NCBI GenBank assembly: GCA_012517355.1
Contig: JAAYVD010000134.1
Coordinates: 62,001-126,000, forward strand
DNA length: 64,000 nucleotides
DNA from: Candidatus Rifleibacteriota bacterium
GTDB taxonomy: Bacteria; Muiribacteriota; Ozemobacteria; Ozemobacterales; Ozemobacteraceae
Reading direction: 5' to 3'
Shown here: piece after piece, positions 1 to 64,000 of the stretch
Numbering within the stretch: position 1 is the first letter of the stretch
Layout of the letters: the number at the start of each line of letters is the position of its first letter
Program-made: the position numbers and the translations under genes
The notes under the pieces: model-generated
Database searches by the model: none
Told to the model about the DNA's origin: nothing
What the model saw: the letters and a program-made list of their open reading frames with translations, nothing else

Positions 1-141
1 GGCGGCCATGTTCAGGTGCTCGCGCGAGAAGAAGTGCCGGGTCGCCGCCAGCAGGACGATCAGGCACAGCACGAGCAGGACCGCGGGCAGCAGAAAACCC
101 CGCCGCGGCTGGCGGCTGGCGCGGGAAGCGGGCGGTTTCAT
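1..141 (-). CDS. PilX-like / prepilin-like protein, N-terminal part
   Basis: The gene runs off the left edge. Its ATG (141-139) overlaps the TGA of the upstream prepilin gene by an ATGA, which indicates translational coupling. The 47 visible residues are a basic N-terminus (MKPPASRASRQPRR), a glycine followed by FLLPAVLLVLCLIVLL, and then a charged segment. This resembles class III-type pilin-like and PilX-like proteins, whose hydrophobic N-terminal helix follows a short basic leader. It sits last in a module with a prepilin and a secreted protein, so it is probably a minor pseudopilin. The truncation prevents a firmer call. Confidence 0.6.
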   Translation of the reverse strand, partial: MKPPASRASRQPRRGFLLPAVLLVLCLIVLLAATRHFFSREHLNMAA

Positions 142-812
142 GGCGCGGGGGGCCGGCCCTGGACGATGCCCACCGCCTGGTAGGTCAACGTCTGGTCGTG
201 CCGCGGGGTCACCCAGTCGATCCGCAGGTCGGCGCGGAACATCGGTTCCCGCGCCGATCCCCACCCTGCCAGGCGTCGCAGGGCCAGGCGTCGGGTGTAT
301 CCCGTCGGGGCCGGTCCCACGCCCAGGCTCGACAGGGCCAGGCCGCCGGGCAGCTCGGAATCGACGGTCGGGGCCAGTTCGCACAGGACGCCCGGCGCGG
401 CGTTCTTCAGGCCGGCCAGCAGGGAACTGGACAGGCTGGCGGCCAGCGACAGCTCGCGCGCCGCCCGGACCGCCCGCCGGCTCCCGGAAAAGACCGACCA
501 GACCGGCCCCAGCACGGCCAGCAGGATGACGATGGCGACCAGGATCTCGACCAGCGAAAACCCGCCGGCCACCCCCGGCCCGAGGTCGGAAGCGGCCCTC
601 GGCCGCCAGAGATGACGGCGCGCCCTCTCCCTGGCGGGCACCGTAGAGGGACCGACCGGGACGAAGTTGGAAGGGCTTCCCCATTGCCGCCACGGAAGGG
701 GGAGCAAAGTCCCCGTTTCACGCACCGCAAGAGGGCTGACCGACGCGACGTCAAAAGGGCTTCCCCCTGACCGCCACGGAGCGCGGCGCGAAACGCGGGT
801 TTCGCGCATCAT
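138..812 (-). CDS. prepilin-like protein with repeat-derived long leader
   Basis: A type IV prepilin-like N-methylation signal, GG|FSLVEILVAIVILLAVLG, lies near residues 83-100, with the conserved Glu five residues after the cleavage point. It would be processed by a prepilin peptidase and inserted in the inner membrane. The odd part is the leader: about 84 residues instead of the usual 5-30, encoded by two copies of the dispersed hairpin repeat (650-825) read in frame. The ATG at 812 has no good Shine-Dalgarno. The reading frame stays open upstream to a CTG at 872, six bases after an AGGAGG inside the end of the preceding gene, so the true start is uncertain. It overlaps the next gene by ATGA. 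Confidence 0.75.
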   Translation of the reverse strand: MMRETRVSRRAPWRSGGSPFDVASVSPLAVRETGTLLPLPWRQWGSPSNFVPVGPSTVPARERARRHLWRPRAASDLGPGVAGGFSLVEILVAIVILLAVLGPVWSVFSGSRRAVRAARELSLAASLSSSLLAGLKNAAPGVLCELAPTVDSELPGGLALSSLGVGPAPTGYTRRLALRRLAGWGSAREPMFRADLRIDWVTPRHDQTLTYQAVGIVQGRPPAP

Positions 813-825
813 GGAGAGAGGGCCG
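650..825 (+). repeat. two tandem copies of the dispersed multi-hairpin repeat (R1, R2)
   Basis: R1 is about 650-737 and R2 about 738-825. Both show the family layout: a CCGAC...GTCGG-like hairpin, a GGGC-rich outer stem, a central GCCGCCA hairpin and a GAAAC/GTTTC hairpin. R2 carries GCGAAAC-GCGG-GTTTCGC. They lie in the leader-coding part of the minus-strand prepilin gene, which reads them in the antisense orientation. The copies are imperfect, so the borders are approximate. Confidence 0.75.
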
Positions 826-873
826 CCACGGAAGCTGGGATCAGCCCTTCGGCCGCGGATCGCGATGCCCAGG

Positions 874-1854
874 TCAGTCCTCCTGGAAGGCGTACCGCAG
901 CAAGGGGGTGCCGTCGCCGAAATCCCCGTCCAGCCGGAAGGTCACGGTCTCGCCCGCCTGCAGACGCGTCTCCACCGTGGTCTCCCGCGGGGAGAAATCG
1001 CCGGGTTTGGGTTCGAAGATCGAGTCGGGAGCGGGCTTGCCATCCACGGACAACGGGGAGGGATCGACCCCGCCGGTCCGCGACCAGGACAGCCAGGTCC
1101 GTTGTTTGCCGCCGCCCGCGATGCCGACTTCCAGGGTGGCCGGGCCGTAGGTGGACAACTTCGCCGTCACGCGCAGGGTTCCCGGCTTCGGTGCCGTAAA
1201 GGTCTTCGTGCCAGGGTCAGACGCATCCATCGTCCCGGCCGGCCCACCTGCTGCGGTCCGGCCACCGCCGAGGACGTCATCCAGAGTGGCATCGCTGTCG
1301 GACGGCCGGCCCTTCCCGCTGCCGCCCCCCGTCAGGGAACCGCCCTTCAGCAGCCGCACCGTTCCCGCGAAGCCCGGACAGGACAGCCGGCCGATGGTGC
1401 CGGTCCGCGCGATGCGCAGCGCGAAATCGCCGGCTCCCTTCCCGTCGAGGGTGACCTTGCACCGCTTCGCCTGGGGATCATAGGCGATCCGCAGGCAATG
1501 CCGGCCCTCGTAGTTGTCGACGATGGCGTAGTGGTCCTTCTCCCCGTTGGGGTTCCGGATCCGGCCGTCGGTGGCGCTCACGAAATAGACGCTGCCGCGC
1601 GACAACCGGATGCACCCGTTCTCGAAGAGGTCGAGAGAGGTGTTGTTCCCGCCATCGTAGACGTAGCGCTTCGCCGTCCATCGTCCCAGTTTGACCGCAT
1701 CGAACTCGCCGTCGAACTCGAGCGTCCAGGCCGCCCCCAGGGAGGCCCCGACGTTGACGGTCCCCCCACGCTGCACCGTCAGCTCCTGGCCCGCAGCCGC
1801 CAGGGTCAGTCCGACAAAGGCCACCAGGCCCAGCAGCATCCATCCACGTTTCAT
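874..1854 (-). CDS. secreted protein with DATLDDVL motif
   Basis: The start is set by AAGGAG seven bases before an ATG that opens a typical signal peptide (MKRGWMLLGLVAFVGLTLAAAGQ). The N-terminal 160 residues match no family I recognise. After a Gly/Ser-rich linker comes DSDATLDDVLGGG, then a C-terminal domain of about 110 residues containing KPGDFSP. This whole C-terminal half is paralogous to the C-terminus of the secreted protein at 49806-50735, which shows DNDATLDDVLNGG and NPGDFSP. Both copies lie next to paralogous prepilin genes (2260-2760 and 50901-51434). Function is unknown; a role on or near the pseudopilus is inferred from that pairing. Confidence 0.8.
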   Translation of the reverse strand: MKRGWMLLGLVAFVGLTLAAAGQELTVQRGGTVNVGASLGAAWTLEFDGEFDAVKLGRWTAKRYVYDGGNNTSLDLFENGCIRLSRGSVYFVSATDGRIRNPNGEKDHYAIVDNYEGRHCLRIAYDPQAKRCKVTLDGKGAGDFALRIARTGTIGRLSCPGFAGTVRLLKGGSLTGGGSGKGRPSDSDATLDDVLGGGRTAAGGPAGTMDASDPGTKTFTAPKPGTLRVTAKLSTYGPATLEVGIAGGGKQRTWLSWSRTGGVDPSPLSVDGKPAPDSIFEPKPGDFSPRETTVETRLQAGETVTFRLDGDFGDGTPLLRYAFQED

Positions 1855-2259
1855 CGTCGCTCTCCTTCTCTCATTCACATCGTTCGGAAGACCTCCCTGG
1901 CCGCGGGAACCACCGCCCGCTCCAGTTACCCCATCTTCCCATAATTCCCCTCAGGAGGGCCACCAGAAATTGCCAGTGGCCGGCCCCTGCTCGTGGCATC
2001 CCAGGTCTGCGAGAATGGTCTTCACCACAACCCCGGCCGGGTCTCCAGGCGGCGGACCGAAGCCACGGCCTGGCCAGCCTCTGGAAGCGGGCCCGTGGCC
2101 CCGAGTGACACGGGCTGCCCACGCCACCATCCATGATGGCCAGGGGGATGGCTGGCATCGTGTCGGCCGGCTCCCTGGCGGGGCGCGGAACGCGGAACGC
2201 GGCTTCCACGCCGTCCTCCGTGGCGACTTGGGGGCTCCTCCCACATCCGGTCGGCTGGA
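1855..2259. other. 405-bp stretch without a supported gene
   Basis: Between a minus-strand prepilin gene and the secreted-protein gene downstream of it. Open frames here have atypical composition and no recognisable motif. Apart from the AAGGAG binding site of the downstream gene, I see no clear terminator, promoter or repeat. Confidence 0.4.
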
Positions 2260-2760
2260 CTATCGCCGGTCCATGGAAAGCCGCTCCTGGCCGGAGTAAA
2301 GAACCCCCCCGTCGGGCAGGCCGATCTTCAGGCAAAGTGCCTGTTCCTGGACAGAGCCCGGGGAAGGGGTGAGTTCCCAGAGGTAATCCCCGCCCACCAC
2401 CGCGTCGAAATCGAAAAGGCGTGGGCCCTGACCGGGCACCGAGCGCCTCACCTTCCCCCGGGTCCAGGACCAGGTGACCGTGCCCACCACGGGCAGTCCT
2501 TCCCCATCGAGCCGGGCCACGGCCAGGACCAGCCGGTCCGGGCCGGAGGCCACGGCGGTGGCGCTGCGGAAATCCTCGCGCAAGACCGCCCACAACGAGT
2601 CGGCGAGGCGGGCGACCTCGGCCTGCCGCCCGTCGTGCTGGTTCTGGCGCGAGGCCGAGGCCAGGACCGTCCAGACCACCGCCCCGAGCAGGGCGGCCAG
2701 GCAGGCCACGATCACGATCTCGGCCAGGGTCAGCCCGCGCCGCGAAACCGGGCCGTTCAC
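2260..2760 (-). CDS. prepilin-like protein (GspJ/minor pseudopilin type)
   Basis: 166 residues. The leader MNGPVSRRG| is followed by LTLAEIVIVACLAALLGAVVW, a class III/type II pseudopilin N-terminus with Glu at +5. The GTG start overlaps the TGA of the upstream ankyrin/FGE-like gene (GTGA at 2760-2757). The globular part is closely similar along its length to the protein at 50901-51434: both have LREDFRSAT / LRDDLRTAT, a VTWxWxRG block and end near YSxQERxS. The two are therefore duplicated genes. Probably a minor pseudopilin in the inner membrane; the partner machinery is not in the window. Confidence 0.8.
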   Translation of the reverse strand: MNGPVSRRGLTLAEIVIVACLAALLGAVVWTVLASASRQNQHDGRQAEVARLADSLWAVLREDFRSATAVASGPDRLVLAVARLDGEGLPVVGTVTWSWTRGKVRRSVPGQGPRLFDFDAVVGGDYLWELTPSPGSVQEQALCLKIGLPDGGVLYSGQERLSMDRR

Positions 2761-4211
2761 GCTTCGAGAGCCAGCCGCAGGGCGAACGGCGGTTCACCGG
2801 GCTGCCCCACCCGGACGATGGGGATGCCCTTCCCCGTCACGGCCGGTGGCGAGGTGGCATCCCCGCCACAGGCGAACAGGCCGTCGCAGGTCTCGTAGCC
2901 GTCGGTCACGTTGCGGAACATGTCGACCGCCTCGGTGGCGAATTCCCAGGTCGCCAGCCCGAACCGGTCGAACCCCGGCGCGGTTCGCATGCCGCCGCCG
3001 GCATCCACCCGCGGGTCGGCAGCCATGGCGGCCAGGTCCCGCCAGGGCGTTCCGCGTTCGAACGTGGTCGGCAGGCTGAACGCCGCCCCCTGGTCCTGGT
3101 CGCGGCACCACCGGCGCAGGTGCACGACGGTCGGATGCGCATCGATCCCGGCAACCTGGGCGTCACCCCCCGGAAAGCAGACGGGAAGCACCCACTCGGC
3201 CACCCGCGGGAACCGGTATACCACGCCCAGATGCCCTTCCAGGCCGTTGAGGGCTTTCATGAACCGGGCCATCAGATCCCCCCAGCGGTACCCGCCGTCC
3301 ATCGGCAGGACATCCTGGTCGCCGCCTCGGAACCCGGGTGGCCGTTCCCCCATGACCTGCCGCCACTGGCCGGCAGTCACCGGGGTGCGGGCCAGGAAGA
3401 CGCCATGTTTCCTCCCCGGGAGATGCCGGCCGGGCGGGATGACCAGGAGGAACTCCATGCCCGCGGAGTTGACCGCCTTCCCCGCAGCGAAGGTGATCCC
3501 CCGGACCTGGCGGCGCTCCCGGCAAGGCTTCAAGCCGAGATCTTCCAGGAACGCCCGGATCGCCGACCAGGGGGCGTCTTTCTTCTTCCCCGCCCATTGG
3601 GGATTGGCCTCGACCTCGGCGGCGGCCTCGGCGGCCAGGTCGAGGGCGTTCTTCCCGTCAGGCATGGCGGCCATCACGTCAGCCCCGTGCCTGGCAAACC
3701 GCTGCAGCAAATCGAGGTTGCCGGCCGCGGCAGCCAGCAGGAAGGGGGTCCAGCCGGTCGCCAGCCTTACACCGAGGCGGGCGCCCCGGTCCAGCAACTC
3801 GGCGCAGAGGTCGGGCATCCGGTCGACGGCGAGCAGCAGCGGGGTCCAGCCCGCCGGCAGGTCTTCTCCGTCAGACGGAACATGCTCATCAGCCCGGTGG
3901 TCGGCGGCCGCCCCGGCCTCCAGCAGCAGTCGGACGATGCGGGGCCGGCCCCGTTCGATGGCATTCATCAGGGGGGTGGCCCCATGGCAGTCGACCGGGT
4001 CGGGCGTGGCGCCCTTCTCCAGCAGATATCTCACCCCCTGTTCGAACCCTTCCATGGCGGCGAAATGCAGGGCGGCCCGGCCGTATTCCCCCTGCCAGGC
4101 GGGAAAGCGGGGGTCGGCCAGCCAGGCCTGCCAGGCCGCATGGTCCTTCTTCCGGGCAGCCTCCCAGACCGCATCCGCGTCGAACCCGCCGGCGTTCTTC
4201 CCTTTCGTCAC
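2757..4211 (-). CDS. ankyrin-repeat protein with FGE/sulfatase-modifying-like C-terminal domain
   Basis: The GTG at 4211 overlaps the TGA of the peptidase gene and follows AGGAGG by five bases, so upstream in-frame sequence is rejected as start. Residues about 40-195 form ankyrin repeats (GRAALHFAAMEG, GATPLMNAIERG, GWTPLLLAVDR, GWTPFLLAAAAG, GKNALDLAAEAA). From about residue 235 the sequence resembles the formylglycine-generating-enzyme-like fold: GMEFLLVIPPG, then ARTPVTAGQWRQVMGERPPGF, then FGLATWEFATEAVDM. The fold is often used without sulfatase activation, and I do not see a clear catalytic Cys pair. The combination with ankyrin repeats is unusual. Cytoplasmic, since there is no signal peptide. 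Substrate unknown. Confidence 0.75.
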   Translation of the reverse strand: MTKGKNAGGFDADAVWEAARKKDHAAWQAWLADPRFPAWQGEYGRAALHFAAMEGFEQGVRYLLEKGATPDPVDCHGATPLMNAIERGRPRIVRLLLEAGAAADHRADEHVPSDGEDLPAGWTPLLLAVDRMPDLCAELLDRGARLGVRLATGWTPFLLAAAAGNLDLLQRFARHGADVMAAMPDGKNALDLAAEAAAEVEANPQWAGKKKDAPWSAIRAFLEDLGLKPCRERRQVRGITFAAGKAVNSAGMEFLLVIPPGRHLPGRKHGVFLARTPVTAGQWRQVMGERPPGFRGGDQDVLPMDGGYRWGDLMARFMKALNGLEGHLGVVYRFPRVAEWVLPVCFPGGDAQVAGIDAHPTVVHLRRWCRDQDQGAAFSLPTTFERGTPWRDLAAMAADPRVDAGGGMRTAPGFDRFGLATWEFATEAVDMFRNVTDGYETCDGLFACGGDATSPPAVTGKGIPIVRVGQPGEPPFALRLALEA

Positions 4212-6385
4212 GACCGCCTCCTCTCCCGGCGGGCCACCCGAGGCCGTCCCGGGGGCAGCCCCAGTTGCCAGGCGGCGAACAGTCTCATGTCGACCTGGTC
4301 GCGGATCCGCAGATGGAGCGGCTTTCCCATGCCGTGGCCGGCGTCCTGGTCGATCCAGGACAGCACCGGCCGCTCGGCGTGGGGCGAGCCGGTGACGGTC
4401 TGCAGCAACGCCGCCATCTTGCGGGCGTGGCAGGGATGGACCCGGGTGTCGTGCTCGCCGCTGAACAGGAAGACGGCCGGGTAGGGATACCGCGGCAGAA
4501 CCTGGTGGTAGGGGGAATATCGGCGCAGCACGGCGAACTGCTCCGGATCCTCGGCCGACCCGTATTCCGGCACCCAGTAGCGGGCCATCAGGAAGCGCTG
4601 GTAGCGCAGCATGTCGAGCAGCGGCACCCCGACGATGGCGGCGCGGAACAGGTCGGGACGCCGCGTCAGCATCGCGCCCGCCAGCAGCCCACCGTTCGAC
4701 CGGCCGCTGACGGCCATTCGTCCAGGGTGCGACCAGCCCTCCGCGATCAGCCACCCCGCGGTCGCGGCGCAGTCGTCGAAGGTATTCTCCTTGTGCGCCC
4801 CCATGCCGGCCAGGTGCCAGGTATCGCCGTATTCCCCGCCGCCGCGCAGGTTGGCGATCAGGTAGACACCGCCCCGCTCCAGCCAGGGAATGACGGTCGG
4901 ATCGAAAGCCGGAGTCAGCGAGTGGTTGAACCCGCCGTAGCCGTAGACGATGGCCGGCCGCCCACCGTCGGGCTTCAGCCCGCGCCGGCGCAGCAGGAAA
5001 AAGGGGATGGGCGTGCCGTCACGCGACACCGCCCGGTGCTGCGTCGTCTCGAAACGCGCCGGATCGAAGGGGGCGCGGATGCGCTCCCAGGGCGTCCGCA
5101 CCAGGTCGGTCAACCTGACCCGCTCGATGGTGCCCGGCTCGCCGAAGGAGGTGAAGCAGACGAACGCGTCGTCCGACTCCTCGTCGAGCGAGATCTCGGC
5201 GGAACCAGGCCCCGGCAGGGGAATCTCCCCGAGGGCCTTGCCGTCCAGGGAATGTCTCCCCAGGCGGGTCACCGCGTCCTGCACCGACACCGTCACCAGG
5301 TGGCGGTGCGACACCTCGAAGTGCTCGAGGACCGCCCGCGGATGCTCGGGCACCACCTCGCGCCAGTGGGCCAGGCCGGGGGTGGCGAGCGGCGCGGTGA
5401 CGATGCGGCCGCGCGGGGCTTCGTGCGTCGTCTGCAGCAGCAGGCGGCCGTGCGACACCATGCCGGTGGTGACCGAATCGGAACCGGTGATGATCTCACG
5501 GCGTTCCAGACGGCCGGTCTTCCGCCAGGCGGCGAAGTCGACGAGCCACAGGTCGTTGCTGCGGGTGCCGGTGTAGTAGCCCAGCGTGAGCCAGCGCCCG
5601 TCGCGGCTGAGGATGCCGTACGGGCCCCAGGTGGTGGCCAGCGGCCCTTCCCTGAGCTGTTCGAACACGACGGGGTCGGCGGCGGGGTCGTCACCCATGC
5701 GGTGGAAGCGGATCTGCCGCGAGTAGGGGTTGTCGACGTCGGCCAGCCGGCTGTAGAGCAGGCCGGAGCCATCGGGCAGCCAGAAGACGCCCGACACCTT
5801 GCCGCAGAGGGTTTCGCCGGCAACCGCGCCGGAAGCCACGTCGAGAAACCGCAGGACGACCTTCTCGTCGCCGGCCGTGTAGGTGCCGAAGGCGACGATG
5901 TCGCCGTCGGGGCTGGGCACCAGATACGCGAGGGCCAGCAGGCCCGACGGGTCGAGGGCATTGGGGTCGTACAGGACCCGCTCCCGCCCACGCAGCCCTT
6001 CGCGGATGCAGAGAACGGCCTGGTTCTGGTCGCCCCGCCGCCGGGTGTAGAACAGGCGGTCGCCGCGGACCACGGGCAACGAGACGGCTCCGAGGCCCAT
6101 CAGCCGGCGCAACCGCCCTTCCCACCAGGCCCGGCCCGGCAGTCCGTCGAGGACGGCCCGCGTATGGGCATTCTGGGCGCGGGTCCAGGCGCGCACCGCC
6201 GGAGTGGGGTTTCCCGTCTCGTCGCCCTCCAGCCACCGGAAGGGGTCGGTGATCGTCTGCCCATGAAGAGTCTCGGTGACGGGGCGCGGCCGGCTGGGCG
6301 GCGGGCCCTGCCGCAGAGCGCGGCGGGCGGTGGCCGTCAGGCCGCGAGCGAGGGGGGAAGCAGAGGAGCGGCGGGGGTCGGTCAC
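4208..6385 (-). CDS. prolyl oligopeptidase family serine peptidase (S9A)
   Basis: 725 residues, typical for S9A enzymes, which cleave short peptides after proline. Start: GTG at 6385, six bases after AGGAGG. The N-terminus carries the family hallmark TDPFRWLEGD. A beta-propeller follows, then the alpha/beta-hydrolase domain with YGYGGFNHSLTPAF, NLRGGGEYG, the nucleophile in GRSNGG, the acid in SGEHDTRVHP and the histidine in DAGHGMGK, so the catalytic triad is complete. There is no obvious signal peptide, so a cytoplasmic location is likely. It is coupled to the ankyrin/FGE-like gene by GTGA. Confidence 0.93.
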   Translation of the reverse strand: MTDPRRSSASPLARGLTATARRALRQGPPPSRPRPVTETLHGQTITDPFRWLEGDETGNPTPAVRAWTRAQNAHTRAVLDGLPGRAWWEGRLRRLMGLGAVSLPVVRGDRLFYTRRRGDQNQAVLCIREGLRGRERVLYDPNALDPSGLLALAYLVPSPDGDIVAFGTYTAGDEKVVLRFLDVASGAVAGETLCGKVSGVFWLPDGSGLLYSRLADVDNPYSRQIRFHRMGDDPAADPVVFEQLREGPLATTWGPYGILSRDGRWLTLGYYTGTRSNDLWLVDFAAWRKTGRLERREIITGSDSVTTGMVSHGRLLLQTTHEAPRGRIVTAPLATPGLAHWREVVPEHPRAVLEHFEVSHRHLVTVSVQDAVTRLGRHSLDGKALGEIPLPGPGSAEISLDEESDDAFVCFTSFGEPGTIERVRLTDLVRTPWERIRAPFDPARFETTQHRAVSRDGTPIPFFLLRRRGLKPDGGRPAIVYGYGGFNHSLTPAFDPTVIPWLERGGVYLIANLRGGGEYGDTWHLAGMGAHKENTFDDCAATAGWLIAEGWSHPGRMAVSGRSNGGLLAGAMLTRRPDLFRAAIVGVPLLDMLRYQRFLMARYWVPEYGSAEDPEQFAVLRRYSPYHQVLPRYPYPAVFLFSGEHDTRVHPCHARKMAALLQTVTGSPHAERPVLSWIDQDAGHGMGKPLHLRIRDQVDMRLFAAWQLGLPPGRPRVARRERRRS

Positions 6386-6533
6386 GTCAGGCCTCCTGGC
6401 AGGCGAAAAATGGCGCACACCCATACGACCACGAAACCGGCCCGGGCGCAACCCCATTGCGATGAGGGCCACCGCAGGCCCGGTTCCGTTTCCAGCCATG
6501 ACCGCCATGGGCTTTTCCCCGCCCCCGAAGGGG

Positions 6534-8432
6534 TCAGCGGGGCCACACCGACGCCGGGGCGAGCGGGTCGCCGAGAGCCGCGAGAAGAGCCACCATGGCT
6601 TCGACGGCGGCCACCTCGGTGCGGGGCCGGCAGGATTCCAGGCCGCGGGCCACCGCCTGGTCGGCTTCGGCGCGGCGGCCTGCCGGCCGCAAGGCGGCGG
6701 CCTGGGCGAACAGCCACAGGGACCGGGAGGGGTCGTCGGCGGGCACCCGGTCGAGCAGGGTCTGCGCGAGGGACCATTCCCGCAGCCGCAGGCATTCCTG
6801 GAACACCGCCCGGGCATACCACTGGCCGGCTCCTGGTTTCCCCCGTTCCATCAGGTCGAGGGCGGAGACGGCGGCCATCAGCTCATCCCGGCCAGCCAAG
6901 TCGCGGGCCAGCCACCCAAGGTCGGACCCGTCGAGGGGAGCGCCCCGGGGCAACCGCGCCAGGACGGAGAGCAGGGCCCTGGCGAGGCGCGGATGGTTTT
7001 CGACATCGGGCAGGAGGCGGCTCACAAGGACGGCGGCCAGATCCAAGCCGGGAAACCGTCGCTGGACGGCGGCATCATGCTCGGCAGCGACGGCCAGGAA
7101 AGCCTCCAGCAGCGGGCGGAAGGCGTCGGGAGACACCTGGGCCAGCGCCTCGCGCAGGTTGTTGCCGAGGCCGTGGAAGAGATCACTCCGGTCGTCGGCG
7201 TATGCCAGCACCTGCTCGACGTGGTCTCCCAACACTGCCTGGGCCGCCCCCACCCCGCCGACGACGTTTTCCATCAGCACGAGGCAGCCCGTGACAACGG
7301 ATGACCCACCCTCTTTCTGACTGTCGCGGGCGAAGGCGAGCGCCCGGTCGCGCAGACGCCCGGCTTCCGGCAGGCCCAGGACCGACAGGGCGGCGGCCCA
7401 GGAGAAGCAGTCCCAGCCCTCCCGCGTGGTCAGGGTCGCCGGGGCGTTCCACCCCTGGGCGACCGCCCAGGCCCGGGCGGCCTTCTGGTTCCCGGTGGCC
7501 GCGAGCAACAGCAAAAGGTCGAGGAGGGCTTCTGAAATCGCAGCCACCTTGGCTTTGGGCAGCAGAGGAACGATGGCCGCGGCCACGGCCCGGGCCCCCG
7601 CCTGGTCTCCTGCCAGCCACCACGCCCAGCCGGAACAGCCCAGCCAGAGCACTTTCTCTTCCGGTGAAGGAAGCCGCTGGAGTGCGGCAAGCCAGACCGC
7701 ACGGGCCTGGCGGCGCCAGGGCAGGGAACCGGACAACCGCGCCGCCACATCGACGCCCCGGTTGGCGTCGCGAGGCGGCCCGCCCTGGCCACCGCCCAGG
7801 AACTCATCCAGCAGGGTGTCCCAAAACCTGCGGTCGGCTCCCGGCAGCAGCCATTCGAAGGCCGTGACGAGGTCAAACCCCGAAATCCGGTCAGGGGTTG
7901 GGACCCGGTCGGCGGGGGCCCGACGCCCGATCAACCGCAAACCCAGGAAAAGAGCGAGACGCCAGTCCCGGTCGAAGTCGAAAGCAGCGATTTTGGGGTG
8001 CAGACGGGCCAGGGTGTCCATCTGGGCCAGGGCCAGATCGAGCAGGCGGCCCGCCCACCCCTGCCACCCGGGAACCAGGGCCAGCCGAAGGCCCGCCCGC
8101 GCCAGCAGCACCCCGGCCCCCTGGGGGTTGCCCGCCCGGCCGACCGCCGCTTCCCAGGACCGCCACGGAACGCATTCCACCTGCGGAAAGGCGGCGATCT
8201 TCCCGAGATGGGCCCGGAAGGAATCCCCGTCCTCCAGGTCGGCGCCGGCCTGCAGGGCAAGCGCCAGGGCGTCGCCCGCCGTCCGCAGATACCCGGCAGT
8301 GGCCAACGGTTCGGCCACGGCGCGCAGGGCCGCCCCCCGGGAGGCCGGGTCGGCCACGGCGCGGGCCCGTTCGTAGGCCCGCCGCAGCAGGCAATCAGGC
8401 AACAGCCAGGCCCGGAACCGCGCCAGCACCAT
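6534..8432 (-). CDS. alpha-helical repeat protein of unknown function
   Basis: 632 residues, Ala/Leu-rich and helical throughout, with TPR-like spacing (ALRAVAEPLATAGYLRTAGDALALALQAGA; ALLSVLARLPRGAPLDGSDL). No signal peptide, membrane segment or catalytic motif is visible. The ATG at 8432 has a weak AAGGG-like site upstream. The end overlaps a CCCC-TTCG-GGGG hairpin (6522-6533 on the minus strand) without a T tract. It precedes the peptidase gene by 148 bp. The family is not recognised; a scaffold or regulatory solenoid is the most that can be said. Confidence 0.6.
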   Translation of the reverse strand: MVLARFRAWLLPDCLLRRAYERARAVADPASRGAALRAVAEPLATAGYLRTAGDALALALQAGADLEDGDSFRAHLGKIAAFPQVECVPWRSWEAAVGRAGNPQGAGVLLARAGLRLALVPGWQGWAGRLLDLALAQMDTLARLHPKIAAFDFDRDWRLALFLGLRLIGRRAPADRVPTPDRISGFDLVTAFEWLLPGADRRFWDTLLDEFLGGGQGGPPRDANRGVDVAARLSGSLPWRRQARAVWLAALQRLPSPEEKVLWLGCSGWAWWLAGDQAGARAVAAAIVPLLPKAKVAAISEALLDLLLLLAATGNQKAARAWAVAQGWNAPATLTTREGWDCFSWAAALSVLGLPEAGRLRDRALAFARDSQKEGGSSVVTGCLVLMENVVGGVGAAQAVLGDHVEQVLAYADDRSDLFHGLGNNLREALAQVSPDAFRPLLEAFLAVAAEHDAAVQRRFPGLDLAAVLVSRLLPDVENHPRLARALLSVLARLPRGAPLDGSDLGWLARDLAGRDELMAAVSALDLMERGKPGAGQWYARAVFQECLRLREWSLAQTLLDRVPADDPSRSLWLFAQAAALRPAGRRAEADQAVARGLESCRPRTEVAAVEAMVALLAALGDPLAPASVWPR

Positions 8433-8706
8433 CCCTTGCCGCCCACCTCAATGGGGATGGCCGGCCATCTCCTGCGTTGCATACAGGCGTGGCCGGCTCG
8501 ACGGATTCTACCGGAATCCGCGTGGACAGGCAAGTTCCACCGAACCCAAGCGTCCCCTGCACCAGGAGGGTATCCGACCGGAACCTGGCCACCAGCCCCA
8601 CGGCCCAGGCCCTGCTGCCCTGGGGTCGTGGCGGTCAGATGGTATACTCGGCGGGAGGGCGGCGACGCCCTTCCCCGCCTGATTCTCTGCGACCGGAGGT
8701 TTTCCC

Positions 8707-9555
8707 ATGGCCGTGCCGATGCATCACCTGGTCCTCTTCCTTTCCCCTGCCGGGACGACGGCCACCGTCGCCCGGACCATCGCCGACCGGCTGGTCGCGG
8801 CGGGGCATTCCGTCACCTTCTGGAACCTCGCCGACCACCGCGACGGGCCACCGCCGACCTGGACCCCGGCACCGGCAGGCGGCCGCACCTGCTTCTGGGT
8901 GGGCTCCCCCGTCTACGTGAATCGGGCCCTGCCCGTCGTCCTGGCCGCCCTCGACCGCCTGGCCCGCCCCCCGGACACCTTCGGGGCGGGGTTCGCCACC
9001 TACGGGGCGGTAACCTCGGGCCTGGCCCTGGCCGACCTCTGGGAGGCCTTCCACCAGCGCGGGATCACCCCGCTCGGTCTGTTGAAGGTGGTGGCCTCCC
9101 ATTCCCAGTTTCGCCACGCCGCAGAGCCGCTGGGGAAGGGCCGCCCCGACGGCAGGGACCTCGCCACCACGGGGGATTTCGTGACGGCGGTGCTCCGGCG
9201 CCTCGGCGCGCCCGCGCCCGCCCCCCTCGACCCGGCCGCCCGGCCCTTCCAGACCCCGAAGATGGCCGCCTTCGCTGCCGGCAAGAGCCTCGACCTGCGC
9301 CGGTCCCACGGCGCCCTGCCGGCCGCCCGGCCCGACCTTTGCGACCGGTGCGGAGCCTGCGCCGCCGCCTGCCCGGTCGGGGCCCTGACGCTCGCCCCCG
9401 ACCCGGTCCGCAGTCAGGCCTGTATCTTCTGCGAGGAATGTCTCGAAGCCTGCCCCCGCCAGGCCTTCCCCTACGACCACGCGGGCCCGGAGAAAATGAT
9501 CCGCGGCCTGGCCGCGATGAGCGACGAGGAGCACGTCACGACCTTCTTCGCCTGA
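8707..9555 (+). CDS. EFR1-type flavodoxin/ferredoxin fusion protein
   Basis: 282 residues. The N-terminal half is flavodoxin-like: LVLFLSPAGTTATVARTIAD is the phosphate-binding loop region, and GSPVYVNRALPVVL matches the second loop. The C-terminal part carries two 4Fe-4S motifs, CDRCGACAAACP and CIFCEECLEACP. Such fusions act as cytoplasmic electron carriers in anaerobes. GGAGG precedes the ATG by seven bases. A TATACT hexamer at 8643-8648 could be a -10 box, but no good -35 is visible. A small GGATTC/GAATCC inverted repeat lies at 8503-8519. The gene is monocistronic and divergent from the helical-repeat gene. Confidence 0.9.
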   Translation: MAVPMHHLVLFLSPAGTTATVARTIADRLVAAGHSVTFWNLADHRDGPPPTWTPAPAGGRTCFWVGSPVYVNRALPVVLAALDRLARPPDTFGAGFATYGAVTSGLALADLWEAFHQRGITPLGLLKVVASHSQFRHAAEPLGKGRPDGRDLATTGDFVTAVLRRLGAPAPAPLDPAARPFQTPKMAAFAAGKSLDLRRSHGALPAARPDLCDRCGACAAACPVGALTLAPDPVRSQACIFCEECLEACPRQAFPYDHAGPEKMIRGLAAMSDEEHVTTFFA

Positions 9556-9885
9556 CCCTTTTGCCTTGAGCCCACGCCAGGCCCACGCGACGAACCGGGC
9601 AGCCCCGAGGGGGCGGGCGGGCAACCGGCTCGTCTTCCTGTGAGAGAGCCTGTCGGGATCGCACGGGAAGACGAGCACCCCCTTCCCGAAATTCCTCCGG
9701 GTCGAATGGCAGGGAGGATTTCCCGGAGGCAGGGCGCGGGAATCTTCCTCTTCCACCCACGGGCCCACCTTCTACGGGCGAAGTCCACGAAGTGGCGTTA
9801 ACGGTTCGACCGAGACGATGTTCCACGCGCCCCGGCCGCTGCGCATGGGGGTGAATCCCCCCTTTCACGCAGGGCCAGGGGGCGG
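9556..9885. terminator. 330-bp convergent intergenic region with two inverted repeats
   Basis: No gene seen. Two perfect inverted repeats stand out: GCTCGTCTTCC (9628-9638) with GGAAGACGAGC (9666-9676), and CCTCCGGG (9694-9701) with CCCGGAGG (9722-9729). The region lies between convergent genes, so bidirectional transcription termination is plausible, though neither stem is followed by a T tract. A GGGGGTGAATCCCCCC stretch near 9847 may be a degenerate repeat copy. Confidence 0.45.
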
Positions 9886-10974
9886 TCAGGGGAAGGTCGC
9901 GTTCACCAGGCGGGCGCCCAGGTCGGTGCCGACCAGCACCTGGACCTTGCCGCCGGGCAGGGGACGCACCGCCAGGCACCGGACGTGATCGGAAGGCAGG
10001 CCCTGGTCGAGGCCGATCGGCTTGGACAGGGTTTTCCCGTCATACCATTGCAGGCCGCGGTAGGTCCCGACCCAGAGGCGGGTGCCGTCCCAGGCCAGGC
10101 ATTTGACCGGCAATCCGGCCAGCCCCTCGGGCCGGGCGACCAGCCGCCACCCGGCCCCGTCAGGCCAGCACAGGCCATTGTCGGCGCCCACCGCCACCCC
10201 CTGGCTGCCGACCGGCATCAGGGCGAACACATTGCGGCCCGGGAAACCCGTCTCCTTCGTCCAGGTGACGAAGGCGTTCTTGTCGATCCGGTCGGGATCG
10301 ACCCGGCACAGTCCCATGCTGGTGCCGATCCACAGGTCGTCGCCGGTGGCGGCGAGGGCCAGCACCGCCCCGCGCAGCAGGCCGTGCTTGACCTTGATGC
10401 TCTTGAACAGCCGCAGGGTCTTGCTGCCATATTCCTTGCCGATGTAGCGGTCGACCCCGCGCTCCTCGTACCCGATCCACAGGCGGCCCTTGCCGTCCTG
10501 CAGCAGGCAGTTGACCAGCTCTGAAAGCATCTCGTTGCGCTTGGGGTGGTAGACCCGCCACTGGCTGCCGCTCCGGCGCAGCAGCCCCGTCCCGCCGAAC
10601 TGGGTGCGGTTGCCGACCCAGAGGTCACCCTCGGAATAGATGATGGCGGGATGCTCCCCCTGCTTGAACGGCGCGTTCTTCGGCGTCCACCAGGTGAAGG
10701 TGCCGGCGGGCTTCTCCTCCGCGACCCCGTGTTCGGTTCCCCAGGCGACCGCCTCGGATCCGATGGTGACCGCGTCGGTCCGGCCGTTGGCCAGCCGGTC
10801 ATCGGCGGGAACCACCACCTCGTAGGTGAAGTCGGCCGCGGCGACCGGGGCCGGCCCGACCAGCGCCGCCAGCCAACCGAGGCCGACGACCAGAAGCGTC
10901 ACGAACCGCGAACCCAGGGCAGGCGGCCGGCGAAGGGGAACGGCGGATGGGAGACAGGGATGATACCTTTGCAT
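9886..10974 (-). CDS. secreted beta-propeller protein (two-component-regulator-propeller type)
   Basis: 362 residues. AAGGAG lies five bases before the ATG at 10974. An N-terminal hydrophobic segment (FVTLLVVGLGWLAALVGPAPVAA) is a signal peptide or anchor. The rest consists of propeller blades with the recurring signature (D/G)LWIG or LWVGT: GDLWVGN, GRLWIGYEERGV, DDLWIGTSMGL, TRLWVGTYRGL. These are the blades seen in sensor domains of hybrid two-component systems, but no kinase domain is attached. Likely a periplasmic ligand-binding or scaffold protein. It resembles the propeller at 15068-16384. Confidence 0.8.
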   Translation of the reverse strand: MQRYHPCLPSAVPLRRPPALGSRFVTLLVVGLGWLAALVGPAPVAAADFTYEVVVPADDRLANGRTDAVTIGSEAVAWGTEHGVAEEKPAGTFTWWTPKNAPFKQGEHPAIIYSEGDLWVGNRTQFGGTGLLRRSGSQWRVYHPKRNEMLSELVNCLLQDGKGRLWIGYEERGVDRYIGKEYGSKTLRLFKSIKVKHGLLRGAVLALAATGDDLWIGTSMGLCRVDPDRIDKNAFVTWTKETGFPGRNVFALMPVGSQGVAVGADNGLCWPDGAGWRLVARPEGLAGLPVKCLAWDGTRLWVGTYRGLQWYDGKTLSKPIGLDQGLPSDHVRCLAVRPLPGGKVQVLVGTDLGARLVNATFP

Positions 10975-11137
10975 GGGTTCTCCTTGGCGAGGAAATCGGC
11001 CCTCCGGGCCCGGTCTCTGGTGGAAGCGCTGCCGAGCCCGGCCAACCGGACAAGGCGCGACCGGGGCGGGCGCCGGACGGTGGGCCCCGGGACGGCCCCG
11101 GGGCCCACGTCAGGGTGGGGCACCAGCGGCGGGCAGG

Positions 11138-13717
11138 TCAGTTCCGCCGCTCCTGCTGCTCGATGGACCGGACGTTGGACTTGGCATCGAGCACGTGGAT
11201 GTTCACCAGCATCTTGCGCGACTTCTTGTCGCCCTGGGTGGCGCTGTTTTCCCACAACTCGTATTCGGCCTGGTACCAGCCGGGGTTGCGGAAGATGTGA
11301 TAGAACTTGTAGGTCGGTTCGAACTTGTACGGATCGCCGCCATTGACCCGTTCGATGTAGGGCAGCCGCTGGCTGGCGCCGTTCTCATCGACGTATTCGA
11401 GGGTCTCCGGCTGGCCGCGCTGCTTGTTCGCGTCGAGGGCGTAGAGGGCGAACTTCATCTTGCCGATGCCCCGGAACGGGGTCATGCCGTCGATGTTGTC
11501 GTAGCCGCCGAGGCTGAACGACAGGCGCACATCCTCGAACACCACGCGGTCCTTCAGCGCCCCGTTCGGATCGTCGGGGATGTGGCCGATCTGCTCGAGC
11601 TTGTCACCGGCCTTGACGAAGAAGTCCTTGTTGGCGAGATCGAAATCGCCGTCGTACTGGTTGGCCGCGAATTCCTGGGTCGCGTTGGTGGCGGGGTCCT
11701 TGATGACCAGCTTCTCGTCGGCCCCCAGCGAGTCGTTGGCCGGCACGATGACCTGGGTGTCGCCGCCCCCCGCGTTCTCGATGATGATCTCAGGGATAGG
11801 CTTCGAGCCCTGGGCTTCGTCATGGATCTGGATGCCGTCACTGGTCGGGATCGATTCGACGGTCGCCGAGTTGCCGCAGCAGTCCGACGAACTGACGCTC
11901 ACCACTTCCTTGCTGCTGAAGCAGGCGACATCGCACTGGTCGACGGCCGCGGTGCAGTAGTGGTAGGGCAGGATGATCCGCTTCTCGGCGACCGTCCATT
12001 CCCCCTTCTTCACCTCGACCCCCTCGACCACCTCGGTCCACTCGCGATGGACGGCGGGGTTCTTCTTCTCGAGCTTGACCTTGCCGACCACGTAGGACCC
12101 CTTCTCGTCGCTGAATCCGCACGAGGCGAAACGGGTGAAGGCGCGGTCGCCGCGGATGCCGTAGTTGCCGGGGTTCTTGATGGCGTCGGCCAGGGCGTCG
12201 AGAGCCGCCACGGCTTTCTTCGCCCCGGGCTGGTCCTTGCCGGCGAGGCTGTCGCGCAGGGTGCTGAAGCTGGGACAGGTGGCGTCGCTGATCTGGCCGG
12301 CCACCCAGGCCTCGTTCAGCTCCTCGGCGTGGAACTTGCCGGAATCGCCGTCGTCGCTGTTCATCACGTAGTAGATCGCCCCGAGCTCCCACAGCGGAAT
12401 GGAATCGGATTCCCAGGCGTGGGAGTAGCGCGTGTTGAGGTAAGCCTTGGTCTCCTCGGCCGGCTTCTGTGACCAGTAGGGGTGCCGGTTGATGTACCAC
12501 GACCGCTCGCGTTCCTTCTTCGCCGGGCCCATGTAGGGGCCGAACTCGTGGTTGGCACGCAGGTAGAAGACGTAGAGATACGGCTCGCGCACCTCGGGCG
12601 GGTTGTAGAAAGGGTTCTCGACCTTGTAGATGTCGTTGTTGCCGGCGTAGTATTTGAAGTCGGCCTTCATCTGGTCGGAATTCTCGTTGGCGTTGGGGTT
12701 GTCGTCGACGTATTCGATCTTGACCCCGCCCTTCAGCCACTGGCCGACGATGCCGGAATAGTCCTTCCCGGAGGATTCGGCGGGCTTGGCGTCAGGCGCC
12801 TGGTGGTCCTCGACGTAGACGAGGGCATAGGCCGAAGCCTCGCCAAGCGTCCAGACGTCCTTGTAGGCATCGGGAATGGGTGTGATGACCTTGCCCTCGA
12901 CGAACTTGTCGTCGGCGGGTGCCGTGTTCAGCGCGACCGTTCCCTTCACCCGCTCCTCGATCAGCTCCGGGGTGGGCAGATCGGCGGTGTCGGCGTCGGT
13001 CTCCGGGTAGCCGGGACCGGTCGGGGTGACTTCGATCGGAGCCCGCTCGTAGGTGAGGGTGAAGGCCACCTGCTGCAGGAACGAGCTGTTGGCCACGGTC
13101 TCGTCATCCTGCACCCCGGAATCATAGACGGTGGTATGCCGGTTGGGGAACACCTTCTTCTCGGGCAGATCGCCGGGAGAGGCCTTGTCTTCCGCCCAGT
13201 CGAGGATGAACTGGGCGGCCGAATCCTCGAGGGACAGTTCCGAGAAGAACGGCGTCCAGGGATCGCCGCCCGACACGCCTTCGACGTTGCCACCGTGCGG
13301 GTCGTCCCCCTCCTTCGCCTTCTCGAACTTCCAGTGGTAGCGCACCTTGCGGTAGACGTAGCACTTGCCGTCGGCGGGATCCTGCACGATGAAGGGGAAG
13401 GTGCCCTTGGTGGAACCGGTATTGCGGAAGATCTTCGCCGCCTTGGTCAACTGATTGCCCACGGTGCGGTCGACCGGGGGGGGCTCCATCCATGGGCACC
13501 ACAGGCCGATCGAGGCCTTGGGGTTCTTCTCGAGTTCGGCCGGACGGCGGATCTCATGGGAACGCTGGATGCCGCTGGAGATCGCGGTGGCGCGGGTGGG
13601 CAGGAACTTCTGGTTGTCGGGCACCGACGACACGTCGGTCGCTCCGGCCGGCCAGGTACAGGTCAGCACGGCGAGCAGCAGGGCCAGCGACACGGACAGG
13701 CGGAACGTGGTCTTCAT
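11138..13717 (-). CDS. large secreted protein of unknown function
   Basis: 859 residues with a clear signal peptide (MKTTFRLSVSLALLLAVLTCTWPAGA) and AAGGAGG four bases before the ATG. The mature protein is acidic and rich in Tyr, Asn and Asp, with Cys clusters near the middle (YHYCTAAVDQCDVACFSS, SSDCCGNSA) that could form disulfides. Motifs such as WYINRHPYWSQKP and FRNPGWYQAEYELWENSA suggest beta-rich carbohydrate- or matrix-type domains, but I recognise no family. It follows a secreted TPR gene by 34 bp on the same strand, so co-expression is likely. Extracellular or periplasmic. Confidence 0.7.
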   Translation of the reverse strand: MKTTFRLSVSLALLLAVLTCTWPAGATDVSSVPDNQKFLPTRATAISSGIQRSHEIRRPAELEKNPKASIGLWCPWMEPPPVDRTVGNQLTKAAKIFRNTGSTKGTFPFIVQDPADGKCYVYRKVRYHWKFEKAKEGDDPHGGNVEGVSGGDPWTPFFSELSLEDSAAQFILDWAEDKASPGDLPEKKVFPNRHTTVYDSGVQDDETVANSSFLQQVAFTLTYERAPIEVTPTGPGYPETDADTADLPTPELIEERVKGTVALNTAPADDKFVEGKVITPIPDAYKDVWTLGEASAYALVYVEDHQAPDAKPAESSGKDYSGIVGQWLKGGVKIEYVDDNPNANENSDQMKADFKYYAGNNDIYKVENPFYNPPEVREPYLYVFYLRANHEFGPYMGPAKKERERSWYINRHPYWSQKPAEETKAYLNTRYSHAWESDSIPLWELGAIYYVMNSDDGDSGKFHAEELNEAWVAGQISDATCPSFSTLRDSLAGKDQPGAKKAVAALDALADAIKNPGNYGIRGDRAFTRFASCGFSDEKGSYVVGKVKLEKKNPAVHREWTEVVEGVEVKKGEWTVAEKRIILPYHYCTAAVDQCDVACFSSKEVVSVSSSDCCGNSATVESIPTSDGIQIHDEAQGSKPIPEIIIENAGGGDTQVIVPANDSLGADEKLVIKDPATNATQEFAANQYDGDFDLANKDFFVKAGDKLEQIGHIPDDPNGALKDRVVFEDVRLSFSLGGYDNIDGMTPFRGIGKMKFALYALDANKQRGQPETLEYVDENGASQRLPYIERVNGGDPYKFEPTYKFYHIFRNPGWYQAEYELWENSATQGDKKSRKMLVNIHVLDAKSNVRSIEQQERRN

Positions 13718-13751
13718 GGAACCTCCTTCTTCCTTTCCCTTGCGGGAATCC

Positions 13752-14981
13752 TCATTCGGGGGCGGGAATGTCCTCTTCGAGCTTTTCGGCGAGAGCGGTC
13801 AAGGAGGCGGCCTCCTCGTGCTTCGGCGCCAGACGCAGCACTTCCTGCACGAGGGTCAGGGCCTTGCGGGGGTTGTAGCACTCCTTGTACTCCCACAGGT
13901 CGGCAGGGTGGTCGTTGGAAAAGGTGTTGCCGGGGAACCGGTGGCCGAGCCCCGCGAAGATGTGGATGAGCCGGAGCTTGGCATCGAGGAACCCGGGGCC
14001 GAAGGCGGCCGCCGTCTCGTAGGCTTTGATGGCGGGGGCGAGATGGCCCCGCATCTCCTCGAAGATGCCCTGCATCAGGTGGAGACGCGGATTGCCCGGG
14101 TCGAGCTTCAGGGCGGCCGCCAGGTGGCGGCGGGCGCTCATGTCCTGGTTCTTCTGCAGGAGCAGGCCGGCCAGGCCGACATGCGCCCCCAGCCGGTTGG
14201 GGTCGAGATCGAGCGCCTGCCGGTAATACTTGGTGGCCATCATCGGCTTGCCGAGGTCGGCCATGGCCTTGCCCATGCGTTCGTTGGCCTCGGCGGTGCC
14301 GGACTGCAGAGCGTAGGCATCGAGGAAGGCGCGGGTGGCCTCGTCGACCCGCTGCAGGCCGAGCAGCGCATAGGCAGTTCCCCAGCGGGCCCGGGGCTGC
14401 TGCGGGGCCGCCTTGGCCGCGCCGGCGAAGGCGGCCAGGGCCTCGGCGAACCGCTGCCGGGCCAGGGACAGTTCCCCCTTGGCGACGAGGGCCTCGGGCA
14501 TCCCCGGATGCGTCTGCAGCACCCCGGTGATCAGCTGTTCGGCCCGGTCGAACTGCAGGGGCTCGAGGGAATACAGGCACTGGGCCAGGCCGAGCGCTTC
14601 GGCGGGAACGAGCGTGGGCTTGAGCGTGGCGAGACGTTCGAGCAGACGGCGGGCGGTGGGGTGATGGGTCTCGCTCAACGTCAGGCCGAGGCAGCCGGCC
14701 CGCGACAGCAGAGCCGCCGTCCCCGAGGCGATCTCGGCAGCCTTGGCCAGTTTCAGGAAGGCGGCCTCGGGCTGGTGGTCGTCCCAGTGGCCGACCGCCT
14801 CCCGGAACAGCCGCTGGGCCTCGGGGTCGGTCAGCGTGGGCAAACCGTACCGCCCCAGATCGCCCGCGGTGTCGCTGGCCGGGGTCGCCGCACGGGCGAA
14901 GGGGGGCGTCCAAGCGAGGCAGACGGCCAGGACCAGGCCGGCTATCGCCGCCAACCGGAATCGGGTGACCAGATCTTTCAT
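13752..14981 (-). CDS. secreted TPR-repeat protein
   Basis: 409 residues. AGGAGG lies six bases before the ATG, and the signal peptide (RLAAIAGLVLAVCLAWTPPFARA) ends near residue 31. At least six TPR units follow, for example LVAKGELSLARQRFAEALAAF, ARWGTAYALLGLQRVDEATRAF, ANERMGKAMADLGKPMMATKYY and AHVGLAGLLLQKNQDMSARR. The protein is probably periplasmic and mediates protein-protein contacts. It precedes the 859-residue secreted protein and follows a beta-propeller gene, suggesting a common envelope assembly. Confidence 0.85.
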   Translation of the reverse strand: MKDLVTRFRLAAIAGLVLAVCLAWTPPFARAATPASDTAGDLGRYGLPTLTDPEAQRLFREAVGHWDDHQPEAAFLKLAKAAEIASGTAALLSRAGCLGLTLSETHHPTARRLLERLATLKPTLVPAEALGLAQCLYSLEPLQFDRAEQLITGVLQTHPGMPEALVAKGELSLARQRFAEALAAFAGAAKAAPQQPRARWGTAYALLGLQRVDEATRAFLDAYALQSGTAEANERMGKAMADLGKPMMATKYYRQALDLDPNRLGAHVGLAGLLLQKNQDMSARRHLAAALKLDPGNPRLHLMQGIFEEMRGHLAPAIKAYETAAAFGPGFLDAKLRLIHIFAGLGHRFPGNTFSNDHPADLWEYKECYNPRKALTLVQEVLRLAPKHEEAASLTALAEKLEEDIPAPE

Positions 14982-15067
14982 TCATCTCCTCCTATGGGTG
15001 TCAGACAAAGGTCGCGCTTTCCCGAGGCGGGCGGACCGGCCCGCCGGACCACGAAAGCCGGTTTCCC

Positions 15068-16384
15068 TCATTTCCTGCCTCCAGCCTGGTCGATGAGCGT
15101 GAGCTGCCCGTCTTCGAAACGGGCGAACAGAGCGGGCGCCAAACCGGCGGCAGGGGGGGGCTCTCCCGCCCCGGCAGAACCTCCCAGGCGCAAGAGGCAC
15201 CCCTGCATGGTGCCGATCACCAGATCGCCGTTCTGAAGGACTGCCAGGGCTTTGGGGTTTCCCATTGCGGCCCAGGGGCCGGGAACTTCGCGGGCGCGTG
15301 GTGGGTCCCGGGTTCCCGAGAGGGGGATCGTGACCAGCCACAGCCCGCGATCCCCGGCGACCCAGAGATGGGTGCCCGAGCCGGCGGGACCGTTCACCGG
15401 CCCGGCCAGGGCGTGGATGGCACCGCCGATTCCCGGGACCCTCGCCGCCGGACCGGCTGGGGTGACGATCACCACGCCATCTTCGGTGGTTCCGAGAACC
15501 AGTCGGTCATCGATCCTGAGCAGGACGTTGATGTCGGGGTCGTCCCAGTCGTCGCGGGGAAACAGGCGGCGGTCGATCCGGCCGGAACGGCGGTCCAGAT
15601 GGAACAACCCCCGGGAAGTGGCCAGCCACCATCCGTCCAGGTCGTCGACCACGTCGTTGACCCAGTCGTCGGTCAACCCTTCGGCCGCCCCCAGATATCG
15701 CCACTGCCCTCCGGACAGCAACGCCGCGCCGGAGCCGACGGAACCCAGCACGAGGGTGCCCGAGGCATCTGCCCACAGACCGTGCAGGTAGTTCATGCGC
15801 TGGTCGGGAGCGGGCAGGAGCGATTCCCACCGCGCGGTGGCGAGGTTCCAGGTTAGGGGTCCTTCCCCGGCGGTGGCCGCGAAAAGCCGGTTTCCGCTGA
15901 GGGTGAGGCGGCTGATCCGGTGGCTGGGAATGGTGCCGTCCGGGTTGCTCACCTGGTGCGTGCTGCCGCTGGCCAGGCACCAGGCGCCGCGGCCGAAGGT
16001 GCCGATCCAGAGGGTGCCGTCGGCAACCCCGACCAGGCTGCGGACCACCGCCCGGTAGGCGGGTTTCTTCCAGGGGGCGGCCCCCTTGCCGGGCGCCAAA
16101 CGGGTGTTGGCCGTCGCCATTCCTGGCGGGAGGGGGGCAGGGCCTGCTTCCTGCCGGTCGGACCCCGCGCGGGCGGGGAGGATCAGCCAACCGGCCAGGA
16201 CCATACCCCACAGCCAGAGGCGTAGGAAGGCCTTCCTGGGAAACGGCGGGGAGGCCGGGCGACAGATGGCCGCGACGGAACGGGGATCCGAGGGGGGCGG
16301 AGGGGCTGAGCCAGAGCCCGGTGAAGCCGGGCCCGGCACGGCTGGGAGCACCGGGGGACGGGTGGCCGAGAGAGTCGGATCCAT
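15068..16384 (-). CDS. membrane-anchored or secreted beta-propeller protein
   Basis: About 438 residues from the ATG at 16384. An in-frame ATG at 16414 is an alternative and has a GGAG at short spacing. A hydrophobic segment (LRLWLWGMVLAGWLILPARA) near residues 50-70 is a signal peptide or anchor behind a long Pro-rich N-terminus. Propeller blades follow: GTLWIGTFGRGAW, GWWLATSRGLFHL, RLVLGTTEDGVVI, THLWVAGDRGLWL, GDLVIGTMQGCLL. It belongs to the same blade family as 9886-10974. It heads the minus-strand run 16384-9886 with the TPR gene and the large secreted protein. The further upstream open frame is rejected because its composition is atypical. Confidence 0.75.
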   Translation of the reverse strand: MDPTLSATRPPVLPAVPGPASPGSGSAPPPPSDPRSVAAICRPASPPFPRKAFLRLWLWGMVLAGWLILPARAGSDRQEAGPAPLPPGMATANTRLAPGKGAAPWKKPAYRAVVRSLVGVADGTLWIGTFGRGAWCLASGSTHQVSNPDGTIPSHRISRLTLSGNRLFAATAGEGPLTWNLATARWESLLPAPDQRMNYLHGLWADASGTLVLGSVGSGAALLSGGQWRYLGAAEGLTDDWVNDVVDDLDGWWLATSRGLFHLDRRSGRIDRRLFPRDDWDDPDINVLLRIDDRLVLGTTEDGVVIVTPAGPAARVPGIGGAIHALAGPVNGPAGSGTHLWVAGDRGLWLVTIPLSGTRDPPRAREVPGPWAAMGNPKALAVLQNGDLVIGTMQGCLLRLGGSAGAGEPPPAAGLAPALFARFEDGQLTLIDQAGGRK

Positions 16385-16526
16385 GCGGGGAGGACTTTGC
16401 AAAAGAGGTACCATGGTCTCCACCCAGGACCCGTTCCGTCCCTCCTGCCTGGGAAAACCGTGCTGGTGGGAGGCGGACATGCCTGTTTCAGCGTTCCTGA
16501 ACGAACCCCCGTGGCGGGCGACCGAC

Positions 16527-16569
16527 TGCATTTTTGCAATCCTTCGCCCCTGCCATTGCATTTTTGCAA
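16527..16569. repeat. paired AT-rich palindromes TGCATTTTTGCA
   Basis: Two near-identical palindromic sites, TGCATTTTTGCA (16527-16538) and TTGCATTTTTGCAA (16556-16569), stand out in a very GC-rich background. A third related site, TTGCATATTTGCAA, lies at 22788-22801. They lie upstream of the minus-strand propeller gene, where operators would be expected. A binding-site function is inferred only. Confidence 0.4.
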
Positions 16570-16628
16570 TTGGGCCCGTGCCCCGACCGCCCCCTGCTGA
16601 GACCCCGCATCTGACAGGAAACCGAGAG

Positions 16629-16659
16629 AAAAAAAGATCGGCAGGGGAACCCCTGCCGA
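16629..16659 (-). terminator. intrinsic-terminator-like hairpin / possible attenuator
   Basis: A perfect 10-bp stem, 16638-16647 with 16650-16659 (TCGGCAGGGG-AA-CCCCTGCCGA), is followed on the minus strand by TC and seven T. Read on the minus strand it has the form of a rho-independent terminator. No minus-strand gene ends just upstream, but a weak minus-strand -10-like TATTAT (16673-16668) precedes it. It could therefore attenuate the propeller gene's transcript. On the plus strand the T tract is absent. Confidence 0.5.
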
Positions 16660-16843
16660 CAGAAGGGATAATATGGTGAAACTCAGGGCTGCGAAAGAAC
16701 CCAGTCCGGGCCGCGGTTTCGCCGGACGACCCGGATGAGGTTCCAGGTCCAAAGCATCCGCCGTGCCAGCCCGGCGGCGGGTGCCGGGAGGGCGGTCGCC
16801 CCCCCCTGTCCATTTGAGGTACGGGTCTTGCTGCGACAAAGGT

Positions 16844-17281
16844 ATGGGCAGCCGACGGATCGCCATTCCGGTCTTCCAGGACCGCGTCTCCCCCCTGGCT
16901 GACGGGGCGCGGGTGCTCGCCGTCTGGAACTGTCACGGCAGGCGGCTGACCACCCGGGGTTCCCTGGCGATCCCTCTCGACGAGCCCGGGCCGGCCGCCC
17001 GCCGGCTGGTCGAGAACGGCATCGACCTGCTGGTCTGCGGGGCCATCTCCCGCGTCCTCGGGGAGGCCCTCGAACTCGCCGGCATCCAGGTGCGCAGTGG
17101 CCTGTCCGGCCCGGTCGATGCCGTGATCGCGGCCGTGGTCCAACACCCAGGATCCCCTCCCGACCTTTCCCTCCCCTGCTGGCACGGCTGGCATTCCCGC
17201 CCGGCCACAGGCGCCACCGACACCCTGCCGGTCGAACCGCACCGTCCCCCTCCAGGGAAGGGTTCCCCCGGCCCGCCCTGA
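16844..17281 (+). CDS. NifX/NifB-type dinitrogenase iron-molybdenum cofactor domain protein
   Basis: Start taken at the ATG at 16844, where homology begins (MGSRRIAIPVFQDRVSPLAD). Upstream in-frame ATGs encode unrelated sequence, and the binding site is weak. The domain spans residues 1-105 with the typical LVCGAISRVLGEALELAGIQVR stretch. This family binds metal-sulfur clusters or cofactors in NifB, NifX and the orange-protein systems. The roughly 40-residue tail is Pro/His-rich with CWHGWH, potentially metal-binding. It stands alone, about 15 kb from the other NifX-like genes at 31768 and 33041. Confidence 0.8.
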   Translation: MGSRRIAIPVFQDRVSPLADGARVLAVWNCHGRRLTTRGSLAIPLDEPGPAARRLVENGIDLLVCGAISRVLGEALELAGIQVRSGLSGPVDAVIAAVVQHPGSPPDLSLPCWHGWHSRPATGATDTLPVEPHRPPPGKGSPGPP

Positions 17282-17339
17282 TCCGCCCGCCTTCCACGCG
17301 GCTCCCCGCAACCCAAAATTACCAGAATGGAGGTCCTTC

Positions 17340-18686
17340 ATGAAAACCCCCCACCGCCTTTTTGCCATCCTGCTCCTGCTGTTGGGTTCCACGGCCGGCT
17401 GGGCCGCCGAAGAAACCACGGCCAGCACCACCACCATCCCCAACCCCGAGATGAACCTGCAGGTCGATAATGCCCTGCCGGCAACGTTCCGCGGCGGCGA
17501 CCCCGACTCCGGGGTCGTCCATGTCCTGGAAGATGCCTACTACCAGCGGCAGGAGCACACCCTTCTGTACGGCGACAACCCCGCCGACATGGGCGCTCCC
17601 GCCGGCAGCACGTTCGAAGGCCCCCCGACGATCAACTGGACCACCGAACGGGTCGGCGACGACGGGAACCTCGAAACCGTCTCCAACGACAACAACAACT
17701 CCGCCACCAGCGGCAGCGAGTTCCCCGAACCCGGTGAATACCGCGTCGGCAACAGCGGCGCCCGCCAGGTCGGCAGCAGCGGCGGCGGGGCCAGCGACGC
17801 CGACGGCGCCGCCGGCACCGAGACCGCGGGCAGCGGCTCCACCGGAACCGCCCAGGACGGCGCGGCCGGCACCGGCACCGGCGGCACCGGCACGACCGGC
17901 ACCGCCGCCGATGCGGCCGCCGGCACCGACACGGGGGCCACCGGCACCGAGGGCGAGGCCGCCGACGGCGCCGCCGCCCAGCGGGTCACCTCCACCCAGA
18001 CCACCGGCGTCGTCTGCCACGACGTGACCGCCCCCACCGTCTGGGCCGCCATCCAGGAAGGGGCCGGCGCCGCCACCCTCGCCGAGAGCGAGGCGCAGCT
18101 GCAGGAGAACCTCCGAATCCAGCTGCTGGCCAGCAAGGGCCAGTTCCAGCCCAACGCCGACCTGGGCGAGAACCTGAAGGGCACCAGCCTGATGGCCGTC
18201 TTCGAGTTCCCGGTCAACGCCAAGCCCGCCGAGAAGACTGCCGCCCTGACCGTCAAGGGCCCCGTCTTCAACGCCGTCGGCAAGGATGAGACCCGCGCCG
18301 CCGGCCTGGCCCCGATGACCGTGCTCGACCAGGAACTCCAGACCCGCCAGACCGAGGTCGGCCCCAGCTCCCAGCTCGAGGGCGTCTTCGTCCGCCGCAA
18401 CGTCCCCTTCCTCGCCGCCGCCATGGCCACCGACAACGGCGACAAGTGCAAGACCGCGGCCGAAGCCGTCGTGCGCATCGAGACGAAGGACGGCGAACCG
18501 GTCGAGAAGACCAACGGCGCCTACCTCTTCCGGGTGCCCAACCACCCCCGGGCGGAGTTCGCCGACCAGCCCGAATACCAGTTCGTCGTCGAGGGCGTCG
18601 ACAAGGACGGCAACAAGACCGTCGTCAAACTGCCCCTCTACGTGGTCAACACCCAGGTCTCCTACGAGGGCGGCCAGAACGAGTAA
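17340..18686 (+). CDS. secreted protein with Gly/Thr/Ala low-complexity segment
   Basis: 448 residues. GGAGG six bases before the ATG and a clean signal peptide (MKTPHRLFAILLLLLGSTAGWAA). Residues about 140-215 are a low-complexity run of GTG, GTTGTA and AAGT units, plausibly a flexible linker. The C-terminal 230 residues look folded: NLKGTSLMAVFEFPVN, AAMATDNGDKCKTAAEAVVR, YQFVVEGVDKDGNKTVVKL. No family is recognised. It may be a surface or matrix protein akin in style to the 859-residue protein at 11138, but I see no clear homology. Confidence 0.75.
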   Translation: MKTPHRLFAILLLLLGSTAGWAAEETTASTTTIPNPEMNLQVDNALPATFRGGDPDSGVVHVLEDAYYQRQEHTLLYGDNPADMGAPAGSTFEGPPTINWTTERVGDDGNLETVSNDNNNSATSGSEFPEPGEYRVGNSGARQVGSSGGGASDADGAAGTETAGSGSTGTAQDGAAGTGTGGTGTTGTAADAAAGTDTGATGTEGEAADGAAAQRVTSTQTTGVVCHDVTAPTVWAAIQEGAGAATLAESEAQLQENLRIQLLASKGQFQPNADLGENLKGTSLMAVFEFPVNAKPAEKTAALTVKGPVFNAVGKDETRAAGLAPMTVLDQELQTRQTEVGPSSQLEGVFVRRNVPFLAAAMATDNGDKCKTAAEAVVRIETKDGEPVEKTNGAYLFRVPNHPRAEFADQPEYQFVVEGVDKDGNKTVVKLPLYVVNTQVSYEGGQNE

Positions 18687-18693
18687 CCGCCCC

Positions 18694-18789
18694 TGATCCT
18701 GTCCTCGGGCCCTGAACCGTCCTTGGGCCCTGAACCGTCCTCGGGCCCTGATCCTGTCCTCGGGCCCTGATCCTGTCCTCGGATCCTGC
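18694..18789 (+). repeat. 18/19-bp minisatellite
   Basis: About five tandem units of CTGATCCTGTCCTCGGGCC, or its 18-bp variant CTGAACCGTCCTCGGGCC, directly after the stop of the low-complexity secreted protein. The two unit types alternate as T-A-A-T-T, which suggests slippage or unequal exchange. No coding or terminator function is evident. Confidence 0.8.
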
Positions 18790-18868
18790 CCGCCCCCGAC
18801 CGGGGCCTCGTCGGCCGGGGGCGGAATGCCGGGTCCTTTTGCGCCTTCCAGACGAAGAAGGAGCCTTC

Positions 18869-19837
18869 ATGCGCACCCGGCCCCCGCGGCCCGACCGACA
18901 GGAGTTCGGGAAGTCACCCCTGCAGCCCTGGATGGCCGCGCGCCCTTCCCGTCTCGCCTCAGGCGAAGAGACCGATCGGCAGGAGATCGGCCCCCCCCCC
19001 TTGCCGCCATGGATGCCGACCCGACACACCCTTTTCGCGCATCGCCAGAAGGCCGGCCCGCACGAGATCGGCCATGTTGCCCTGCCGGCACCGCGGACGG
19101 GGCCCCGACCGACGCGAGGTCGGCCATACCCCTTTGCCGCCATGGATGGCGGCGCGAAACGCGAGTTTCGCGCATCGCAAAGGGGCCCTCCGCCCGGCGC
19201 GCACCGCCCGGGAGTGGCCCCTTTCGGCGGGCCGCCCCACCGTTCCGGGGTGACCATCGTCGAGGTCCTGATGGCCTTCCTCATCCTGGGGAGCCTCCTG
19301 CTCCCCGTCTTCTTTGCCCTCACCAACTCCGTCAAGGAGACCGAACGCTTCTACACCGAGGCGGTGGCGATCTCCCAGGCCAAGTATGTCATGGACACGC
19401 TCATGTTCCAGATCCCGTGGCGGACGATCCGCTCCGGCAACCCGGCGCGGTTCGACGACCCGAAGAAGGTCGGGGCGGTGCAAACGCTGTTGGGGGCCGC
19501 CATCCCCCGCATGTTCGGGTCCGGGTGCGAGGGAACGGCCGCCGAGACCTGGCGCGGGGACGGCCTGCTGACCGATCGCAAGGGGTTCCTCTACCGCATC
19601 CGCCTGCAGTGCCGGGACCTCGACGACCTCGAGTTCTCCGTGGACATCCCCGGCCGGGGGCTGCAGACGTTCAGGTCGGCCGAACTGACCCCGAAGGACG
19701 CCGACGGCCGGTATTGCCTGATGAAGAAACTGTCCCTGGAGATCCGGTGGTCGCTGACCAAGGGCCGCGACCCCCTGAAGGATCCGCAGGCCCGGTCGTT
19801 CCGGCTGGTGGCCGTCAAGTCGCACCTGGACGGGTGA
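18869..19837 (+). CDS. prepilin-like protein with 127-residue repeat-encoded leader
   Basis: AAGGAG at 18858-18863 lies five bases before the ATG at 18869, the best start in this stretch. From there the frame is open through four copies of the dispersed hairpin repeat before reaching the prepilin signal RSG|VTIVEVLMAFLILGSLLLP at residues 127-145. The mature part (about 195 residues) is GspI-like: KETERFYTEAVAISQAKYVMDTLM. Leaders of prepilins are normally 5-30 residues, so this one is extraordinary. An internal ATG at 19141 would still leave a leader of 36 residues and has no ribosome binding site. First gene of a three-gene pseudopilin module. Confidence 0.85.
   Translation: MRTRPPRPDRQEFGKSPLQPWMAARPSRLASGEETDRQEIGPPPLPPWMPTRHTLFAHRQKAGPHEIGHVALPAPRTGPRPTRGRPYPFAAMDGGAKREFRASQRGPPPGAHRPGVAPFGGPPHRSGVTIVEVLMAFLILGSLLLPVFFALTNSVKETERFYTEAVAISQAKYVMDTLMFQIPWRTIRSGNPARFDDPKKVGAVQTLLGAAIPRMFGSGCEGTAAETWRGDGLLTDRKGFLYRIRLQCRDLDDLEFSVDIPGRGLQTFRSAELTPKDADGRYCLMKKLSLEIRWSLTKGRDPLKDPQARSFRLVAVKSHLDG
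18891..19195 (+). repeat. four tandem copies of the dispersed multi-hairpin repeat (R3-R6)
   Basis: Copies at about 18891-18970, 18971-19050, 19053-19104 (shortened) and 19106-19195. R6 is near the consensus: CCGACCGACGCGAGGTCGG, a GCCGCCATGGATGGCGGC hairpin, GCGAAAC-GCGA-GTTTCGC, and an outer stem closing with AGGGGCCC. All four are read in the sense frame of the prepilin gene, giving phrases such as AAMDGGAKREFRASQRG. Copies diverge from each other, so they are not a recent expansion. Confidence 0.85.
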
Positions 19838-19841
19838 GGGA

Positions 19842-20366
19842 ATGGGACGACGACGTGGCCTGGCGGTGGTCGTGGTGCTGTTCTTCGGCTTCGCCATGGG
19901 ACTGCTGGTCTACTTCCTGATCGGGGCGAACGCCAACCTCTCGCTGCAGAACCGCAAGACCATCGGCCAGCTGCAGGCCTACTACCTGGCCCATTCCGCC
20001 TTCCAGCACGTCCAGCTCAAGCTCCGGCTCCTGCCGCAGGAGACCTACGATGCCTTCGAGGGTGGCGCGGGTTCCCCCTACCCCGACGTCGACAGCGACC
20101 TGCATCCGGCCATCCGGTTCGGCCCCGCCGCACCGAAAGCCTCCCTCTTCGATTCCGACCAGATCGTCCCCGAGGATCCCTTCGACGGTCGTTACCAGCT
20201 GGTGAAGCTCACCTTCGACAGCTCGACCCAGGCGATGAAGCACGTGCAGGACGGATACTCGGTCGAAGTGCGCGCCACCGCCAAGGGCAACGCCCAGATG
20301 ACCTTCGAGGAGACGTTGTCGGAAAAGGTCATCGTGTCGCGGTTCACCGGAGGGATCGCCCCATGA
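19842..20366 (+). CDS. PilX-like minor pilin-like membrane protein
   Basis: 174 residues, four bases after the preceding prepilin gene. The N-terminus is basic (MGRRR) followed by one long hydrophobic helix (GLAVVVVLFFGFAMGLLVYFLIGANA) and then NRKTIGQLQAYYLAHSAFQHVQLKL. That segment is the characteristic PilX/GspK-style region in which an amphipathic Tyr/Ala-rich helix follows the membrane helix. No classical G|FxxxE site is present. It overlaps the next prepilin gene by ATGA, which indicates co-translation and probable joint assembly. Confidence 0.75.
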   Translation: MGRRRGLAVVVVLFFGFAMGLLVYFLIGANANLSLQNRKTIGQLQAYYLAHSAFQHVQLKLRLLPQETYDAFEGGAGSPYPDVDSDLHPAIRFGPAAPKASLFDSDQIVPEDPFDGRYQLVKLTFDSSTQAMKHVQDGYSVEVRATAKGNAQMTFEETLSEKVIVSRFTGGIAP

Positions 20367-21397
20367 CGGCAGCGGGAGCGGTCCCACGACGCGCCGGCTT
20401 CTCGGTCGTCGAGGGAACCATCACCCTCATCCTCGTGTCGATGCTGTTCTACGTGGCATTCCAGGTCATGAGCCACGCCCGCCGCGAATCACAGAAGGGG
20501 TTCTGGCTGCAGAAGGCCATCACCGAACTGCGCAACGGCACCCGGGCCATCTCCCAGGCACTCAAGAAAACCAGCTACCCGACCACCATCGTGAAGACCG
20601 GCAGCCAACAGCTCATCCAGAGTTACAAGGAGTTCCGGACCTACGACGACTCGGGTCGGCTCCGCTTCCTCAAGGTCAAGGACAGCCAGGACATGGACCT
20701 GAAGGCGGTGACCGGCATCACCGCCGCGCAGGGGGGAGGCCGCACGCTCATGGTGTTCCCCGCCTGCCAGCCGGAGACCGAGCAAGGCGCCCACCAGCCG
20801 GGAACGATCACCTGGTATGAACTGCGGCTCGAGCCCGGCCGCGAGTTCCACCGGACCGGGGTGGCCGACCTGTTGCTGGTCGAGCGGGTCGAGACCTACG
20901 ACACCCGGCCCCTCCCGAAACGCGCCTACAGCCTGACCACCGCCTTCCGCGAGTCGCTGGCCCCCGTCCGCGAGAAGCGCCTGGTGGCCGACGTCGATAC
21001 CGTCGAGATCGACCTGTTGTCGGTAGAGGAACTGCTGGGCATCCACGTGACCACCGAGGGCGGGGTCGTCACCACCATGCGCAAGCGCTACCTGGTCTCG
21101 GTGCGCGTCGAGTGCGCCCATCCGTTCGACGACAACGTCCGCATCGCCGACCAGTGCTCGGTGGTCATCCACATCGACGCCGGCATGTTGGCGGGCGGGG
21201 CAGCCATCGAGGTGCTGCAGATCCTCGGCAGCGGGCCTGGGGCGAAGGCCCGCGTCCGCTTCAACGGCAACGAGACGACCGTGGGCGCGGGCCAGGACAT
21301 CGCCCCCGGCCAGCGGGTGGTCACCGTGTTCGCCCAGGGCATCTCGGTGGAAAGCCAGCCCGGCGGCCGCACCCGCTTCTACTTCCTGAAGAAGTGA
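20363..21397 (+). CDS. prepilin-like protein (GspJ-like)
   Basis: 344 residues. The short leader MTAAGAVPRRAG| precedes FSVVEGTITLILVSMLFYVAF, with Glu at +5. The large globular part contains KGFWLQKAITELRNGTRAISQALKK, typical of the helix following a pseudopilin stalk. The C-terminus (ADQCSVVIHIDAGML, then NGNETTVGAGQDI) has a decayed homologue at 22998-23230. Last gene of the three-gene module 18869-21397, which has no secretion ATPase or platform protein. Confidence 0.85.
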   Translation: MTAAGAVPRRAGFSVVEGTITLILVSMLFYVAFQVMSHARRESQKGFWLQKAITELRNGTRAISQALKKTSYPTTIVKTGSQQLIQSYKEFRTYDDSGRLRFLKVKDSQDMDLKAVTGITAAQGGGRTLMVFPACQPETEQGAHQPGTITWYELRLEPGREFHRTGVADLLLVERVETYDTRPLPKRAYSLTTAFRESLAPVREKRLVADVDTVEIDLLSVEELLGIHVTTEGGVVTTMRKRYLVSVRVECAHPFDDNVRIADQCSVVIHIDAGMLAGGAAIEVLQILGSGPGAKARVRFNGNETTVGAGQDIAPGQRVVTVFAQGISVESQPGGRTRFYFLKK

Positions 21398-21465
21398 CCG
21401 CGCCCGACGGTTCCTTCCGCTTCGTCCACAACACCTTCCGCAACCACCATGAAGCCAAAAGGGGA

Positions 21466-21502
21466 GGGAGCCCCCAGCCGCCGGACTGAAGAGGGGGCTC
21501 CC
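21466..21502. terminator. bidirectional hairpin between convergent genes
   Basis: GGGAGCCCCC (21466-21475) pairs perfectly with GGGGGCTCCC (21493-21502) across a 17-base loop. It sits between the convergent prepilin and MOSC genes. No T tract follows on either strand, so it is a candidate rather than a canonical intrinsic terminator. Confidence 0.5.
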
Positions 21503-21526
21503 GATCGACCGGCGGGTCGCCTGGGG

Positions 21527-22519
21527 CTACCGCTCCGCCGTGGCCAGGAGGGGGTCGCCCGGCGTGGGCCGGAAGAAGGTTCCCTTCGCTTCGGCCTTTT
21601 CCTCACCACCCTGGCGGATGGAAAAGGTGAGGCGGTAGAGCTGTTCCCCCAACACCTCGTCGAGCCGGACCGAGAACTCGGCATCGACCCCCAGGCGCAA
21701 GGGGCGACGGTAGGTCACCTCGAGGCGGGCCGTGTAGGCCGACACGTCGTTGCCGAACAGGCAATGGGTCATGGCCGCATCGGCCAGCGCGGCGATCACC
21801 CCGCCGTGGACGAGGGCCGCGTAGCCGCCGTGCCGGACTTCCCCGCGGAACCGGCCCACGAGCCGCCCGTCGTCGTCGAACCACCAGGCGGCCGGATCGA
21901 ACCAGGGATCGGCCAGAGGCAGCCCCAGACCCCGGGAGCGGGGAACGTCCAGCCAGCGGCGGCGGGCCCGTTCGAACCGGTTGGCCACGGTTCCCGATGA
22001 CGCCGCCTCATCCGCCCCGGCAGGAAGCAACCGCACCCGGTCGCCGGCAACCACGCGGCCCCCGGCCACCACCCGGCAGAACACCCCGTCGGTGGGCAGG
22101 AGGCGATGGCCGTGAAACGAGTAATGGTCGGGCCGGACCGGCTTGCCGAGTTGCACCACCTCGAGCCTGGCCTCCCCGATCTCGAGGCGGCTGCCCACGC
22201 CCGCCGCCGACAGGTCCAGGCCGCGGGTCAGCACGTTTTCCGCGAAATCGCCGGGATGCGGACGGGGCAGAGCGGCCCCGCCTGCCTGGCACCAGGCTTC
22301 CACGCGCTCCCACATCAGCAGGCTGACCGGCCGGACCGTCCTGGCGTGGCCGTCGCCATCGATGCCGTGATCAGCCACCAGGTCCAACCGCAGCACGGGC
22401 TTCTTCGCCGTCCCCACCCCGGGACTGGCGCACAGGGCCACCACCAGGCCGGTGGGGCCGAGGGGGGGGGAAGCCGGGCAAGCGTTCCCGGAAGCAGGAT
22501 CAGGCATCGGGTGGTTCAT
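21527..22519 (-). CDS. MOSC domain - hotdog thioesterase fusion
   Basis: 330 residues from the ATG at 22519 (MNHPMPDP); GAGGAG is directly adjacent, so MPDP at 22507 is possible. Residues about 25-165 are a MOSC domain: HARTVRPVSLLMWERVEAWC, GDFAENVLTRGLDL, LEIGEARLEVVQLGKP. MOSC proteins handle sulfur or molybdenum-cofactor chemistry. Residues about 200-325 are a PaaI-like hotdog thioesterase: GYAALVHGGVIAALADAAMTHCLF, ARLEVTYRRPLRLG. The fusion is unusual; I infer a link between thiol transfer and thioester or hydrophobic ligand binding. The frame stays open upstream through repeat R7, so a longer form cannot be excluded. Confidence 0.8.
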   Translation of the reverse strand: MNHPMPDPASGNACPASPPLGPTGLVVALCASPGVGTAKKPVLRLDLVADHGIDGDGHARTVRPVSLLMWERVEAWCQAGGAALPRPHPGDFAENVLTRGLDLSAAGVGSRLEIGEARLEVVQLGKPVRPDHYSFHGHRLLPTDGVFCRVVAGGRVVAGDRVRLLPAGADEAASSGTVANRFERARRRWLDVPRSRGLGLPLADPWFDPAAWWFDDDGRLVGRFRGEVRHGGYAALVHGGVIAALADAAMTHCLFGNDVSAYTARLEVTYRRPLRLGVDAEFSVRLDEVLGEQLYRLTFSIRQGGEEKAEAKGTFFRPTPGDPLLATAER

Positions 22520-22564
22520 CTCCTCGGCGACAGGATGGGACGTTCTGCCGTGGTCTCGACGGGG

Positions 22565-22650
22565 CCGACCGACACGAGGTCGGAAGGGCCCCTTGGCCGC
22601 CATGGATGGCGGTGCGAAACGCGAGTTTCGCGCACCGCCCAGGGGCCCTC
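22565..22650 (+). repeat. dispersed multi-hairpin repeat copy R7, near consensus
   Basis: The best-preserved copy. CCGACC (22565-22570) pairs with GGTCGG (22578-22583). AGGGCCCCT (22585-22593) pairs with AGGGGCCCT (22641-22649) as an outer stem. Inside it, GCCGCCA (22596-22602) pairs with TGGCGGT (22607-22613), and GCGAAAC (22614-22620) with GTTTCGC (22625-22631) around a GCGA (GNRA-type) loop. It lies just upstream of the minus-strand MOSC fusion gene. Confidence 0.9.
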
Positions 22651-22807
22651 CGCAACGGTCATACCAGTCCAGCCAGGATCGGGGTTTCCCCGCCGGCGGA
22701 GCCTCCCCGCCCGGGAACCCGTCCCCGCGGTCAGGAGGGGGGCCCCCCTTCGCAGCGGAGAGAGGCCCCGCCGCTCGCTTTCCTTCGTTGCATATTTGCA
22801 ATGTCTC

Positions 22808-22895
22808 CCGACCGGCAGCAGGTCGGAAGGGCTCCCCTGCCGCCACGGAGGCCGGCGCGAAACGCGAGTTTCGCCCATCGCGAGGGGGGGCTGAC
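22808..22895 (+). repeat. dispersed multi-hairpin repeat copy R8
   Basis: It shows CCGACCGGCAGCAGGTCGG, CCGCCACGGAGGCCGGC and the intact GCGAAAC-GCGA-GTTTCGC hairpin, closed by a G-rich 3' arm. It is immediately preceded by the AT-rich palindrome TTGCATATTTGCAA (22788-22801). Intergenic. Confidence 0.85.
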
Positions 22896-22959
22896 AGGGA
22901 ATTTCGTCACAGGCGAGGGTGCGGTGGACCGGAAGAGGCGGCGGTGACACCTGGTTCGA

Positions 22960-23230
22960 TCGGCATCGAGTGTTCGCACCCTCGTGACGAGCGGAGGCGA
23001 ATCGGTGATCAGGTCTCGATCGTCAACAACGTCGACCGCAGCGAACTGCCGGGCGGGCTGATGCCGCTGGTCGTGCTGTCGGTGACGAGCAGCACGGCGA
23101 AGGTGCATCCCAACGGGGCGGAGCGGACGGTGGGAGCCGGGGCCACAATCTGGGTCGACAGATGAAGGTCACCGCGGTGAAGCCTGGGCCGACGGGGTAT
23201 CGGAAGGCATTCCTGCTGTCGTCCAGCCGC
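22960..23230 (+). pseudogene. remnant of a GspJ-like prepilin gene (C-terminal piece)
   Basis: From about 22998 the plus frame reads IGDQVSIVNNVDRSELPGG and ends, through NGAERTVGAGATIW, at a stop at 23165. This aligns with IADQCSVVIHIDAGMLAGG and NGNETTVGAGQDI at the C-terminus of the intact prepilin at 20363-21397. After the stop, another frame continues with VTAVKPGPTGYRKAFLLSS, which resembles that gene's VVTVFAQGI...FYFLKK tail. The N-terminal 250 residues are missing. This is a decayed duplicate, bordered upstream by repeat copies R7 and R8. Confidence 0.6.
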
Positions 23231-23329
23231 GAACAGATCTTCCACGCGCGGGACCAGGTTTTCCGACCCTTCCCGGTTGGCCCCCGGCCGGACTTTCCTC
23301 TCCGGATCCTGGGCTTCCGTTTTTCTGGA

Positions 23330-24658
23330 TCACGGGGTGGACATGGTCACATTCTGGCGGATGAACCCCAGAACCGGCCTCATTTTCTGGGTGAACAGGA
23401 CATCGAGCTGTTTGAGGTTCGGCAAGCGGTTCAGCACCTGGCCGAGGTTTTGGGAGTTGGCCAGTTCATAGGCGACCATGCGTCGCAAAGCCGGGCTGCG
23501 GCCTGTTCCGAAGCGATCGAGCTGTTCGAGGAAATACCGGTATTCCGACAATCCGTACCGGTGGGTGGGAGTCACCATCAACACCCGGTAGAGATCCATG
23601 GTCCGGTTGATCAGGTGGTATTGCATCCGGATTCCTTTGAACCTGGCCATGGGTGGGGAAACCAGGAACTGGTAGTTGGCCCGGGCCTGCAGGATGCTCG
23701 AGACCAGGGTTTCGTAGATCAGCCGGAAGTCGCGCAGGATCGCGTCGAGCTGGCCTGACCCGGAATCGAACATGGGGCCGAGGCTGCCGGGCGTGTATCC
23801 GGAGGCGAAGGCGTTCATGGCCGGGACGACCGAGATCAGGAAGTTGAGGGAACGGCGGGCCAGTTCATACCACACTCCGGCAAGCTTGAGGTGGCAGGCG
23901 TAGAGTTCCTTGCTGGGATACTGGCCATCTCTGGAAACCCGCTTCAGTTCCTTGATTTCACGGAAGGACCGCCGATAGAAATCCGAGTTGAGGAAGGAAC
24001 GGCAGGCCTGGTAGACATCGCCGAGGTTGCGGAGCAGTTGGGGGCGACCGCCCGGCGAGCCGAGGATGGCGGTGTAGGAGGCGTCGGTGGAGGACGGGTC
24101 GACATACGTTCCCGGGGTGAACTTTTTGGGGGTGAGGGGGGAGAAGAACAGGGCTTCCACGTCGCCCTTGCCTTTGCCGCGCGGGCCATCCCAAGCGAAG
24201 GCGATATCACCGTGGTAGAGGTTGGATTCGGGCCGGTCATCGGCCACGGGCGCCAGGCGCTCGGCCGTCACGGTCAGGTGCAGGTCCTCGACCTGGTGGT
24301 AGAGGGGTTTCACGCCGGGTCCGATGACATCCTTCCGGGTTCCGGGGGCGTTCGTGGTGGCCGCATTTCCCGATTCGAGGTTGGTGAAAAACACCGACTG
24401 GCCATCGACGATGGGGGTCGGGGATGGAACCGAATTCTCGATGCCCAGGGTCTGGAATCCGAACGGATTCAGCCAGATCTCCTCCATGAGGTCTTCGACG
24501 ACCTTTTGCGAACAGAGCAGCACGGCGACGTGCTTGTCGCTGAACTCGACTTCTTTCTTGGCCGAGCGCAGACCCATGATGAAAGCACCGAGAACGAAGG
24601 CCATGATGAACACCCCGATCATGACCTCCATCAGGGAAAAGCCACGCCGACGGTTCAT
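23330..24658 (-). CDS. prepilin-like protein with large C-terminal helical domain
   Basis: 442 residues. The ATG at 24658 overlaps the TGA of the preceding prepilin gene (ATGA). MNRRRG| precedes FSLMEVMIGVFIMAFVLGAFIMG, a canonical type IV prepilin signal, then KEVEFSDKHVAVLLCSQKVVEDLMEEIW (GspI-like). The unusual part is the C-terminal 220 residues, a Leu/Tyr/Arg-rich helical domain (RSFLNSDFYRRSFREIKEL, YGLSEYRYFLEQLDRFG) with no counterpart in ordinary pseudopilins. Probably a tip or adaptor subunit. Last gene of the module 27406-23330. Confidence 0.85.
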   Translation of the reverse strand: MNRRRGFSLMEVMIGVFIMAFVLGAFIMGLRSAKKEVEFSDKHVAVLLCSQKVVEDLMEEIWLNPFGFQTLGIENSVPSPTPIVDGQSVFFTNLESGNAATTNAPGTRKDVIGPGVKPLYHQVEDLHLTVTAERLAPVADDRPESNLYHGDIAFAWDGPRGKGKGDVEALFFSPLTPKKFTPGTYVDPSSTDASYTAILGSPGGRPQLLRNLGDVYQACRSFLNSDFYRRSFREIKELKRVSRDGQYPSKELYACHLKLAGVWYELARRSLNFLISVVPAMNAFASGYTPGSLGPMFDSGSGQLDAILRDFRLIYETLVSSILQARANYQFLVSPPMARFKGIRMQYHLINRTMDLYRVLMVTPTHRYGLSEYRYFLEQLDRFGTGRSPALRRMVAYELANSQNLGQVLNRLPNLKQLDVLFTQKMRPVLGFIRQNVTMSTP

Positions 24659-25197
24659 TCGAGCTCTCCGAACGACATCATGCCGACCTGGGTGACCAGG
24701 CCGAACTCGCCCTTCAGGTTCCCCAGCACGAGGCTGAACTGAACCTGGTTGGGGCTGGTGCAGGTAAAGGTCAGGCGTTGGACCGAGTCGAACAGCTGTT
24801 CGGTGGTTCCCCCCGGCGTTCCGTCCCGGGTGTAGCTTTTCAGACGATAGAGGGTCTTTTTGCACAGGGCGGAATTGGCTTCATCGGGTTCGAGGAAGAG
24901 CAGGTTCATCTCGTTGAGGGCATTGCGCAGGACCAGGAAGGGGGTGGTCTCCCCGAGCGTGGGGCGGACGACCTCGAGGCTTTCGCGGATCCGGTCCATG
25001 AGGAGGCCGGAGGCCCGGGTGGTTTCGATGTTGATGACCAGGCGGTCAGAGAGGGTCGGCTGGGCGGACTGGCGCAACCGTCCCATGACACGGGCGAAGA
25101 TCGCCCCCAACATGCACATGATGAGGGTGGAAACGACCAGTTCGACCGCGGTGAACCCTCGTCCACGCCTGTCTGGGGGCGGCAGCCACATCCGCAT
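24655..25197 (-). CDS. prepilin-like protein
   Basis: 180 residues. The leader MRMWLPPPDRRGRG| is followed by FTAVELVVSTLIMCMLGAIFA with Glu at +5. The body contains INIETTRASGLLMDRIRESLEVVR, the typical stalk-to-globule transition of minor pseudopilins. It lies 14 bases after the FecR lipoprotein gene and overlaps the next prepilin gene by ATGA, so the four genes 27406-23330 form an operon. Confidence 0.85.
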   Translation of the reverse strand: MRMWLPPPDRRGRGFTAVELVVSTLIMCMLGAIFARVMGRLRQSAQPTLSDRLVINIETTRASGLLMDRIRESLEVVRPTLGETTPFLVLRNALNEMNLLFLEPDEANSALCKKTLYRLKSYTRDGTPGGTTEQLFDSVQRLTFTCTSPNQVQFSLVLGNLKGEFGLVTQVGMMSFGELE

Positions 25198-25211
25198 CGG
25201 CCGGGTCCCTC

Positions 25212-25880
25212 CTATCGGATCGTTTTGATCGCCTTGTCTTCGGACAGATCGTCGAAAGAACCCTTGATGTCCCCCAAGGGAGAGATCTGGACGTTCCCGC
25301 CCGGGGTGGCGGGAATGGCCGCCTGCTGGCCTGCTTCCATCGGTTTCTCCTGGCCATCGGGGCCGATGATACCGATGGTTCCTTCCAGCAGGGCGACGTT
25401 CGACGTTTTGTCGGGGTTCACGGTGACCTCGAGACTGGTGCCGCGAATGGCCAGCACCGCGCCCGGCAGGCGGATGCGAAAGACGCCCTTGACCTTCGTG
25501 AACTCCATGCGGACCTGACCTTCCTGCAGGACCAGGCTCTTGACCTGGAAATCGAGCCGCGAGCGTGGTTTCACCGCGAAGGTGGCTTCATCGGACAGGC
25601 AGGCCAGGCGGATGATCTCCGGCGAGGTGTTTTCCAGGCGGTCGTTGGCAAAAAAGGGGAGTTCCCGGGGGGCGGCCAGGTCGAGGGTGCGGTCCCGGCG
25701 GGTCACCCGGATGACCGGGCTGGAATCATTGACCAGGCGGCATTCGGCATTGCCTTCCACGGCGGGCAGATCCTTGGCCTGGGCAAGGGAGCCCGGGGAT
25801 CCGGGGTGGGAACCGCAAGCGCTCAGCAGCAGGCAAGCCACCAGACTCAGCAGGCAAAGGATCACTGGCGATCGTGTCAT
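25212..25880 (-). CDS. FecR-domain lipoprotein
   Basis: 222 residues from the ATG at 25880, which gives a textbook lipoprotein signal (MTRSPVILCLLSLVACLLLSAC, lipobox LLSAC). An in-frame ATG at 25982 overlapping the upstream stop is the alternative start. The FecR domain includes FRIRLPGAVLAIRGTSLEVTV and VALLEGTIGIIGPDG. FecR domains elsewhere transmit signals or bind ligands in the periplasm. Here the protein is lipid-anchored between pseudopilin genes rather than next to a TonB receptor. The C-terminus GSFDDLSED faintly recalls the LDDL motif of the other FecR proteins. Confidence 0.8.
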   Translation of the reverse strand: MTRSPVILCLLSLVACLLLSACGSHPGSPGSLAQAKDLPAVEGNAECRLVNDSSPVIRVTRRDRTLDLAAPRELPFFANDRLENTSPEIIRLACLSDEATFAVKPRSRLDFQVKSLVLQEGQVRMEFTKVKGVFRIRLPGAVLAIRGTSLEVTVNPDKTSNVALLEGTIGIIGPDGQEKPMEAGQQAAIPATPGGNVQISPLGDIKGSFDDLSEDKAIKTIR

Positions 25881-25978
25881 GTGGTCAGACCAATCCTTTC
25901 TAAGTTCGGGAGTTCCGGAGGACCTGGCTTGAGGCTGATTCGTGGGGAAATCTCCCGTGACAGGGGTGGGGGGAGCGG

Positions 25979-27406
25979 TCATGGGGTTCCGGGGGTGGAC
26001 GGGGTTCCCGTGCTCCCGAGATTATCTTCCAACTCCTTGGCTTTCAGCTCTTCGATTCGGGCTTTGATCGCCTCCATGGTGTCCAGTTGGGTGTTGAGGG
26101 CGGCTTTGCCCGCCTGCAGGGCAGCCATGGCGGCATCGTAGGCGTTGGTGAGGTTGGAAACAGCCCCCGCGGTCGCCCCGGATTCGGCAGCGGGGGCGGC
26201 CGCCTCGGCGGCTTTCTGGTTGGAATAGATGGCGGACATGGAATCGCAGACAATCTTGTGGGCGGCCTGGTGCTGGGCGAAGAGATTCTGGATTATGGAG
26301 TCCCCCGGATAGACCAGATCACTTTCGACCACGATGCCGCGGCCACTGACGAAATAGCCGCACGCTCCGTTGACCCAATTCATGGCCTGGGCAAGTTCGG
26401 AAAGCATGGCATTGACCTCGCTGCTGGTCATGGAATCGTTTTCCTGCGCTGCCTTCCATTCATTCCTGTCGCTTGCGGGCACCTGGAATCCGGGAGGTTC
26501 AGTTTCCGGAGGGTTCAGGATGTCGGGTTCCTGGGAAGGTGGCGGAGTGGTGGGCGGAGTAGTGGGCGGAGTAGTGGGGGGAGCAGTGGGCGGAGTAGTG
26601 GGCGGGGTGGTGGGCGGGGTGGTGGGCGGGGAAGAAGGAGTCGTGGGGGACGGCTTCGCGGCAGGTTTGACGGAGGTCAGGGGGGTGTCGTTGAAGGCGC
26701 CGCCCTGCGTTGTCGGGAAGGGGATGGCCGGCAGTCCGGCCATGACGAAGGAGTCACCACCGGCGGAGGTGGGGGGGAATTCCGGGGTGGTGGTGGCTTT
26801 GGGTGCCGAAGTGCCCAGGATCTGGGCGATCTTCTTCACGTCGGAGATGCCCTGGACCTTGACGGACAGATCGTCGGCCGTATCACGGTTGGCCGCCCGG
26901 GTGCCGAGGATGCGATCGACGGTGGTCCCGAAGGAGGATCCGGCGGACCCGGGGAAGCGGTCTTCAGGGATCGAGGCGAAGAAGAGGACCCCGGACCGGT
27001 TCGACAGGTCGAGGAGATCGTCGCGATACTGGAACCGCCAGAAGAACAGGCGGGTCATCCCGTCGAAGCGGACCCGGATGTACAGGTCGGTCTGATAGTC
27101 ACGGTTCAGGCCGGGGGTATTTTCGCCATGGAGGTCGAACTCGCCGCCGAGGAGGGATATCCTGAACTGCCTGACGGGGTGGTCACGAAAATCCCGGTTG
27201 GCCCAGCTGGTCTGGTGGAGCCTGGCCATGAATCGCGACATGGCGGAGTAGCCGATGTGGAAGGCTGTCTGGGCCTTGTTGAGGTGGGTGATCCGGGCGC
27301 GGGAACTTTGCCCAAGAGAGGACACCACCACGATGAACAAGGTGATGGACAGGCCGGCCATGATGACCAGCGGCAGGACGAAACCGTTCCGTCTTGATTT
27401 CTGCAT
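25979..27406 (-). CDS. PilX-like pseudopilin with Thr-Pro repeat linker
   Basis: 475 residues. The ATG at 27406 lies five bases after GAGGAAG. MQKSRRNG precedes FVLPLVIMAGLSITLFIVVV, then LNKAQTAFHIGYSAMSRFMARL, the PilX-like membrane and amphipathic helices. A mid-protein linker (about residues 255-290) is a tandem TTPP repeat encoded by 12-bp units around 26530-26640. The C-terminal domain is helical (ALQAGKAALNTQLDTMEAIKARIEELKAKE). It heads the prepilin/FecR module, and its stop overlaps a possible ATGA start of the FecR lipoprotein. A minus-strand TAAAAT at 27502-27497 could be a -10 box. Confidence 0.8.
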   Translation of the reverse strand: MQKSRRNGFVLPLVIMAGLSITLFIVVVSSLGQSSRARITHLNKAQTAFHIGYSAMSRFMARLHQTSWANRDFRDHPVRQFRISLLGGEFDLHGENTPGLNRDYQTDLYIRVRFDGMTRLFFWRFQYRDDLLDLSNRSGVLFFASIPEDRFPGSAGSSFGTTVDRILGTRAANRDTADDLSVKVQGISDVKKIAQILGTSAPKATTTPEFPPTSAGGDSFVMAGLPAIPFPTTQGGAFNDTPLTSVKPAAKPSPTTPSSPPTTPPTTPPTTPPTAPPTTPPTTPPTTPPPSQEPDILNPPETEPPGFQVPASDRNEWKAAQENDSMTSSEVNAMLSELAQAMNWVNGACGYFVSGRGIVVESDLVYPGDSIIQNLFAQHQAAHKIVCDSMSAIYSNQKAAEAAAPAAESGATAGAVSNLTNAYDAAMAALQAGKAALNTQLDTMEAIKARIEELKAKELEDNLGSTGTPSTPGTP

Positions 27407-27598
27407 TAAAACTTCCTCTCGGTAGGGAGAACCAGCCAGACCGTTGGCAGGGAAAACTCTCACTTGGGAAAGACGCCAGATTTTCCCCTCTTCTTCATTT
27501 TACCAAATGGAATGGGGCCAGTACGTTGAGGGCCTTCCCTCGCGTGGCCCACCTGGCAGGCCGGTGGTGGCCGGCTCCCCGTCGGGAGGAAGCGGGGT

Positions 27599-28939
<1,341 letters not shown>

Positions 28940-28977
28940 GGTCCCAGCATAGCATACCGGTCAAGGGTCGGCCGTTC

Positions 28978-29062
28978 CCGACCGCCGCGAGGACATCCGT
29001 TCCCCATGCCATCGCCGATGGCAGAGCGATACGCCCGTTTCGCGACCCGCAGGAGAGCCCAC
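28978..29062 (+). repeat. dispersed multi-hairpin repeat copy R20
   Basis: A diverged copy in the divergent intergenic region. The central hairpin is GCCATC-GCC-GATGGC, different in sequence from the consensus but still paired. The distal hairpin is GCGATAC-GCCC-GTTTCGC with one mismatch. It lies upstream of the sigma54 activator gene. Confidence 0.65.
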
Positions 29063-29150
29063 CGGAGGGTTTCCCGGAACCCGGTCCTGGAGTAGCATGT
29101 GGCCAGGAACCGACGCGGGGGGGGGGGAAGGGGTATTCCCGAAAAACCCC

Positions 29151-29179
29151 TTGACGGGTTATGAGCATATGCTTATATT
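29151..29179 (+). promoter_or_regulatory. sigma70-type promoter overlapped by palindromic operator
   Basis: TTGACG (29151-29156), 17 bp, TATATT (29174-29179) form a good housekeeping-type promoter for the DUF134 gene. The spacer contains ATGAGCATATGCTTAT (29161-29176), whose 10-bp core AGCATATGCT is perfectly palindromic. A repressor bound there would block the promoter. DUF134 proteins carry a HTH, so autoregulation by the downstream gene product is the simplest inference. Confidence 0.7.
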
Positions 29180-29197
29180 GTTCGTGGAGGTCACAAC

Positions 29198-29794
29198 ATG
29201 GTTCGTCCGCATTCCTGCCGCCGGGTGACCGGTCAACCTGGGGCCAGCGTCTTCAAGCCGGCCGGCATTCCTGGCCGCCTCCTGGAGCGCGTGGTGATGA
29301 CCCTCGACGAGTTCGAGGCCATCCGCCTCGCCGACGGGGAAGGCCTGCTCCAGGAAGAGGCCTCCACCCGGATGGGCATCTCCCGGCCGACCTTCGGCCG
29401 TATCCTGGAAACCGCCCACCGCAAGGTGGCCACGGTCCTGACGCGGGGACTGGCCCTCCACATCGAGGGCGGCCCCGTCCACACCGGCCCCTGGGCCGGG
29501 TTCGCCTGCCGGGCGTGTTCCCATGAATGGTTGGCTCCCGCCGACCCGGCGAAACCGGCTGACGAATGCCCCAGTTGCCACGGCCACGACCTGGAGCGGA
29601 ACGAGCCCACCGACACCGGCGACCGCACGCCGCCGCTCCAGCCCACGGAGGCGGGGCCAGATCGCCCGCCCCAACCCGCCCGACGCGACGACGCCCCCCC
29701 GACCGCCACCCCGGACCGCCCACAGGGAGCGGGCCGTCACGGATGGGGGGGAGGCCGTCGGGGACGGGGCCCACGCCGCCCTGACGCGCGGTGA
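29198..29794 (+). CDS. DUF134 family DNA-binding protein with zinc-ribbon tail
   Basis: 198 residues; GGAGG seven bases before the ATG. Residues 1-100 match DUF134: FKPAGIPGRLLERVVMTLDE, FEAIRLADGEGLLQEEAS, MGISRPTFGRILETAHRKVA (the HTH), LHIEGG. A C-terminal zinc ribbon follows (CRACSHEW...CPSCHG), then a Pro/Arg-rich disordered tail. DUF134 proteins usually lie beside NifX/Mrp-type cofactor genes, as here. A palindrome inside its own promoter suggests autoregulation. Likely the local regulator of the cluster 29198-36986. Confidence 0.9.
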   Translation: MVRPHSCRRVTGQPGASVFKPAGIPGRLLERVVMTLDEFEAIRLADGEGLLQEEASTRMGISRPTFGRILETAHRKVATVLTRGLALHIEGGPVHTGPWAGFACRACSHEWLAPADPAKPADECPSCHGHDLERNEPTDTGDRTPPLQPTEAGPDRPPQPARRDDAPPTATPDRPQGAGRHGWGGGRRGRGPRRPDAR

Positions 29795-29822
29795 GGCCTA
29801 CGAAACAGGAGGGTTGTCCAAG

Positions 29823-30020
29823 ATGCCTGCACTGAATGGAACGGGTCCCCGGGGCCTCGGCCCTGGAACCGGCCGGGGGTTTGGCCTCTGCCGGGAACTG
29901 GGATTGGGCTTCCCCGGTCGGGGAGCAGGAGGAGGATTCGGCTGGCTGTTGCTGGTGGCCCTCCTCCTCTTCTGGGAACTGGGCGAGCGCCTGCTGACCC
30001 CCCGACCGCCGGCCGCTTGA
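29823..30020 (+). CDS. small DUF5320-type protein with membrane helix
   Basis: 65 residues. The N-terminus MPALNGTGPRGLGPGTGRGF matches the Gly-rich signature of DUF5320 proteins, found next to Mrp/NifX genes in anaerobes. A hydrophobic helix (WLLLVALLLFWELGE) follows, so this copy may be membrane-attached. GGAGG lies ten bases upstream of the ATG. Role unknown; metal or cluster handling is suggested by context only. Confidence 0.7.
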   Translation: MPALNGTGPRGLGPGTGRGFGLCRELGLGFPGRGAGGGFGWLLLVALLLFWELGERLLTPRPPAA

Positions 30021-30136
30021 CCGCGACAGGCCCCGCGAACATTTCTGGCCTGCCCAGGCCCGGTGGCCTGCCGCCAGAAGGAGTTTGACGACCCGCCCCC
30101 GGTCGGGGCGGACGGCACGGCGCCGATCGCCGGAAC

Positions 30137-30282
30137 AGACCGAAACGAGGTCGGCAAGGTTTTCCTTTTGCCGCCACCGAGGGCCGCGCGAAACGCCGTT
30201 TTGCGCCCCGCCAAGGGCTGACCGCAACGATGTCGGCCATGGCCCCTGGCCGCCACGGCAGGCGACGCGGAAGGCCGACCGA
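30137..30282 (+). repeat. two tandem copies of the dispersed multi-hairpin repeat (R9, R10)
   Basis: R9 (about 30137-30220) has CAGACCGAAACGAGGTCGG, a TTGCCGCC arm and GCGAAAC-GCC-GTTTTGC. R10 (about 30219-30282) is shortened. They fill most of the 340-bp gap between the two DUF5320 genes, so any 5' untranslated region of the second gene may contain them. Confidence 0.7.
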
Positions 30283-30360
30283 GATCCGGTCATCGACCGC
30301 AGCCCTGGCCTGGGGTTCCGCCCACCAGACCCGGGCGACAACCGATAAGGAGGAACACGC

Positions 30361-30747
30361 ATGCCACGAGGAGACGGAACGGGCCCTCAGGGCCAGGGAC
30401 CGCGGACCGGCCGCGGAATGGGATTCTGCAACGGATTCGACGCACCCGGCTTCGCCACGGGTGGTGGTCGCGGCCAGGGAATCGGCCGCCGGATGGGCGG
30501 TCGCGGTCCCCGCGGCTGGGGTCGTGGCCGGTGGTCGGCCCGCCAGGGCTGGGCGGGGACACCCCCGGGGCAAACGCCTGCCCTTCCACGCCCGGTGGCA
30601 CGTCCGGCTGCGGACGACATCGAAGAACTCCATGAACGGTTGGACACCCTGCAGGAGCAGGTCGCCGAACTGACCCGCCTCCTGAAGAAGGACCATGCCG
30701 TGGCCATCCCCACCGAGCCCGACCACCCGGAGGACAAAAAGTCCTGA
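30361..30747 (+). CDS. DUF5320 family protein with coiled coil
   Basis: 128 residues. MPRGDGTGPQGQGPRTGRGM is the DUF5320 signature, followed by FCNGFDAPGF and a Gly/Arg-rich stretch. The C-terminus is a coiled coil (IEELHERLDTLQEQVAELTRLLKK). AAGGAGG precedes the ATG. These proteins are small and often co-occur with Mrp/NifX-like proteins; a chaperone-like or cluster-binding role is inferred. It is soluble, unlike the shorter copy at 29823. Confidence 0.85.
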   Translation: MPRGDGTGPQGQGPRTGRGMGFCNGFDAPGFATGGGRGQGIGRRMGGRGPRGWGRGRWSARQGWAGTPPGQTPALPRPVARPAADDIEELHERLDTLQEQVAELTRLLKKDHAVAIPTEPDHPEDKKS

Positions 30748-30831
30748 ACCCTTCGCCGGCGTCTCGGCAACCTGTGATCCTGACGGAAGGCCGGCGTCAG
30801 CCGGCCGACGTACATTCCCGGAGGAGTTCCC

Positions 30832-31116
30832 ATGCCATTGTTCGAGTTCCGCTGCGCCGCCTGCGGCGCCCAGTTCGAAGCCGATGAGGACCGCCATGCC
30901 GAGACCCATCCGCTCTGCCCCTCCTGCGGCGGCGTTTCCCGCCGCCTGCTGGGAGGGGGTGGCGGAGTGATCCTGCGACAAGGAAACCCGGCCGCCGCTC
31001 CGGCAGAGGCCGGATCCTGCCGCCGGGAGCGCGAGGGGGTCGGCTGCTGCGGATCGAAGGATTTCTGCGGCCAACCCGGGTCCGGCCAAGGGTGCAACCA
31101 ATCTCCGAAGCGATGA
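30832..31116 (+). CDS. FmdB-type zinc-ribbon protein
   Basis: 94 residues; GGAGGAG five bases before the ATG. The first 45 residues are an FmdB-like zinc ribbon: MPLFEFRCAACGAQFE, then CPSCGGVSRRLLGGGGG. The C-terminal part adds a second Cys-rich patch (SCRREREGVGCCGSKDFCG), unusual for the family and potentially metal-binding. It is coupled by ATGA to the NifU-like gene. A perfect GGCCGGC-GTCA-GCCGGCC hairpin lies upstream at 30789-30806. Confidence 0.85.
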   Translation: MPLFEFRCAACGAQFEADEDRHAETHPLCPSCGGVSRRLLGGGGGVILRQGNPAAAPAEAGSCRREREGVGCCGSKDFCGQPGSGQGCNQSPKR

Positions 31117-31751
31117 ACCGCTATTCCGACCGGGTCCTCGAGCATTTCCAGCATCCCCGCCATGTCGGCCGGGTCGAACCGCGCGACGGCATCGGCCGCA
31201 TCGGTGATCCCGACTGCGGCGATTTCCTCGAGGTCACCGTGCGCCTGACCGAAGACCACCAGAACCTCGAGTCGATCGGCTACCTGATCAAGGGCTGCCC
31301 CGCCGCCATCGCCACGGCCAGCGTCATGACCGAGCTGGTCGAGCACCGCACGGTGGAGGAGGCGCTGCAGTTGACCGACCAGGAGGTCATCGACGCCCTC
31401 GATGGCCTGCCGCCCGGCAAGGAGCATTGTTCCCTGCTGGCCGTGAAAGGCCTGCACCTGGCCCTGCAGGATGCCCTGATCCGCCGCCTGTTCAAGAAGG
31501 CGGGCCTGGCCAAGGACGACGAGGAGTTCGACCGCATGGTCGCCAGCGGCGAGGTCGCCGAGATGCTGCAATTCCACACCTGCGACGGCAGTTGCGAGCA
31601 AGCCGGAGGCGAGGCCACCTGCCCCGCCACCCCGGCCGGGGAAACCCCAACCGCCCTCACACCCCCACCAGTGCCGGAAGGCTCGCCCGCGCCGTCTTCG
31701 GCCTCCGCCGCGGCGCCGCCTCCGACCGCCCCCACCCCACCCAAACCCTGA
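31113..31751 (+). CDS. NifU/IscU-like iron-sulfur cluster scaffold
   Basis: 212 residues. The ATG at 31113 overlaps the zinc-ribbon stop and starts where homology starts (MNRYSDRVLEHFQHPRHVG). The three cluster-ligand cysteines appear in GDPDCGDF, KGCPAAIATASVM and KEHCSLLAVKGLHLALQDAL. A C-terminal extension adds two more Cys (TCDGSCEQ) and a Pro/Ala-rich tail. It should build [2Fe-2S] or [4Fe-4S] clusters for the ferredoxin-type ATPases downstream. Confidence 0.9.
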   Translation: MNRYSDRVLEHFQHPRHVGRVEPRDGIGRIGDPDCGDFLEVTVRLTEDHQNLESIGYLIKGCPAAIATASVMTELVEHRTVEEALQLTDQEVIDALDGLPPGKEHCSLLAVKGLHLALQDALIRRLFKKAGLAKDDEEFDRMVASGEVAEMLQFHTCDGSCEQAGGEATCPATPAGETPTALTPPPVPEGSPAPSSASAAAPPPTAPTPPKP

Positions 31752-31767
31752 CCAAGGAGAAACCCCA

Positions 31768-32124
31768 ATGTTGATCGGCATTTCCATTCGTGGTGACCAT
31801 CTCGACGCCCCCGTCGACCTGCGCCTGGGCCGGGCCCAGATGTTCCTGCTCGTCGACAGCGACACCGAACAGTTCAAGACCCTCGACCCCGGTGCCGGCC
31901 AGATCCAGCACGGGGCCGGCATCCAGACCGCCCAGATGCTGCTGAAGGCGGGTGTCAAGGCGGTCATCAGCGGCGATTGCGGGCCCAAGGCCTTCCAGGT
32001 GTTCCAGGCCGCCCAGGTTCCCCTCTATTCGGTGACGGGCGGCACGGCCCGCGAAGCCCTGGCCGCCTGGCGCCGGCAGGAACTGCCGGTCATCGGCCAG
32101 CCCGGCGGGATGGGCCACGCATGA
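31768..32124 (+). CDS. NifX-like / orange-protein-type cofactor-binding protein
   Basis: 118 residues; AAGGAG eight bases before the ATG. Single NifX/NifB-type domain: MLIGISIRGDHLDAPVDLRLG, AQMFLLVDSDTEQFKTL, AGVKAVISGDCGPKAFQVFQAAQVPLYSV. Family members bind Mo-, Fe- or Cu-sulfur clusters. The ending GQPGGMGHA provides a His and a Met. Its stop overlaps the start of the first ATPase gene by ATGA. This is the core arrangement of orange-protein-type operons. Confidence 0.9.
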   Translation: MLIGISIRGDHLDAPVDLRLGRAQMFLLVDSDTEQFKTLDPGAGQIQHGAGIQTAQMLLKAGVKAVISGDCGPKAFQVFQAAQVPLYSVTGGTAREALAAWRRQELPVIGQPGGMGHA

Positions 32125-33050
32125 ACCCCGCCCCCGCTCACCAGGCGGCCCGACCTGCCACCGGTCACCCGCCCTGGATCGCCATCGCCAGCGGCAAGGG
32201 CGGTACCGGCAAGACCAGCGTGGCGGTCAGCCTGGCGCTGGCCGCCGTCCAGGCCGGGAAGCGGGTCCAGTTGATCGATGCCGACGTCGAGGGCCCCAAT
32301 GCCCACCATTTCCTCGACCTCGGCGCTTCCGCCGAAACGACCATCCGCTCGATGCTTCCCGTCATCGCCCCCGAGACATGCACCGGCTGCGGCGCCTGCG
32401 TGGAGTTCTGCACCTTCCACGCCCTGGCCGCCGCCGGGAACAAGGTGATCGTGTTCCCCGACCTGTGCCACGCCTGTGAGGGGTGCCGGGAGGTCTGCCC
32501 GGTGGGCGCGATCACCGACGGAGCCCAGGAGATCGGGGTGATCCGGCACTGGCAGCGGGGGCCCCTCAGCGTCTGCCAGGGGGCCCTGCAGATCGGCCAG
32601 GTGCTGTCGCCCGCCCTCATCCGGGCTCTCCACCGCCGGGGCCGCGGCGAGGCCGAGGATTCAGCCGGCCGACCGCCCGACGTCGACCTGACCATCGTCG
32701 ATGCCCCGCCCGGCACCGCCTGCGCCATGATGGCCGCCATCCGCGGCGCCGACCACCTGCTGCTGGTGACCGAACCCACCCCCTTCGGCCGCCACGACCT
32801 CGACCTGGCCATGCAGGCGGCCGCCACCCTGCGGCTGCCCGTCGAGGTGATCATCAACCGCAGCAACGACCACGACCGCGTCATCGAAGACCTGTGCCGC
32901 GCCCGGGCCGTCCCGATCGTCGCCCGCCTGCCCGAATCGCGACAGGTCGCCGAGGCCTACGCCGAGGGCCGTCCGATGGGCTCGCTCGGTCCGCCCTGGG
33001 CCACGACGTTCACCAACCTGGTCACCCACCTGGAGGGCCTATGGGCATAA
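32121..33050 (+). CDS. MinD/Mrp-type ATPase with inserted two-cluster ferredoxin domain (first copy)
   Basis: 309 residues from the ATG at 32121, which overlaps the previous stop (ATGA). Deviant Walker A SGKGGTGKTS, switch region DADVEGPN, two 4Fe-4S motifs CTGCGACVEFC and CHACEGCREVCP inserted after about residue 80, then Walker B TIVDAPPGTACAMM and TEPTPFG. These ATPases load Fe-S or mixed metal clusters onto partner proteins. A second, fused copy follows with a 10-bp overlap, so the two may form a heterodimer, as reported for the orange-protein operon of Desulfovibrio. Confidence 0.92.
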   Translation: MNPAPAHQAARPATGHPPWIAIASGKGGTGKTSVAVSLALAAVQAGKRVQLIDADVEGPNAHHFLDLGASAETTIRSMLPVIAPETCTGCGACVEFCTFHALAAAGNKVIVFPDLCHACEGCREVCPVGAITDGAQEIGVIRHWQRGPLSVCQGALQIGQVLSPALIRALHRRGRGEAEDSAGRPPDVDLTIVDAPPGTACAMMAAIRGADHLLLVTEPTPFGRHDLDLAMQAAATLRLPVEVIINRSNDHDRVIEDLCRARAVPIVARLPESRQVAEAYAEGRPMGSLGPPWATTFTNLVTHLEGLWA

Positions 33051-34489
33051 CCGAATGGGTCATCATCAGCGGGAAGGGCGGCACCGGCAAGACCTCCGTG
33101 ACCGCCGCCCTGGCCGCCTGGGTCGGCACCTCCGTCATCACCGACGCCGACGTCGACGGCGCCAACCTCGAACTGGTCCTGCGCGGCGAGCGCGTCCAGG
33201 AAGGCCAGTTCGCCGGTCGGCCGCGCGCCGTCATCAAGCCCGCCCTCTGCACCGCCTGCGGCCGGTGCGCCGACCTCTGCCGGTTCGACGCCGTCATCCC
33301 CTCGACCCCGCACCCCGACGGCGGCATGATCATGCAGATCGACGCCCAGTCCTGCGAGGGCTGCAATCTCTGCGTCCGGTTCTGCCCGGAGGGGGCCATC
33401 CGGCTCGTGCCGACCGACGGCGGCGTCTGGCGACAGGCCCGCACCCCGTGGGGCGACCTGTTCCACGCCCGCCTCGAACCGGGCGGTGAGAACTCCGGCA
33501 AGCTGGTGGCCCTGCTGCGCAAACAGGCCAGGCAGCAGGCCGGGGCGGCGGGTCTCGACCTGATGCTGACCGACGGCCCCCCCGGCTCGGGATGCCCGGT
33601 CATCGCCACGCTGACCGGCGCCCAGCAGGTGCTGCTGGTGACCGAGCCCACCCCTTCCGGCCAGTCCGATGCCGAGCGGGTCCTCACCCTGTGCCGGCAC
33701 TTCCGCCGCCCGGTGCGGCTGGTCATCAACAAGTTCGACCTGCATCCGACCAGGGCGGCCGGCATGGAAGCCTGGGCCCGCAGCCTCGACCTGCCGGTCG
33801 TGGGCCGCCTGCCCTACGACCAGGTCGTCCCCGAGGCCATCCGGCAGGGCGTTCCCGTCCTGTCGCTACCCTGGTCTCCCTGGCACGAAGCGTTCGCCGC
33901 GATGGCGCGCGACCTCGGCCTGCCCGGTCCCGGCCCCACGGTTGCCCCACGGGGAACGGTCGGCACGGTCGGAGCGGCCCCGACGGCCGGCGGCCGGGGC
34001 GGGCCACCCGCCGGCCCGGCCGGACGACCGGATGCCGGGCCGGGCCCTCGGCCCGGAGCCCAGGGCACCACCCCCGACCGGGTCCTGATCGCCATACCCC
34101 TGGCCGGGGGCCGCCTGTCACCCCACTTCGGCCATGCCGAGGAATTCGCCTTTCTCGAGGCCAACCCGGTGACCGGCACCATCCTCGGCCGCACCCGCCT
34201 GAGCCCGCCCTCGCACGAACCGGGCGTCCTGCCCCGCTGGCTGGCTGACCGGTCCACCCAGGTGGTCATCACCGGCGGACTGGGGGGCCTGGTCAACGAC
34301 CTGCTCGGCCAGACCGGCATCCGGGTGATCCTCGGCTCCCCGGGCCGACGGCCCGACGATCTCGTCACCGATTTCCTGGCCGGGCGGCTCGCCGCCGGAA
34401 CCAACGCCTGCGAGCACGACGACGGTTCCCCCGCCCCGGCCCCCGCTTCCCCCCACCGCCAACCACCAGGAGGCCGCCATGTGCCCTGA
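33041..34489 (+). CDS. MinD/Mrp-type ATPase with ferredoxin insertion fused to NifX-like domain
   Basis: 482 residues. GGAGG four bases before the ATG at 33041, ten bases inside the preceding gene. Residues 1-300: Walker A SGKGGTGKTS, DADVDGANLE, Fe-S motifs CTACGRCADLC and CEGCNLCVRFCP, Walker B LTDGPPGSGCP. A Gly/Pro-rich linker (about 300-345) leads to a NifX-like domain (VLIAIPLAGGRLSPHFGHAE, TQVVITGGLGGLVNDL). The fusion puts the metallocluster acceptor and the loading ATPase in one chain. It overlaps the DUF364 gene by 11 bases. Confidence 0.92.
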   Translation: MGITEWVIISGKGGTGKTSVTAALAAWVGTSVITDADVDGANLELVLRGERVQEGQFAGRPRAVIKPALCTACGRCADLCRFDAVIPSTPHPDGGMIMQIDAQSCEGCNLCVRFCPEGAIRLVPTDGGVWRQARTPWGDLFHARLEPGGENSGKLVALLRKQARQQAGAAGLDLMLTDGPPGSGCPVIATLTGAQQVLLVTEPTPSGQSDAERVLTLCRHFRRPVRLVINKFDLHPTRAAGMEAWARSLDLPVVGRLPYDQVVPEAIRQGVPVLSLPWSPWHEAFAAMARDLGLPGPGPTVAPRGTVGTVGAAPTAGGRGGPPAGPAGRPDAGPGPRPGAQGTTPDRVLIAIPLAGGRLSPHFGHAEEFAFLEANPVTGTILGRTRLSPPSHEPGVLPRWLADRSTQVVITGGLGGLVNDLLGQTGIRVILGSPGRRPDDLVTDFLAGRLAAGTNACEHDDGSPAPAPASPHRQPPGGRHVP

Positions 34490-35318
34490 TACCGCCCGCA
34501 ACCTGCGTCAGCGACTGGTTGCCCTCGCCCGCGAGGTTCCCGAGGTCCCCGTCCGCCGGGTGGTGGTCGGGGTCCACATGACCGCCGTGGCCAGCCACAC
34601 CGTTGGCTGCGCCTACACCTGGCGCGAAGAGGTGGGAGCAGCCCACCTGTGCGCCGAGATCCGGGGCGGCGGCCGGCTGCGCGGCCTGTCGGCCCAGGAA
34701 CTGGCGGGCCGGCTGACGTCGACGGCCTGCCTCGAACGCAGCCTGGGCATGGCCGCCGTCAATTCCCTGATCACGCGCCCGACGCCCGACTGGCAGGAAG
34801 GCGACATCCTGGCCTGGATGAAATCCCGCTTCGCCGGGGCGCGGATCGGGATGGTCGGGCATTTCCCCTTCGCCCCGGAGATCAGGTCCTGGGCGGGTGA
34901 GTTCCATGTCGTCGAGAAACGGCCGGTCGAGGACGACCTCCCCGAGGAGAAAGGAGCCGCCTGGCTCGCCAGCTGCGACGCCGTCATCATCACGGGAGTG
35001 ACGCTGCTCAACGACACCCTTCCCGGAATCATCCGGGCAGCCTCCAAAGCCTGGAAGCTGATGCTCGGGCCGACCGTCCCGCCCCACCCCCTGCTGCTGG
35101 ACCTGGGCATCGACGCCCTGGCCAGCATCGTCTGCACCGACGAGGAGGCCTACTGGCCGTTTCTGGAGGAAGGAGCCATCGTGCCGCGCTATCTGGGCAC
35201 CAGACCCGTGCTGTTGGCGCGGGAGCGCCTTCCCCTGCCGCCCGGCGATTTCCGACAGCGGCTGTCCCAGGCCCTCGACAAAGGGCAACCACACCCCGCC
35301 AAGGAAAACGAGGCATGA
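34479..35318 (+). CDS. DUF364/DUF4213 protein, putative heavy-metal chelation family
   Basis: 279 residues, overlapping the ATPase-NifX fusion gene. The C-terminal Rossmann-like half has IGMVGHFPFAPEIR, CDAVIITGVTLLNDTLPGII and KLMLGPTVPPHPLLLD, typical of DUF364. The N-terminal half resembles DUF4213 (TVGCAYTW, NSLITRP). Family members lie next to molybdenum, tungsten or Fe-S genes and are proposed to bind metal. A distant paralogue lies at 60034-60783 beside the metal importer. The stop overlaps, by ATGA, the ghost start of the oxidoreductase pseudogene. Confidence 0.85.
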   Translation: MCPDTARNLRQRLVALAREVPEVPVRRVVVGVHMTAVASHTVGCAYTWREEVGAAHLCAEIRGGGRLRGLSAQELAGRLTSTACLERSLGMAAVNSLITRPTPDWQEGDILAWMKSRFAGARIGMVGHFPFAPEIRSWAGEFHVVEKRPVEDDLPEEKGAAWLASCDAVIITGVTLLNDTLPGIIRAASKAWKLMLGPTVPPHPLLLDLGIDALASIVCTDEEAYWPFLEEGAIVPRYLGTRPVLLARERLPLPPGDFRQRLSQALDKGQPHPAKENEA

Positions 35319-35728
35319 AGGTCCTGGTCATCGGTGCCGTGGCGGCCCGCCGCAGGGCCACGACGTCATTACGACCATGGCGCCAGGCCCCAACCGCGCC
35401 CATTTCATGACGGCGGCCCACCCACCCCTGATGAAGACCGTCTCCGACCGGACCAGCGGCCGGTTGCTCGGCATCCAGAGGGCGGGCCCGGTATGACGCC
35501 AAGCGGTACGACCTCGCGGCGACGGCGATCACGGCGAAGATGACCATCGAGGATCTGGCCAACCTCGACCTGGCCCAGGCGCCGCCCTACTCACCAACGA
35601 TGGACGACCTGAGCACCCCCAGCCCGGAGGTCGTACGCCCGCACCTGATCCCCTACGCCCTATCCCCGGGGGACCAAAGCTCCCGGCCAGGAGACATCTT
35701 CCATGCGCGAATCCCCTCTTTCCCCTGA
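35315..35728 (+). pseudogene. remnant of an FAD/NAD-dependent disulfide-reductase-type oxidoreductase
   Basis: The ATG at 35315 (coupled by ATGA) opens MKVLVIGAVAARRRA, the start of a FAD-binding oxidoreductase of the CoA-disulfide reductase/NADH oxidase type, but the glycine motif is already damaged and the frame soon ends. Downstream comes the family's C-terminal dimerisation region: KTVSDRTSGRLLGIQRAGP, a frameshift near 35500, then RYDLAATAITAKMTIEDLA and LDLAQAPPYSPTMDDL. The middle (about 350 residues) is missing. This is an internal deletion plus frameshift of a gene that once completed the operon. Confidence 0.75.
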
Positions 35729-36986
35729 CCGCATTCCACCTGCTGAGACGACTTTCGCAGAAGCCCGGATTCCCAGCGGACTTGCGGGGTGGTTCGCCTC
35801 GTTGTCTGCCGGGCAACGGCGCTGGGCCATCGGCTCCCTGGCGGTGGCGGTGCTCCTGGCTGGAGCGGGCCTGATCGTCGATGCCTGGCTCCCGGCACGA
35901 ACCCAGGCCCCCATCGGCCTGACGGTCGCCTTGACCGTTGGCCAGGTGGCCTCGGCGCTCGAAATCACCGGGAAGGGCCTGGCCCGCGAACTCGAACTTC
36001 CCCTCGACGCGCCGAAGAACAAACCCCTGCAGGAACTCGGCGTTCCCCAGGAGTCCCTGGACCACGCGGTGGAGCACATCCTTTCCCATACCAGCGGACT
36101 GGTGAAGTATTTCCTGTTCGCCGCCCTGGTGCTGGTCGGTCTGGTCTTCACGGTCCGGCTGGGCCGCCCCGACGGCAGCCCGGCCACGGACCGCCGAACC
36201 TGGTATCCGCGCAGCTTCTTCATCGGGGCGCTGGTCGTCTCGGTGGTGGTCTGCGGGTTCCTGCTCGGCAAGTCACCCAACCCGATGGAAGGCGTGGTCA
36301 AGGTTTTCAAGGCGCTGGTCGGCTTGTATCCCGACCCGCTGGTCAAGGCCCTGGCCTTCGCATTCTTCCTGGGTCTGGCGGCCGTCGGCAACAAGCTGAT
36401 CTGCGGCTGGGCCTGCCCGTTCGGGGCCCTGCAGGAGCTGATCTTCACGTTACCGGTCTTGCGCGCCCGCAAGGGGAAAAGGGTTCCCTTCCTGATCAGC
36501 AACGGCCTCCGCGGCCTGCTGTTCGTTCTGTCGCTGGTGTTGATGTTCGGCGTGGTCGGCGGCCAGAAGGGGTTCGTGCTGTACCACGGCCTGAACCCGT
36601 TCAACCTGTTCGATCGGGTTTTCGAGACGGCCTTCATGCTCGGCGCGCTCATCGTCACCCTGCTGCTGTCGTTCGTTCTCTACCGGCCGTTCTGCCAGTT
36701 CGTCTGCCCGTTCGGGTTCGCCTCGTGGCTCGTCGAGCAGTTCAGCTGGTTCCGCGTGCGCATCGATCCGGCGGCCTGCACGAACTGCGGCGCTTGCACG
36801 CGAGCCTGCCCGACCCAGGCGGCGGCCGACACCCTGGCGGGCGAGGGGTGGCGGGCCGACTGCTTCAGCTGCACCCGCTGCCTGAACGTCTGCCCGGTCG
36901 ATGCCCTCCGGTATGGGCTTGCTGGGCCGACCGCAGGGGAACCCGCGACCCGCGGGGCGCCACCCCAACCCCAGGATGGATCCTGA
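35703..36986 (+). CDS. NapH/CcoG-like polyferredoxin membrane protein
   Basis: 427 residues; AGGAGA eight bases before the ATG, starting inside the end of the oxidoreductase remnant. Five or six membrane helices (for example RWAIGSLAVAVLLAGAGLIV, YFLFAALVLVGLVFTV, SFFIGALVVSVVVCGFLLG). The membrane-embedded motifs CGWACPFGALQE and CQFVCPFGFASW are typical of NapH-like proteins. Two C-terminal 4Fe-4S motifs follow: CTNCGACTRACP and CFSCTRCLNVCP. It would pass electrons between the quinone pool and cytoplasmic Fe-S partners such as the Mrp-type proteins upstream. Last gene of the cluster. Confidence 0.92.
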   Translation: MRESPLSPDRIPPAETTFAEARIPSGLAGWFASLSAGQRRWAIGSLAVAVLLAGAGLIVDAWLPARTQAPIGLTVALTVGQVASALEITGKGLARELELPLDAPKNKPLQELGVPQESLDHAVEHILSHTSGLVKYFLFAALVLVGLVFTVRLGRPDGSPATDRRTWYPRSFFIGALVVSVVVCGFLLGKSPNPMEGVVKVFKALVGLYPDPLVKALAFAFFLGLAAVGNKLICGWACPFGALQELIFTLPVLRARKGKRVPFLISNGLRGLLFVLSLVLMFGVVGGQKGFVLYHGLNPFNLFDRVFETAFMLGALIVTLLLSFVLYRPFCQFVCPFGFASWLVEQFSWFRVRIDPAACTNCGACTRACPTQAAADTLAGEGWRADCFSCTRCLNVCPVDALRYGLAGPTAGEPATRGAPPQPQDGS

Positions 36987-37018
36987 CGAGGCAGACGGTC
37001 GGGGAACCCCCCCGCCCT

Positions 37019-37957
37019 TCAGGGGATCGGGGCAAGCGAAACGGTCACCCGCAGGCTGCCCTGGTTGTTGCCAAGGTGGACATTCGTGAGGCCGTTGAGT
37101 GCGCAGAAGGAGCAAAGCCCATTGGGCGTGTAACCTTCGGGCCCATCGAAGCTGTCGTTGCACATGAACTGCAGTTCCCCGCCTTCGGCCGCGGTGAAGG
37201 TCCCCCCGCGACCCACCAGGAAGCCTGAACCCATGCCGATGCGGGCGCACAGCGACCCCGCCGGGGCGGTCGGACAGGGCACCGGGGGATTGGGATGGTT
37301 GGGCTGGGGGTCGGTCACCACTTTGCAGAGCCGCCCGAGGCCCTCCGGTCCCGCCATGGCGACATCGAAATGCGAAGACCACTGGCCAGTGGCCCGCACG
37401 AAGAACTTCTGGCCGGCCGCCACCTGGAAACCACTTTTCACCCAGGGAAGGTTGGCCGGGACATCGAGGGTGACCGATGGGAACAGCACCTCCTGGGCCG
37501 TGTGATCGGTGTCACGCCCAGGGGTCTGGCAGGGGGTGACCAGCGGGAACCCCTGCCAGACACCCGTCAGGTCGACCAGGACCCCGGGCAACCCCACCTG
37601 GACCGGCAGGCTCGGGGGGCCGGGAAGCGGGGGATAGGCGGGGTTGGGGGTGCCATCGGGGAGCCGCTCGTAGATCCACCACCGGTCGGTGAGCGGCCGC
37701 CCCGCGAGAGGGGCCCGGATCATTTCACTGATGGATCCCGCCTTCCCCACCTCGAGATCGACGACGACGCCACCCGTGGCGAGGGTGGTGGTCTGGGCCA
37801 GGGCCAGACCGGCCAGGCACCAGCTCCAGGCAACCAACCCGCCCAGGACCCATCGAAGCGTCATCAGTCGCGAAGCCGGCCAAAGTGGTGCCCGGCGAAC
37901 CTCCCTGCGGCCAGGGCTGCCGCCACCGCCCGATCGTCCGGTCCCTTGCCTGCTCAT
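37019..37957 (-). CDS. secreted protein with PA-IL (LecA)-like lectin-fold domain
   Basis: 312 residues; GGAGG seven bases before the ATG at 37957. A hydrophobic segment (WVLGGLVAWSWCLAGLALA) is a signal peptide behind a basic N-terminus of about 40 residues. The C-terminal 130 residues follow the PA-IL lectin pattern: FFVRATGQWSSHF, AGPEGLG, LCARIGMGSGFLVGRGGTF, GGELQFMCNDSFDG, LGNNQGSLRVTVSL. Compared with LecA, the calcium-site residues seem partly conserved (the ND and NNxGS segments). Sugar binding is inferred. Last gene of the ECF-sigma/pseudopilin operon. Confidence 0.7.
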   Translation of the reverse strand: MSRQGTGRSGGGGSPGRREVRRAPLWPASRLMTLRWVLGGLVAWSWCLAGLALAQTTTLATGGVVVDLEVGKAGSISEMIRAPLAGRPLTDRWWIYERLPDGTPNPAYPPLPGPPSLPVQVGLPGVLVDLTGVWQGFPLVTPCQTPGRDTDHTAQEVLFPSVTLDVPANLPWVKSGFQVAAGQKFFVRATGQWSSHFDVAMAGPEGLGRLCKVVTDPQPNHPNPPVPCPTAPAGSLCARIGMGSGFLVGRGGTFTAAEGGELQFMCNDSFDGPEGYTPNGLCSFCALNGLTNVHLGNNQGSLRVTVSLAPIP

Positions 37958-38074
37958 TGGGGTGCCTCCTTCCTCGACCATCCGCGTCATCAGGATCCCG
38001 CCTGTCTCCCGGCCTCTGGCCGGGCCTGCGAGGAAAGGCGACGGAACCTGCCCGCACCCGCCCTCGCTTCCCCT

Positions 38075-38581
38075 TCAGGGGGGGGAAACCCCTGCCAGTT
38101 TCAGGGTGACGGTTTCACCGCGGGCCAAGGCCCCGGCGAAATCGAACCGACGGGTGTTCCCGCCTTCGGTGCGGGTCAGGGTGGTCGGCCCGGCCTGCTG
38201 CCAGGTGACCTCCGACTCCGCCAGGGTGAGGGCCGGGGTCATGGTGACGAGCTTCAGGTCGAGCCGCTGGGTCCCGATCACCCGCACTTCTTTGGCCTGC
38301 TCGAGATCGTGCCGCAAGGTGGATAGGGCCTGCCCCGTCACCATCCAGGCGGTGGTCGACCGGTCCTGGGCCGCGCCCTGGAAGACGACGGCCTGGATGA
38401 CCCGATGCACGACGGCGAGCAGGATGGCCAGCACCAGGCTGGCCACCAGCAACTCAACAAAGGTCAGGCCCCGACGGCCCCGGTGCTGGGCACGAAGCGG
38501 AGGATTCGCGCCGCCCACCGTGGCGGCAAAGGGAAAGCCCTTCCGACGCCGTGTCGGTCTTGGTCGCTCAGTTCTGCTCAT
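38075..38581 (-). CDS. prepilin-like protein with repeat-encoded leader
   Basis: 168 residues. The ATG at 38581 lies 14 bases inside the upstream prepilin gene. Residues 1-38 form the leader, most of it encoded by repeat copy R11 read antisense (TRRRKGFPFAATVGGANPPLR). The prepilin signal RRG|LTFVELLVASLVLAILLAVV then follows, with Glu at +5. The body (STLRHDLEQAKEVRVIGTQRL, RRFDFAGALARGETVTLKL) is GspJ-like. A leader of 38 residues exceeds the usual 5-30. Confidence 0.85.
   Translation of the reverse strand: MSRTERPRPTRRRKGFPFAATVGGANPPLRAQHRGRRGLTFVELLVASLVLAILLAVVHRVIQAVVFQGAAQDRSTTAWMVTGQALSTLRHDLEQAKEVRVIGTQRLDLKLVTMTPALTLAESEVTWQQAGPTTLTRTEGGNTRRFDFAGALARGETVTLKLAGVSPP
38485..38563 (-). 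repeat. dispersed multi-hairpin repeat copy R11
   Basis: Reverse orientation relative to most copies. Read on the minus strand: CCGACACGGCGTCGG, a GGGCTTTCCCTTTGCCGCCAC arm, a GTGGGCGGCGCGAA segment and GGATTCGCGCC. It lies wholly inside the leader-coding part of the prepilin gene 38075-38581 and keeps the frame. Borders are approximate. Confidence 0.7.
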
Positions 38582-39074
38582 CGATCAGCCTGAACCCTCT
38601 CGCTTCGTAGACCACCGGCCCGGGCAACCCGGCCGGCACCTGCTTTCCTTTCCCTGCCACGGCCCCCGGGCCGGTGTCGCACACCCTGACGTGGGTTTCC
38701 AACACCCGGCCCCAGGGGTTGAGGAACCGCTCGCCCGGCAGGACCGGCTGGTTGATCAGGCGGATCCGGGTGATCCGGGTCAGGCCCGGCGGCGCCGCCG
38801 GCACCCCCAAGGTCGGAAGGGAGAGAGGAACCGGCAGGTCGCCGTCGGCCAGGTCGGCGTCCAGGGCCCCCAGCAGATCCTGGGTGCGGGCGTTGGCCAA
38901 CCCATCGATCATCGAAGAGGTCATGCAGATGGCCTGGGTCAGTTCCTTGCTGACCGTGGTGATCTTGCGCGAATCCCCCAGCAACCGGAAAACCGGGATC
39001 ATGCCCAGCCCCAGCACGCCGAACGCGATGATGATCTCCAGGAGGGTCACCCCGCCCCGCCAACGATGGTCCAT
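38568..39074 (-). CDS. prepilin-like protein (GspI-like)
   Basis: 168 residues from the ATG at 39074, with GAGGAGG eleven bases upstream. MDHRWRGG| precedes VTLLEIIIAFGVLGLGMIPVF, with Glu at +5. KELTQAICMTSSMIDGLANAR is the segment typical of GspI-like minor pseudopilins. The body ends with RGFRLIDEQN. It follows the PilX/GspK-like gene and overlaps the next prepilin gene. Confidence 0.85.
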   Translation of the reverse strand: MDHRWRGGVTLLEIIIAFGVLGLGMIPVFRLLGDSRKITTVSKELTQAICMTSSMIDGLANARTQDLLGALDADLADGDLPVPLSLPTLGVPAAPPGLTRITRIRLINQPVLPGERFLNPWGRVLETHVRVCDTGPGAVAGKGKQVPAGLPGPVVYEARGFRLIDEQN

Positions 39075-39106
39075 TCTTCTGGTATCCTCCTCGCAGGTCA
39101 CAGGCC

Positions 39107-41254
39107 TCACCGCAGCTTGGTCTGGAAGACCAGGGGCTGGTGCTCGAGCATCACCCGGAAGGACCGGCGGTATGCCTCCGCGTCGCCCCAATCGTGGTCG
39201 GGATCGTAGCGGATCTGCTTGGGGGCGGTCGTGGCCAGGCCCGCCAAATCGAGGCGGGCCACCGCCACCAGGCCCGCCACCTGCACCCCACCGCCCCCGC
39301 CCAGGCGCAGGGTGCCTTGGGGGGCCAGCAGGGCGGCCTGCAGGGGTTCGGCCGTTTCCACCAGCAGGTCGCCATCGAGACTGGCCAGGACGATGCGGTT
39401 GGCACGGGCGTCAGGCACGGCCGGCGGGGGTTGGGGGGCGATGCCGGCAACGATCCGCACCAGCCCCTCGGCGACGATGCCGACGCCGCCCAGGGCCACC
39501 TGGTTGAAATCGGCGGTCCAGGTGAAGGGCCCCTTGATGTGGTAGAACCCGGCCGCCGCCTTGCCCTCCTGCTGCAGATCCTTCAGGTGCTTGAACAGTT
39601 CCGGCCCGGTGGCGAACTCCCGGCCGCACCGGCGCCGCAACAACGGCCCCAGGTTCGGCAGCACCTGCTGCACCTCCCCTTCGAACACGGTGGCCCCGTC
39701 ACGGATCAACGTCAGGGGCCCGTCGAGCACCAGGCCCGCCGGACTGCCAGGCGTGAATTTCAGCACCCGGTTGAGGCGGGCCGAACCCGCCTGGAAGGCC
39801 GGTTGCATCGCCCGCTGGCCGGTGCCGGCCGGTGCCGACTGGTCGAAGAAGAAGGCCAGCCCTTCGTTGAGGGGACTGACCACCAGGCTGCACATCCCCT
39901 CGCGGTAGCCCAGCCACTCGTTCCCGCAGGCCGCCAGCAACGCGTCCCGGGCGGCGGCCTGGACCCCAGGCCAGGGGCTGGCCTGGAACGCCGGGGCGGT
40001 CAGATACGGCAGGGCGGTGGCACTGGCCGGCCCGTCGGGGTCCGCGGGCGGCACCGGCTTGCGACGGATGCCACGTTCCAAGAGGTAGCTGCGCCAGACC
40101 TTGCCGAACACCAGGGTCGGGGACGGCGCGGCGTTCGTACCCATCAGCCGCAGCAGGGAACTCTTCTGCGTGTTGCGGGGTTCCAGGACCATCAGCTCCC
40201 GACGAGCCGAGGTCTTGGTTTCCTCATACAACCCGGTCAGGCAGGCATACCGCTGGTGCGTCTCCCACAGCCGCATGCTCTGGCCACTTCCGGGTGGGGT
40301 GAACTCACGGCCGAACGCGAAGGACCCGGCCTCGATCTCGCTGACGAACAGCCGGAATTCGTGCAACAGGAAGTTCTCCCCGGCCGGGACGTCTCCCGGG
40401 GCCAGGCCGAGGGTCAGAGACTGCGGATCCCGGTCGGGCGGGGTGCCGAGGAAGACCCAGCCCTGGCGGTCGAGGAAGGGGCCGGGATCGGCCGCCAGCT
40501 TGGGCCGGTCGGCCGGGGTGACGGGGGGGCCGTTCACCAGGACCAGGGGTTGGATCCCGGTGGTGGCCTGGAAACGAGGCGGGATCAGCCCGGAAGCCAG
40601 CTTTCCGGGAATGACGTTCAGGGGCCCCGCGAGATCGCCCGCCAGCAGGGTGAACCGGCCCACCACAGGAACCTGGAGATGGACGGTCCGGAATTCGAAG
40701 ACCGAGACCACCCGCCGCTCCACCTCCCGGTAGCCGGCCTGGACATCCACCACGAAGCGCCCCCGCCGTTCCCGGGCGAGGTCCGGCAACCCCGGAATGC
40801 CGGGATCCTCCAACAAGGGGGAGGACCGTTCGATGCGGATGCGGACGTCGAGGTACAGGTCCTTCGCGTAGGGTTCGAGCCCCTCCGCCAGGGGGCTCCC
40901 ATCGAGGGGAAGGCGCATCTCGGCGGTCTCCTCGATCAGGCGGTCATCCTGGATGAAGGCGGCGGCGAACGGCTGCAGCGCGGGCGGCGCCTTGGCGTCC
41001 TTCGGGAAGGTCTCGGGGGCCGAGCTGTTGAGCCAGTCCACCCCGGCCCGCACGAACCGCGTTCCCTGCCTGGCCCCGAACTCGGCCGCCCGGAAAGCCA
41101 CCTCGGCCAGGCCGAGACGGAAGGTCTGCTGCCGCTGCTGCCGGGAATAGGAATGCAGGTAGAAGGCCACCAGCCCGATGCAGACCAGCAGCAGCAGGAC
41201 GGCGAGCAGTGCCACCCCTCGCCCGTTATCCTTCCCCCTGGTCCGTTGTTTCAT
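39107..41254 (-). CDS. large PilX/GspK-like protein
   Basis: 715 residues. MKQRTRGKDNGRG precedes VALLAVLLLLVCIGLVAFYLHSY, then RLGLAEVAFRAAEFGARQGTRF, the membrane helix and amphipathic helix of PilX/GspK-type proteins. In type II systems GspK caps the pseudopilus tip together with GspI and GspJ, and here two prepilin genes follow directly. The ectodomain is large and beta-rich, with repeated aliphatic strands (IVAEGLVRIVAGI, GTLRLGGGGGVQVAGLVAVARLDLAGL) resembling a beta-helix near the C-terminus. No catalytic motif seen. Confidence 0.75.
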   Translation of the reverse strand: MKQRTRGKDNGRGVALLAVLLLLVCIGLVAFYLHSYSRQQRQQTFRLGLAEVAFRAAEFGARQGTRFVRAGVDWLNSSAPETFPKDAKAPPALQPFAAAFIQDDRLIEETAEMRLPLDGSPLAEGLEPYAKDLYLDVRIRIERSSPLLEDPGIPGLPDLARERRGRFVVDVQAGYREVERRVVSVFEFRTVHLQVPVVGRFTLLAGDLAGPLNVIPGKLASGLIPPRFQATTGIQPLVLVNGPPVTPADRPKLAADPGPFLDRQGWVFLGTPPDRDPQSLTLGLAPGDVPAGENFLLHEFRLFVSEIEAGSFAFGREFTPPGSGQSMRLWETHQRYACLTGLYEETKTSARRELMVLEPRNTQKSSLLRLMGTNAAPSPTLVFGKVWRSYLLERGIRRKPVPPADPDGPASATALPYLTAPAFQASPWPGVQAAARDALLAACGNEWLGYREGMCSLVVSPLNEGLAFFFDQSAPAGTGQRAMQPAFQAGSARLNRVLKFTPGSPAGLVLDGPLTLIRDGATVFEGEVQQVLPNLGPLLRRRCGREFATGPELFKHLKDLQQEGKAAAGFYHIKGPFTWTADFNQVALGGVGIVAEGLVRIVAGIAPQPPPAVPDARANRIVLASLDGDLLVETAEPLQAALLAPQGTLRLGGGGGVQVAGLVAVARLDLAGLATTAPKQIRYDPDHDWGDAEAYRRSFRVMLEHQPLVFQTKLR

Positions 41255-41287
41255 GCCTTCCTTCCCGTCCAGAGCCAGCCTTCCAGC

Positions 41288-42823
41288 TCAGCGGTACATG
41301 TTCGACAGCCGTTTGCGCAGATCGCTTTCCTGGCGCTTCTTGGAAAAGCGGACGGTCTGCGGGGTGGTTTCCGAAAAAGCGGAGGGGCCCGAACCTCCGG
41401 GGGGTGAACCCGCCTCTCCCGAACGCGGCTGGTTGACCCAGGAGCTGGAGGCCGGCAAGGATCCCGTGGCCAGGACGGCGGCGGCCGAGGCCGGGTGGGC
41501 CAGCTCCGCCCCCAAGGCCTTCTGCTCGATGATCCGTTCCAGCACGACGTCGGCCCTGGCCCTGGCGTCCTCGGCCAACGGGCCCTTCCGGAAGAACACC
41601 TGGAGGTACAGGCCCTGCGCCTCCTCCAGATAGTCGCGGCGCTCGTAGAGCTGGGCCAACTGGAAGGTGAGATACTCGTCCTTGGGGCGTCGATCGAGCG
41701 CCAGTCGCACCAGGGGGATCGCCGTCTCCTCGCGGCCGATCAGGCACAGGCAGGTGACCAGGCGGTCCAGGACACCGGTGTTGAGCGGGTCGCGCTGGTA
41801 CAGCACCAGGAACTGGTCGGCTGCCGCCTCCAGTTTCTCGGCCGCGAACAGGCTCTCGGCAAGCAGGGTGCGGGCGGCGTCGTTGTCAGGATCCTGATCC
41901 GTCACCGGGCCGAGCAGGCGGATCACCTGGAGATGGTGGCCCCGACGGAACCGGAGATGGGCTTCCCGCAACCGGGGCAACGGGGACCGGCCACACCGTT
42001 CCTGGAAGGTGTCGACGACCCGCTCGGCGGCGGGCCAGTCCTCGGTCGCCATCAGCACCTCGGCCAAGCCGCCGAAGGGCTCGGGATCATCGGGGAAATC
42101 GCGGGTGAGGGCCTCGAACGCCTGCCGGGCCTTGGCGTATTCCCCGAGATCGAAATGCCGGAAGGCCTGGCGCAGGCGGGAACCCCGTTCATCACCCGGG
42201 GGGGACCTCTTCAGGAGATGGAGCCCCAAGGCCAGCAACGGGGCGGCCCGCGGCACCTGCCGCAACCGCTCGAACTCCCGGGCGGCCGCCGCCGCATCCC
42301 CGCCGGCCAGGGCGAACTCGCCCTTGACGAAGGTCAGCACGAACGACCGGGGGTGCCGTTCCCGGATCGGATCGAGCAGGCGGTGGCCCTCGTCCACCCG
42401 GCCCACCGACCGTCGGATCAGGCTGAGGAAGAACGGCGCCTTGGGATCTTGGGTCCCTCCGTCCACGGCGGCCTGAAAGTGCCGGCGGGCCGGCTCCAGG
42501 TCACGGGTGCGGGCTTCTTCGCCCAACACGGGCTCCTCCAGCAGCAGGAACTTGTAATACTCGTTCACCCCGCGCCGGAAATCCTCTTTTTGCAGGGCTT
42601 CCATGGCCCGCCGGTACCGTTGGCCGGGGGGGGCCGCCGGCGCCGCCACGGCTCCCAGCCAGGCGGCCGCCAGGAACAGGCAGCCGAGACGGCCCCAACG
42701 CAGGGCCGGGCCGATGCCGGGCGCCCGGCCCGGCAGACGGACGGTCGGGGATGGCGGAGGGGGGAGAGGGCCGACCGGTCGTGCGGCCGGGGCGTGATCA
42801 CGAGGCCATCCTGGCCGGGCCAT
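41288..42823 (-). CDS. TPR-repeat protein with signal anchor
   Basis: 511 residues from the ATG at 42823, four bases after the FecR gene stop. A hydrophobic segment (GRLGCLFLAAAWLGAVAAPAAP) near residues 42-63 is a signal peptide or anchor. TPR units follow, for example FRHFDLGEYAKARQAFEALTRD, FGGLAEVLMATEDWPAAERVV and LTFQLAQLYERRDYLEEAQGL. The C-terminal 90 residues are Ser/Pro-rich and end in KKRQESDLRKRLSNMYR. Likely a periplasmic scaffold for the pseudopilin assembly encoded by its neighbours. Confidence 0.8.
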   Translation of the reverse strand: MARPGWPRDHAPAARPVGPLPPPPSPTVRLPGRAPGIGPALRWGRLGCLFLAAAWLGAVAAPAAPPGQRYRRAMEALQKEDFRRGVNEYYKFLLLEEPVLGEEARTRDLEPARRHFQAAVDGGTQDPKAPFFLSLIRRSVGRVDEGHRLLDPIRERHPRSFVLTFVKGEFALAGGDAAAAAREFERLRQVPRAAPLLALGLHLLKRSPPGDERGSRLRQAFRHFDLGEYAKARQAFEALTRDFPDDPEPFGGLAEVLMATEDWPAAERVVDTFQERCGRSPLPRLREAHLRFRRGHHLQVIRLLGPVTDQDPDNDAARTLLAESLFAAEKLEAAADQFLVLYQRDPLNTGVLDRLVTCLCLIGREETAIPLVRLALDRRPKDEYLTFQLAQLYERRDYLEEAQGLYLQVFFRKGPLAEDARARADVVLERIIEQKALGAELAHPASAAAVLATGSLPASSSWVNQPRSGEAGSPPGGSGPSAFSETTPQTVRFSKKRQESDLRKRLSNMYR

Positions 42824-42827
42824 CGTC

Positions 42828-44429
42828 TCAGAAGTCGAGCACATCGTCGAGCCCGGCATCGGCCGTCCCTCCCGTCTCCGTGGGCTGGCCCGTGGTCGGG
42901 AGGACAGGATCCCGGACCTCATCCGTCGCTCCTGGCTGCGTCCCTGAAACCGGGCCCGCCGCGGGGTCCCCGGCCGTTGGCCCGGAGGCCCGTCCCGAAG
43001 CTTCCCTCCCGGCGGGCGGCGCCGCCGTCTCTCCCGGGGGAGCCGGTTGATGGAAGGCCGTCCAGGAAACGGGCGCCAGGAGCGGGTTTCGTTCGACCTT
43101 CGCGGGTCCGCTCACCGCCGCCGTTTCGCCGGGAGACAACGGCTCGGTGCCATCGGGAAGGCCGATGGTTCCGGAATGGCACCGGACCAGCAGCGTCTCC
43201 CCGTCCCGGGTCAGTTCGCCAACGCTTTTCCGGCCGATCAGGACATTCCCGGGCCCGGTGATCTTGAGCGGGAATGGACTGCCCGCATGACGAATGAGAG
43301 CGGTTCCCGCTGCGAGGTCCAGGCCGAAGGCCTGCACCCGGACCGAGGCCCCGGGGGCAAGCCGGACCATCGAACCGCAAGCCAGCCGCAGGTCGGCGGT
43401 TCCGCTTCCCGCCGCGGTGACCAGGCCTTCGACCGGGATCCTGGCCCCCGGGACCAGCCCGGCCAGGTCATCGGCGGTCGCCAGGGCGGCCTGGCCGGCT
43501 TCGAGAGTCACCAGGCCGGTGGGAAAGGCCTCGTCGAATCCGAGCGGGCCGGCCGCCCCTTCGGGATCGGAGACGACCGGGAGGTCGCCCCAGGGGAGGA
43601 GATCCGCCTCTCGCAACCGCCGGGGACCACCCTTGCCGCCGGGCAATTCGAGGACCTCGCCCGCCTTCATCAGGATGGGACCGGCCGCAGGTGCCGTCGG
43701 GACGACCTCCAGTTCCCCTTGCAGCAAAGCGATGCGCAGGGAGCCCGAAGCCACGGCCAGGTCGAACATGGTCCCCCGCACCGCGAGGACGGCCAACGGC
43801 GTCTGGATGACGAACCGGCTTCCCACCTTGCGGAACAGCAGGCGGACGCCACCGCGGGTCAGGGCCAGCCCGTGTTCGAGGATCTGGCCGGCCGTTTCGC
43901 CCTGGCAACGGAGGTAGCCGCGGTCGGGAAAGACGAGCAGGGCCTGGCCGGCAGCGGCGACCGCGAAGGCATCACCGACCTGGAGATCGGCCGGAGGGGT
44001 GGGCGTCACGGAGGTTCCGGTCAGCCTCACACCAGCGGCAGCCAGGGCGGGGCCGGCCGCCGGCCCACCGATCAGGCTCGCCGCCAGGGCCAGCACGAGC
44101 ACCACCCCCAGGCCGGCCGGCCACGCCGGACCAACCGGCACGGAGTCGGGAGGGATTCCCTCTTGCCGGCCCGGATGGCGGCGCGCAGCACCCGTTTGGC
44201 GAGAGGGAAGGGGACCGACCGGAAGGATGTCGGCAGGGCATCCCCCTTGCCGCGGCGGACGGGGGAGCGAAGCGTGTGTCCCGGCTCCCGGCTTGCATCT
44301 CCCGGGCCCGAGGTCGGCCCACCCTTCCTGCCGCGGCGGCAGGCCGAGCGAAACACCCGTTTCCCCTGGGGCAAAAGGGTCAGCCGGAACGGTTCGCCGT
44401 TGCGGTTTTCCCGCGGCCAGTCGGTCCAT
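42828..44429 (-). CDS. FecR-domain membrane protein with repeat-encoded N-terminus and C-terminal LDDVL motif
   Basis: 533 residues. AAGGAGG six bases before the ATG at 44429 makes the start secure. Residues 1-105 are encoded by three antisense repeat copies (GETGVSLGLPPRQEGWADLG, RQTGAARRHPGRQEGIPPDS). A membrane helix (LGVVLVLALAASLIGGPAAGPALA) follows at about 107-130. The periplasmic part has a FecR domain (VIQTPLAVLAVRGTMFDLAVA, RIALLQGELEVV) and a second FecR-like region (PLKITGPGNVLIGRKSVGEL). The C-terminus ends ADAGLDDVLDF, sharing LDDVL with the secreted proteins at 874 and 49806. Possibly a sensor for pseudopilus assembly. Confidence 0.85.
   Translation of the reverse strand: MDRLAAGKPQRRTVPADPFAPGETGVSLGLPPRQEGWADLGPGRCKPGAGTHASLPRPPRQGGCPADILPVGPLPSRQTGAARRHPGRQEGIPPDSVPVGPAWPAGLGVVLVLALAASLIGGPAAGPALAAAGVRLTGTSVTPTPPADLQVGDAFAVAAAGQALLVFPDRGYLRCQGETAGQILEHGLALTRGGVRLLFRKVGSRFVIQTPLAVLAVRGTMFDLAVASGSLRIALLQGELEVVPTAPAAGPILMKAGEVLELPGGKGGPRRLREADLLPWGDLPVVSDPEGAAGPLGFDEAFPTGLVTLEAGQAALATADDLAGLVPGARIPVEGLVTAAGSGTADLRLACGSMVRLAPGASVRVQAFGLDLAAGTALIRHAGSPFPLKITGPGNVLIGRKSVGELTRDGETLLVRCHSGTIGLPDGTEPLSPGETAAVSGPAKVERNPLLAPVSWTAFHQPAPPGETAAPPAGREASGRASGPTAGDPAAGPVSGTQPGATDEVRDPVLPTTGQPTETGGTADAGLDDVLDF
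44139..44395 (+). repeat. three tandem copies of the dispersed multi-hairpin repeat (R12-R14)
   Basis: R12 about 44139-44212, R13 about 44214-44300, R14 about 44305-44395. R14 keeps GCGAAAC-ACCC-GTTTCCC and CTGCCGCGGCGGCAGG, and R13 keeps CCGACC...GTCGG. The copies run opposite to the FecR gene, which reads all three in frame without a stop. They are more diverged than R6-R8. Confidence 0.7.
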
Positions 44430-44441
44430 GGTCTCCCTCCT

Positions 44442-46259
44442 TCAGCTGCAGCAACCGGAATACTTGGCCCCGGTGGAATCGGGTGGGCCGGGCCTCTGCG
44501 GGGTGTCGTTCTGGTCTTGCGGGAGGCGCCACCCACTGGGGAAGGGTTGCAGGCCACCCTCGTCGTAGTGCTTGCGGAAGTAATCGAGCAGGTAATCGAC
44601 CCGCAGCCGGATCGGCGGATCGACCGTGTCGTTCTCCAGCGTGTAGGGGACCTCGTCGGGATACGGACCGTCGATCGTGATCGGGCCGTACCAGCCTTTG
44701 CGCTCGGGCCACCACCAGTAGCCGGCCACGCTCTGGGGATCGTTCTTCAGCTTGTCCTTGTAGACGTCGTCCTCCCACGGGGTTCCACCGGCGAGGGTGA
44801 CGGTGATCCGTTTGCGGGCGTTCTGCAGGAAGGTCAGGTCGTGGATCAGCTGCTTGGTGGCCGCCTCCGGGTTGTGGGGCAACAGCCGGAGATACGCTTC
44901 GATACTCTGTACCAGGAACACTTCGGGCTTGGGGTTGCGGTTGGCATCGCGCGTGGATACCTTGTACAACTCGTCGAGAACCGACTGATGCCCGGAATGG
45001 GTCAGCACCTGCACGATCTCGGCGCGCGGCTCGGTGGGCCGGGTGCCGAGGTTGAACTTGCAGCCTTTCAGAAAGGCGGGAATGTCGTCCTTCGTCATCT
45101 GGAAGCCTCGCGGATGCCAGGTCTGGAACAGGTCGAGGATGAAATCGTTGCCCTGCGCGTCGTAACTGCCGGCCGGCTGGCTGCCCAGCCCATCGACCAG
45201 GCTCTGCACCGTCTGGCGATCGACCTTGTCGGGGAGCGGGCTACCGGCGATGGCACCCGGCAGCTTCTCGCGGACCAGGCGGTTGCGCGAGGCGTTGGCC
45301 ACCAGGTCGCGGCTTTCCCTGGCCATCTCCTGCCCCACCTCCCGCACCGTCGCCAGCTCGGTCAGCTTCTTCCCGCGCAGCGACCGCAGGTCGACCTTCT
45401 TCACCTGGACCAGGCGCTTCAGGGTCTCCGACGGCACCGACGACCCGCTCTCCTCCTTGATGGTGGCGAACACGTCGCCCACCGTCAGCTTGTCGCCCAC
45501 CCCCGCTTTGACCGAGGTGACGGTTCCGAAGAAGGGGGGCTTGAGGTCCCAGCTCGCGGTGATCTGGTATCCCGCCCGCGGGGTGCCGGGCGTCAGGTGG
45601 GCGATGATCTTGTTGGGGTCGACCCGGTCGCCCACTTTGATGCTGACGGTGTCGACGATGAAGTTGGTCTCCTCCTCGCCATCCTGTGACCAGGCCTTCT
45701 CGATGGTCACCACCATTTCGCCTTTTGTACCAGCTGCCTGGCCCATGGTGGGGGCATCGGTGCTGTTGGAATTGAGATACGGGGAAGGGCTCATGATGAA
45801 CTTGCCGTAGACCATGGCCTCGCTCTTCGTCAGGGGGTCTTCGCCGATGCTGTAGACCTTGATGTGGTCGAGCAGATCGGCCTTTTCCATGTTCTGGTAC
45901 AAATCCGATTTCCGCACATCGACGCCCATCTGGCCGAACTCGTCGCAGACCACGGTGATCTTGCCGTTGCCGGGGCCGAACGGTTCGAGCACCTCGGTAT
46001 GCGAATTGGGCCGCTGCACCTTGGCGGGGGGATTCCCCGGCGGCTGGTACCACCGGTCGCGACGCAGCTTTTCCAGGGTCCAGCTGATGCCGGCATAGGC
46101 GAGGTATTCCGCCTTCTTTTCGCCGATCAGCCGGTTGACCTGCCTGACCTCAGACCCCGAATATCGCAACACCCCCATGACGATGGAGGCCAGCCCTGCC
46201 AGCAGGACCAGGACCAGGGGAACCGCGGCACCCAACCGTGAGCGTCGTCTCTGGCACAT
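44442..46259 (-). CDS. PilX-like protein with lipoyl/biotinyl-like barrel segment
   Basis: 605 residues. GGAGG nine bases before the ATG at 46259; a GTG at 46283 overlapping the upstream stop is the alternative. MCQRRRSRLGAAVPLVLVLL is the start of a PilX-type membrane helix, followed by EKKAEYLAYAGISWTLEKLRR. Around residues 200-270 are two half-barrel signatures, SIKVGDRVDPNKIIAHL and GTVTSVKAGVGDKLTVGDVF, like those of lipoyl/biotinyl-type hairpins in envelope adaptor proteins. No lysine in the usual MKM context is present, so it is unlikely to be modified. The C-terminus ends GAKYSGCCS. Probably a tip-associated subunit. Confidence 0.75.
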   Translation of the reverse strand: MCQRRRSRLGAAVPLVLVLLAGLASIVMGVLRYSGSEVRQVNRLIGEKKAEYLAYAGISWTLEKLRRDRWYQPPGNPPAKVQRPNSHTEVLEPFGPGNGKITVVCDEFGQMGVDVRKSDLYQNMEKADLLDHIKVYSIGEDPLTKSEAMVYGKFIMSPSPYLNSNSTDAPTMGQAAGTKGEMVVTIEKAWSQDGEEETNFIVDTVSIKVGDRVDPNKIIAHLTPGTPRAGYQITASWDLKPPFFGTVTSVKAGVGDKLTVGDVFATIKEESGSSVPSETLKRLVQVKKVDLRSLRGKKLTELATVREVGQEMARESRDLVANASRNRLVREKLPGAIAGSPLPDKVDRQTVQSLVDGLGSQPAGSYDAQGNDFILDLFQTWHPRGFQMTKDDIPAFLKGCKFNLGTRPTEPRAEIVQVLTHSGHQSVLDELYKVSTRDANRNPKPEVFLVQSIEAYLRLLPHNPEAATKQLIHDLTFLQNARKRITVTLAGGTPWEDDVYKDKLKNDPQSVAGYWWWPERKGWYGPITIDGPYPDEVPYTLENDTVDPPIRLRVDYLLDYFRKHYDEGGLQPFPSGWRLPQDQNDTPQRPGPPDSTGAKYSGCCS

Positions 46260-46279
46260 CGGAATGTTCCTCCCCGGAA

Positions 46280-46777
46280 TCACCGGATGATGTTCTTCAG
46301 GCTGATCCCATCGGTCAGCGAAAACTCGAACCCCTTGGCGTCGAGGATCCGGATCTTGAAGGACAGGTAGGTGTCCCCCTCCCGGACCACGGTGAACTCG
46401 ATCGATTTGCGGGCCAGAACCTGCAACGCATCGGGCTCGTTCTTCCGGGCCCGGTCGCAGTTCAGCATCACCAGTTGGCCTTTCGGATCCAGGAAGATGA
46501 CCGTCACCTCGTTTATCCGGTTCAGGAAGAACAACTGATGATGCGGTTGGCCATCGTCGGGAGGGAAGAGGACCTGGTTGCCGGCCGCCAACTTGTCGGT
46601 CAACGCCCGCGACGTGGAACGCAGATCATGGAAGATGTCGAGCCGGTGCATGCCGTCGACCGACTGCCGCATGCCGATGAATACCGAAAGGGTCATGGAC
46701 ATCAGGATGGCAAACACCACCACCCCGATGATCAGTTCGGTGACGGTGAAACCCGCTCTGCTGGCTGGTCTGTTCAC
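46280..46777 (-). CDS. prepilin-like protein
   Basis: 165 residues. The GTG at 46777 overlaps the TGA of the upstream prepilin gene (GTGA). The leader VNRPASRAG| is followed by FTVTELIIGVVVFAILMSMTL, with Glu at +5. HRLDIFHDLRSTSRALTDKLAAG and FFLNRINEVTVIFLD match the GspJ-like pattern. The continuous upstream frame belongs to a different reading of the preceding gene and is rejected. Confidence 0.85.
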   Translation of the reverse strand: MNRPASRAGFTVTELIIGVVVFAILMSMTLSVFIGMRQSVDGMHRLDIFHDLRSTSRALTDKLAAGNQVLFPPDDGQPHHQLFFLNRINEVTVIFLDPKGQLVMLNCDRARKNEPDALQVLARKSIEFTVVREGDTYLSFKIRILDAKGFEFSLTDGISLKNIIR

Positions 46778-47301
46778 ATGCACGTCCTGATCGTCTTCAG
46801 CTCGAACTCGTGTTTCTTGTCGAGCGCGTTGCCGGCCCCCCTGTTTCCCCACGCGAACCGCAGCCGGATCTCGAACAGGTTGGGGTTCCCCCCGAACGGG
46901 CGGGTCGTCAGGAACAACCGGAAGGCGGGCATGTATTTCACCGACGACTCGACCCCGTAGCCGAGCATGTTCTGCACGGCCTGTTGGCTGCCGGGATCGC
47001 CCAGGATCAGGTCGGTGACGTCCTCGTCGACCATCGCCTTGGGCAGCCGGCCGGCGTCGATCTCGCTCTCGATCAGGTTGACCGCGTTCTCGGCGATGTT
47101 GATGGCCACCGCGTAATCGCGGATCATCTTCTGCTGACCGACGCCGATCTCCGTGTACAGGCGGTACAGCGGGACGAAGACCAGCACGAAGATCACCGCT
47201 CCGAGCAACGCCTCGAAGAGGCTGAACCCACCTCGCCGCCCCGGGCGGAAGCCCCGACCGCGCCCCGCCTGGGCACCTTCCCACGCCACCCGGCTGCTCA
47301 T
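46774..47301 (-). CDS. prepilin-like protein (GspI-like)
   Basis: 175 residues from the ATG at 47301 (MSSRVAWEG). The signal GRRG|GFSLFEALLGAVIFVLVFVPL has Glu at +5, and KMIRDYAVAINIAENAVNLIESE is GspI-like. The frame remains open for 78 codons upstream through repeat R15, to a GTG at 47535 that has no ribosome binding site. By analogy with 18869 and 38581, a longer repeat-encoded leader is possible but not supported here. The binding site for 47301 is only AAAGG at long spacing. Confidence 0.8.
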   Translation of the reverse strand: MSSRVAWEGAQAGRGRGFRPGRRGGFSLFEALLGAVIFVLVFVPLYRLYTEIGVGQQKMIRDYAVAINIAENAVNLIESEIDAGRLPKAMVDEDVTDLILGDPGSQQAVQNMLGYGVESSVKYMPAFRLFLTTRPFGGNPNLFEIRLRFAWGNRGAGNALDKKHEFELKTIRTCM

Positions 47302-47340
47302 CCCACCACCGCCTTTCCCTGCTCTGGGCTTGGAGCCCGA

Positions 47341-47416
47341 TGCCGACCGCCAGGATGTCGCCCACACCCCCTTGCCGCCGCGGAGGGCGGCGCGAACCTT
47401 CTGGTTCGCCCACGGC
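47341..47416 (+). repeat. dispersed multi-hairpin repeat copy R15 with compensatory hairpin
   Basis: It contains GCCGACCGCCAGGATGTCG, TTGCCGCCGCGGAGGGCGGC and GCGAACC-TTCT-GGTTCGC. The last hairpin differs from the consensus GCGAAAC/GTTTCGC in both arms, yet pairs perfectly, which is evidence that pairing is maintained. It lies between the FecR gene and the first prepilin gene of the operon. Confidence 0.8.
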
Positions 47417-47581
47417 ACGAAAACCATCCCCGCGGCGCCATTCCCGGAGGAGAATCCGGGAAACCTTCTCCCGTCAGCCCACCCCTCGGGGCCAGGCTCA
47501 TCCGGCGCCAACCCGACACGCAAGGAAACGCACACCGGCCAGGTGTTGTCTCATCGTTTTTCCAGGTGCGGCGAGGTTCGC

Positions 47582-48817
47582 TCATTCGACCCTCAGCAGG
47601 TCATCCAGGTTCCCGTCCTGGTCCTTGCCGCCGGGAGGGGCGGGATCGGGACCGCCGGGAGAGGCGGCAGGGGTGACGGCCGGGTCGGGCGGCCCCACCG
47701 GTTCCGGCTCCGCCGGATCGGGGCCGACGACGGGACCCGCATCGACCGGGCCGGGGTCCCCGCCGGTGGTCGGGCGGGCCGGCGCCGGCGGGGCAGCGGC
47801 CAGGCGGGGGTCGAGATCGCCGGTCTCGACGGGCCGCACGGCCAGGCCCTGGCGGGTGGCGATCACGATCTGGCCCGCCCGCAAATCGACGCCGGCGACG
47901 CCTGACGCGACCGCATCGACACGCAAGGCCCCTTCGGTCAGGACCACCTTCGCTTCACCTTCCCGCAGATGGACCCGGAAGTCGGTTCCCCGGATGCCGA
48001 GCATGACCGTCGGGGTCTCGATCACAAACTGCCTGCCCTGTTTGCGCATCGAGAAGCGGGTATCCCCGCGAGCCAGGGTCAGGCCGCCGGCGCCGATGGT
48101 GCCACGGGTTCCGGGAAGGAGCCGGACCTCGCTGCCGTCGGGGTAGGACAACAGGCCCCGGCCGCCGTCGGCAACCGCGAAGGCGGTGCCGGGCACCAGG
48201 GTGGCGGGGGCAGCGGGGGTGGTGCCTTCCCCGGTCAGGGTGGGCGCGGGGACGTCAGCCACGGGGGCAGCGGCCGACCGCCCGGCGCCTGGCAGGACGG
48301 CCTGGGGCGACCCCGGCGGCACCGGCGGCTGGAGGTCGGGGGTGGAACGCCCGCTCCAGGCGAGCAGGAGGATCAGCACGACCGCCATTCCTCCGGCCAC
48401 CGCCAGGCGCTGGCCGGAAAAGGCCGCCAGCAGGGCGGGAAGCCAGGTGGGACCTGTCCCGACCGACACGCGGTCGGCCAGCCCCTCTTGCCGCCCTGGG
48501 GGGCGGCGCGAAACGTCCGTTCCGCGCCCCGCCGGGGGGGCGTCCCGCGCCACGGGCGCCGGAAGCGGCTGGCCGGAGGTCACCGCCGGGGAGGGTTGTG
48601 AGGACCGGGCGAGGCGGGCGAGACAGCCCGCTTCGATGCGCTCCCGGATGTCCGGGGCTGGTTCCAGGGACAGGAACCCCTCGTGCCATCGCTGCCGTGC
48701 CGCCCAGACCTGCCGGCATCCCTCGCACTGTTCCAGGTGAACGGCAAGATCGGCTGGCATTGCCGCCTGGAGGGCCTCATCATCCTGGATCCAGCGGGAC
48801 AAGCGATCACATGTCAT
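47582..48817 (-). CDS. zinc-finger anti-sigma-like / FecR-domain membrane protein
   Basis: 411 residues. GGAGG nine bases before the ATG at 48817, 11 bases inside the sigma-factor gene. Residues 1-70 carry the HxxxCxxC zinc-finger anti-sigma motif (LAVHLEQCEGC). Residues about 92-122 are encoded by repeat R16 (DVSRRPPGRQEGLADRVSVG). A membrane helix follows (LAVAGGMAVVLILLLAW, about 138-154). The periplasmic FecR domain has VIETPTVMLGIRGTDFRVHL and AKVVLTEGALRVD. The C-terminus is DGNLDDLLRVE. It should hold the ECF sigma factor and release it on a periplasmic signal, presumably linked to the pseudopilus genes it is transcribed with. Confidence 0.9.
   Translation of the reverse strand: MTCDRLSRWIQDDEALQAAMPADLAVHLEQCEGCRQVWAARQRWHEGFLSLEPAPDIRERIEAGCLARLARSSQPSPAVTSGQPLPAPVARDAPPAGRGTDVSRRPPGRQEGLADRVSVGTGPTWLPALLAAFSGQRLAVAGGMAVVLILLLAWSGRSTPDLQPPVPPGSPQAVLPGAGRSAAAPVADVPAPTLTGEGTTPAAPATLVPGTAFAVADGGRGLLSYPDGSEVRLLPGTRGTIGAGGLTLARGDTRFSMRKQGRQFVIETPTVMLGIRGTDFRVHLREGEAKVVLTEGALRVDAVASGVAGVDLRAGQIVIATRQGLAVRPVETGDLDPRLAAAPPAPARPTTGGDPGPVDAGPVVGPDPAEPEPVGPPDPAVTPAASPGGPDPAPPGGKDQDGNLDDLLRVE
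48459..48540 (+). repeat. dispersed multi-hairpin repeat copy R16 inside a coding region
   Basis: Near-consensus: CCGACCGACACGCGGTCGG, TTGCCGCCCTGGGGGGCGGC, GCGAAAC-GTCC-GTTCCGC, then CCCCGCCGGGG. It sits wholly inside the anti-sigma/FecR gene, well away from either end, between the zinc-finger and membrane-helix codons. The reading frame is retained. Confidence 0.9.
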
Positions 48818-49379
48818 GGCCTGTCACCTCCTTCCGGATGCGTTGGAGCACCAGGGAAACCATGTTGCGCAGTGACCCTTCCGAGCGCCCGGTCGCCGTG
48901 GCGATCTCGGCGTAGCTCATCCGGTCGATGATGCGCAACATCATGACCTGCCGCTCGATCGGGGAGAGTCCCCGCAAGACGTCGGGGACCTCCCCGAGGG
49001 ATTCTTCGGCCTCGACCGCCGGGGCTGCCCGCCCGGCCTCCTCGTCCACGGTCCGGACCCGCCGGGAGCGGGCGCGGATCTCGTCGATGCACCGGTGACG
49101 CGCGATCTGGGCGATCCAGGCCGCCAGGTGGGTGCCGGTGAACCGTGGCAACGCCTGGTAGACATTCCAGAAGACCTCCTGGGCCAGGTCCTCGACCGGG
49201 GCGTCCTGGCCGAGTGACAGCCGGATCTGCCGGCAGACGAGGCCGGTGAATCGCTGCACCAGCCGCCGGAAGGCTGTCGTGTCCTGCCGCTGCAGGTCGC
49301 GGACCAAATCTTCCAGAGATTTGCCAGCCCAGACTTCGACCGGTTCATGCGCGTTCCGTTCCCTCGGGAGGCTAGCCAT
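48807..49379 (-). CDS. ECF-family RNA polymerase sigma factor
   Basis: 190 residues. Region 2: FTGLVCRQIRLSLGQDAPVE followed by DLAQEVFWNVYQALPRF. Region 4: LSPIERQVMMLRIIDRMSYA then EIATATGRSEGSLRNMVSLV. The two regions are separated by an Ala/Glu-rich linker and there is no region 3, which defines the ECF class. It overlaps its zinc-finger/FecR partner gene by 11 bases and heads the 12-kb minus-strand operon ending at 37019. No Shine-Dalgarno precedes the ATG, and a putative promoter ends seven bases upstream, so the mRNA may be leaderless. Confidence 0.93.
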   Translation of the reverse strand: MASLPRERNAHEPVEVWAGKSLEDLVRDLQRQDTTAFRRLVQRFTGLVCRQIRLSLGQDAPVEDLAQEVFWNVYQALPRFTGTHLAAWIAQIARHRCIDEIRARSRRVRTVDEEAGRAAPAVEAEESLGEVPDVLRGLSPIERQVMMLRIIDRMSYAEIATATGRSEGSLRNMVSLVLQRIRKEVTGHDM

Positions 49380-49386
49380 GGTCGCG

Positions 49387-49416
49387 ATTTTACACTTTCA
49401 CCAAGGGAAACGCCAA
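49387..49416 (-). promoter_or_regulatory. putative promoter of the ECF-sigma operon
   Basis: On the minus strand TTGGCG (49416-49411), 18 bp, TAAAAT (49392-49387). Transcription would begin near 49380, essentially at the ATG (49379), consistent with the lack of a ribosome binding site. The -10 is AT-rich within a GC-rich background. It resembles a housekeeping promoter more than an ECF one. Confidence 0.5.
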
Positions 49417-49805
49417 TCCACCCGCCGGTGTCACAGGAATTCGGAGAAAGCGGCAGGAAGGGCTTCCGGGGGCCTTCTCCGCCATGTGGCAAGGAAGCCG
49501 ACCGGTTTGCGGCGGAAGGCTGGGACTTCCAGGCCGTCTCCTTCACCCCTTCGCTCCCAGGCGAAGACTTCCGGTCTTTCCCCAGTGACACCCATGAAAC
49601 CCTGTCTCCATGGAGGATCGCCTCCGAAGCCCTGCGAAGAAGGTCCACCACATCATTCGTTGTCGGGGAACGATTGGTTCTCTCCCAGGCGCTGCCCTTC
49701 CCCAACCACATTTTTGTGACACCGGCCATCGGGAGATCGTTTATCATTCTGTGAAGGGATCTTCCCCCAAACATGGGTGAAAACAGTCGAAAGACGGAGG
49801 GAACC
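49417..49805. other. 389-bp divergent intergenic region
   Basis: Between the ECF-sigma promoter and the secreted-protein gene. No gene or clear repeat copy is seen. TATCAT at 49742-49747 could be a -10 for the plus-strand gene, but no -35 at proper spacing is visible. Confidence 0.35.
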
Positions 49806-50735
49806 ATGAACAATCGATGGCTGGTGGCGGTAGCAGCAACAGGCTGGCTGATCTTCCTGGGGGCCGGGTCAATCTTCGCGGCGCCGCTCGTGGTCGATGA
49901 ATCGTCGTCCGGCTGCACCCTGACCGGCAACTGGGCCGACAACCGCGGCCACAACGACGAAGGCAAGACCTTCTCGTCGGAGGGCCTGGTCGGTGGCGAC
50001 CAGCACTACACCAGCAGCCACGGCAAATACCGGCGGACCGGCAAGGAAACCGCCGTGTTCAAGGCCGACCTGAAGCCCGGAAAATACCGGGTCGAGATCA
50101 ACTGGCGCCGCAGCGAGAACCGGTCTTCGCGGGTGACCTGGGAAGTCCGCCACGTCGGGGGCAACACCAAGAAGACCATCAACCAGCGGGGCAGCAGTTC
50201 CGGTTTGTCCTGGTTTTCTCTCGGAACATACGAATTCGGCGAGACCGGTGGTGAGGTGGCCATGGTCGACGATGGCGGGCAGTCCGCCTCGGTCGATGCG
50301 GTCCGGTTCACCCCTTCCGACGAGCCTGTTTCCGACAACGACGCCACCCTCGACGACGTCCTCAACGGGGGCAACACCAAGAGCAATCCGGCCGGGGACG
50401 GTCCCAAGGCCCATGTCTTCACCAAGGACGGTTCCTTCAAGATCACCGCCTGTCTGATGACCCGCGGCCCGGCGAAACTGGTGGTGAAGAAGAAGGGCTC
50501 CGACGGCAAGGAAACGGTCTGGATGGAATGGGCCAGGGAGAACGACAAGGATCCTTCCCCCTGCAAGGTCGAGGGGAAGGAGATCCCCGAATCGATCTAC
50601 GAGCAGAACCCGGGCGACTTCTCGCCCAAGCCGGTCGAGCGGTCGCTCACCGGCAAGAAGGGCGAGTCGGTCATTCTGAGCCTGGAAGGCGATTTCGGGG
50701 GCGAGAACCCGACGCTCGAGGCGACCGAGGAGTGA
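49806..50735 (+). CDS. secreted golvesin-like domain protein with DATLDDVL motif
   Basis: 309 residues. GGAGGG four bases before the ATG at 49806, then a signal peptide (WLVAVAATGWLIFLGAGSIFA). Residues about 25-160 resemble the golvesin-type domain found at the end of secreted polysaccharide-active proteins: LVVDESSSGCTLTGNWADN, YRVEINWRRSEN, SLGTYEFGETGGEVAMVDDG, ASVDAVRFTPS. Then DNDATLDDVLNGG and a C-terminal domain homologous to that of 874-1854. The motif is shared with the FecR membrane proteins of the divergent operon, which suggests a common partner. Confidence 0.8.
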   Translation: MNNRWLVAVAATGWLIFLGAGSIFAAPLVVDESSSGCTLTGNWADNRGHNDEGKTFSSEGLVGGDQHYTSSHGKYRRTGKETAVFKADLKPGKYRVEINWRRSENRSSRVTWEVRHVGGNTKKTINQRGSSSGLSWFSLGTYEFGETGGEVAMVDDGGQSASVDAVRFTPSDEPVSDNDATLDDVLNGGNTKSNPAGDGPKAHVFTKDGSFKITACLMTRGPAKLVVKKKGSDGKETVWMEWARENDKDPSPCKVEGKEIPESIYEQNPGDFSPKPVERSLTGKKGESVILSLEGDFGGENPTLEATEE

Positions 50736-50900
50736 CGCGGACGGCGGGCTGACCGGCGGTGAAGGCGGCCCCGGCCGGGGCCGCTGTTTCCCTGTCGCGG
50801 ATGGGTTTGCCGGGTGGCGGGCCCTTCATCCTCAGGCAACGCGGCTCCCTGGCCGGCCGGAGGGTTTGCGCCTTCGGCCGGCCGGGGCTATCATGGAGCC

Positions 50901-51434
50901 ATGCCACACGGGATCGTCCATCGAAGGTCCGGCCGGACCAGAGACTCCCTTGGGAAGGGATTGACGCTGATCGAAGCCCTCATCGTGGTGGTTTTGGGAG
51001 CCCTCCTCCTTCTGGTGACCTGGCGGGTCCTTTCGGCGGTTTCCCGGGAGGGTCAGCGGGAAAGTCACCGGGCCCAGGTGACCCAATTGGGCGATCTGGT
51101 CTGGATGACCCTCCGCGATGACCTGCGGACGGCAACCGAGGTGGCGACCGGGCCGGCCAGCCTCGTCATCACCTCGCTGGACCCGGATGCCGCCGAGGGG
51201 GTGGCCGGGAAGACGGTCACCTGGACCTGGGAGAGAGGCCTCTTCACCCGATCCCCAGCCAACGAGCCCGGACGGAAATTCGATTTTCGGCCCAGCCTGC
51301 CGAAGGACGCCCCCTGGGAGGCCACGGTCACCGCCGCCCCGGGCGGGGGGTTCCTCCTGGATCTGAAGATCGGGGGGCCGCCGGGCGTCCTTCTTTATTC
51401 CCGGCAGGAGAGGATCTCCGCCGGAATTCGATAG
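50901..51434 (+). CDS. prepilin-like protein, paralogue of 2260-2760
   Basis: 177 residues from the ATG at 50901 (GGAG only two bases upstream). The leader ends LGKG|, followed by LTLIEALIVVVLGALLLLVTW with Glu at +5. The body parallels the protein at 2260-2760 throughout (MTLRDDLRTATEVATGPASL, VTWTWERGLF, LLYSRQERIS). Both copies neighbour a DATLDDVL secreted protein, so a two-gene unit seems to have been duplicated and rearranged. Confidence 0.85.
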   Translation: MPHGIVHRRSGRTRDSLGKGLTLIEALIVVVLGALLLLVTWRVLSAVSREGQRESHRAQVTQLGDLVWMTLRDDLRTATEVATGPASLVITSLDPDAAEGVAGKTVTWTWERGLFTRSPANEPGRKFDFRPSLPKDAPWEATVTAAPGGGFLLDLKIGGPPGVLLYSRQERISAGIR

Positions 51435-51435
51435 G

Positions 51436-51523
51436 TGCTGACCGACCCGATATCGGAAGATCTCTCCTCTGCCACCACGGAAAGCAGCGCGCAACGCCCG
51501 TTTCGAGCATCACCAAGGAGGCC
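51436..51523 (+). repeat. dispersed multi-hairpin repeat copy R17
   Basis: It starts directly after the prepilin stop codon: TGACCGACCCGATATCGG, TCTGCCACCACGGAAAGCAG, GCGCAAC-GCCC-GTTTCGAGC. Moderately diverged. The rest of the gap to 51690 holds no recognisable gene. Confidence 0.7.
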
Positions 51524-51690
51524 GCCCGGGAACATGCAAGACCCCAGGAACCGGTCGCTGCCAGCCATCCCCATTCCCCGCCGCCGCCCGTCCACGGAGG
51601 CAACGAGGGAATGGCCCTGCCGGGAGGCGGGTTGTTGCCGGGGGAGTGAACGGCGGGCTCTGTTCATGACCTTCCCGGCCCGCCAGCCCT

Positions 51691-52041
51691 TCACTCCTGG
51701 AGATCGGCCCCCAGGCGGTCACCGGTAGCGTGCTGGATGCCCTTCAGCAATCCCCACAGGAAGGCCAGGCCGGTGAGCCCCATGACCACGACCATCGCCA
51801 TGGGGTGCGGGGCCACCAACGCGGTGATGACAAACAGGACCCAACCCACGAGGCCGACGCCACACATGCAGAGCAGGTAGGAGAAATTGTAGGCAAAGAA
51901 GGTCTCGGCCGAACCCAGGCCGAACCAGTATGCCACGTGCCCGAGCAGGAAGCCGACCGCCGCCCCGCCCGCCACTTCCAGACCGCTCAACAGCACCTGC
52001 ATCATTTGGATGATGGTATCCCAGGTCCCCGGTTCCTTCAA
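51691..52041 (-). CDS. small integral membrane protein of unknown function
   Basis: 116 residues with three or four hydrophobic helices: GLEVAGGAAVGFLLGHVAYW, FAYNFSYLLCMCGVGLVGWVLFVITALV and MAMVVVMGLTGLAFLWGLL. No charged catalytic motif; a CMCG pair lies within a helix. The family is not recognised. It is divergent from the secreted proline-rich protein gene with about 200 bp between their starts. Confidence 0.65.
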   Translation of the reverse strand: MKEPGTWDTIIQMMQVLLSGLEVAGGAAVGFLLGHVAYWFGLGSAETFFAYNFSYLLCMCGVGLVGWVLFVITALVAPHPMAMVVVMGLTGLAFLWGLLKGIQHATGDRLGADLQE

Positions 52042-52243
52042 TCACGCGCCACGTCTCCCTCCCATCAAGAGAGCGGAGTGCCTCGAAAGGGGCGGAGTAT
52101 GATCCCGACGGGGGATGGTGGTAAACTCTTCTTTGAACCGTCCCGAGAGCGCGGGTGACCCGGCAGGACTTCGTCACGGCACGAGGCCAGGGCCGGAACG
52201 CAGATTCCACCCGCCACGGGCCAACGGGCGACAGGAGGAAGGC

Positions 52244-53053
52244 ATGCGTCGGATCTCTGCCCTGATGGTTGTTCTCGTTCTGGTGTTCGCGTCGGTGCCG
52301 GTGACCGGTTCCGCGCAACCCGGGTTCCAGGAGCCCCAGGCGGGGCCGCGGCCCCCGGGCCGGCATGAAGGGCCGCCCGGCCCGCACGATGGGCCACGCG
52401 ATGGACCGCGCGGACCGCACCATCCCCCGTCCGACCTCGTCTTCATTGGCCTGACCACGAAGGGGGAAGAGACAAAGCCCTTCCTGGTCTCGATCCCTCC
52501 TCTGGGGACACCCGGCAAACCGGGGACCGCCCCTGCTCCCCGGACGCTGGACAAGCAGGCCCCCAAGGAACAACCAGCCCCCCAACCGCCGGCTCCCAAC
52601 GGGTTCCTCAGCATCGACGGGCAAGGTCACGTCCTGGTGAACCTGCAGATCACCTTCATGGAAAAAGGTGAGAACATGCCCGATCCGCCCCTGGTTCAAA
52701 GCATCAAGGCCTCGATCCTCGATCTCGCCCCGCCCGCCATCGACCCGGGAGAGATGCGCGAGAAGACCGAGGAGGAGCGACAGCAGATCTGGAAGGAATT
52801 TGAGGAGGCCCTGAAATCGGCGAAGGAAGCCGGCACCCTGGAGATGACCTTCGCCATCCGCAAGGACCTCAAAAACCCAATCATGGCCGACATTTCCGTC
52901 CTGATCGGCCAAGGGGCGGCCACCGTCAACGGCGAGGAATACAAGTTCCTCTTCCTTGCCCCGCCACCGCCACCGCATCCCTGGCCCGGAGAAGGACCCC
53001 GGGAAGGTCCCCCTGGCGGCATGATGCCGCCCATGCCGGAAGGGGGGCATTGA
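52244..53053 (+). CDS. secreted proline-rich protein of unknown function
   Basis: 269 residues; GGAGG five bases before the ATG at 52244. Signal peptide ISALMVVLVLVFASVPVTGSA. A Pro/His/Gly-rich stretch (residues about 30-60) precedes a central domain (SDLVFIGLTTKGEETKPFLV; FLSIDGQGHVLVNLQITFME) and a helical segment (KTEEERQQIWKEFEEALKSA). The C-terminus is again Pro/Gly/His-rich and might bind metal. No family recognised. Confidence 0.7.
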   Translation: MRRISALMVVLVLVFASVPVTGSAQPGFQEPQAGPRPPGRHEGPPGPHDGPRDGPRGPHHPPSDLVFIGLTTKGEETKPFLVSIPPLGTPGKPGTAPAPRTLDKQAPKEQPAPQPPAPNGFLSIDGQGHVLVNLQITFMEKGENMPDPPLVQSIKASILDLAPPAIDPGEMREKTEEERQQIWKEFEEALKSAKEAGTLEMTFAIRKDLKNPIMADISVLIGQGAATVNGEEYKFLFLAPPPPPHPWPGEGPREGPPGGMMPPMPEGGH

Positions 53054-53338
53054 GCAAACGCCGTCCCGGGCCAAGGGGGGAGGCCCTCTCCCACCCCACC
53101 TGGCCCCGGGATCCCCTCTGGTGATACCGCCGGAGCCGGAACCGGGTCTGGGAAGCCCTCTTCATAGGAGGCGGCCCGCCACCTGCCCGCAGGGCCGGGC
53201 AGGGACGGGCCGTTCGGGTCGGTCTTTCTTCGCAAGGCCTGGCGTGGCCCGCGGCGTTTGTCGTATTTCCGAAGGTGGTGGCGGTGATGATCGGAGCAGC
53301 CCAGGCCGAGGTCGGAACGCCCACGCCCTCGTGTGGGG

Positions 53339-53935
53339 TCAGTTGGAAGGGGAAACCGTTCCAGAGGCCGGCAAGAGAGGGGCGCTCTGGGAAGGGGGCG
53401 ACGCCTGGCAGGAACCATCGCGCCGGCGGAGACGCCGACCACCCTGGCCGGGTTGCCCGGCCGGGCCGGCCTTCCACTGGCCGAAGCGCGGGCACCCTTC
53501 CCCCGAACCCTGGCCGAAGCCGGTGCCACCGCGAGCACCGCGGCCGCCACGGCCCTGACCGAAGCGGGCCCCGCACCGGCGCCCACGGCCCCGACCGGAG
53601 CGGGGACCGAAGCCCTGGCCCCGACCGCGCCCCTGACCGGGGACGAAGGACGACGAGGCAGTGGCATCGGCCGGGCCGAACCGGGGGCCGCGCAACCGTG
53701 CCGTTCCGGACGCCTGATCGGCAGAGCGCCACCGGCAGGCTCGATCGGGGTCATCGGCATTGCGGATGCCGTCCCCGTCGAAGTCGCCGTCGGGGCCGAA
53801 ACGCGACAGCCCGGGAGCGGCCTTCGCTTCTTCGGTAGGGACAGCCACGGGCGCGGTGGCCGGGGTCTGGGCGATCAGCGCGGAACCGATGGCGACCAGG
53901 AGAAGGGCCAGGACTGACAGGATGCGGACGTTCAT
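53339..53935 (-). CDS. secreted Arg/Gly-rich protein with EF-hand-like loop
   Basis: 198 residues. AAGGAGG six bases before the ATG. Signal peptide ILSVLALLLVAIGSALIAQT. One calcium-loop or thrombospondin-type-3-like motif (GPDGDFDGDGIRNADD) lies near residue 50. The rest is a low-complexity Gly/Arg-rich tail (GRGRGQGFGPRSGRGRGRRC) with few hydrophobic residues, probably disordered. It converges with the proline-rich protein gene; the 285 bp between them show no clear gene. Confidence 0.65.
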   Translation of the reverse strand: MNVRILSVLALLLVAIGSALIAQTPATAPVAVPTEEAKAAPGLSRFGPDGDFDGDGIRNADDPDRACRWRSADQASGTARLRGPRFGPADATASSSFVPGQGRGRGQGFGPRSGRGRGRRCGARFGQGRGGRGARGGTGFGQGSGEGCPRFGQWKAGPAGQPGQGGRRLRRRDGSCQASPPSQSAPLLPASGTVSPSN

Positions 53936-54102
53936 GAAGGACCTCCTTTTCCGATTCGTTCTGGTGAAACCGGCGAACCTGCATTGCTGGCCTGCAGATC
54001 GCGGAAGATCACCATTGTTCGACGGGGAAGGCTGAGGACGACGGGAGGGTGGAGAAGGTCAGGCGAAAGGGAAGGACGCATCGGGGAAGCACGTGACCGG
54101 CC

Positions 54103-54846
54103 TTACACGGCCCGCCCATGCCGGCGCCGATGCTGACGTTGGCCGGCGAATTCGCTCACCTCGAGAGTGCCGTCGCTGGCCCAGGCCCCGCGGGCGGCCG
54201 GGGTTCCCTGCACCGAGACGGTGAGGGCGCCGGTGTCGTCCTCGAGAATCTGCAGGATCCTGCCAGAGCGCTGGTTGGTGAGGGTGGCCAGGGGTTCGCC
54301 CGCCTGGGTCCCGAAGACCACCGACCAGGTGCGGCCGTTCTCGGTGATCGTCCCCGTCGGCGCCCCGTCCGCCGGCAGCGCCACTTCGAAAGACTCGCCA
54401 TTGGCGCGGGTCAGCAGAAAGCCGCCCGAGGCCAGCCGGGTGACCTGGGCGCCCAGGCCGGCGATGGTCGCCGTTCCGGAAGCGCCGATCCCGGCGGGTA
54501 TCTGGACGGGGCAGCCGGCCGCGCCCCGCCGGACGACCACGCCACCGCCCTGGCGGCCGGCCCGGTACCGGCGACCGAGGTGGGTGATCTCCTGGCTGGT
54601 GGTGGTCAGGTCGGTTTCGGGCAGGAGGGAGGCCATGATGCTGGGAGTCAGGACCGCGGCTTCGGCGGCTTCCAGGCGGTCGGCCACCAGGGCGGCCTCG
54701 ATCACCCCGAGGTCGGCATCTTCGAGAAGGCCGGTCGCGGCAACCGTGCCGGTGCCCGCGCCGGATCCACCTGTGCCGGAGCAGCCGGTCAGGAAAAGGA
54801 CGAAGGCCAGGAAGGGAACGAACAAAGGCAGCGATCGAGTGTTCAC
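54103..54846 (-). CDS. lipoprotein of unknown function
   Basis: 247 residues. GGAGG five bases before a GTG at 54846 makes that start preferable to the ATG four codons upstream. Lipoprotein signal with lipobox FLTGC, followed by a Gly/Ser/Thr linker. The mature part is beta-rich (GTATIAGLGAQVTRLASGGF; SGRILQILEDDTGALTVSVQ), compatible with a small beta-sandwich, but no family is recognised. Outer-membrane or inner-membrane periplasmic face. Confidence 0.7.
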   Translation of the reverse strand: MNTRSLPLFVPFLAFVLFLTGCSGTGGSGAGTGTVAATGLLEDADLGVIEAALVADRLEAAEAAVLTPSIMASLLPETDLTTTSQEITHLGRRYRAGRQGGGVVVRRGAAGCPVQIPAGIGASGTATIAGLGAQVTRLASGGFLLTRANGESFEVALPADGAPTGTITENGRTWSVVFGTQAGEPLATLTNQRSGRILQILEDDTGALTVSVQGTPAARGAWASDGTLEVSEFAGQRQHRRRHGRAV

Positions 54847-55482
54847 AGAATCCTCCATTGTGGTGTGTCGTGCAACATCACCAAAGCCACAGCAGGGAAC
54901 GTGCCAACCCTTCCATATCCCGTTTCGATGCGCATCTCAACCATTTCCGACCGGCCATGCGCCACCTCGAGGTGCAAGATCTGGTACTTCCCCGACAGAA
55001 TCTTGCACTCCGGGAACGGGCCGGAACGACGCAGGGAGGTTCCCCCTGTCGCTCCCGATGGGGAGGGATGAAACGCTCGTTTCACGCATCGTCAGGAACC
55101 TTCCGGCACCTGATCGGAAGGGCTCCCCACGACTGCCACCGGTGGCGCTGCGCACCGTCCGCTTCCTCTACCGCGAGGGAACACTCCGTTCGGGCGGCGG
55201 AGACCCTCGCGGCGGGAAGGCCTGAGGCCGACTGGCCCCCAGAAGTCCAGAGTGTCTGATACCAACCGATTGGCCTTGCCGGATGCCCCCGGGCCACCCG
55301 CCCGACCCTTTTTCCCGCAAGCGTCACCACGGATGGCCACCGGCCTTGGCCTCCCGGCCGGGAGCCCCCCAGGAAGGGGAGAAGGGGTTCGGGTGCCGCC
55401 TCATGGTCCAGGTGAACCTCCACGCCGAAGAGGCTGAAGGGAAGACTGACGACCCTGGTATACTTCTTGTGAGCAACAGAGC
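54847..55482. other. 636-bp intergenic region with inverted repeat and two repeat copies
   Basis: No gene seen. A perfect inverted repeat GTGCAAGAT (54972-54980) / ATCTTGCAC (55000-55008) has a 19-base spacer. Two diverged copies of the dispersed hairpin repeat follow. R18 is about 55026-55104 (TGAAAC-GCTC-GTTTCA hairpin, outer arms GGAGGTTCC/GGAACCTTCC). R19 is about 55107-55185. TATACT near 55459 could be a -10 box for the histidine kinase gene. Confidence 0.5.
55026..55185 (+). repeat. two copies of the dispersed multi-hairpin repeat (R18, R19)
   Basis: R18 keeps pairing with altered sequence: TGAAAC/GTTTCA in the distal hairpin and GGAGGTTCC with GGAACCTTCC in the outer stem. R19 has CACCTGATCGGAAGGGCTCCCC, a CTGCCACCGGTGGC hairpin and a degenerate distal part. 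They lie between a lipoprotein gene and the two-component genes. Confidence 0.65.
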
Positions 55483-56922
55483 ATGACCATCCCGACGACG
55501 AACCGCGTCCGCCCTTCCATATGGCTGGCCGTCCTGCCGCCGCTGGCCCTCGCCGTCCTGGCCGGATGGATGACCTGGTGGAATGCGCAGCAACGCACCT
55601 TGCTGGCCGATTGGGACCGGGCCCGGGAGGCCCGGCAGCTCGTCGACTCCCTCCTGCGGACGGCCGGTGTGCGGCCACGGGAATTGTTGACTGACCCGAC
55701 CCTTCTGGACGACCTGTTGGCCCTGCATCCCCAGGTCGGCGCCCTGGGCCTGCGCAGCCGCCATGGGTGGGTCCACACCCCGGTGGGCAGCCAGGCAGCC
55801 CGCCTGGTGGGGGCCCTCCCCCCGGCAGAAGCGTCCCCTCTCGACGGGGGCCTCCTCTGGTGCCGGGTTCCGTTACGGATAGGGCCGCCCGAAGGATCTC
55901 CTGGAGCCGGCCACGGGCGGGGCCCCTGGTGGGCGCGGGCCCGGGTGGGCGACGGGCATGGTTCCCGGCCGCCCCGTTCGGGCCACGAACCGGAAGCGGC
56001 CCGCTCCCCGGCCGGTGGCCCCTGGCCGACCCAGCCAGTCACTGGGCCCGCGGGGGAGGACCGTCGTTCTCCGGGGGGTGGCCCCTTCGAACTCGCCATT
56101 GTCTTCACGCCTGATGACGAGGCCCCCGGCTGGGGGTTCACCCTGCAGATGATCGTCTGGCCCGCGGTCTGGCTCCTGGTCTCCGGCCTCTGGCTCTGGA
56201 GCCTGCGCGCCCACGGCCAGATGGCGGCGCTGGAGGAGGCCCGCCGCCGCGAAGCCCACCTCGCCGCTGTCGGCCAGATGGCCGCCCGCCTGGCCCACGA
56301 GATCAAGAACCCCTTGGGGGCCATCCGCGCGGCCGTCCAGCACCTGCTCTCCCAGGCCGACCCGGACCCCGCCGGCCGTCCCCTGCTGCAGGTGGTGGAA
56401 GGGGAGACCCACCGCCTGGAGGAACTGACGCACGGCATCCTCGACTTCAGCCGGCCGGTGCAGGTGCGCCCCGAGCGCCTGCCGCTGGGCCCCTTCCTGA
56501 CCGATGCGCTGGAACAGTTCGCCACTCTCCATCGCCGGCCAGCCATTCCCCTGTCCCTCCCTGCGACGCTCCCCGATCTGCCGTTCGACGCGGGGGCCGT
56601 CAGGCAGATCCTGGACAACCTGCTGGCCAACGCGTGGGATGCCTGCCCCGACGGGCCGGTCACCTGCACCGTCCGCCTCGACCCGGCGGCCGTCGTCATT
56701 CTGGTCGAGGACCGCGGGCCCGGCCTGGACGAGAGCGTCCAGGAGCGGGTTTTCGAGCCCTTCTTCTCGACCAAGGCCCGGGGCTACGGGCTGGGACTGG
56801 CCATCAGCCGGCGCCTGGCCGAGGCCCACGGCGGTCGGCTGAACCTGCGATCCCGCCCGGACGGGGGCGGCGTAGCCGAACTCACCCTTCCCCTGGAGGT
56901 CCCCGATGCCCGACCCGCGTGA
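55483..56922 (+). CDS. sensor histidine kinase (NtrB-like)
   Basis: 479 residues. Membrane helix 1 (IWLAVLPPLALAVLAGWMTWW) and helix 2 (MIVWPAVWLLVSGLWLWSL) flank a periplasmic region of about 190 residues that includes a Gly/Pro-rich low-complexity insert. Cytoplasmic part: H-box MAARLAHEIKNPLGAIR, N-box QILDNLLANAWDA, G1 VEDRGPGLDE, F-box FEPFFSTKA, G2 GYGLGLAI. All catalytic motifs are intact. It overlaps the NtrC-type regulator gene by 17 bases, so the two are a cognate pair. Signal unknown. Confidence 0.93.
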   Translation: MTIPTTNRVRPSIWLAVLPPLALAVLAGWMTWWNAQQRTLLADWDRAREARQLVDSLLRTAGVRPRELLTDPTLLDDLLALHPQVGALGLRSRHGWVHTPVGSQAARLVGALPPAEASPLDGGLLWCRVPLRIGPPEGSPGAGHGRGPWWARARVGDGHGSRPPRSGHEPEAARSPAGGPWPTQPVTGPAGEDRRSPGGGPFELAIVFTPDDEAPGWGFTLQMIVWPAVWLLVSGLWLWSLRAHGQMAALEEARRREAHLAAVGQMAARLAHEIKNPLGAIRAAVQHLLSQADPDPAGRPLLQVVEGETHRLEELTHGILDFSRPVQVRPERLPLGPFLTDALEQFATLHRRPAIPLSLPATLPDLPFDAGAVRQILDNLLANAWDACPDGPVTCTVRLDPAAVVILVEDRGPGLDESVQERVFEPFFSTKARGYGLGLAISRRLAEAHGGRLNLRSRPDGGGVAELTLPLEVPDARPA

Positions 56923-58261
56923 CACCATCCTGCTCGTCGACGACGAGGCCGCCTACCGCACCGTCCTGCGCGCCGTGCTGGAAGGCGCGGGCTTCGCGGT
57001 GGCCGATGCCGCCGACGGGCCGGCCGCGCTCGAGATCGTCCGCCGGCGGGTGGTCGATCTCGCCGTCCTCGACCTGATGATGCCGCGCATGGACGGCCGG
57101 GAACTGATGCAGAAGCTGCACGCGAAAGTTCCTGAGCTGCCGGTGGTCTTTTTGACCGCGCACGGCTCGATCCCGTCAGCGGTGGACGCGATCCGCGAGG
57201 GGGCGGCCGACTATCTGACCAAGCCGCTCGGCCACGTCGATGACCTGGTGCGCACGGTGCGGCGCATCCTCGACCACCGGCGGTTGCAGCGGGAGAACCG
57301 CGTCCTGCGCGGACAGGGGGCCGAGGCCGACCCCTTTCCTGCCGCCGACCCCGCCACCCTCGCCATCCTCGACAAGGCGCGACGGGTGGCCGCCAGTGAC
57401 GCGACGGTGCTGATCACCGGCGAGTCGGGAACCGGCAAGGAGCGCCTGGCCCGGTTCATCCACCAGGCCAGCCCGCGGGCCGACCGGCCCCTGGTGGCCG
57501 TCAACGGCGCCGCCATCCCGGAGAACCTCCTCGAAAGCGAGTTCTTCGGCCACGAGAAAGGGGCGTTCACCGGGGCCACCGACCGCCGGACCGGCCGGTT
57601 CGAGGAGGCCGACCGGGCCACGCTGTTCCTCGACGAGATCGGAGAGATTCCGCCCGGGTTGCAGCCGAAACTGCTCCGGGCCTTGCAGGAACGGGAGTTC
57701 CGGCGGGTGGGGGGCGACCGGCTGCTGCGGTTCGACGCTCGGCTGATCGCCGCCACCAACCGCGATCTCGCCGCCGAGATGCGCGCCGGGCGGTTCCGAG
57801 AGGACTTGTACTATCGTATTTCGGTTGTCACCCTGACCCTGCCCCCGCTGCGGGAACGGCCTCGCGACATCCGGTTCCTGGCCGGCCGGTTCCTGGCCGA
57901 GCTGGCGGCCCGGTTCCACAAGGAGGTCCCCACCCTGACCACGGCCGCCTGGCAACGGCTGGAGACCTGGCCCTGGCCCGGCAACGTGCGCGAACTGGCC
58001 AACTGCCTGGAAGCGACCCTGCTCCTGCACGGGGAAGGGCCAGTCGGCCCGGCCGACCTGCACGGGCTGGAGACCCCCGTTCCAGGCCCCGAAACCGGAT
58101 CGCCGCTGGAGGTGGCCGAGCGACAGGCGATCCGCGACGCCCTCGCCCGCTGCGGAGGCAACCGCCGCCAAACCGCCGAACGGCTCGGCATGTCGGTCCG
58201 CAATCTCTTGTACAAACTCAAGCGCCTTGGCATCACCCCTCCCGTTCGAAGAGGTTCCTGA
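56906..58261 (+). CDS. NtrC-family response regulator
   Basis: 451 residues. Receiver domain with acidic pair LLVDDEAA, phosphorylated Asp in VLDLMMPRMDG and Lys in YLTKPLG. AAA+ domain with GESGTGKE, intact GAFTGA sigma54 loop, LFLDEIGEIPPGLQ and FREDLYYRISVVTLTLPPLR. C-terminal Fis-type HTH (NRRQTAERLGMSVRNLLYKL). It activates sigma54 promoters after phosphorylation by the overlapping kinase gene product. NtrC-type pairs often control pilus (PilS/PilR) genes, so the prepilin modules are possible targets, by inference only. Confidence 0.95.
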   Translation: MPDPRDTILLVDDEAAYRTVLRAVLEGAGFAVADAADGPAALEIVRRRVVDLAVLDLMMPRMDGRELMQKLHAKVPELPVVFLTAHGSIPSAVDAIREGAADYLTKPLGHVDDLVRTVRRILDHRRLQRENRVLRGQGAEADPFPAADPATLAILDKARRVAASDATVLITGESGTGKERLARFIHQASPRADRPLVAVNGAAIPENLLESEFFGHEKGAFTGATDRRTGRFEEADRATLFLDEIGEIPPGLQPKLLRALQEREFRRVGGDRLLRFDARLIAATNRDLAAEMRAGRFREDLYYRISVVTLTLPPLRERPRDIRFLAGRFLAELAARFHKEVPTLTTAAWQRLETWPWPGNVRELANCLEATLLLHGEGPVGPADLHGLETPVPGPETGSPLEVAERQAIRDALARCGGNRRQTAERLGMSVRNLLYKLKRLGITPPVRRGS

Positions 58262-58394
58262 AAGGGGGGGAGGGGGCTTTGGGAAGCCATGCCGGGCCCG
58301 AAGCCAGCCCCCGTTGTCGCCATAGGGCGTGTTCCCATCGCCGGAGACAACCCCCACCAGGATCGCCGGGGTGTTCCCCTGCGTCAGCGTGGCC

Positions 58395-59228
58395 CTACCA
58401 CTCGTAGACCTGGCCGGCCGCCCCGGGCCTGACGCGGTCGCCGAGGGCGGCCTGCAGGGCGGTGACCGCGGCATCACCGGTACAATGGCAGGGAATCAGC
58501 TGCGCCGGGTCGTGGGCGCGCAACCCCTCGATGGTCTTCGCCATCCGGTGTTCGCTGGCCGCCGACAGGTGGAAGCCGCCGATGACGGCGTGGATCCGGT
58601 CGGCACCGGCCACCGCCCGCACGCGTTCGAGGGTGTTGAGCAGGCCGGAGTGGCAGCAGCCGGTGATGACCACCAGCCCGTGGCGGGTGCGGGCCCACAG
58701 GGACTGGTCGTCATCGATGGGATCGGGCTGCCGGCCGCCTTCGTCGAGGAAGAAGGGGCCGCCGGTGTCCTCGAAGGCGGCCCGGCGCGGAACGCCGCCG
58801 GTCAACCCGAGGTGCTCGGACCAGCGGACCCCCGTGGTCTCCTGCGCCAACCGCAACCTTGGCAGGGCTTCCAGGGCGGCCTGGGCGGGGGCGGGCAGGC
58901 CGATGGCGCGGGCGGCCCCGTCCCGGATGCTGAACCGGGAGGCAAACACCCCGGGATGGCAGTGGACCCTGGCCTGGGCCGCCTTTCCCAGCACGAGGGG
59001 CAGCCCCCCCGTGTGGTCGTAGTGGCCATGGCTCAGCACCACCAGGTGGGCGGCGGCCAGGTCGATGCCGAGCGCCGCCGCGTTGGGCCCGAGAGCCGTT
59101 CCCTGACCGGTATCGAACAGGATGTTCGTGCTGCCGGTCTCGATCCAGAACGCCAGCCCGTGTTCCGTTGCCAGGCCGGGGCCGGCATGGTTGTCGACCA
59201 GGATGGTGACCTTCAGGGATACGGTCAT
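58395..59228 (-). CDS. metallo-beta-lactamase-fold protein
   Basis: 277 residues. Metal-binding motif LSHGHYDHTGGLPLVL, plus CHPG, GCCHSGLLNTL and PCHCTGDAAV further on. This is the layout of the family annotated near 7,8-dihydropterin-6-methyl-4-aminobenzene-phosphate synthase. It is common beside cofactor genes in anaerobes. Cytoplasmic. It follows the methyltransferase gene by 100 bp and is probably co-transcribed with the metal-import genes. Substrate unknown. Confidence 0.88.
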   Translation of the reverse strand: MTVSLKVTILVDNHAGPGLATEHGLAFWIETGSTNILFDTGQGTALGPNAAALGIDLAAAHLVVLSHGHYDHTGGLPLVLGKAAQARVHCHPGVFASRFSIRDGAARAIGLPAPAQAALEALPRLRLAQETTGVRWSEHLGLTGGVPRRAAFEDTGGPFFLDEGGRQPDPIDDDQSLWARTRHGLVVITGCCHSGLLNTLERVRAVAGADRIHAVIGGFHLSAASEHRMAKTIEGLRAHDPAQLIPCHCTGDAAVTALQAALGDRVRPGAAGQVYEW

Positions 59229-59328
59229 GGGTGTCAGGGAAGCCTGCGCCTCCCGCCTCCTTCCTCAGCCGCCCGCGACACGGGGCCGCCCCTTCGCCGA
59301 GGCTGCCGGCAGCCAGTCGCGTGGCGCA

Positions 59329-59958
59329 TCAACCCCACCTGGCGATGAGGGTGTCCTGCATCGCCCCTGGGTGTTCCGCGGTCGTGAATCCCTTGGCGTC
59401 GAGCCAGGCGCGCAACCCGCGCAAGGTGCCAGACCCCGTCTGGTGACCACCCCCCTCGCTCCGGTGGATGCGGTCGATCGTCTCCAGGCCGCGGGCGTTG
59501 AAATCGCTGATGGCGAGACGCCCGGCGGGGGCCAGGACCCGCACCAGCTCTCCATACACCGTCTCCGGATGGGCGAGGTGGTGCAGCACGTTCGCCGAGA
59601 CCACCAGGTCGAACGAGGCATCGGGGAAGGGAAGCCGCTCGGCGTCGGCGACCTCCAGACGAACCAGGTCCTGCCGCCCGTGGTAGGCCAGGTTGAGCCG
59701 GGCGATGGCCTGATCCCCGGCAGACAAATCCACCGAGGTGAAGGGCACTCCCTCGCCGGCCAGCGCGACGGTCAGATGCCCCTTCCCGGTCCCCACTTCC
59801 AGGATCCGCCCGGCCAAGGGCCGGATCCGGTCGATGATGAAGGCCCGCTCCGCCTCGATATCGTACCCGTGCCGCAGGAACTGCTGCCGACGGGCTTCGT
59901 AGCGTTGCCGGTTCTCGCGCACCGCCGCCTCTGCCTGTGAGTGGTCGTGGTTGGCCAT
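59329..59958 (-). CDS. SAM-dependent class I methyltransferase
   Basis: 209 residues; AGGAGGG upstream of the ATG. Motif I ILEVGTGKGHLTVALAGEG, motif II region FTSVDLSAGDQAIARLN, then DAERLPFPDASFDLVVSANV, LHHLAHPETVYGELVRVLAP and GRLAISDFN. The N-terminus has HDH and a basic helix. Small UbiE/ArsM-like proteins of this type lie next to metal and metalloid genes; the substrate cannot be told from sequence. Confidence 0.88.
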   Translation of the reverse strand: MANHDHSQAEAAVRENRQRYEARRQQFLRHGYDIEAERAFIIDRIRPLAGRILEVGTGKGHLTVALAGEGVPFTSVDLSAGDQAIARLNLAYHGRQDLVRLEVADAERLPFPDASFDLVVSANVLHHLAHPETVYGELVRVLAPAGRLAISDFNARGLETIDRIHRSEGGGHQTGSGTLRGLRAWLDAKGFTTAEHPGAMQDTLIARWG

Positions 59959-60033
59959 GGCCGTTCCCTCCTGTCCCTCTCCGTCGCTTTCCCGACGACG
60001 GGCCTTTGTATCCTGGCGTGAATCCCACCGACG

Positions 60034-60783
60034 TCAGCCGACGGGAACGATCACCGCCTCGAGGTGGACCTTCAGGGTCGGCGTCCCGCCGCCCTCCGAA
60101 ACGATCTGCAACACGCGGGCCCCGTCGACGACACGCGACCCCGCCAGGTGGGTGAGGCGGGAACCGCGAAACACCTCGGGGAACAGCGGCACCGAAGGGC
60201 CCAGCAGCACCGCCGCCCGCACCGGGCCGAGAGCCTCGAGATAGCCCTCGAGCCCCCCGGTCACCAGGCTGGTCGCGGTGATGATGGCCACCGAACAACG
60301 GCCGAGGGCCTGCCGGCCCTCTTCCGGGCCCAGTTCCTCGCCATCCGGCTCGGCTTCCACGATCTGCAGCCGGCAGCCGGTTTTCCTGATCGGCGGCAGC
60401 AGCGGCCCGAAATGGCCGACCATCACCAGGTGGTCGGCCGGTTCCAGGCCGAGGAGGCCGATCACGTCCGCCCCCGTGGCAGGCGCCGGGGCCAACCGCA
60501 CCCCGAGGGCATTGGCCGTGGCCAGGCCGAGCATGCGCCGCAGGGCATCCGGGCGCTCCAGCCAGCCCAGCAGATCGCCGGCGGGGCGTCCGACCAGGGT
60601 TCCCGCCTCGCCGAACTGCTGGCAGCAACGGGCCTCCTCCTTCGGGGTCCAGGACAGTCCCACCTCTCCGGTGGACAGACGCACCGCGGAATAGCCAAGG
60701 CCGATCCGGACATCGGCGATCTGCGCCCCGGCGGTCACCGGCTGCAGATGCGCCACGAGACGGGTGGCAACCGTTGTGCTCAT
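60034..60783 (-). CDS. DUF364/DUF4213 protein, putative heavy-metal chelation family
   Basis: 249 residues; GGAGG five bases before the ATG. The C-terminal half shows MVGHFGPLLPPIRKTGCRLQ, SVAIITATSLVTGGLEGYLE and AAVLLGPSVPLFPEVF, the same framework as the protein at 34479-35318. The N-terminal half has a CC pair in KEEARCCQQFG. It lies between the importer permease and the methyltransferase gene, supporting a role in handling the imported metal. The family function is not established. Confidence 0.85.
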   Translation of the reverse strand: MSTTVATRLVAHLQPVTAGAQIADVRIGLGYSAVRLSTGEVGLSWTPKEEARCCQQFGEAGTLVGRPAGDLLGWLERPDALRRMLGLATANALGVRLAPAPATGADVIGLLGLEPADHLVMVGHFGPLLPPIRKTGCRLQIVEAEPDGEELGPEEGRQALGRCSVAIITATSLVTGGLEGYLEALGPVRAAVLLGPSVPLFPEVFRGSRLTHLAGSRVVDGARVLQIVSEGGGTPTLKVHLEAVIVPVG

Positions 60784-60848
60784 GGGTTCCTCCTCGTGCG
60801 TTCGTCGGGGCCGTCAGAGCCGGCCTCCAGGATCTTGATCGGCATGGC

Positions 60849-62165
60849 TCACCGCCCTATCTTCTCCCCGGTACCGCTGTGGCCGGGGGACACCGTCGCC
60901 AGACCGCCAAGGCAGCGCGCCAGGACGGCGAGGTTGGCAGGATCCGAAGCGGGGGCCCGGATCTGCCAGCCGGAAGGGGCTCCCAGGGCCTGGTCGAGAG
61001 CCGCCACCACCTGCGACCGGAAGAGCAGGGGGGGGTCCTCACGCAGCAGAGCCAGGGCCGCCGGAATGCCCGCCCGCCCATGGTGATGCAACCCCTCGCG
61101 AACCTGCCGGGCCCGCTCCGGCCAGTTGGGCGATGCGGGCTCCCCGGCCGGACCGTCCATGACCGGCGCGGTCGGCAGACCCGGGGACAAGGCGGTTGCC
61201 GAGGCCTGGCAGACGGGGCAGGCGGGAGGTTGGGGCGGGGCTCCGGCCTCGGAGACCTCGGTTGAGGGAATGGTCAGCAGCCACCCCAGCAGGACCAGGG
61301 TTCCCACGACCGTGGCAGGCAATCCCTTTCCCCAGGACAGCCCTGGAAGGCCGGTCCGCGTCAGCACGGCCAGCAGGAACATGGCGCAGTGCAGCAGGCC
61401 GACGGTCTGGTTCGGCGGCAGGTCGAACCGGTAGGAGACCAGGATGCCCCCGACGGTGGCCAGCCAGGCCACCCCGACGGCGATCACCAGGACGCCGCCC
61501 AGCCGGTGATGCAGCAGCAGGGCGACCCCGGGGGCAACGACGAGGTAGCAGAAGATCAGCAGCACCCCGGCGATCTTCGAGGCGGCGGCGACCACCGCCC
61601 CCAAGGCCACGAAAAAGGCCAGTTCGAGGGCCTTGACCGGGATGCCCAGCACCGAGGCGGCGTCGGGGTCGAGGAAGGCGTAGGTGGTCGGGCGCAGGCT
61701 GATCAGCAACCAGGCGGTGCAGGGGACCAGCACCCCCATGATCAGCCACAGATCCTGCGACGAAGCGAACAGCAGGCTTCCGAACAGCAGGGTCTTCACC
61801 TGTTCCAGCCCGAAGCCGCTCTTGGCCACCAGCACGATGCTGCCCCCCGAGAAGGCGACGAACAGCACTCCCAGCAGGGTGTCACGCGGCAGACGCAGCC
61901 ACCGCTCGAACGGCAGGCCCAGCAGAACCACCACCACCATCGCCGTCAGCAGCGCCCCCACGAAGGGATGCCAGCCCATCAGCAGGCCCAGGGCGATCCC
62001 GCAGGCGGCGGCCTCCGACAGGGTGACGCCGATGAAGACGACCCGCTTGAGCACCACGAACACCCCGAACAGCGCTCCCGCCGCGGCAATGGCCAGCCCC
62101 ACCGGAAAGGCCGCCCCGTAGATGTCGAGGACGGTGGCGAGCATGCCGAAAAAGGATTCAGACAT
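60849..62165 (-). CDS. metal ABC transporter permease (ZnuB/MntB type) with C-terminal soluble extension
   Basis: 438 residues; family members are about 260-290. Residues 1-290 form eight or nine helices with the signature GVTLSEAAACGIALGLL and KIAGVLLIFCYLVVAPGVALLL. The roughly 130-residue extension has a CPVC motif (PPACPVCQAS) and a helical HEAT-like stretch (GIPAALALLREDPPLLFRSQ). The extension is unusual and might sense or deliver metal. The start overlaps the ATPase gene by 8 bases. Confidence 0.88.
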   Translation of the reverse strand: MSESFFGMLATVLDIYGAAFPVGLAIAAAGALFGVFVVLKRVVFIGVTLSEAAACGIALGLLMGWHPFVGALLTAMVVVVLLGLPFERWLRLPRDTLLGVLFVAFSGGSIVLVAKSGFGLEQVKTLLFGSLLFASSQDLWLIMGVLVPCTAWLLISLRPTTYAFLDPDAASVLGIPVKALELAFFVALGAVVAAASKIAGVLLIFCYLVVAPGVALLLHHRLGGVLVIAVGVAWLATVGGILVSYRFDLPPNQTVGLLHCAMFLLAVLTRTGLPGLSWGKGLPATVVGTLVLLGWLLTIPSTEVSEAGAPPQPPACPVCQASATALSPGLPTAPVMDGPAGEPASPNWPERARQVREGLHHHGRAGIPAALALLREDPPLLFRSQVVAALDQALGAPSGWQIRAPASDPANLAVLARCLGGLATVSPGHSGTGEKIGR

Positions 62166-62859
62166 GCGCCGCCTCCTCCCCCCGGGCCGAGGGAAGGTCC
62201 TGCCAACGCATCACGGCAGCCCTTCCCCGGTGCACCCAGCAGACCTGCGAAGTCAGGTTCCGCACCAAATCAAGCCCGTGCTGCGCGAACAGCACGGTCT
62301 TGCCGTCCCGCACCGCCAGGTCGTGCAGCAGACCGATCAGCTCGTTCTCGGAATCGGCATCGAGCATGGCGGTGGGCTCGTCCATGATCAGCACCTCCGC
62401 CCCGGCCGCCAGGGCCCGGGCGATCAGCACCTTCTGCCGCATCCCGCCCGACAGTTCATGGAAGGCCTTGCCCCCGTGCGCCCCCAGGTTGAACCGCACC
62501 AGCAGGCGGTCGACCTGCCGCCGGTCCTCCGTCGAGGGCCGCCGCCACCAGCCCAGCCGCGGGAACAGGCCCATCATGACGATGTCCCGCGCCACCACCG
62601 GGAACAACAGGTCGATGCTCTGGTGCTGCGCCACGAAGCCGGGGGGGAGACGATCGAAGGGGGTGGTGATCGTCCCCGCCTCCGTCTCTTTCAGGCCGAG
62701 GATCGCCCGCAACAGGGTGGTTTTGCCGGCCCCGTTGGGTCCCACGAAGGGCAGGAACGACCCTGGCGCGATCTCCAGGTCGACTTTTTCCAGGACGACA
62801 TCCTGGCCGTAGGCCAGCGTGACGTCCCGGCACCGGATGATCGGTTCGGGTTCGGTCAT
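62158..62859 (-). CDS. metal ABC transporter ATP-binding protein (ZnuC/MntB-partner type)
   Basis: 233 residues. The ATG at 62859 overlaps the TGA of the binding-protein gene. Walker A GPNGAGKTTLL, Q-loop FVAQHQSIDLLFPV, signature LSGGMRQKVLIARAL, Walker B VLIMDEPTAMLD, H-loop LFAQHGLDLV. All ATPase motifs are intact. The Q-loop region VARDIVMMGLFPRLGWWRRP is typical of zinc/manganese importers. The further upstream open frame is a shadow of the binding-protein gene. Confidence 0.93.
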   Translation of the reverse strand: MTEPEPIIRCRDVTLAYGQDVVLEKVDLEIAPGSFLPFVGPNGAGKTTLLRAILGLKETEAGTITTPFDRLPPGFVAQHQSIDLLFPVVARDIVMMGLFPRLGWWRRPSTEDRRQVDRLLVRFNLGAHGGKAFHELSGGMRQKVLIARALAAGAEVLIMDEPTAMLDADSENELIGLLHDLAVRDGKTVLFAQHGLDLVRNLTSQVCWVHRGRAAVMRWQDLPSARGEEAAHV

Positions 62860-63989
62860 GGCTGCCTTCCCGTGACCCCGGCTTCCCGGGCCATGGTCAC
62901 CAGGCAATCGACCCAGTGGTCGACCAGCGAGAAGTAGTCGGGAACCTCCGGGGCTCCGCCCACGTAGTAGGGAACCATGCGGTACTTCGCCCCCACGGCC
63001 GTGGCAATCGTCCTGACCGTCTGCTCGTCGAAATAGCTCGCCGACAGGATGATCCGGATGCCCTCGCGGCGCATCCGGTCCTCGAGTTCGCGCGTGTGCT
63101 TGGGAGAGGGCGGGATGCCGGGCTTGGGCTCGATGGTGTCGGCACAGATCAGGCCGAAATCGTCGAACAGGTAGCCCCAGTTCTTGTGGTAGGTGACGAT
63201 CTGGACCCCGCGCAGGGGAAGCAGGGCGCCGGTCCAGCCACCCAGGCGGCCGAGCAGGGGCTTCCCTTCGAACTGGTTCTGTTCCAGGAAAGCGATCAGC
63301 TTCCCTTCCTCGTGCAACTGCACCAGGGTGTCCCCGCCCAGGATCTCGACCAGGTCGGCCCCGTACAGGCGCCGGAAGAACTCGGCCCGCACCCCGGCCA
63401 GCCGGGCCCGGATCTCCGCGGCGTGGGCGGGGTCGTTCTTCTCCAGCCCGATGGCGATGTTCCCGACGATGCGCAGCATGTTGAGCGGGCTGACGGTGAC
63501 ATGCGGGTTCCCGTAGATATGCAGCCCGCCCTCGCTGCGGGACAGGACGACCGGCACCTCCTTCATCCGCAGACCCTGGGCGGCAGCCACGTAGCCGACC
63601 GCCTCGCTGCGGATGCGCTGGTTGCCCGACTTGTCGACGGCCGAGGGCAACCACATCTCGAGGTCGAGGCCGGTGGCGATCAGCAGGTCGGCTTCCCGCA
63701 GCATCTGGACGAACGAGGGCTTGGGCCTGACGAAATGCGCATCCTGATCGCCTTGTACAATGTTCGAAACCTTGACATAGTCGCCGCCGAGGCGGCGCGC
63801 GAAGTCGGCGTAGTCGGGCAGGGTGGTGACCACCCGCAACGGCCGCACGGCCGCGGCGGCAGGCGCGGCGGCAGCCGTAGGGACAGCCGCGGGAGTGGCC
63901 GCCGGCTGGGCCGGGGAGGGGGCCGCGGCCAGGATCAGGAACAGAACGACGGCCAGGGCGGCCCCTGGCAGGGGAAGAGAACGGTTCAT
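62856..63989 (-). CDS. metal ABC transporter substrate-binding protein (ZnuA/MntC family)
   Basis: 377 residues. GGAG precedes the ATG at the window's right edge. A signal peptide is followed by an Ala/Pro-rich linker. Candidate metal ligands are the histidines in DQDAHFVRP, NPHVTVSPLN and VTYHKNWGYLFDDF and an acidic residue near ASYFDEQ. The His-rich loop of zinc-specific ZnuA proteins is absent, so manganese, iron or another metal is possible. It heads the import operon. Confidence 0.9.
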   Translation of the reverse strand: MNRSLPLPGAALAVVLFLILAAAPSPAQPAATPAAVPTAAAAPAAAAVRPLRVVTTLPDYADFARRLGGDYVKVSNIVQGDQDAHFVRPKPSFVQMLREADLLIATGLDLEMWLPSAVDKSGNQRIRSEAVGYVAAAQGLRMKEVPVVLSRSEGGLHIYGNPHVTVSPLNMLRIVGNIAIGLEKNDPAHAAEIRARLAGVRAEFFRRLYGADLVEILGGDTLVQLHEEGKLIAFLEQNQFEGKPLLGRLGGWTGALLPLRGVQIVTYHKNWGYLFDDFGLICADTIEPKPGIPPSPKHTRELEDRMRREGIRIILSASYFDEQTVRTIATAVGAKYRMVPYYVGGAPEVPDYFSLVDHWVDCLVTMAREAGVTGRQP

Positions 63990-64000
63990 GGCCGGGCTCC

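What the first reader, a model, noticed from the sequence alone, without database searches (positions are those of the whole stretch)
650..55185. A family of about 20 dispersed multi-hairpin repeats
Copies R1-R20 (650-825, 18891-19195, 22565-22650, 22808-22895, 28978-29062, 30137-30282, 38485-38563, 44139-44395, 47341-47416, 48459-48540, 51436-51523, 55026-55185) share one layout. A small CCGACC/GGTCGG hairpin is followed by an outer GGGC-rich stem that encloses two further hairpins (GCCGCCA/TGGCGGT and GCGAAAC/GTTTCGC, often with a 4-base loop). Copies occur singly or in tandem, in both orientations, within and between genes. I recognise no known family; comparable ideas are REP elements and Rickettsia palindromic elements.
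Basis: partly seen in the sequence, partly recalled or inferred. Interest (0 to 1): 0.9.

Follow-up and report, generated by a model that had tools for sequence, protein, structure and literature searches.

The report
Protein-invading hairpin repeat in Ozemobacteraceae
A bacterium of a little-known phylum carries roughly 750 copies of an 81-base folding DNA repeat that has spread between its genes and, without breaking the reading frame, into the proteins themselves, something documented mainly in Rickettsia and Wolbachia.

Summary
The repeats are real. The unit is 81 bp (84 with a CTT-type insert): a 5' hairpin (GACCGACACGANGTCGG), then an outer CCCCTTTGC/GCAAAGGGG stem enclosing two hairpins. 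Pairing is supported by covariation (112 double-change cells versus 54.8±5.6 shuffled, 0/500). A second type (B, 60 bp) has the same 5' hairpin and another 3' hairpin. The repeat is confined to this species and, sparsely, one sister species (5'-hairpin hits 344 and 18; 0 in the third genome of the genus). Copies insert at a CGGWC-CC-GWCCG-like site, with no target duplication detected. About 76% of arrays are intergenic, but at least 20 arrays in 1.9 Mb lie in frame inside intact genes, including L-aspartate oxidase and an AGE epimerase, whose orthologues lack them. Best reading: a non-autonomous selfish element that works like Rickettsia palindromic elements; no relation to them was shown. 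The mobilising enzyme is unknown; the only RAYT found is not flanked by this repeat.

The parts
570..649 (+). degenerate unit upstream of a prepilin-like gene
   Evidence: CM 28 bits, nhmmer E 7e-8
650..737 (+). type A unit (tandem pair, period 84)
   Evidence: CM 70.8 bits
734..815 (+). type A unit, second of the pair
   Evidence: nhmmer E 1e-15; used to build R1
   Evidence: CM 65.8 bits
2168..2260 (-). decayed unit abutting the previous one (missed)
   Evidence: nhmmer E 5e-10; not in the CM list
9804..9884 (+). type A unit (missed)
   Evidence: CM 55.7 bits
16079..16163 (-). type A unit (missed), in frame directly after a likely signal peptide (MVLAGWLILPARA) of ORF 15068-16204(-)
   Evidence: CM 69.3 bits, translation; listed as unsupported/edge
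18889..18969 (+). decayed unit of an array of four
   Evidence: CM 36.6 bits
18970..19054 (+). type A unit
   Evidence: CM 76.9 bits
19057..19104 (+). fragment of a unit
   Evidence: nhmmer E 0.55, weak, by sequence and position only
19103..19187 (+). intact type A unit, MFE -48.8 kcal/mol, z -4.1
   Evidence: CM 98.3 bits, fold
22563..22647 (+). intact type A unit, z -4.9
   Evidence: CM 100.4 bits, fold
22806..22888 (+). type A unit
   Evidence: CM 83.2 bits
28976..29059 (+). type A unit
   Evidence: CM 60.7 bits
30134..30217 (+). type A unit
   Evidence: CM 70.6 bits
30216..30279 (+). partial unit in tandem
   Evidence: nhmmer E 2e-8
38476..38563 (-). type A unit in the leader region of a prepilin-like ORF 38075-38581(-)
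   Evidence: CM 69.1 bits, translation
44129..44212 (+). type A unit, array of three
   Evidence: CM 59.7 bits
44213..44297 (+). type A unit, array of three
   Evidence: CM 51.1 bits
44298..44381 (+). type A unit, array of three
   Evidence: CM 53.7 bits
47341..47425 (+). type A unit
   Evidence: CM 75.6 bits
48457..48541 (+). type A unit in frame inside ORF 47582-48817(-), between a zinc-finger-like N-terminus and the transmembrane/FecR part
   Evidence: CM 78 bits, PF04773 in the same ORF, translation
51436..51522 (+). type A unit
   Evidence: CM 68.1 bits
55015..55100 (+). type A unit with divergent stem sequence
   Evidence: CM 52.4 bits
55099..55184 (+). decayed unit in tandem
   Evidence: nhmmer E 6e-10

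Best explanation
The repeat is a short, non-autonomous, selfish DNA element that has recently multiplied in this one lineage of Candidatus Ozemobacteraceae. Shown: one unit is 81 or 84 bp, with a conserved 5' hairpin joined to a 3' module (type A three-way junction, or type B single hairpin, 60 bp); it lies in both orientations at a preferred site resembling CGGWC-CC-GWCCG; no target duplication was detected; both consensus units are a multiple of three long and open in all six frames; copies sit in frame in a minority of genes. Inferred: an unidentified enzyme supplied in trans recognises the 5' hairpin and the ends. Because the unit ends in GGGGCC and begins GACCG, each junction resembles the target again, so new copies can land next to old ones and build head-to-tail arrays. 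Insertions between genes, in signal or leader peptides and in protein loops or linkers survive because they add 27 or 28 residues without a frameshift or stop; others are removed by selection. After insertion, copies decay.
For: Mobility and multiplication: 208 units in 1.885 Mb, about 785 per genome, strands 113:95; hp1 pattern 344 in own genome, 18 in the sister G002, 0 in G001, 0-5 elsewhere. Structure: covariation. Site choice: C at -2 and -1 in 98% and 94% of young copies, right flank G T/A C C, signal essentially confined to -7 to +6. Arrays by insertion: type A and B units abut exactly in mixed arrays; adjacent units not clearly more alike than matched random pairs (p=0.06); tandem period 81 or 84 in 25 of 30. 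Coding compatibility: six frames open for types A and B. In-frame insertion: 26 supported arrays in called genes, about three of them gene-start artefacts, all six relative frames used; net indels 0 or +3 in 28/28 genic units versus 122/162 intergenic. Orthologues lacking the insert: AGE epimerase (G003, G005, G026), NadB (G001-G004), DegT aminotransferase (G003-G005 and PDB ArnB), glycosyltransferase (G003-G005). Selfish rather than regulatory: intergenic placement as expected from base pairs (p=0.25) and no bias to the 3' end of the upstream gene.
Against: No empty site of the same DNA was available, so inserted length and target are inferred from flanks, arrays and proteins. No mobilising enzyme was identified. 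The genic frame test is partly circular, because genic units were chosen as lying in continuous ORFs. Six-frame openness has a 7% (A) and 22% (B) chance under structure- and composition-preserving randomisation, so selection for it is only suggested. A weak excess of sense orientation between co-directional genes (50:30, p=0.03) leaves room for an RNA-level effect. G001 and G002 carry other inserts at the DegT and glycosyltransferase sites, so those loops may have been extended before the element arrived.
Confidence: 0.82

Rival explanations
1. REP-type elements moved by a RAYT (Y1 HUH transposase): the hairpins are recognised as single strands by the genome's own TnpA_REP.
For: Hairpin-rich, no target duplication found, one PF01797 gene in G000 and one in G002 but none in G001, parallel to the repeat.
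Against: The RAYT gene (L083:4057-4848) has no copy of this repeat nearby and is flanked by another sequence, GAGTTCCGGGGACATGATACCGAA-like, about 10 copies in 1.9 Mb. Many repeat-free relatives also have PF01797 genes. The right flank is as specific as the left, which is not expected of IS200/IS605-type targeting (established knowledge). No GTAG or CGTC tag.
Confidence: 0.2
2. Regulatory RNA or DNA element: intergenic copies act as transcription terminators, mRNA stabilisers or attenuators and are kept by selection.
For: Stable structure and covariation, slight sense bias.
Against: Not enriched in convergent gaps or next to upstream stop codons; most window copies have lost their fold; absent from a genome of the same genus; present inside reading frames in both orientations.
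Confidence: 0.08
3. Non-autonomous derivative of a recombinase element with a 2-bp core (IS110, or a serine transposase of the IS607 type): CC is the shared core and the flanking half-sites are the target.
For: CC at both junctions and inverted half-sites CGGWC/GWCCG around it. A decayed IS110 fragment occurs in G000 and in none of 12 relatives.
Against: No intact IS110 or serine recombinase in the assembly; no link between the fragments and the repeat was seen; draft genome, so absence is weak evidence.
Confidence: 0.15
4. Tandem and dispersed duplication by replication slippage or recombination, without transposition.
For: Some neighbouring units are identical (L003, L012).
Against: Copies are dispersed in both orientations over many contigs with unrelated flanks and a specific target motif; mixed A/B arrays.
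Confidence: 0.03

Closest known systems
Rickettsia palindromic elements (RPE) and the Wolbachia protein-coding palindromic repeats
   Same: Short structured repeats, many copies, between genes and in frame inside conserved protein genes; different inserts at the same site in related species (PMC3767692, PMC2229807, PMC10969869).
   Different: RPEs are 100-150 bp with terminal inverted repeats in obligate intracellular bacteria; this one is 81/84 or 60 bp, without a terminal inverted repeat, with a 5' hairpin plus exchangeable 3' module, a defined target motif and tandem arrays, in a GC-rich genome of Riflebacteria. No sequence relation was tested.
REP/BIME elements with RAYT (GTAG and CGTC super-families)
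   Same: High-copy hairpin repeats, lineage-specific, sometimes intragenic (PMC3733652).
   Different: REPs are 20-40 bp with a GTAG or CGTC tag, prefer unidirectional and convergent gaps downstream of genes, and often flank their RAYT; none of these holds here.
Bacterial MITEs (ERIC, NEMIS/Correia, RUP, BOX)
   Same: Size, non-coding but translatable, dispersed; ERIC and the 107-bp Correia form also fuse in frame with ORFs (PMC2229807).
   Different: MITEs have terminal inverted repeats and usually a target duplication; neither was found.
Yeast mitochondrial GC clusters
   Same: GC-rich palindromic mobile repeats, some reported in protein genes (search hit PMC8811140, not read in detail; own knowledge).
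   Different: Organelle, shorter, other target and mechanism.

Membership tests
Rickettsia palindromic elements (functional class) | in-frame presence inside protein-coding genes that look functional | tested here: met
   NadB, AGE epimerase, DegT aminotransferase and others, orthologues without the insert
Rickettsia palindromic elements (functional class) | multicopy palindromic repeat also between genes | tested here: met
   129 of 170 arrays intergenic
Rickettsia palindromic elements (functional class) | 100-150 bp with terminal inverted repeats | tested here: not met
   81/84 bp or 60 bp; ends GACCG.../...GGGGCC are not inverted repeats
Rickettsia palindromic elements (functional class) | sequence homology to an RPE family | not tested
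   no RPE sequence was compared; no Rfam family matches the window
REP elements / RAYT system | GTAG or CGTC tag beside the stem | tested here: not met
   flank and unit consensus carry no conserved tag
REP elements / RAYT system | repeat flanks a RAYT gene | tested here: not met
   nearest unit in the 14-kb region is about 6.5 kb from the RAYT
REP elements / RAYT system | RAYT gene in the genome | tested here: met
   one PF01797 match, 49.6 bits
MITE | terminal inverted repeats | tested here: not met
   consensus ends
MITE | target-site duplication | tested here: not met
   no clear direct-repeat excess between flanks (p=0.08) beyond a possible shared CC
MITE | full-length autonomous parent with the same ends | tested here: inconclusive
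   none seen, but not searched systematically; IS110 and serine recombinase only as fragments
IS110-type or serine-recombinase derivative | intact recombinase in the genome | tested here: not met
   draft assembly

The most novel reading that the evidence does not exclude
A new class of modular mobile repeat: one conserved end hairpin carries interchangeable structured modules (81-bp and 60-bp forms), is inserted without target duplication at a partly palindromic site around a CC core by an unknown enzyme, regenerates its own target at every junction, and is shaped to be translatable in all six frames, so that it remodels proteins genome-wide.
Probability: 0.35. Interest if true: 0.8.

Novelty: new variant of a known kind. 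Interest (0 to 1): 0.66.

Why it matters
Selfish DNA that inserts in frame into many unrelated proteins has been documented mainly in Rickettsia and Wolbachia. An independent, larger invasion (roughly 75-110 intragenic arrays by extrapolation) in a GC-rich, 7-Mb genome of another phylum shows that the process recurs outside reduced intracellular genomes. The sharp target motif, the shared end hairpin with exchangeable modules, and a sister genome without copies make insertion rules, frame tolerance and host effects testable. It also warns that peptides such as DRHDVGSAPLPPRMAARNARFAHRKGA in proteins of this lineage are mobile-element sequence, not domains.

Tried and rejected
Flank palindromes: L097:1903 looked like an insertion in a terminator hairpin, but flanks are not complementary overall (p=0.62). 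Target duplication: no clear excess. RAYT origin: gene found, no linkage. IS110 and serine recombinases: only fragments in G000. Hits of hp1 in a virus contig and a Leptospirales genome are chance matches without the 3' module. Dispersed repeats of similar depth in samples of G001, G002, G005, G007, G029: none. The first genic length test with nhmmer ends was misleading because end extrapolation adds bases; replaced by alignment to the consensus. AlphaFold models of decorated NadB and AGE: stretches 403-532, and 256-333 and 463-550, which cover the inserts, have pLDDT below 50, as expected for loops, but alignments of 4-5 sequences make this weak.
Full report
What is there. The window (C34:62001-126000 of a 7.11-Mb draft genome in 184 contigs) contains one family of about 81-bp units. 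The consensus unit is GACCGACACGATGTCGGAAGTGCCCCTTTGCCGCCACGGATGGCGGCGCGAAACGCCCGTTTCGCGCATCGCAAAGGGGCC. It folds as hairpin 1 (CCGAC/GTCGG), a short spacer, and an outer CCCCTTTGC/GCAAAGGGG stem enclosing a CGCCA/TGGCG hairpin and a GCGCGAAAC/GTTTCGCGC hairpin, each with a 4-base loop. Intact copies fold far better than shuffles, decayed copies do not.

Reality of the structure. On 139 genome copies, 84.5% of cells pair; 22 of 29 pairs show a change on both sides (shuffled 13.9±2.1) and 112 cells do (54.8±5.6), 0 of 500 shuffles reaching either; sliding the partner lowers the signal strongly. Part of this is subfamily structure (for example CG against UA at one outer-stem pair), so it shows that pairing was kept while the element was being copied, not that each copy is functional now. 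The alignment was fitted to a model with this structure; copies are nearly gap-free, which limits that bias.

Abundance and distribution. In 800 kb taken without regard to the repeat there are 82 units at E<0.01; in 1.885 Mb 208 units, 110 per Mb, about 1% of the DNA. Arrays are 137 single, 28 double, 5 triple; strands are balanced. An hp1 pattern with one mismatch counts 344 in the genome (control 1), 18 in G002, 0 in G001 of the same genus, and 0-5 in the other relatives. Records of G002-like contigs are named Candidatus Ozemobacteraceae bacterium N1_Bin_METABAT__69_1 (contig C116 length matches G002), so the window comes from that family; the host record itself is not named by the tools.

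Two types. Type B is hp1 plus an AAGTG spacer and a single hairpin with a GGGCCGCGG/CCGCGGACCC outer stem, a 60-bp unit that is tandem in L074 (G002) and found five times in 1.9 Mb of the own genome. A and B units abut exactly in mixed arrays (L070, L093, L011), hence arrays can grow by insertion. Neighbouring units are only slightly more alike than matched random units (p=0.06).

Insertion site. Flanks of young arrays (72 left, 71 right) show C G G W C C C before the unit and G W C C S S after it, with little farther out. The two half-sites are inverted around CC. Left and right flanks of one copy are not complementary beyond this consensus, and no direct repeat is clearly enriched. The tandem junction GGGGCC|GACCG resembles the site. 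How the site is recognised is inference.

Genes. A home-made dicodon gene caller gives 87% coding density. Of 170 arrays, 129 are intergenic, 26 lie in genes with coding signal on both sides (about three with negative positions are gene-start artefacts), 15 are unclear. Cases checked against orthologues: L-aspartate oxidase (L169:12803-14665; type B, type A and a decayed third copy in the linker after the FAD domain; absent from four relatives), an AGE-type epimerase (L044:3490-5844; three units plus another; absent from G003, G005, G026), a DegT aminotransferase (L054:4944-6230; extra residues relative to ArnB and G003-G005), a glycosyltransferase-like protein (L067:18735-19943; family by similarity of annotation only, no Pfam match). 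In G001 and G002 the DegT and glycosyltransferase sites carry other, unrelated-looking inserts, as described for RPE sites in Rickettsia (PMC3767692). In the window, 48457-48541 lies in frame in a FecR-domain protein.

Frame. All six relative frames are used. Genic units have net indels of 0 or +3 (28/28) although they differ from the consensus at 16 positions on average; intergenic units have frameshifting lengths in 40 of 162 (p=0.0007; p=0.001 at 15 or more mismatches). Genic status required a continuous ORF, so this shows that reading frames are kept open across old insertions, not the rate at which insertions break genes. Both type consensuses are open in six frames; random sequences of the same structure and composition do this in 7% (A) and 22% (B).

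Placement between genes follows available base pairs (co-directional 80 vs 71 expected, divergent 27 vs 34, convergent 20 vs 22; p=0.25), without preference for gene ends. This argues for tolerance rather than a terminator role.

Enzyme. One RAYT-like gene exists but has its own flanking repeat; PF01797 genes are common in repeat-free relatives. IS110 and serine recombinases survive only as fragments. The mobiliser is therefore unknown; a draft genome may lack it.

Comparison. It works like Rickettsia palindromic elements but fails their size and terminal-repeat description and was not shown to be related. It fails REP (tag, RAYT linkage, placement) and MITE (terminal inverted repeats, target duplication) criteria. 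I therefore call it a new variant of a known kind: an in-frame-tolerated palindromic repeat, modular and site-selective, outside the Rickettsiales. The literature search covered open-access PMC only, so prior description elsewhere cannot be excluded.

Noticed in passing
L062:19811-19964, L050:15505-15657, L041:9609-9775 and others (own genome): A separate dispersed family of about 138 bp with several hairpins (AAGGCTTGCCGAAGGGGCTTTGCCCCTTC...GACCGGACGG), at least 40 copies at 95-99% identity, several at contig ends.
   Followed up: partly
L083:3990-5010: Single RAYT-like Y1 transposase flanked on both sides by GAGTTCCGGGGACATGATACCGAA-like repeats, about 10 copies in 1.9 Mb.
   Followed up: partly
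L104, L105 (DegT) and L117, L118 (glycosyltransferase): The two sister genomes carry other in-frame inserts of low-complexity sequence in the same loops, suggesting insertion hot spots or older decayed elements across the genus.
   Followed up: no
window 138-572(-), 19250-19837(+), 38075-38581(-), 46280-47413(-): Several prepilin-like genes whose leader or start region is near a repeat unit; the unit at 38476-38563 may supply part of a prepilin leader.
   Followed up: no
L207, L208, L216 (contig C162): Decayed fragments of an IS110 transposase and a serine recombinase on one contig; IS110 is not found in 12 relatives.
   Followed up: no
window 18691-18782 and 26541-26629: Short tandem repeats: a 19-bp unit CCCTGATCCTGTCCTCGGG x4.9 and a 12-bp unit GGCGGAGTAGTG x7.4.
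   Followed up: no

Follow-up and report, generated by a model that had tools for sequence, protein, structure and literature searches.

The classical FecI-FecR-FecA system consists of an ECF sigma factor, the FecR anti-sigma factor and a TonB-dependent transducer. Classical FecR proteins carry two further domains, DUF4880 and DUF4974. GspI-GspJ-GspK and PilV-PilW-PilX are sets of minor pseudopilins and pilins that form priming or tip complexes, and the Verru_Chthon cassettes are multi-copy gene sets for pilin-like proteins of unknown function. A link between minor pilins and transcription has been described in P. aeruginosa, where the minor pilins inhibit their own operon (fimU-pilVWXY1Y2E) via FimS-AlgR (PMC5979040).

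In the library searched, no paper was found that connects pseudopilins with FecR and ECF sigma factors, and a search on Riflebacteria pili, Ozemobacter and Verru_Chthon cassettes returned nothing relevant to the question. The locus described here comes from a Riflebacteria MAG that belongs to the same genus as Ca. Ozemobacter sibiricus.

Architecture of the locus

All 11 minus-strand open reading frames that the initial annotation had reported between 37019 and 49379 are present in the window, the whole stretch of 64,000 nucleotides that was analysed, with a GC3 of 0.78-0.89 (Table 1). As read from the sequence, the locus is a predicted sigma/anti-sigma pair, the anti-sigma factor being of an H-x3-C-x2-C-FecR type, together with two minor-pseudopilin triads resembling GspK-GspI-GspJ; the ECF sigma gene overlaps the anti-sigma gene and is followed by the K1-I-J and then the K2-I-J triad. 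The operon is real, and 10 of the 11 products are of the kind originally claimed, the exception being a LecA-like call that is unsupported. The genes had been described as overlapping or closely spaced, which needs amending at two places: a gap of ~280 nt separates pp1, given its probable start at 47301, from the anti-sigma gene, and one of ~330 nt lies between K1 and the likely FecR2 start. Copies of an interspersed repeat are found in both gaps. Scanning the operon for promoters and terminators gave one and nine sites, respectively, near the shuffled expectation.

Table 1. Predicted genes of the locus and its flank, with positions in the window and the matches (E-values) behind each assignment.
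Product	Position	Strand	Basis
ECF sigma factor, 190 aa	48807..49379	-	Sigma70_r2 1.1e-13; Sigma70_r4_2 1.6e-10; TIGR02937 4e-22
Zinc-finger anti-sigma factor	47582..48817	-	PF04773 2.7e-10; N-terminal HLEQCEGC
pp1, GspI/PilV-position minor pseudopilin (GFSLFEALLGAVIF)	46774..47301 (start inferred)	-	Prepilin motif
pp2, GspJ/PilW-position minor pseudopilin (GFTVTELIIGVVVF)	46280..46777	-	PF07963 1.9e-4; TIGR02532 7e-4
K1, PilX/GspK-position minor pseudopilin, 613 aa	44442..46283	-	Alignment, NCBIfam, PDB, Foldseek
FecR2, secreted, FecR domain	42828..44111 (start uncertain, ~44.1 kb; ORF to 44429)	-	PF04773 2.9e-8
TPR protein, apparent signal peptide	41288..42922 (start inferred within ORF)	-	TPR_19 6e-17
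K2, second K-like minor pseudopilin, 715 aa	39107..41254	-	N-terminal helix; homologues
pp3, GspI/PilV-like minor pseudopilin (GVTLLEIIIAFGVL)	38568..39074	-	TIGR02523 PilV 7e-5
pp4, GspJ-position minor pseudopilin (GLTFVELLVASLVL)	38075..38581	-	PF07963 3.4e-5; TIGR02532 6e-4; gspJ 0.02
Secreted protein, no family match	37019..37990	-	84 nt downstream of pp4
Divergent secreted protein, Golvesin_C	49773..50735	+	PF25275 2.9e-14
Additional J-like prepilin	50814..51434	+	PF07963 6e-4

The sigma factor and its anti-sigma factor

Pfam matches, with the HLEQCEGC motif for the zinc finger, agree with the earlier identification of an ECF sigma factor, a zinc-finger FecR anti-sigma factor, a second FecR protein and a TPR protein. 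The anti-sigma factor has an N-terminal, cytoplasmic H-x3-C-x2-C motif, a single hydrophobic segment and a C-terminal, periplasmic FecR domain. At its start codon, its gene shares 11 nt with the sigma gene. H27, C31 and C34 of the zinc finger are invariant in 10 anti-sigma proteins. DUF4880 and DUF4974 are absent from a Pfam scan of the protein, and a PDB sequence search with it found no match. In the sigma tree, the window sigma factor groups with those of two related loci, L037 and L038 (support 92/91). Inspection by eye of the sequences that precede the sigma genes revealed no common ECF promoter motif, so that self-regulation of the cassette is a proposal.

The pseudopilin triads

Prepilin motifs are found in all four of the proteins that had been called prepilins. 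Homologues of pp1 occupy the equivalent position in L037, L038, L031, L043, L044 and other loci, with E-values down to 4e-29, and pp2 homologues adjoin a PilX-like gene in 11 further loci.

K1, the large subunit of the first triad, starts with a K-type N-terminal helix that lacks Glu5. It carries a biotinyl/lipoyl-like barrel at ~189-286, a helical insert and a conserved C-terminal tail, DTPQxPGPPDxTGAxYxGxSS. The barrel, already noted in the initial annotation of this PilX-like protein, is borne out by sequence matches to TIGR01348 (NCBIfam, 4e-6) and to the lipoyl domain of 7b9k (PDB, 2e-4) and by Foldseek matches to biotinyl/lipoyl domains, with a target TM of 0.74-0.88 (best 5gua, 0.88). 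These Foldseek matches come from an AF2 model of low confidence (mean pLDDT 52.5, with a helix at 20-75), of which the barrel match alone was used. Neither PilX_N nor T2SSK was found by Pfam in K1, and its match to the GspK family NF037980 (0.003 over 18-80), at 17.1 bits, falls short of the family cut-off of 130.

In K2, the N-terminal helix reads RG-VALLAVLLLL and likewise lacks Glu5. This helix, together with homologues in L043 (7e-43), L068 (5e-14) and, at 20-23% identity, L037/L038, agrees with the original description of K2 as a second PilX/GspK-like protein. The protein has no domain match, a PDB sequence search was also empty, and its AF2 model was too poor to use (pLDDT 32). In L043, the homologue of pp3 (14416-14877) adjoins that of K2.

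Between the triads lie FecR2 and the TPR protein. FecR2 is the best match within its own genome to the FecR region of the anti-sigma factor (38% identity), and homologues of the TPR protein are found beside cassettes in L034, L035, L075 and L059.

Flanking genes

The last minus-strand gene, at 37019-37990, had been assigned to a LecA-like protein. A LecA (PA-IL) lectin identity was rejected, since Pfam, NCBIfam and PDB searches gave no match, the last even at E<=10. No homologue of the product was found in the compared loci, and its membership of the operon is uncertain.

On the other side, the system probably reaches beyond 49379 to the divergent golvesin-like gene and the prepilin gene downstream of it, because homologues of these genes turn up either at other places in the window or in a relative's equivalent cluster. 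Golvesin-like homologues flank the L043 cassettes (6940-7806 and 11340-12095) and occur at 874-1878 in the window, and the golvesin-like product is probably part of the system. The prepilin has a homologue at 2260-2760 in the window (3.6e-32).

Association with pseudopilin genes across the genome

The genome has 137 prepilin matches, and ~12% of it lies within 5 kb of one. With this distance from a prepilin gene as the criterion, 14 of 30 sigma genes are linked to prepilins against 3.6 expected (p ~3e-6), as are 14 of 23 FecR genes against 2.8 expected (p ~4e-8). Sigma genes near FecR number 11 of 30 (0.9 expected). As a positive yardstick, T2SSE ATPases lie near prepilins in 9 of 31 cases, with 3.7 expected. 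The sigma-prepilin link is also found, among the prepilin matches listed, in O. sibiricus (at least 6 of 26 sigma genes against 2.2 expected, p 0.02) and in Ca. Rifleibacterium amylolyticum CH46 (at least 7 of 20 against 2.15, p 0.004). In other genomes, FecR is found near a PilX-like gene in 9 of 27 loci against 0.9 expected, an expectation that doubling the FecR density raises to 1.7. The association of sigma, FecR and pseudopilin genes exceeds chance.

When the sigma genes of the genome are surveyed, 12 ECFs prove to lie within or next to a K-I-J cassette. Their gene orders vary, and several of them are accompanied by a membrane anti-sigma factor. Duplication of a single unit as the one origin of this link receives no support from the sigma tree, in which many branches are weak: the cassette-linked ECFs do not form one clade, and the tree has 8 label changes where shuffling gives 9.4.

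Synteny across relatives is modular. An operon-like arrangement of sigma factor, anti-sigma factor and cassette is seen in the window and in L035, L065, L068 and L072. In CH46 and a second MAG (L037/L038), by contrast, the sigma/anti-sigma genes and the pseudopilin genes run towards each other. Co-transcription is therefore not a conserved feature, and a single, strictly conserved operon is not supported. In L033, L036, L040, L046, L076 and L080, FecR lipoproteins without a sigma factor adjoin a PilX-like gene. Several ECF/zinc-finger-FecR pairs (L069 and the minus-strand pair in L068) come without a pseudopilin cassette.

Coupling of the FecR genes to TonB receptors was rejected: the genome has four Plug domains, each more than 5 kb away from all 23 FecR matches listed. 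These distances and the linkage statistics agree with the earlier proposal that the genes around the FecR anti-sigma factor tie it to pseudopilins rather than to a TonB receptor. The same proposal held that ATPase, platform and secretin were missing. No T2SSE or secretin match is found within the window, which upholds the local part of this statement for ATPase and secretin; genome-wide it fails, with 32 T2SSE matches over the cut-off and eight secretin matches elsewhere. As other parts of the genome supply genes for assembly ATPases and secretins, the use of shared machinery is a simpler reading than the orphan pseudopilus that had been proposed.

How the system might work

It is likely that the sigma factor and FecR are functionally coupled to the pseudopilins in some form. 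The form favoured here, to which slightly less than an even chance is given, is that the FecR domain reads a minor-pseudopilin complex and thereby frees the sigma factor. The K-I-J subunits would form a priming or tip complex like those of GspI-J-K and PilV-W-X and would use a type IV pilus or type II secretion machine encoded elsewhere in the genome. In the periplasm, the FecR domain of the anti-sigma factor would bind the K-I-J complex waiting in the inner membrane, or FecR2 bound to it. When the complex is consumed into a fibre or altered on contact, the zinc-finger domain would free the sigma factor, which in turn would drive transcription of the cassette. The minor pseudopilins would thus occupy the role of the TonB-dependent receptor in classical FecIRA. 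The initial annotation had suggested a self-sensing surface-fibre system; the self-sensing is inferred, and the minor pilins of P. aeruginosa provide a published precedent (PMC5979040).

Alternatively, the anti-sigma factor may read some other envelope signal, such as stress, a polysaccharide or a surface ligand, with the cassette as its regulon and the pseudopilins outside the sensor. This plainer form of output control is a serious competitor, if a less probable one. The operon-like loci fit ordinary self-regulated ECF operons, and the pairs without a cassette (such as that in L069) indicate that the FecR domain is not tied to pseudopilins alone. However, the sigma-less FecR lipoproteins beside the cassettes suggest that FecR does more than control transcription, which would not need such placement, and neither would it need FecR2, which duplicates the FecR domain of the anti-sigma factor within the operon.

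An unlikely alternative would give FecR a structural or scaffold role, such as envelope binding, at the base or tip of the pseudopilus, the zinc-finger fusion merely anchoring a sigma factor whose targets, adhesins for example, lie elsewhere. The FecR lipoproteins beside pseudopilins and the golvesin-like secreted gene divergent from the sigma gene are consistent with this, but the strong sigma-prepilin linkage and the invariant zinc-finger residues of the 10 anti-sigma factors together indicate active control of the sigma factor. Chance neighbourhood is very improbable: this genome is rich in prepilin genes as well as sigma genes, but the counts are about four- to five-fold over expectation and the excess recurs in two other genomes and for FecR beside PilX-like genes elsewhere.

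The dozen or so ECF genes beside K-I-J cassettes suggest that the cells may sense the state of their surface fibres and tune gene expression accordingly. A broader and more tentative proposal is that Riflebacteria have multi-copy fibre-sensing ECF systems, each K-I-J cassette being served by a dedicated sigma/FecR-anti-sigma pair or FecR lipoprotein and its tip complex serving as the FecR-read transducer in place of the TonB-dependent receptor. The cell could then learn, for any of a dozen fibre tips, whether it is deployed or has reached its target. FecR domains would then gain a second class of partner beside TonB receptors, and minor pseudopilins would be signal transducers acting through ECF sigma factors. 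The phylum's many minor-pseudopilin cassettes, so far without an assigned function, would have a testable role, and there would be a second, independent case in which an operon's regulator senses the minor pilins that the operon encodes.

Comparison with known systems

Like FecI-FecR-FecA, the locus has an ECF sigma factor and a membrane regulator with a periplasmic PF04773 domain in one operon. It differs in that its regulator has a zinc-finger N-terminus and PF04773 as the only Pfam domain, and that the neighbour is a minor-pseudopilin cassette, the TonB plug genes all lying more than 5 kb from the listed FecR genes. The regulator shares with class I ZAS-type zinc-finger anti-sigma factors the near-N-terminal H-x3-C-x2-C, the single hydrophobic segment and the overlap with the ECF gene. 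Unlike a typical ZAS, it has a FecR domain as its C-terminal sensor and a pseudopilin set as its genetic partner.

The triads resemble GspI-J-K and PilV-W-X in being three-gene sets of two E5 prepilins and a larger K-like subunit without Glu5. NCBIfam ties them to the N-termini of PilV, GspI, GspJ and GspK, with all matches below the curated cut-offs and confined to the N-terminal part. K1 departs from these sets in its inserted biotinyl/lipoyl-like barrel and conserved C-terminal tail. The Verru_Chthon cassettes are likewise multi-copy sets for pilin-like proteins. Matches to the Verru_Chthon family TIGR02599 are weak and N-terminal, at 14.1 bits for pp2 and 16.0 bits for pp4, below the cut-off of 256.5. 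The proposed circuit is closest to FimS-AlgR and fimU-pilVWXY1Y2E of P. aeruginosa in that minor pilin products would feed back on the regulator that controls them (PMC5979040), but that is a two-component system with one operon per genome, whereas here an ECF/anti-sigma system and about a dozen cassettes are found.

The operon and its two triads

The initial annotation described eleven minus-strand genes at window positions 37019-49379, and eleven ORFs with the codon-position composition of genes are indeed present. Family searches bore out the ECF sigma factor, the second FecR protein (FecR2), the TPR protein and the prepilin motifs, and placed a FecR-domain protein directly downstream of the sigma factor. 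The description of this first FecR protein as a zinc-finger protein also holds: HLEQCEGC near its N-terminus fits the H-x3-C-x2-C pattern that marks zinc-finger anti-sigma factors. The triad is invariant in all ten such proteins compared from this genome and two relatives. The “LecA-like” label of the eleventh gene finds no support: the searches gave no detectable family, and no homologue was found among the loci compared. The genes overlap except at two gaps (~280 nt and ~330 nt), both occupied by an interspersed repeat.

The repeat is G+C-rich, ~70 bp long and present in 16 copies in the window and 59 in 588 kb of DNA from the same genome (some loci overlap), with none in 147 kb of relatives’ DNA. 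One copy lies in frame in the linker of the anti-sigma gene, and one overlaps the leader of the prepilin pp4. The anti-sigma factor and FecR2 carry a short LDDVL/LDDLL motif at their C-termini, and the motif is found again inside the golvesin-like proteins.

The prepilins and two larger proteins, K1 and K2, form two sets, pp1-pp2-K1 and K2-pp3-pp4. Like GspK, K1 and K2 have a pilin N-terminal helix without Glu5. pp3 matches PilV (7e-5), and the two small subunits of a paralogous cassette match PilV/GspI and GspJ (L072). Residues ~189-286 of K1 form a biotinyl/lipoyl-type barrel (TIGR01348, 4e-6; PDB 7b9k, 2e-4) with Foldseek matches to carrier domains (target TM 0.74-0.88); since whole-model confidence is low (pLDDT 52.5), the model was relied on for its long helix and barrel alone. 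K1 homologues (26-38% identity) share a C-terminal tail, DTPQxPGPPDxxGAxYxGxSS.

Linkage of sigma factors, FecR and prepilins

Type IV filament genes are very numerous in the genome, which has 137 prepilin N-methylation matches alongside 31 sigma and 23 FecR matches. Of the 30 sigma genes tested, 14 have a prepilin within 5 kb (3.6 expected, p ~3e-6), as do 14 of 23 FecR genes (2.8 expected, p ~4e-8); these p-values are approximate because the expectation assumes uniform gene placement. Eleven sigma genes are as close to a FecR gene (0.9 expected), and 9 of 31 pilus ATPases to a prepilin (3.7 expected). Among the prepilin matches listed, sigma genes were near prepilins in 6 of 26 cases in Candidatus Ozemobacter sibiricus BY5, of the same genus (2.2 expected), and in 7 of 20 in Candidatus Rifleibacterium amylolyticum CH46 (2.15 expected). 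At 27 loci of other genomes, picked by their PilX-like gene independently of FecR, nine have FecR within 5 kb of that gene (0.9 expected).

Reading the surroundings of the genome’s sigma genes placed twelve ECFs in or adjoining K-I-J cassettes. In the sigma tree these fall across several lineages (8 label changes against 9.4 in shuffles, at least three of them forced by well-supported branches), which indicates that the pairing originated, or was retained, on more than one occasion.

Positions of cassette genes, repeats and linked features
Feature	Position	Strand	Remarks
K-like	window 25979-27463	minus	cassette 23330-27463, with FecR lipoprotein
FecR lipoprotein	window 25212-25982	minus	cassette 23330-27463
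Prepilin motif	window near 25100	minus	cassette 23330-27463
Prepilin	window 23330-24865	minus	cassette 23330-27463
Interspersed repeat copies	window 44144-44380, 47353-47423, 48471-48538, 38480-38547, 51452-51521		and others
CHASE2-SpoIIE phosphatase gene / STAS-like gene region	L037 205-555 and 12778-14703; L038 13026-14921		phosphatase directly upstream of sigma/anti-sigma
Cassette-linked ECFs (census labels)			C34 (window), C72, C61, C106, C10, C125, C114, C71, C178, C134, C96, C131; no anti-sigma seen between sigma and cassette for C114 and C71

Two more prepilin clusters lie at window 138-2760 and 19866-21397; the former surrounds a secreted protein resembling the golvesin-like protein at 49773 and adjoins an ankyrin-repeat protein.

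Gene order in relatives

The named relatives are Candidatus Riflebacteria. The modules stay together as neighbours, but their order and strand vary. In CH46 (L038) and a MAG (G005, L037) the cassette runs GspK-like, HEAT, I, J, small secreted, HEAT, I, J, K1; sigma and anti-sigma genes are convergent with it on the opposite strand, downstream of a CHASE2-SpoIIE phosphatase gene. The MAG locus also encodes a STAS-like small protein, and the two suggest a second signalling layer beside the cassette in relatives. At a second CH46 locus (L043), the K1 triad adjoins homologues of K2, pp3 and the golvesin-like gene.

Proposed mechanism and known systems

The operon was said to have no ATPase or secretin. 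This is true of the window, but 32 T2SSE (over cut-off) and 8 secretin matches are encoded elsewhere in the genome, so the cassette would most simply feed shared machinery encoded there. FecR lipoproteins without a sigma factor accompany pseudopilins at six loci (L033, L036, L040, L046, L076 and L080), and the best match of the anti-sigma FecR domain in the genome is FecR2 of the same operon. These are the main grounds for thinking that the FecR domain contacts the pseudopilin complex itself, although plain output control, with no such reading of the complex by FecR, is a serious rival. With FecR in contact with the complex, the anti-sigma factor would distinguish a K-I-J complex waiting in the inner membrane from one already used, and would free the sigma factor accordingly.

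There is precedent for minor-pilin feedback in Pseudomonas aeruginosa, where an operon is inhibited by the minor pilins and PilY1 that it encodes, but through a different regulator, FimS-AlgR (PMC5979040). No description of FecR with pseudopilins, or of an ECF sigma factor with minor pilins, was found in the open-access literature; the components are known, and their wiring and multiplicity appear new. FecIRA is characterized by a TonB-dependent receptor, whereas all four TonB plug domains in this genome are more than 5 kb from any FecR match, and for this reason the operon is read as a variant of cell-surface signalling outside the FecIRA system.
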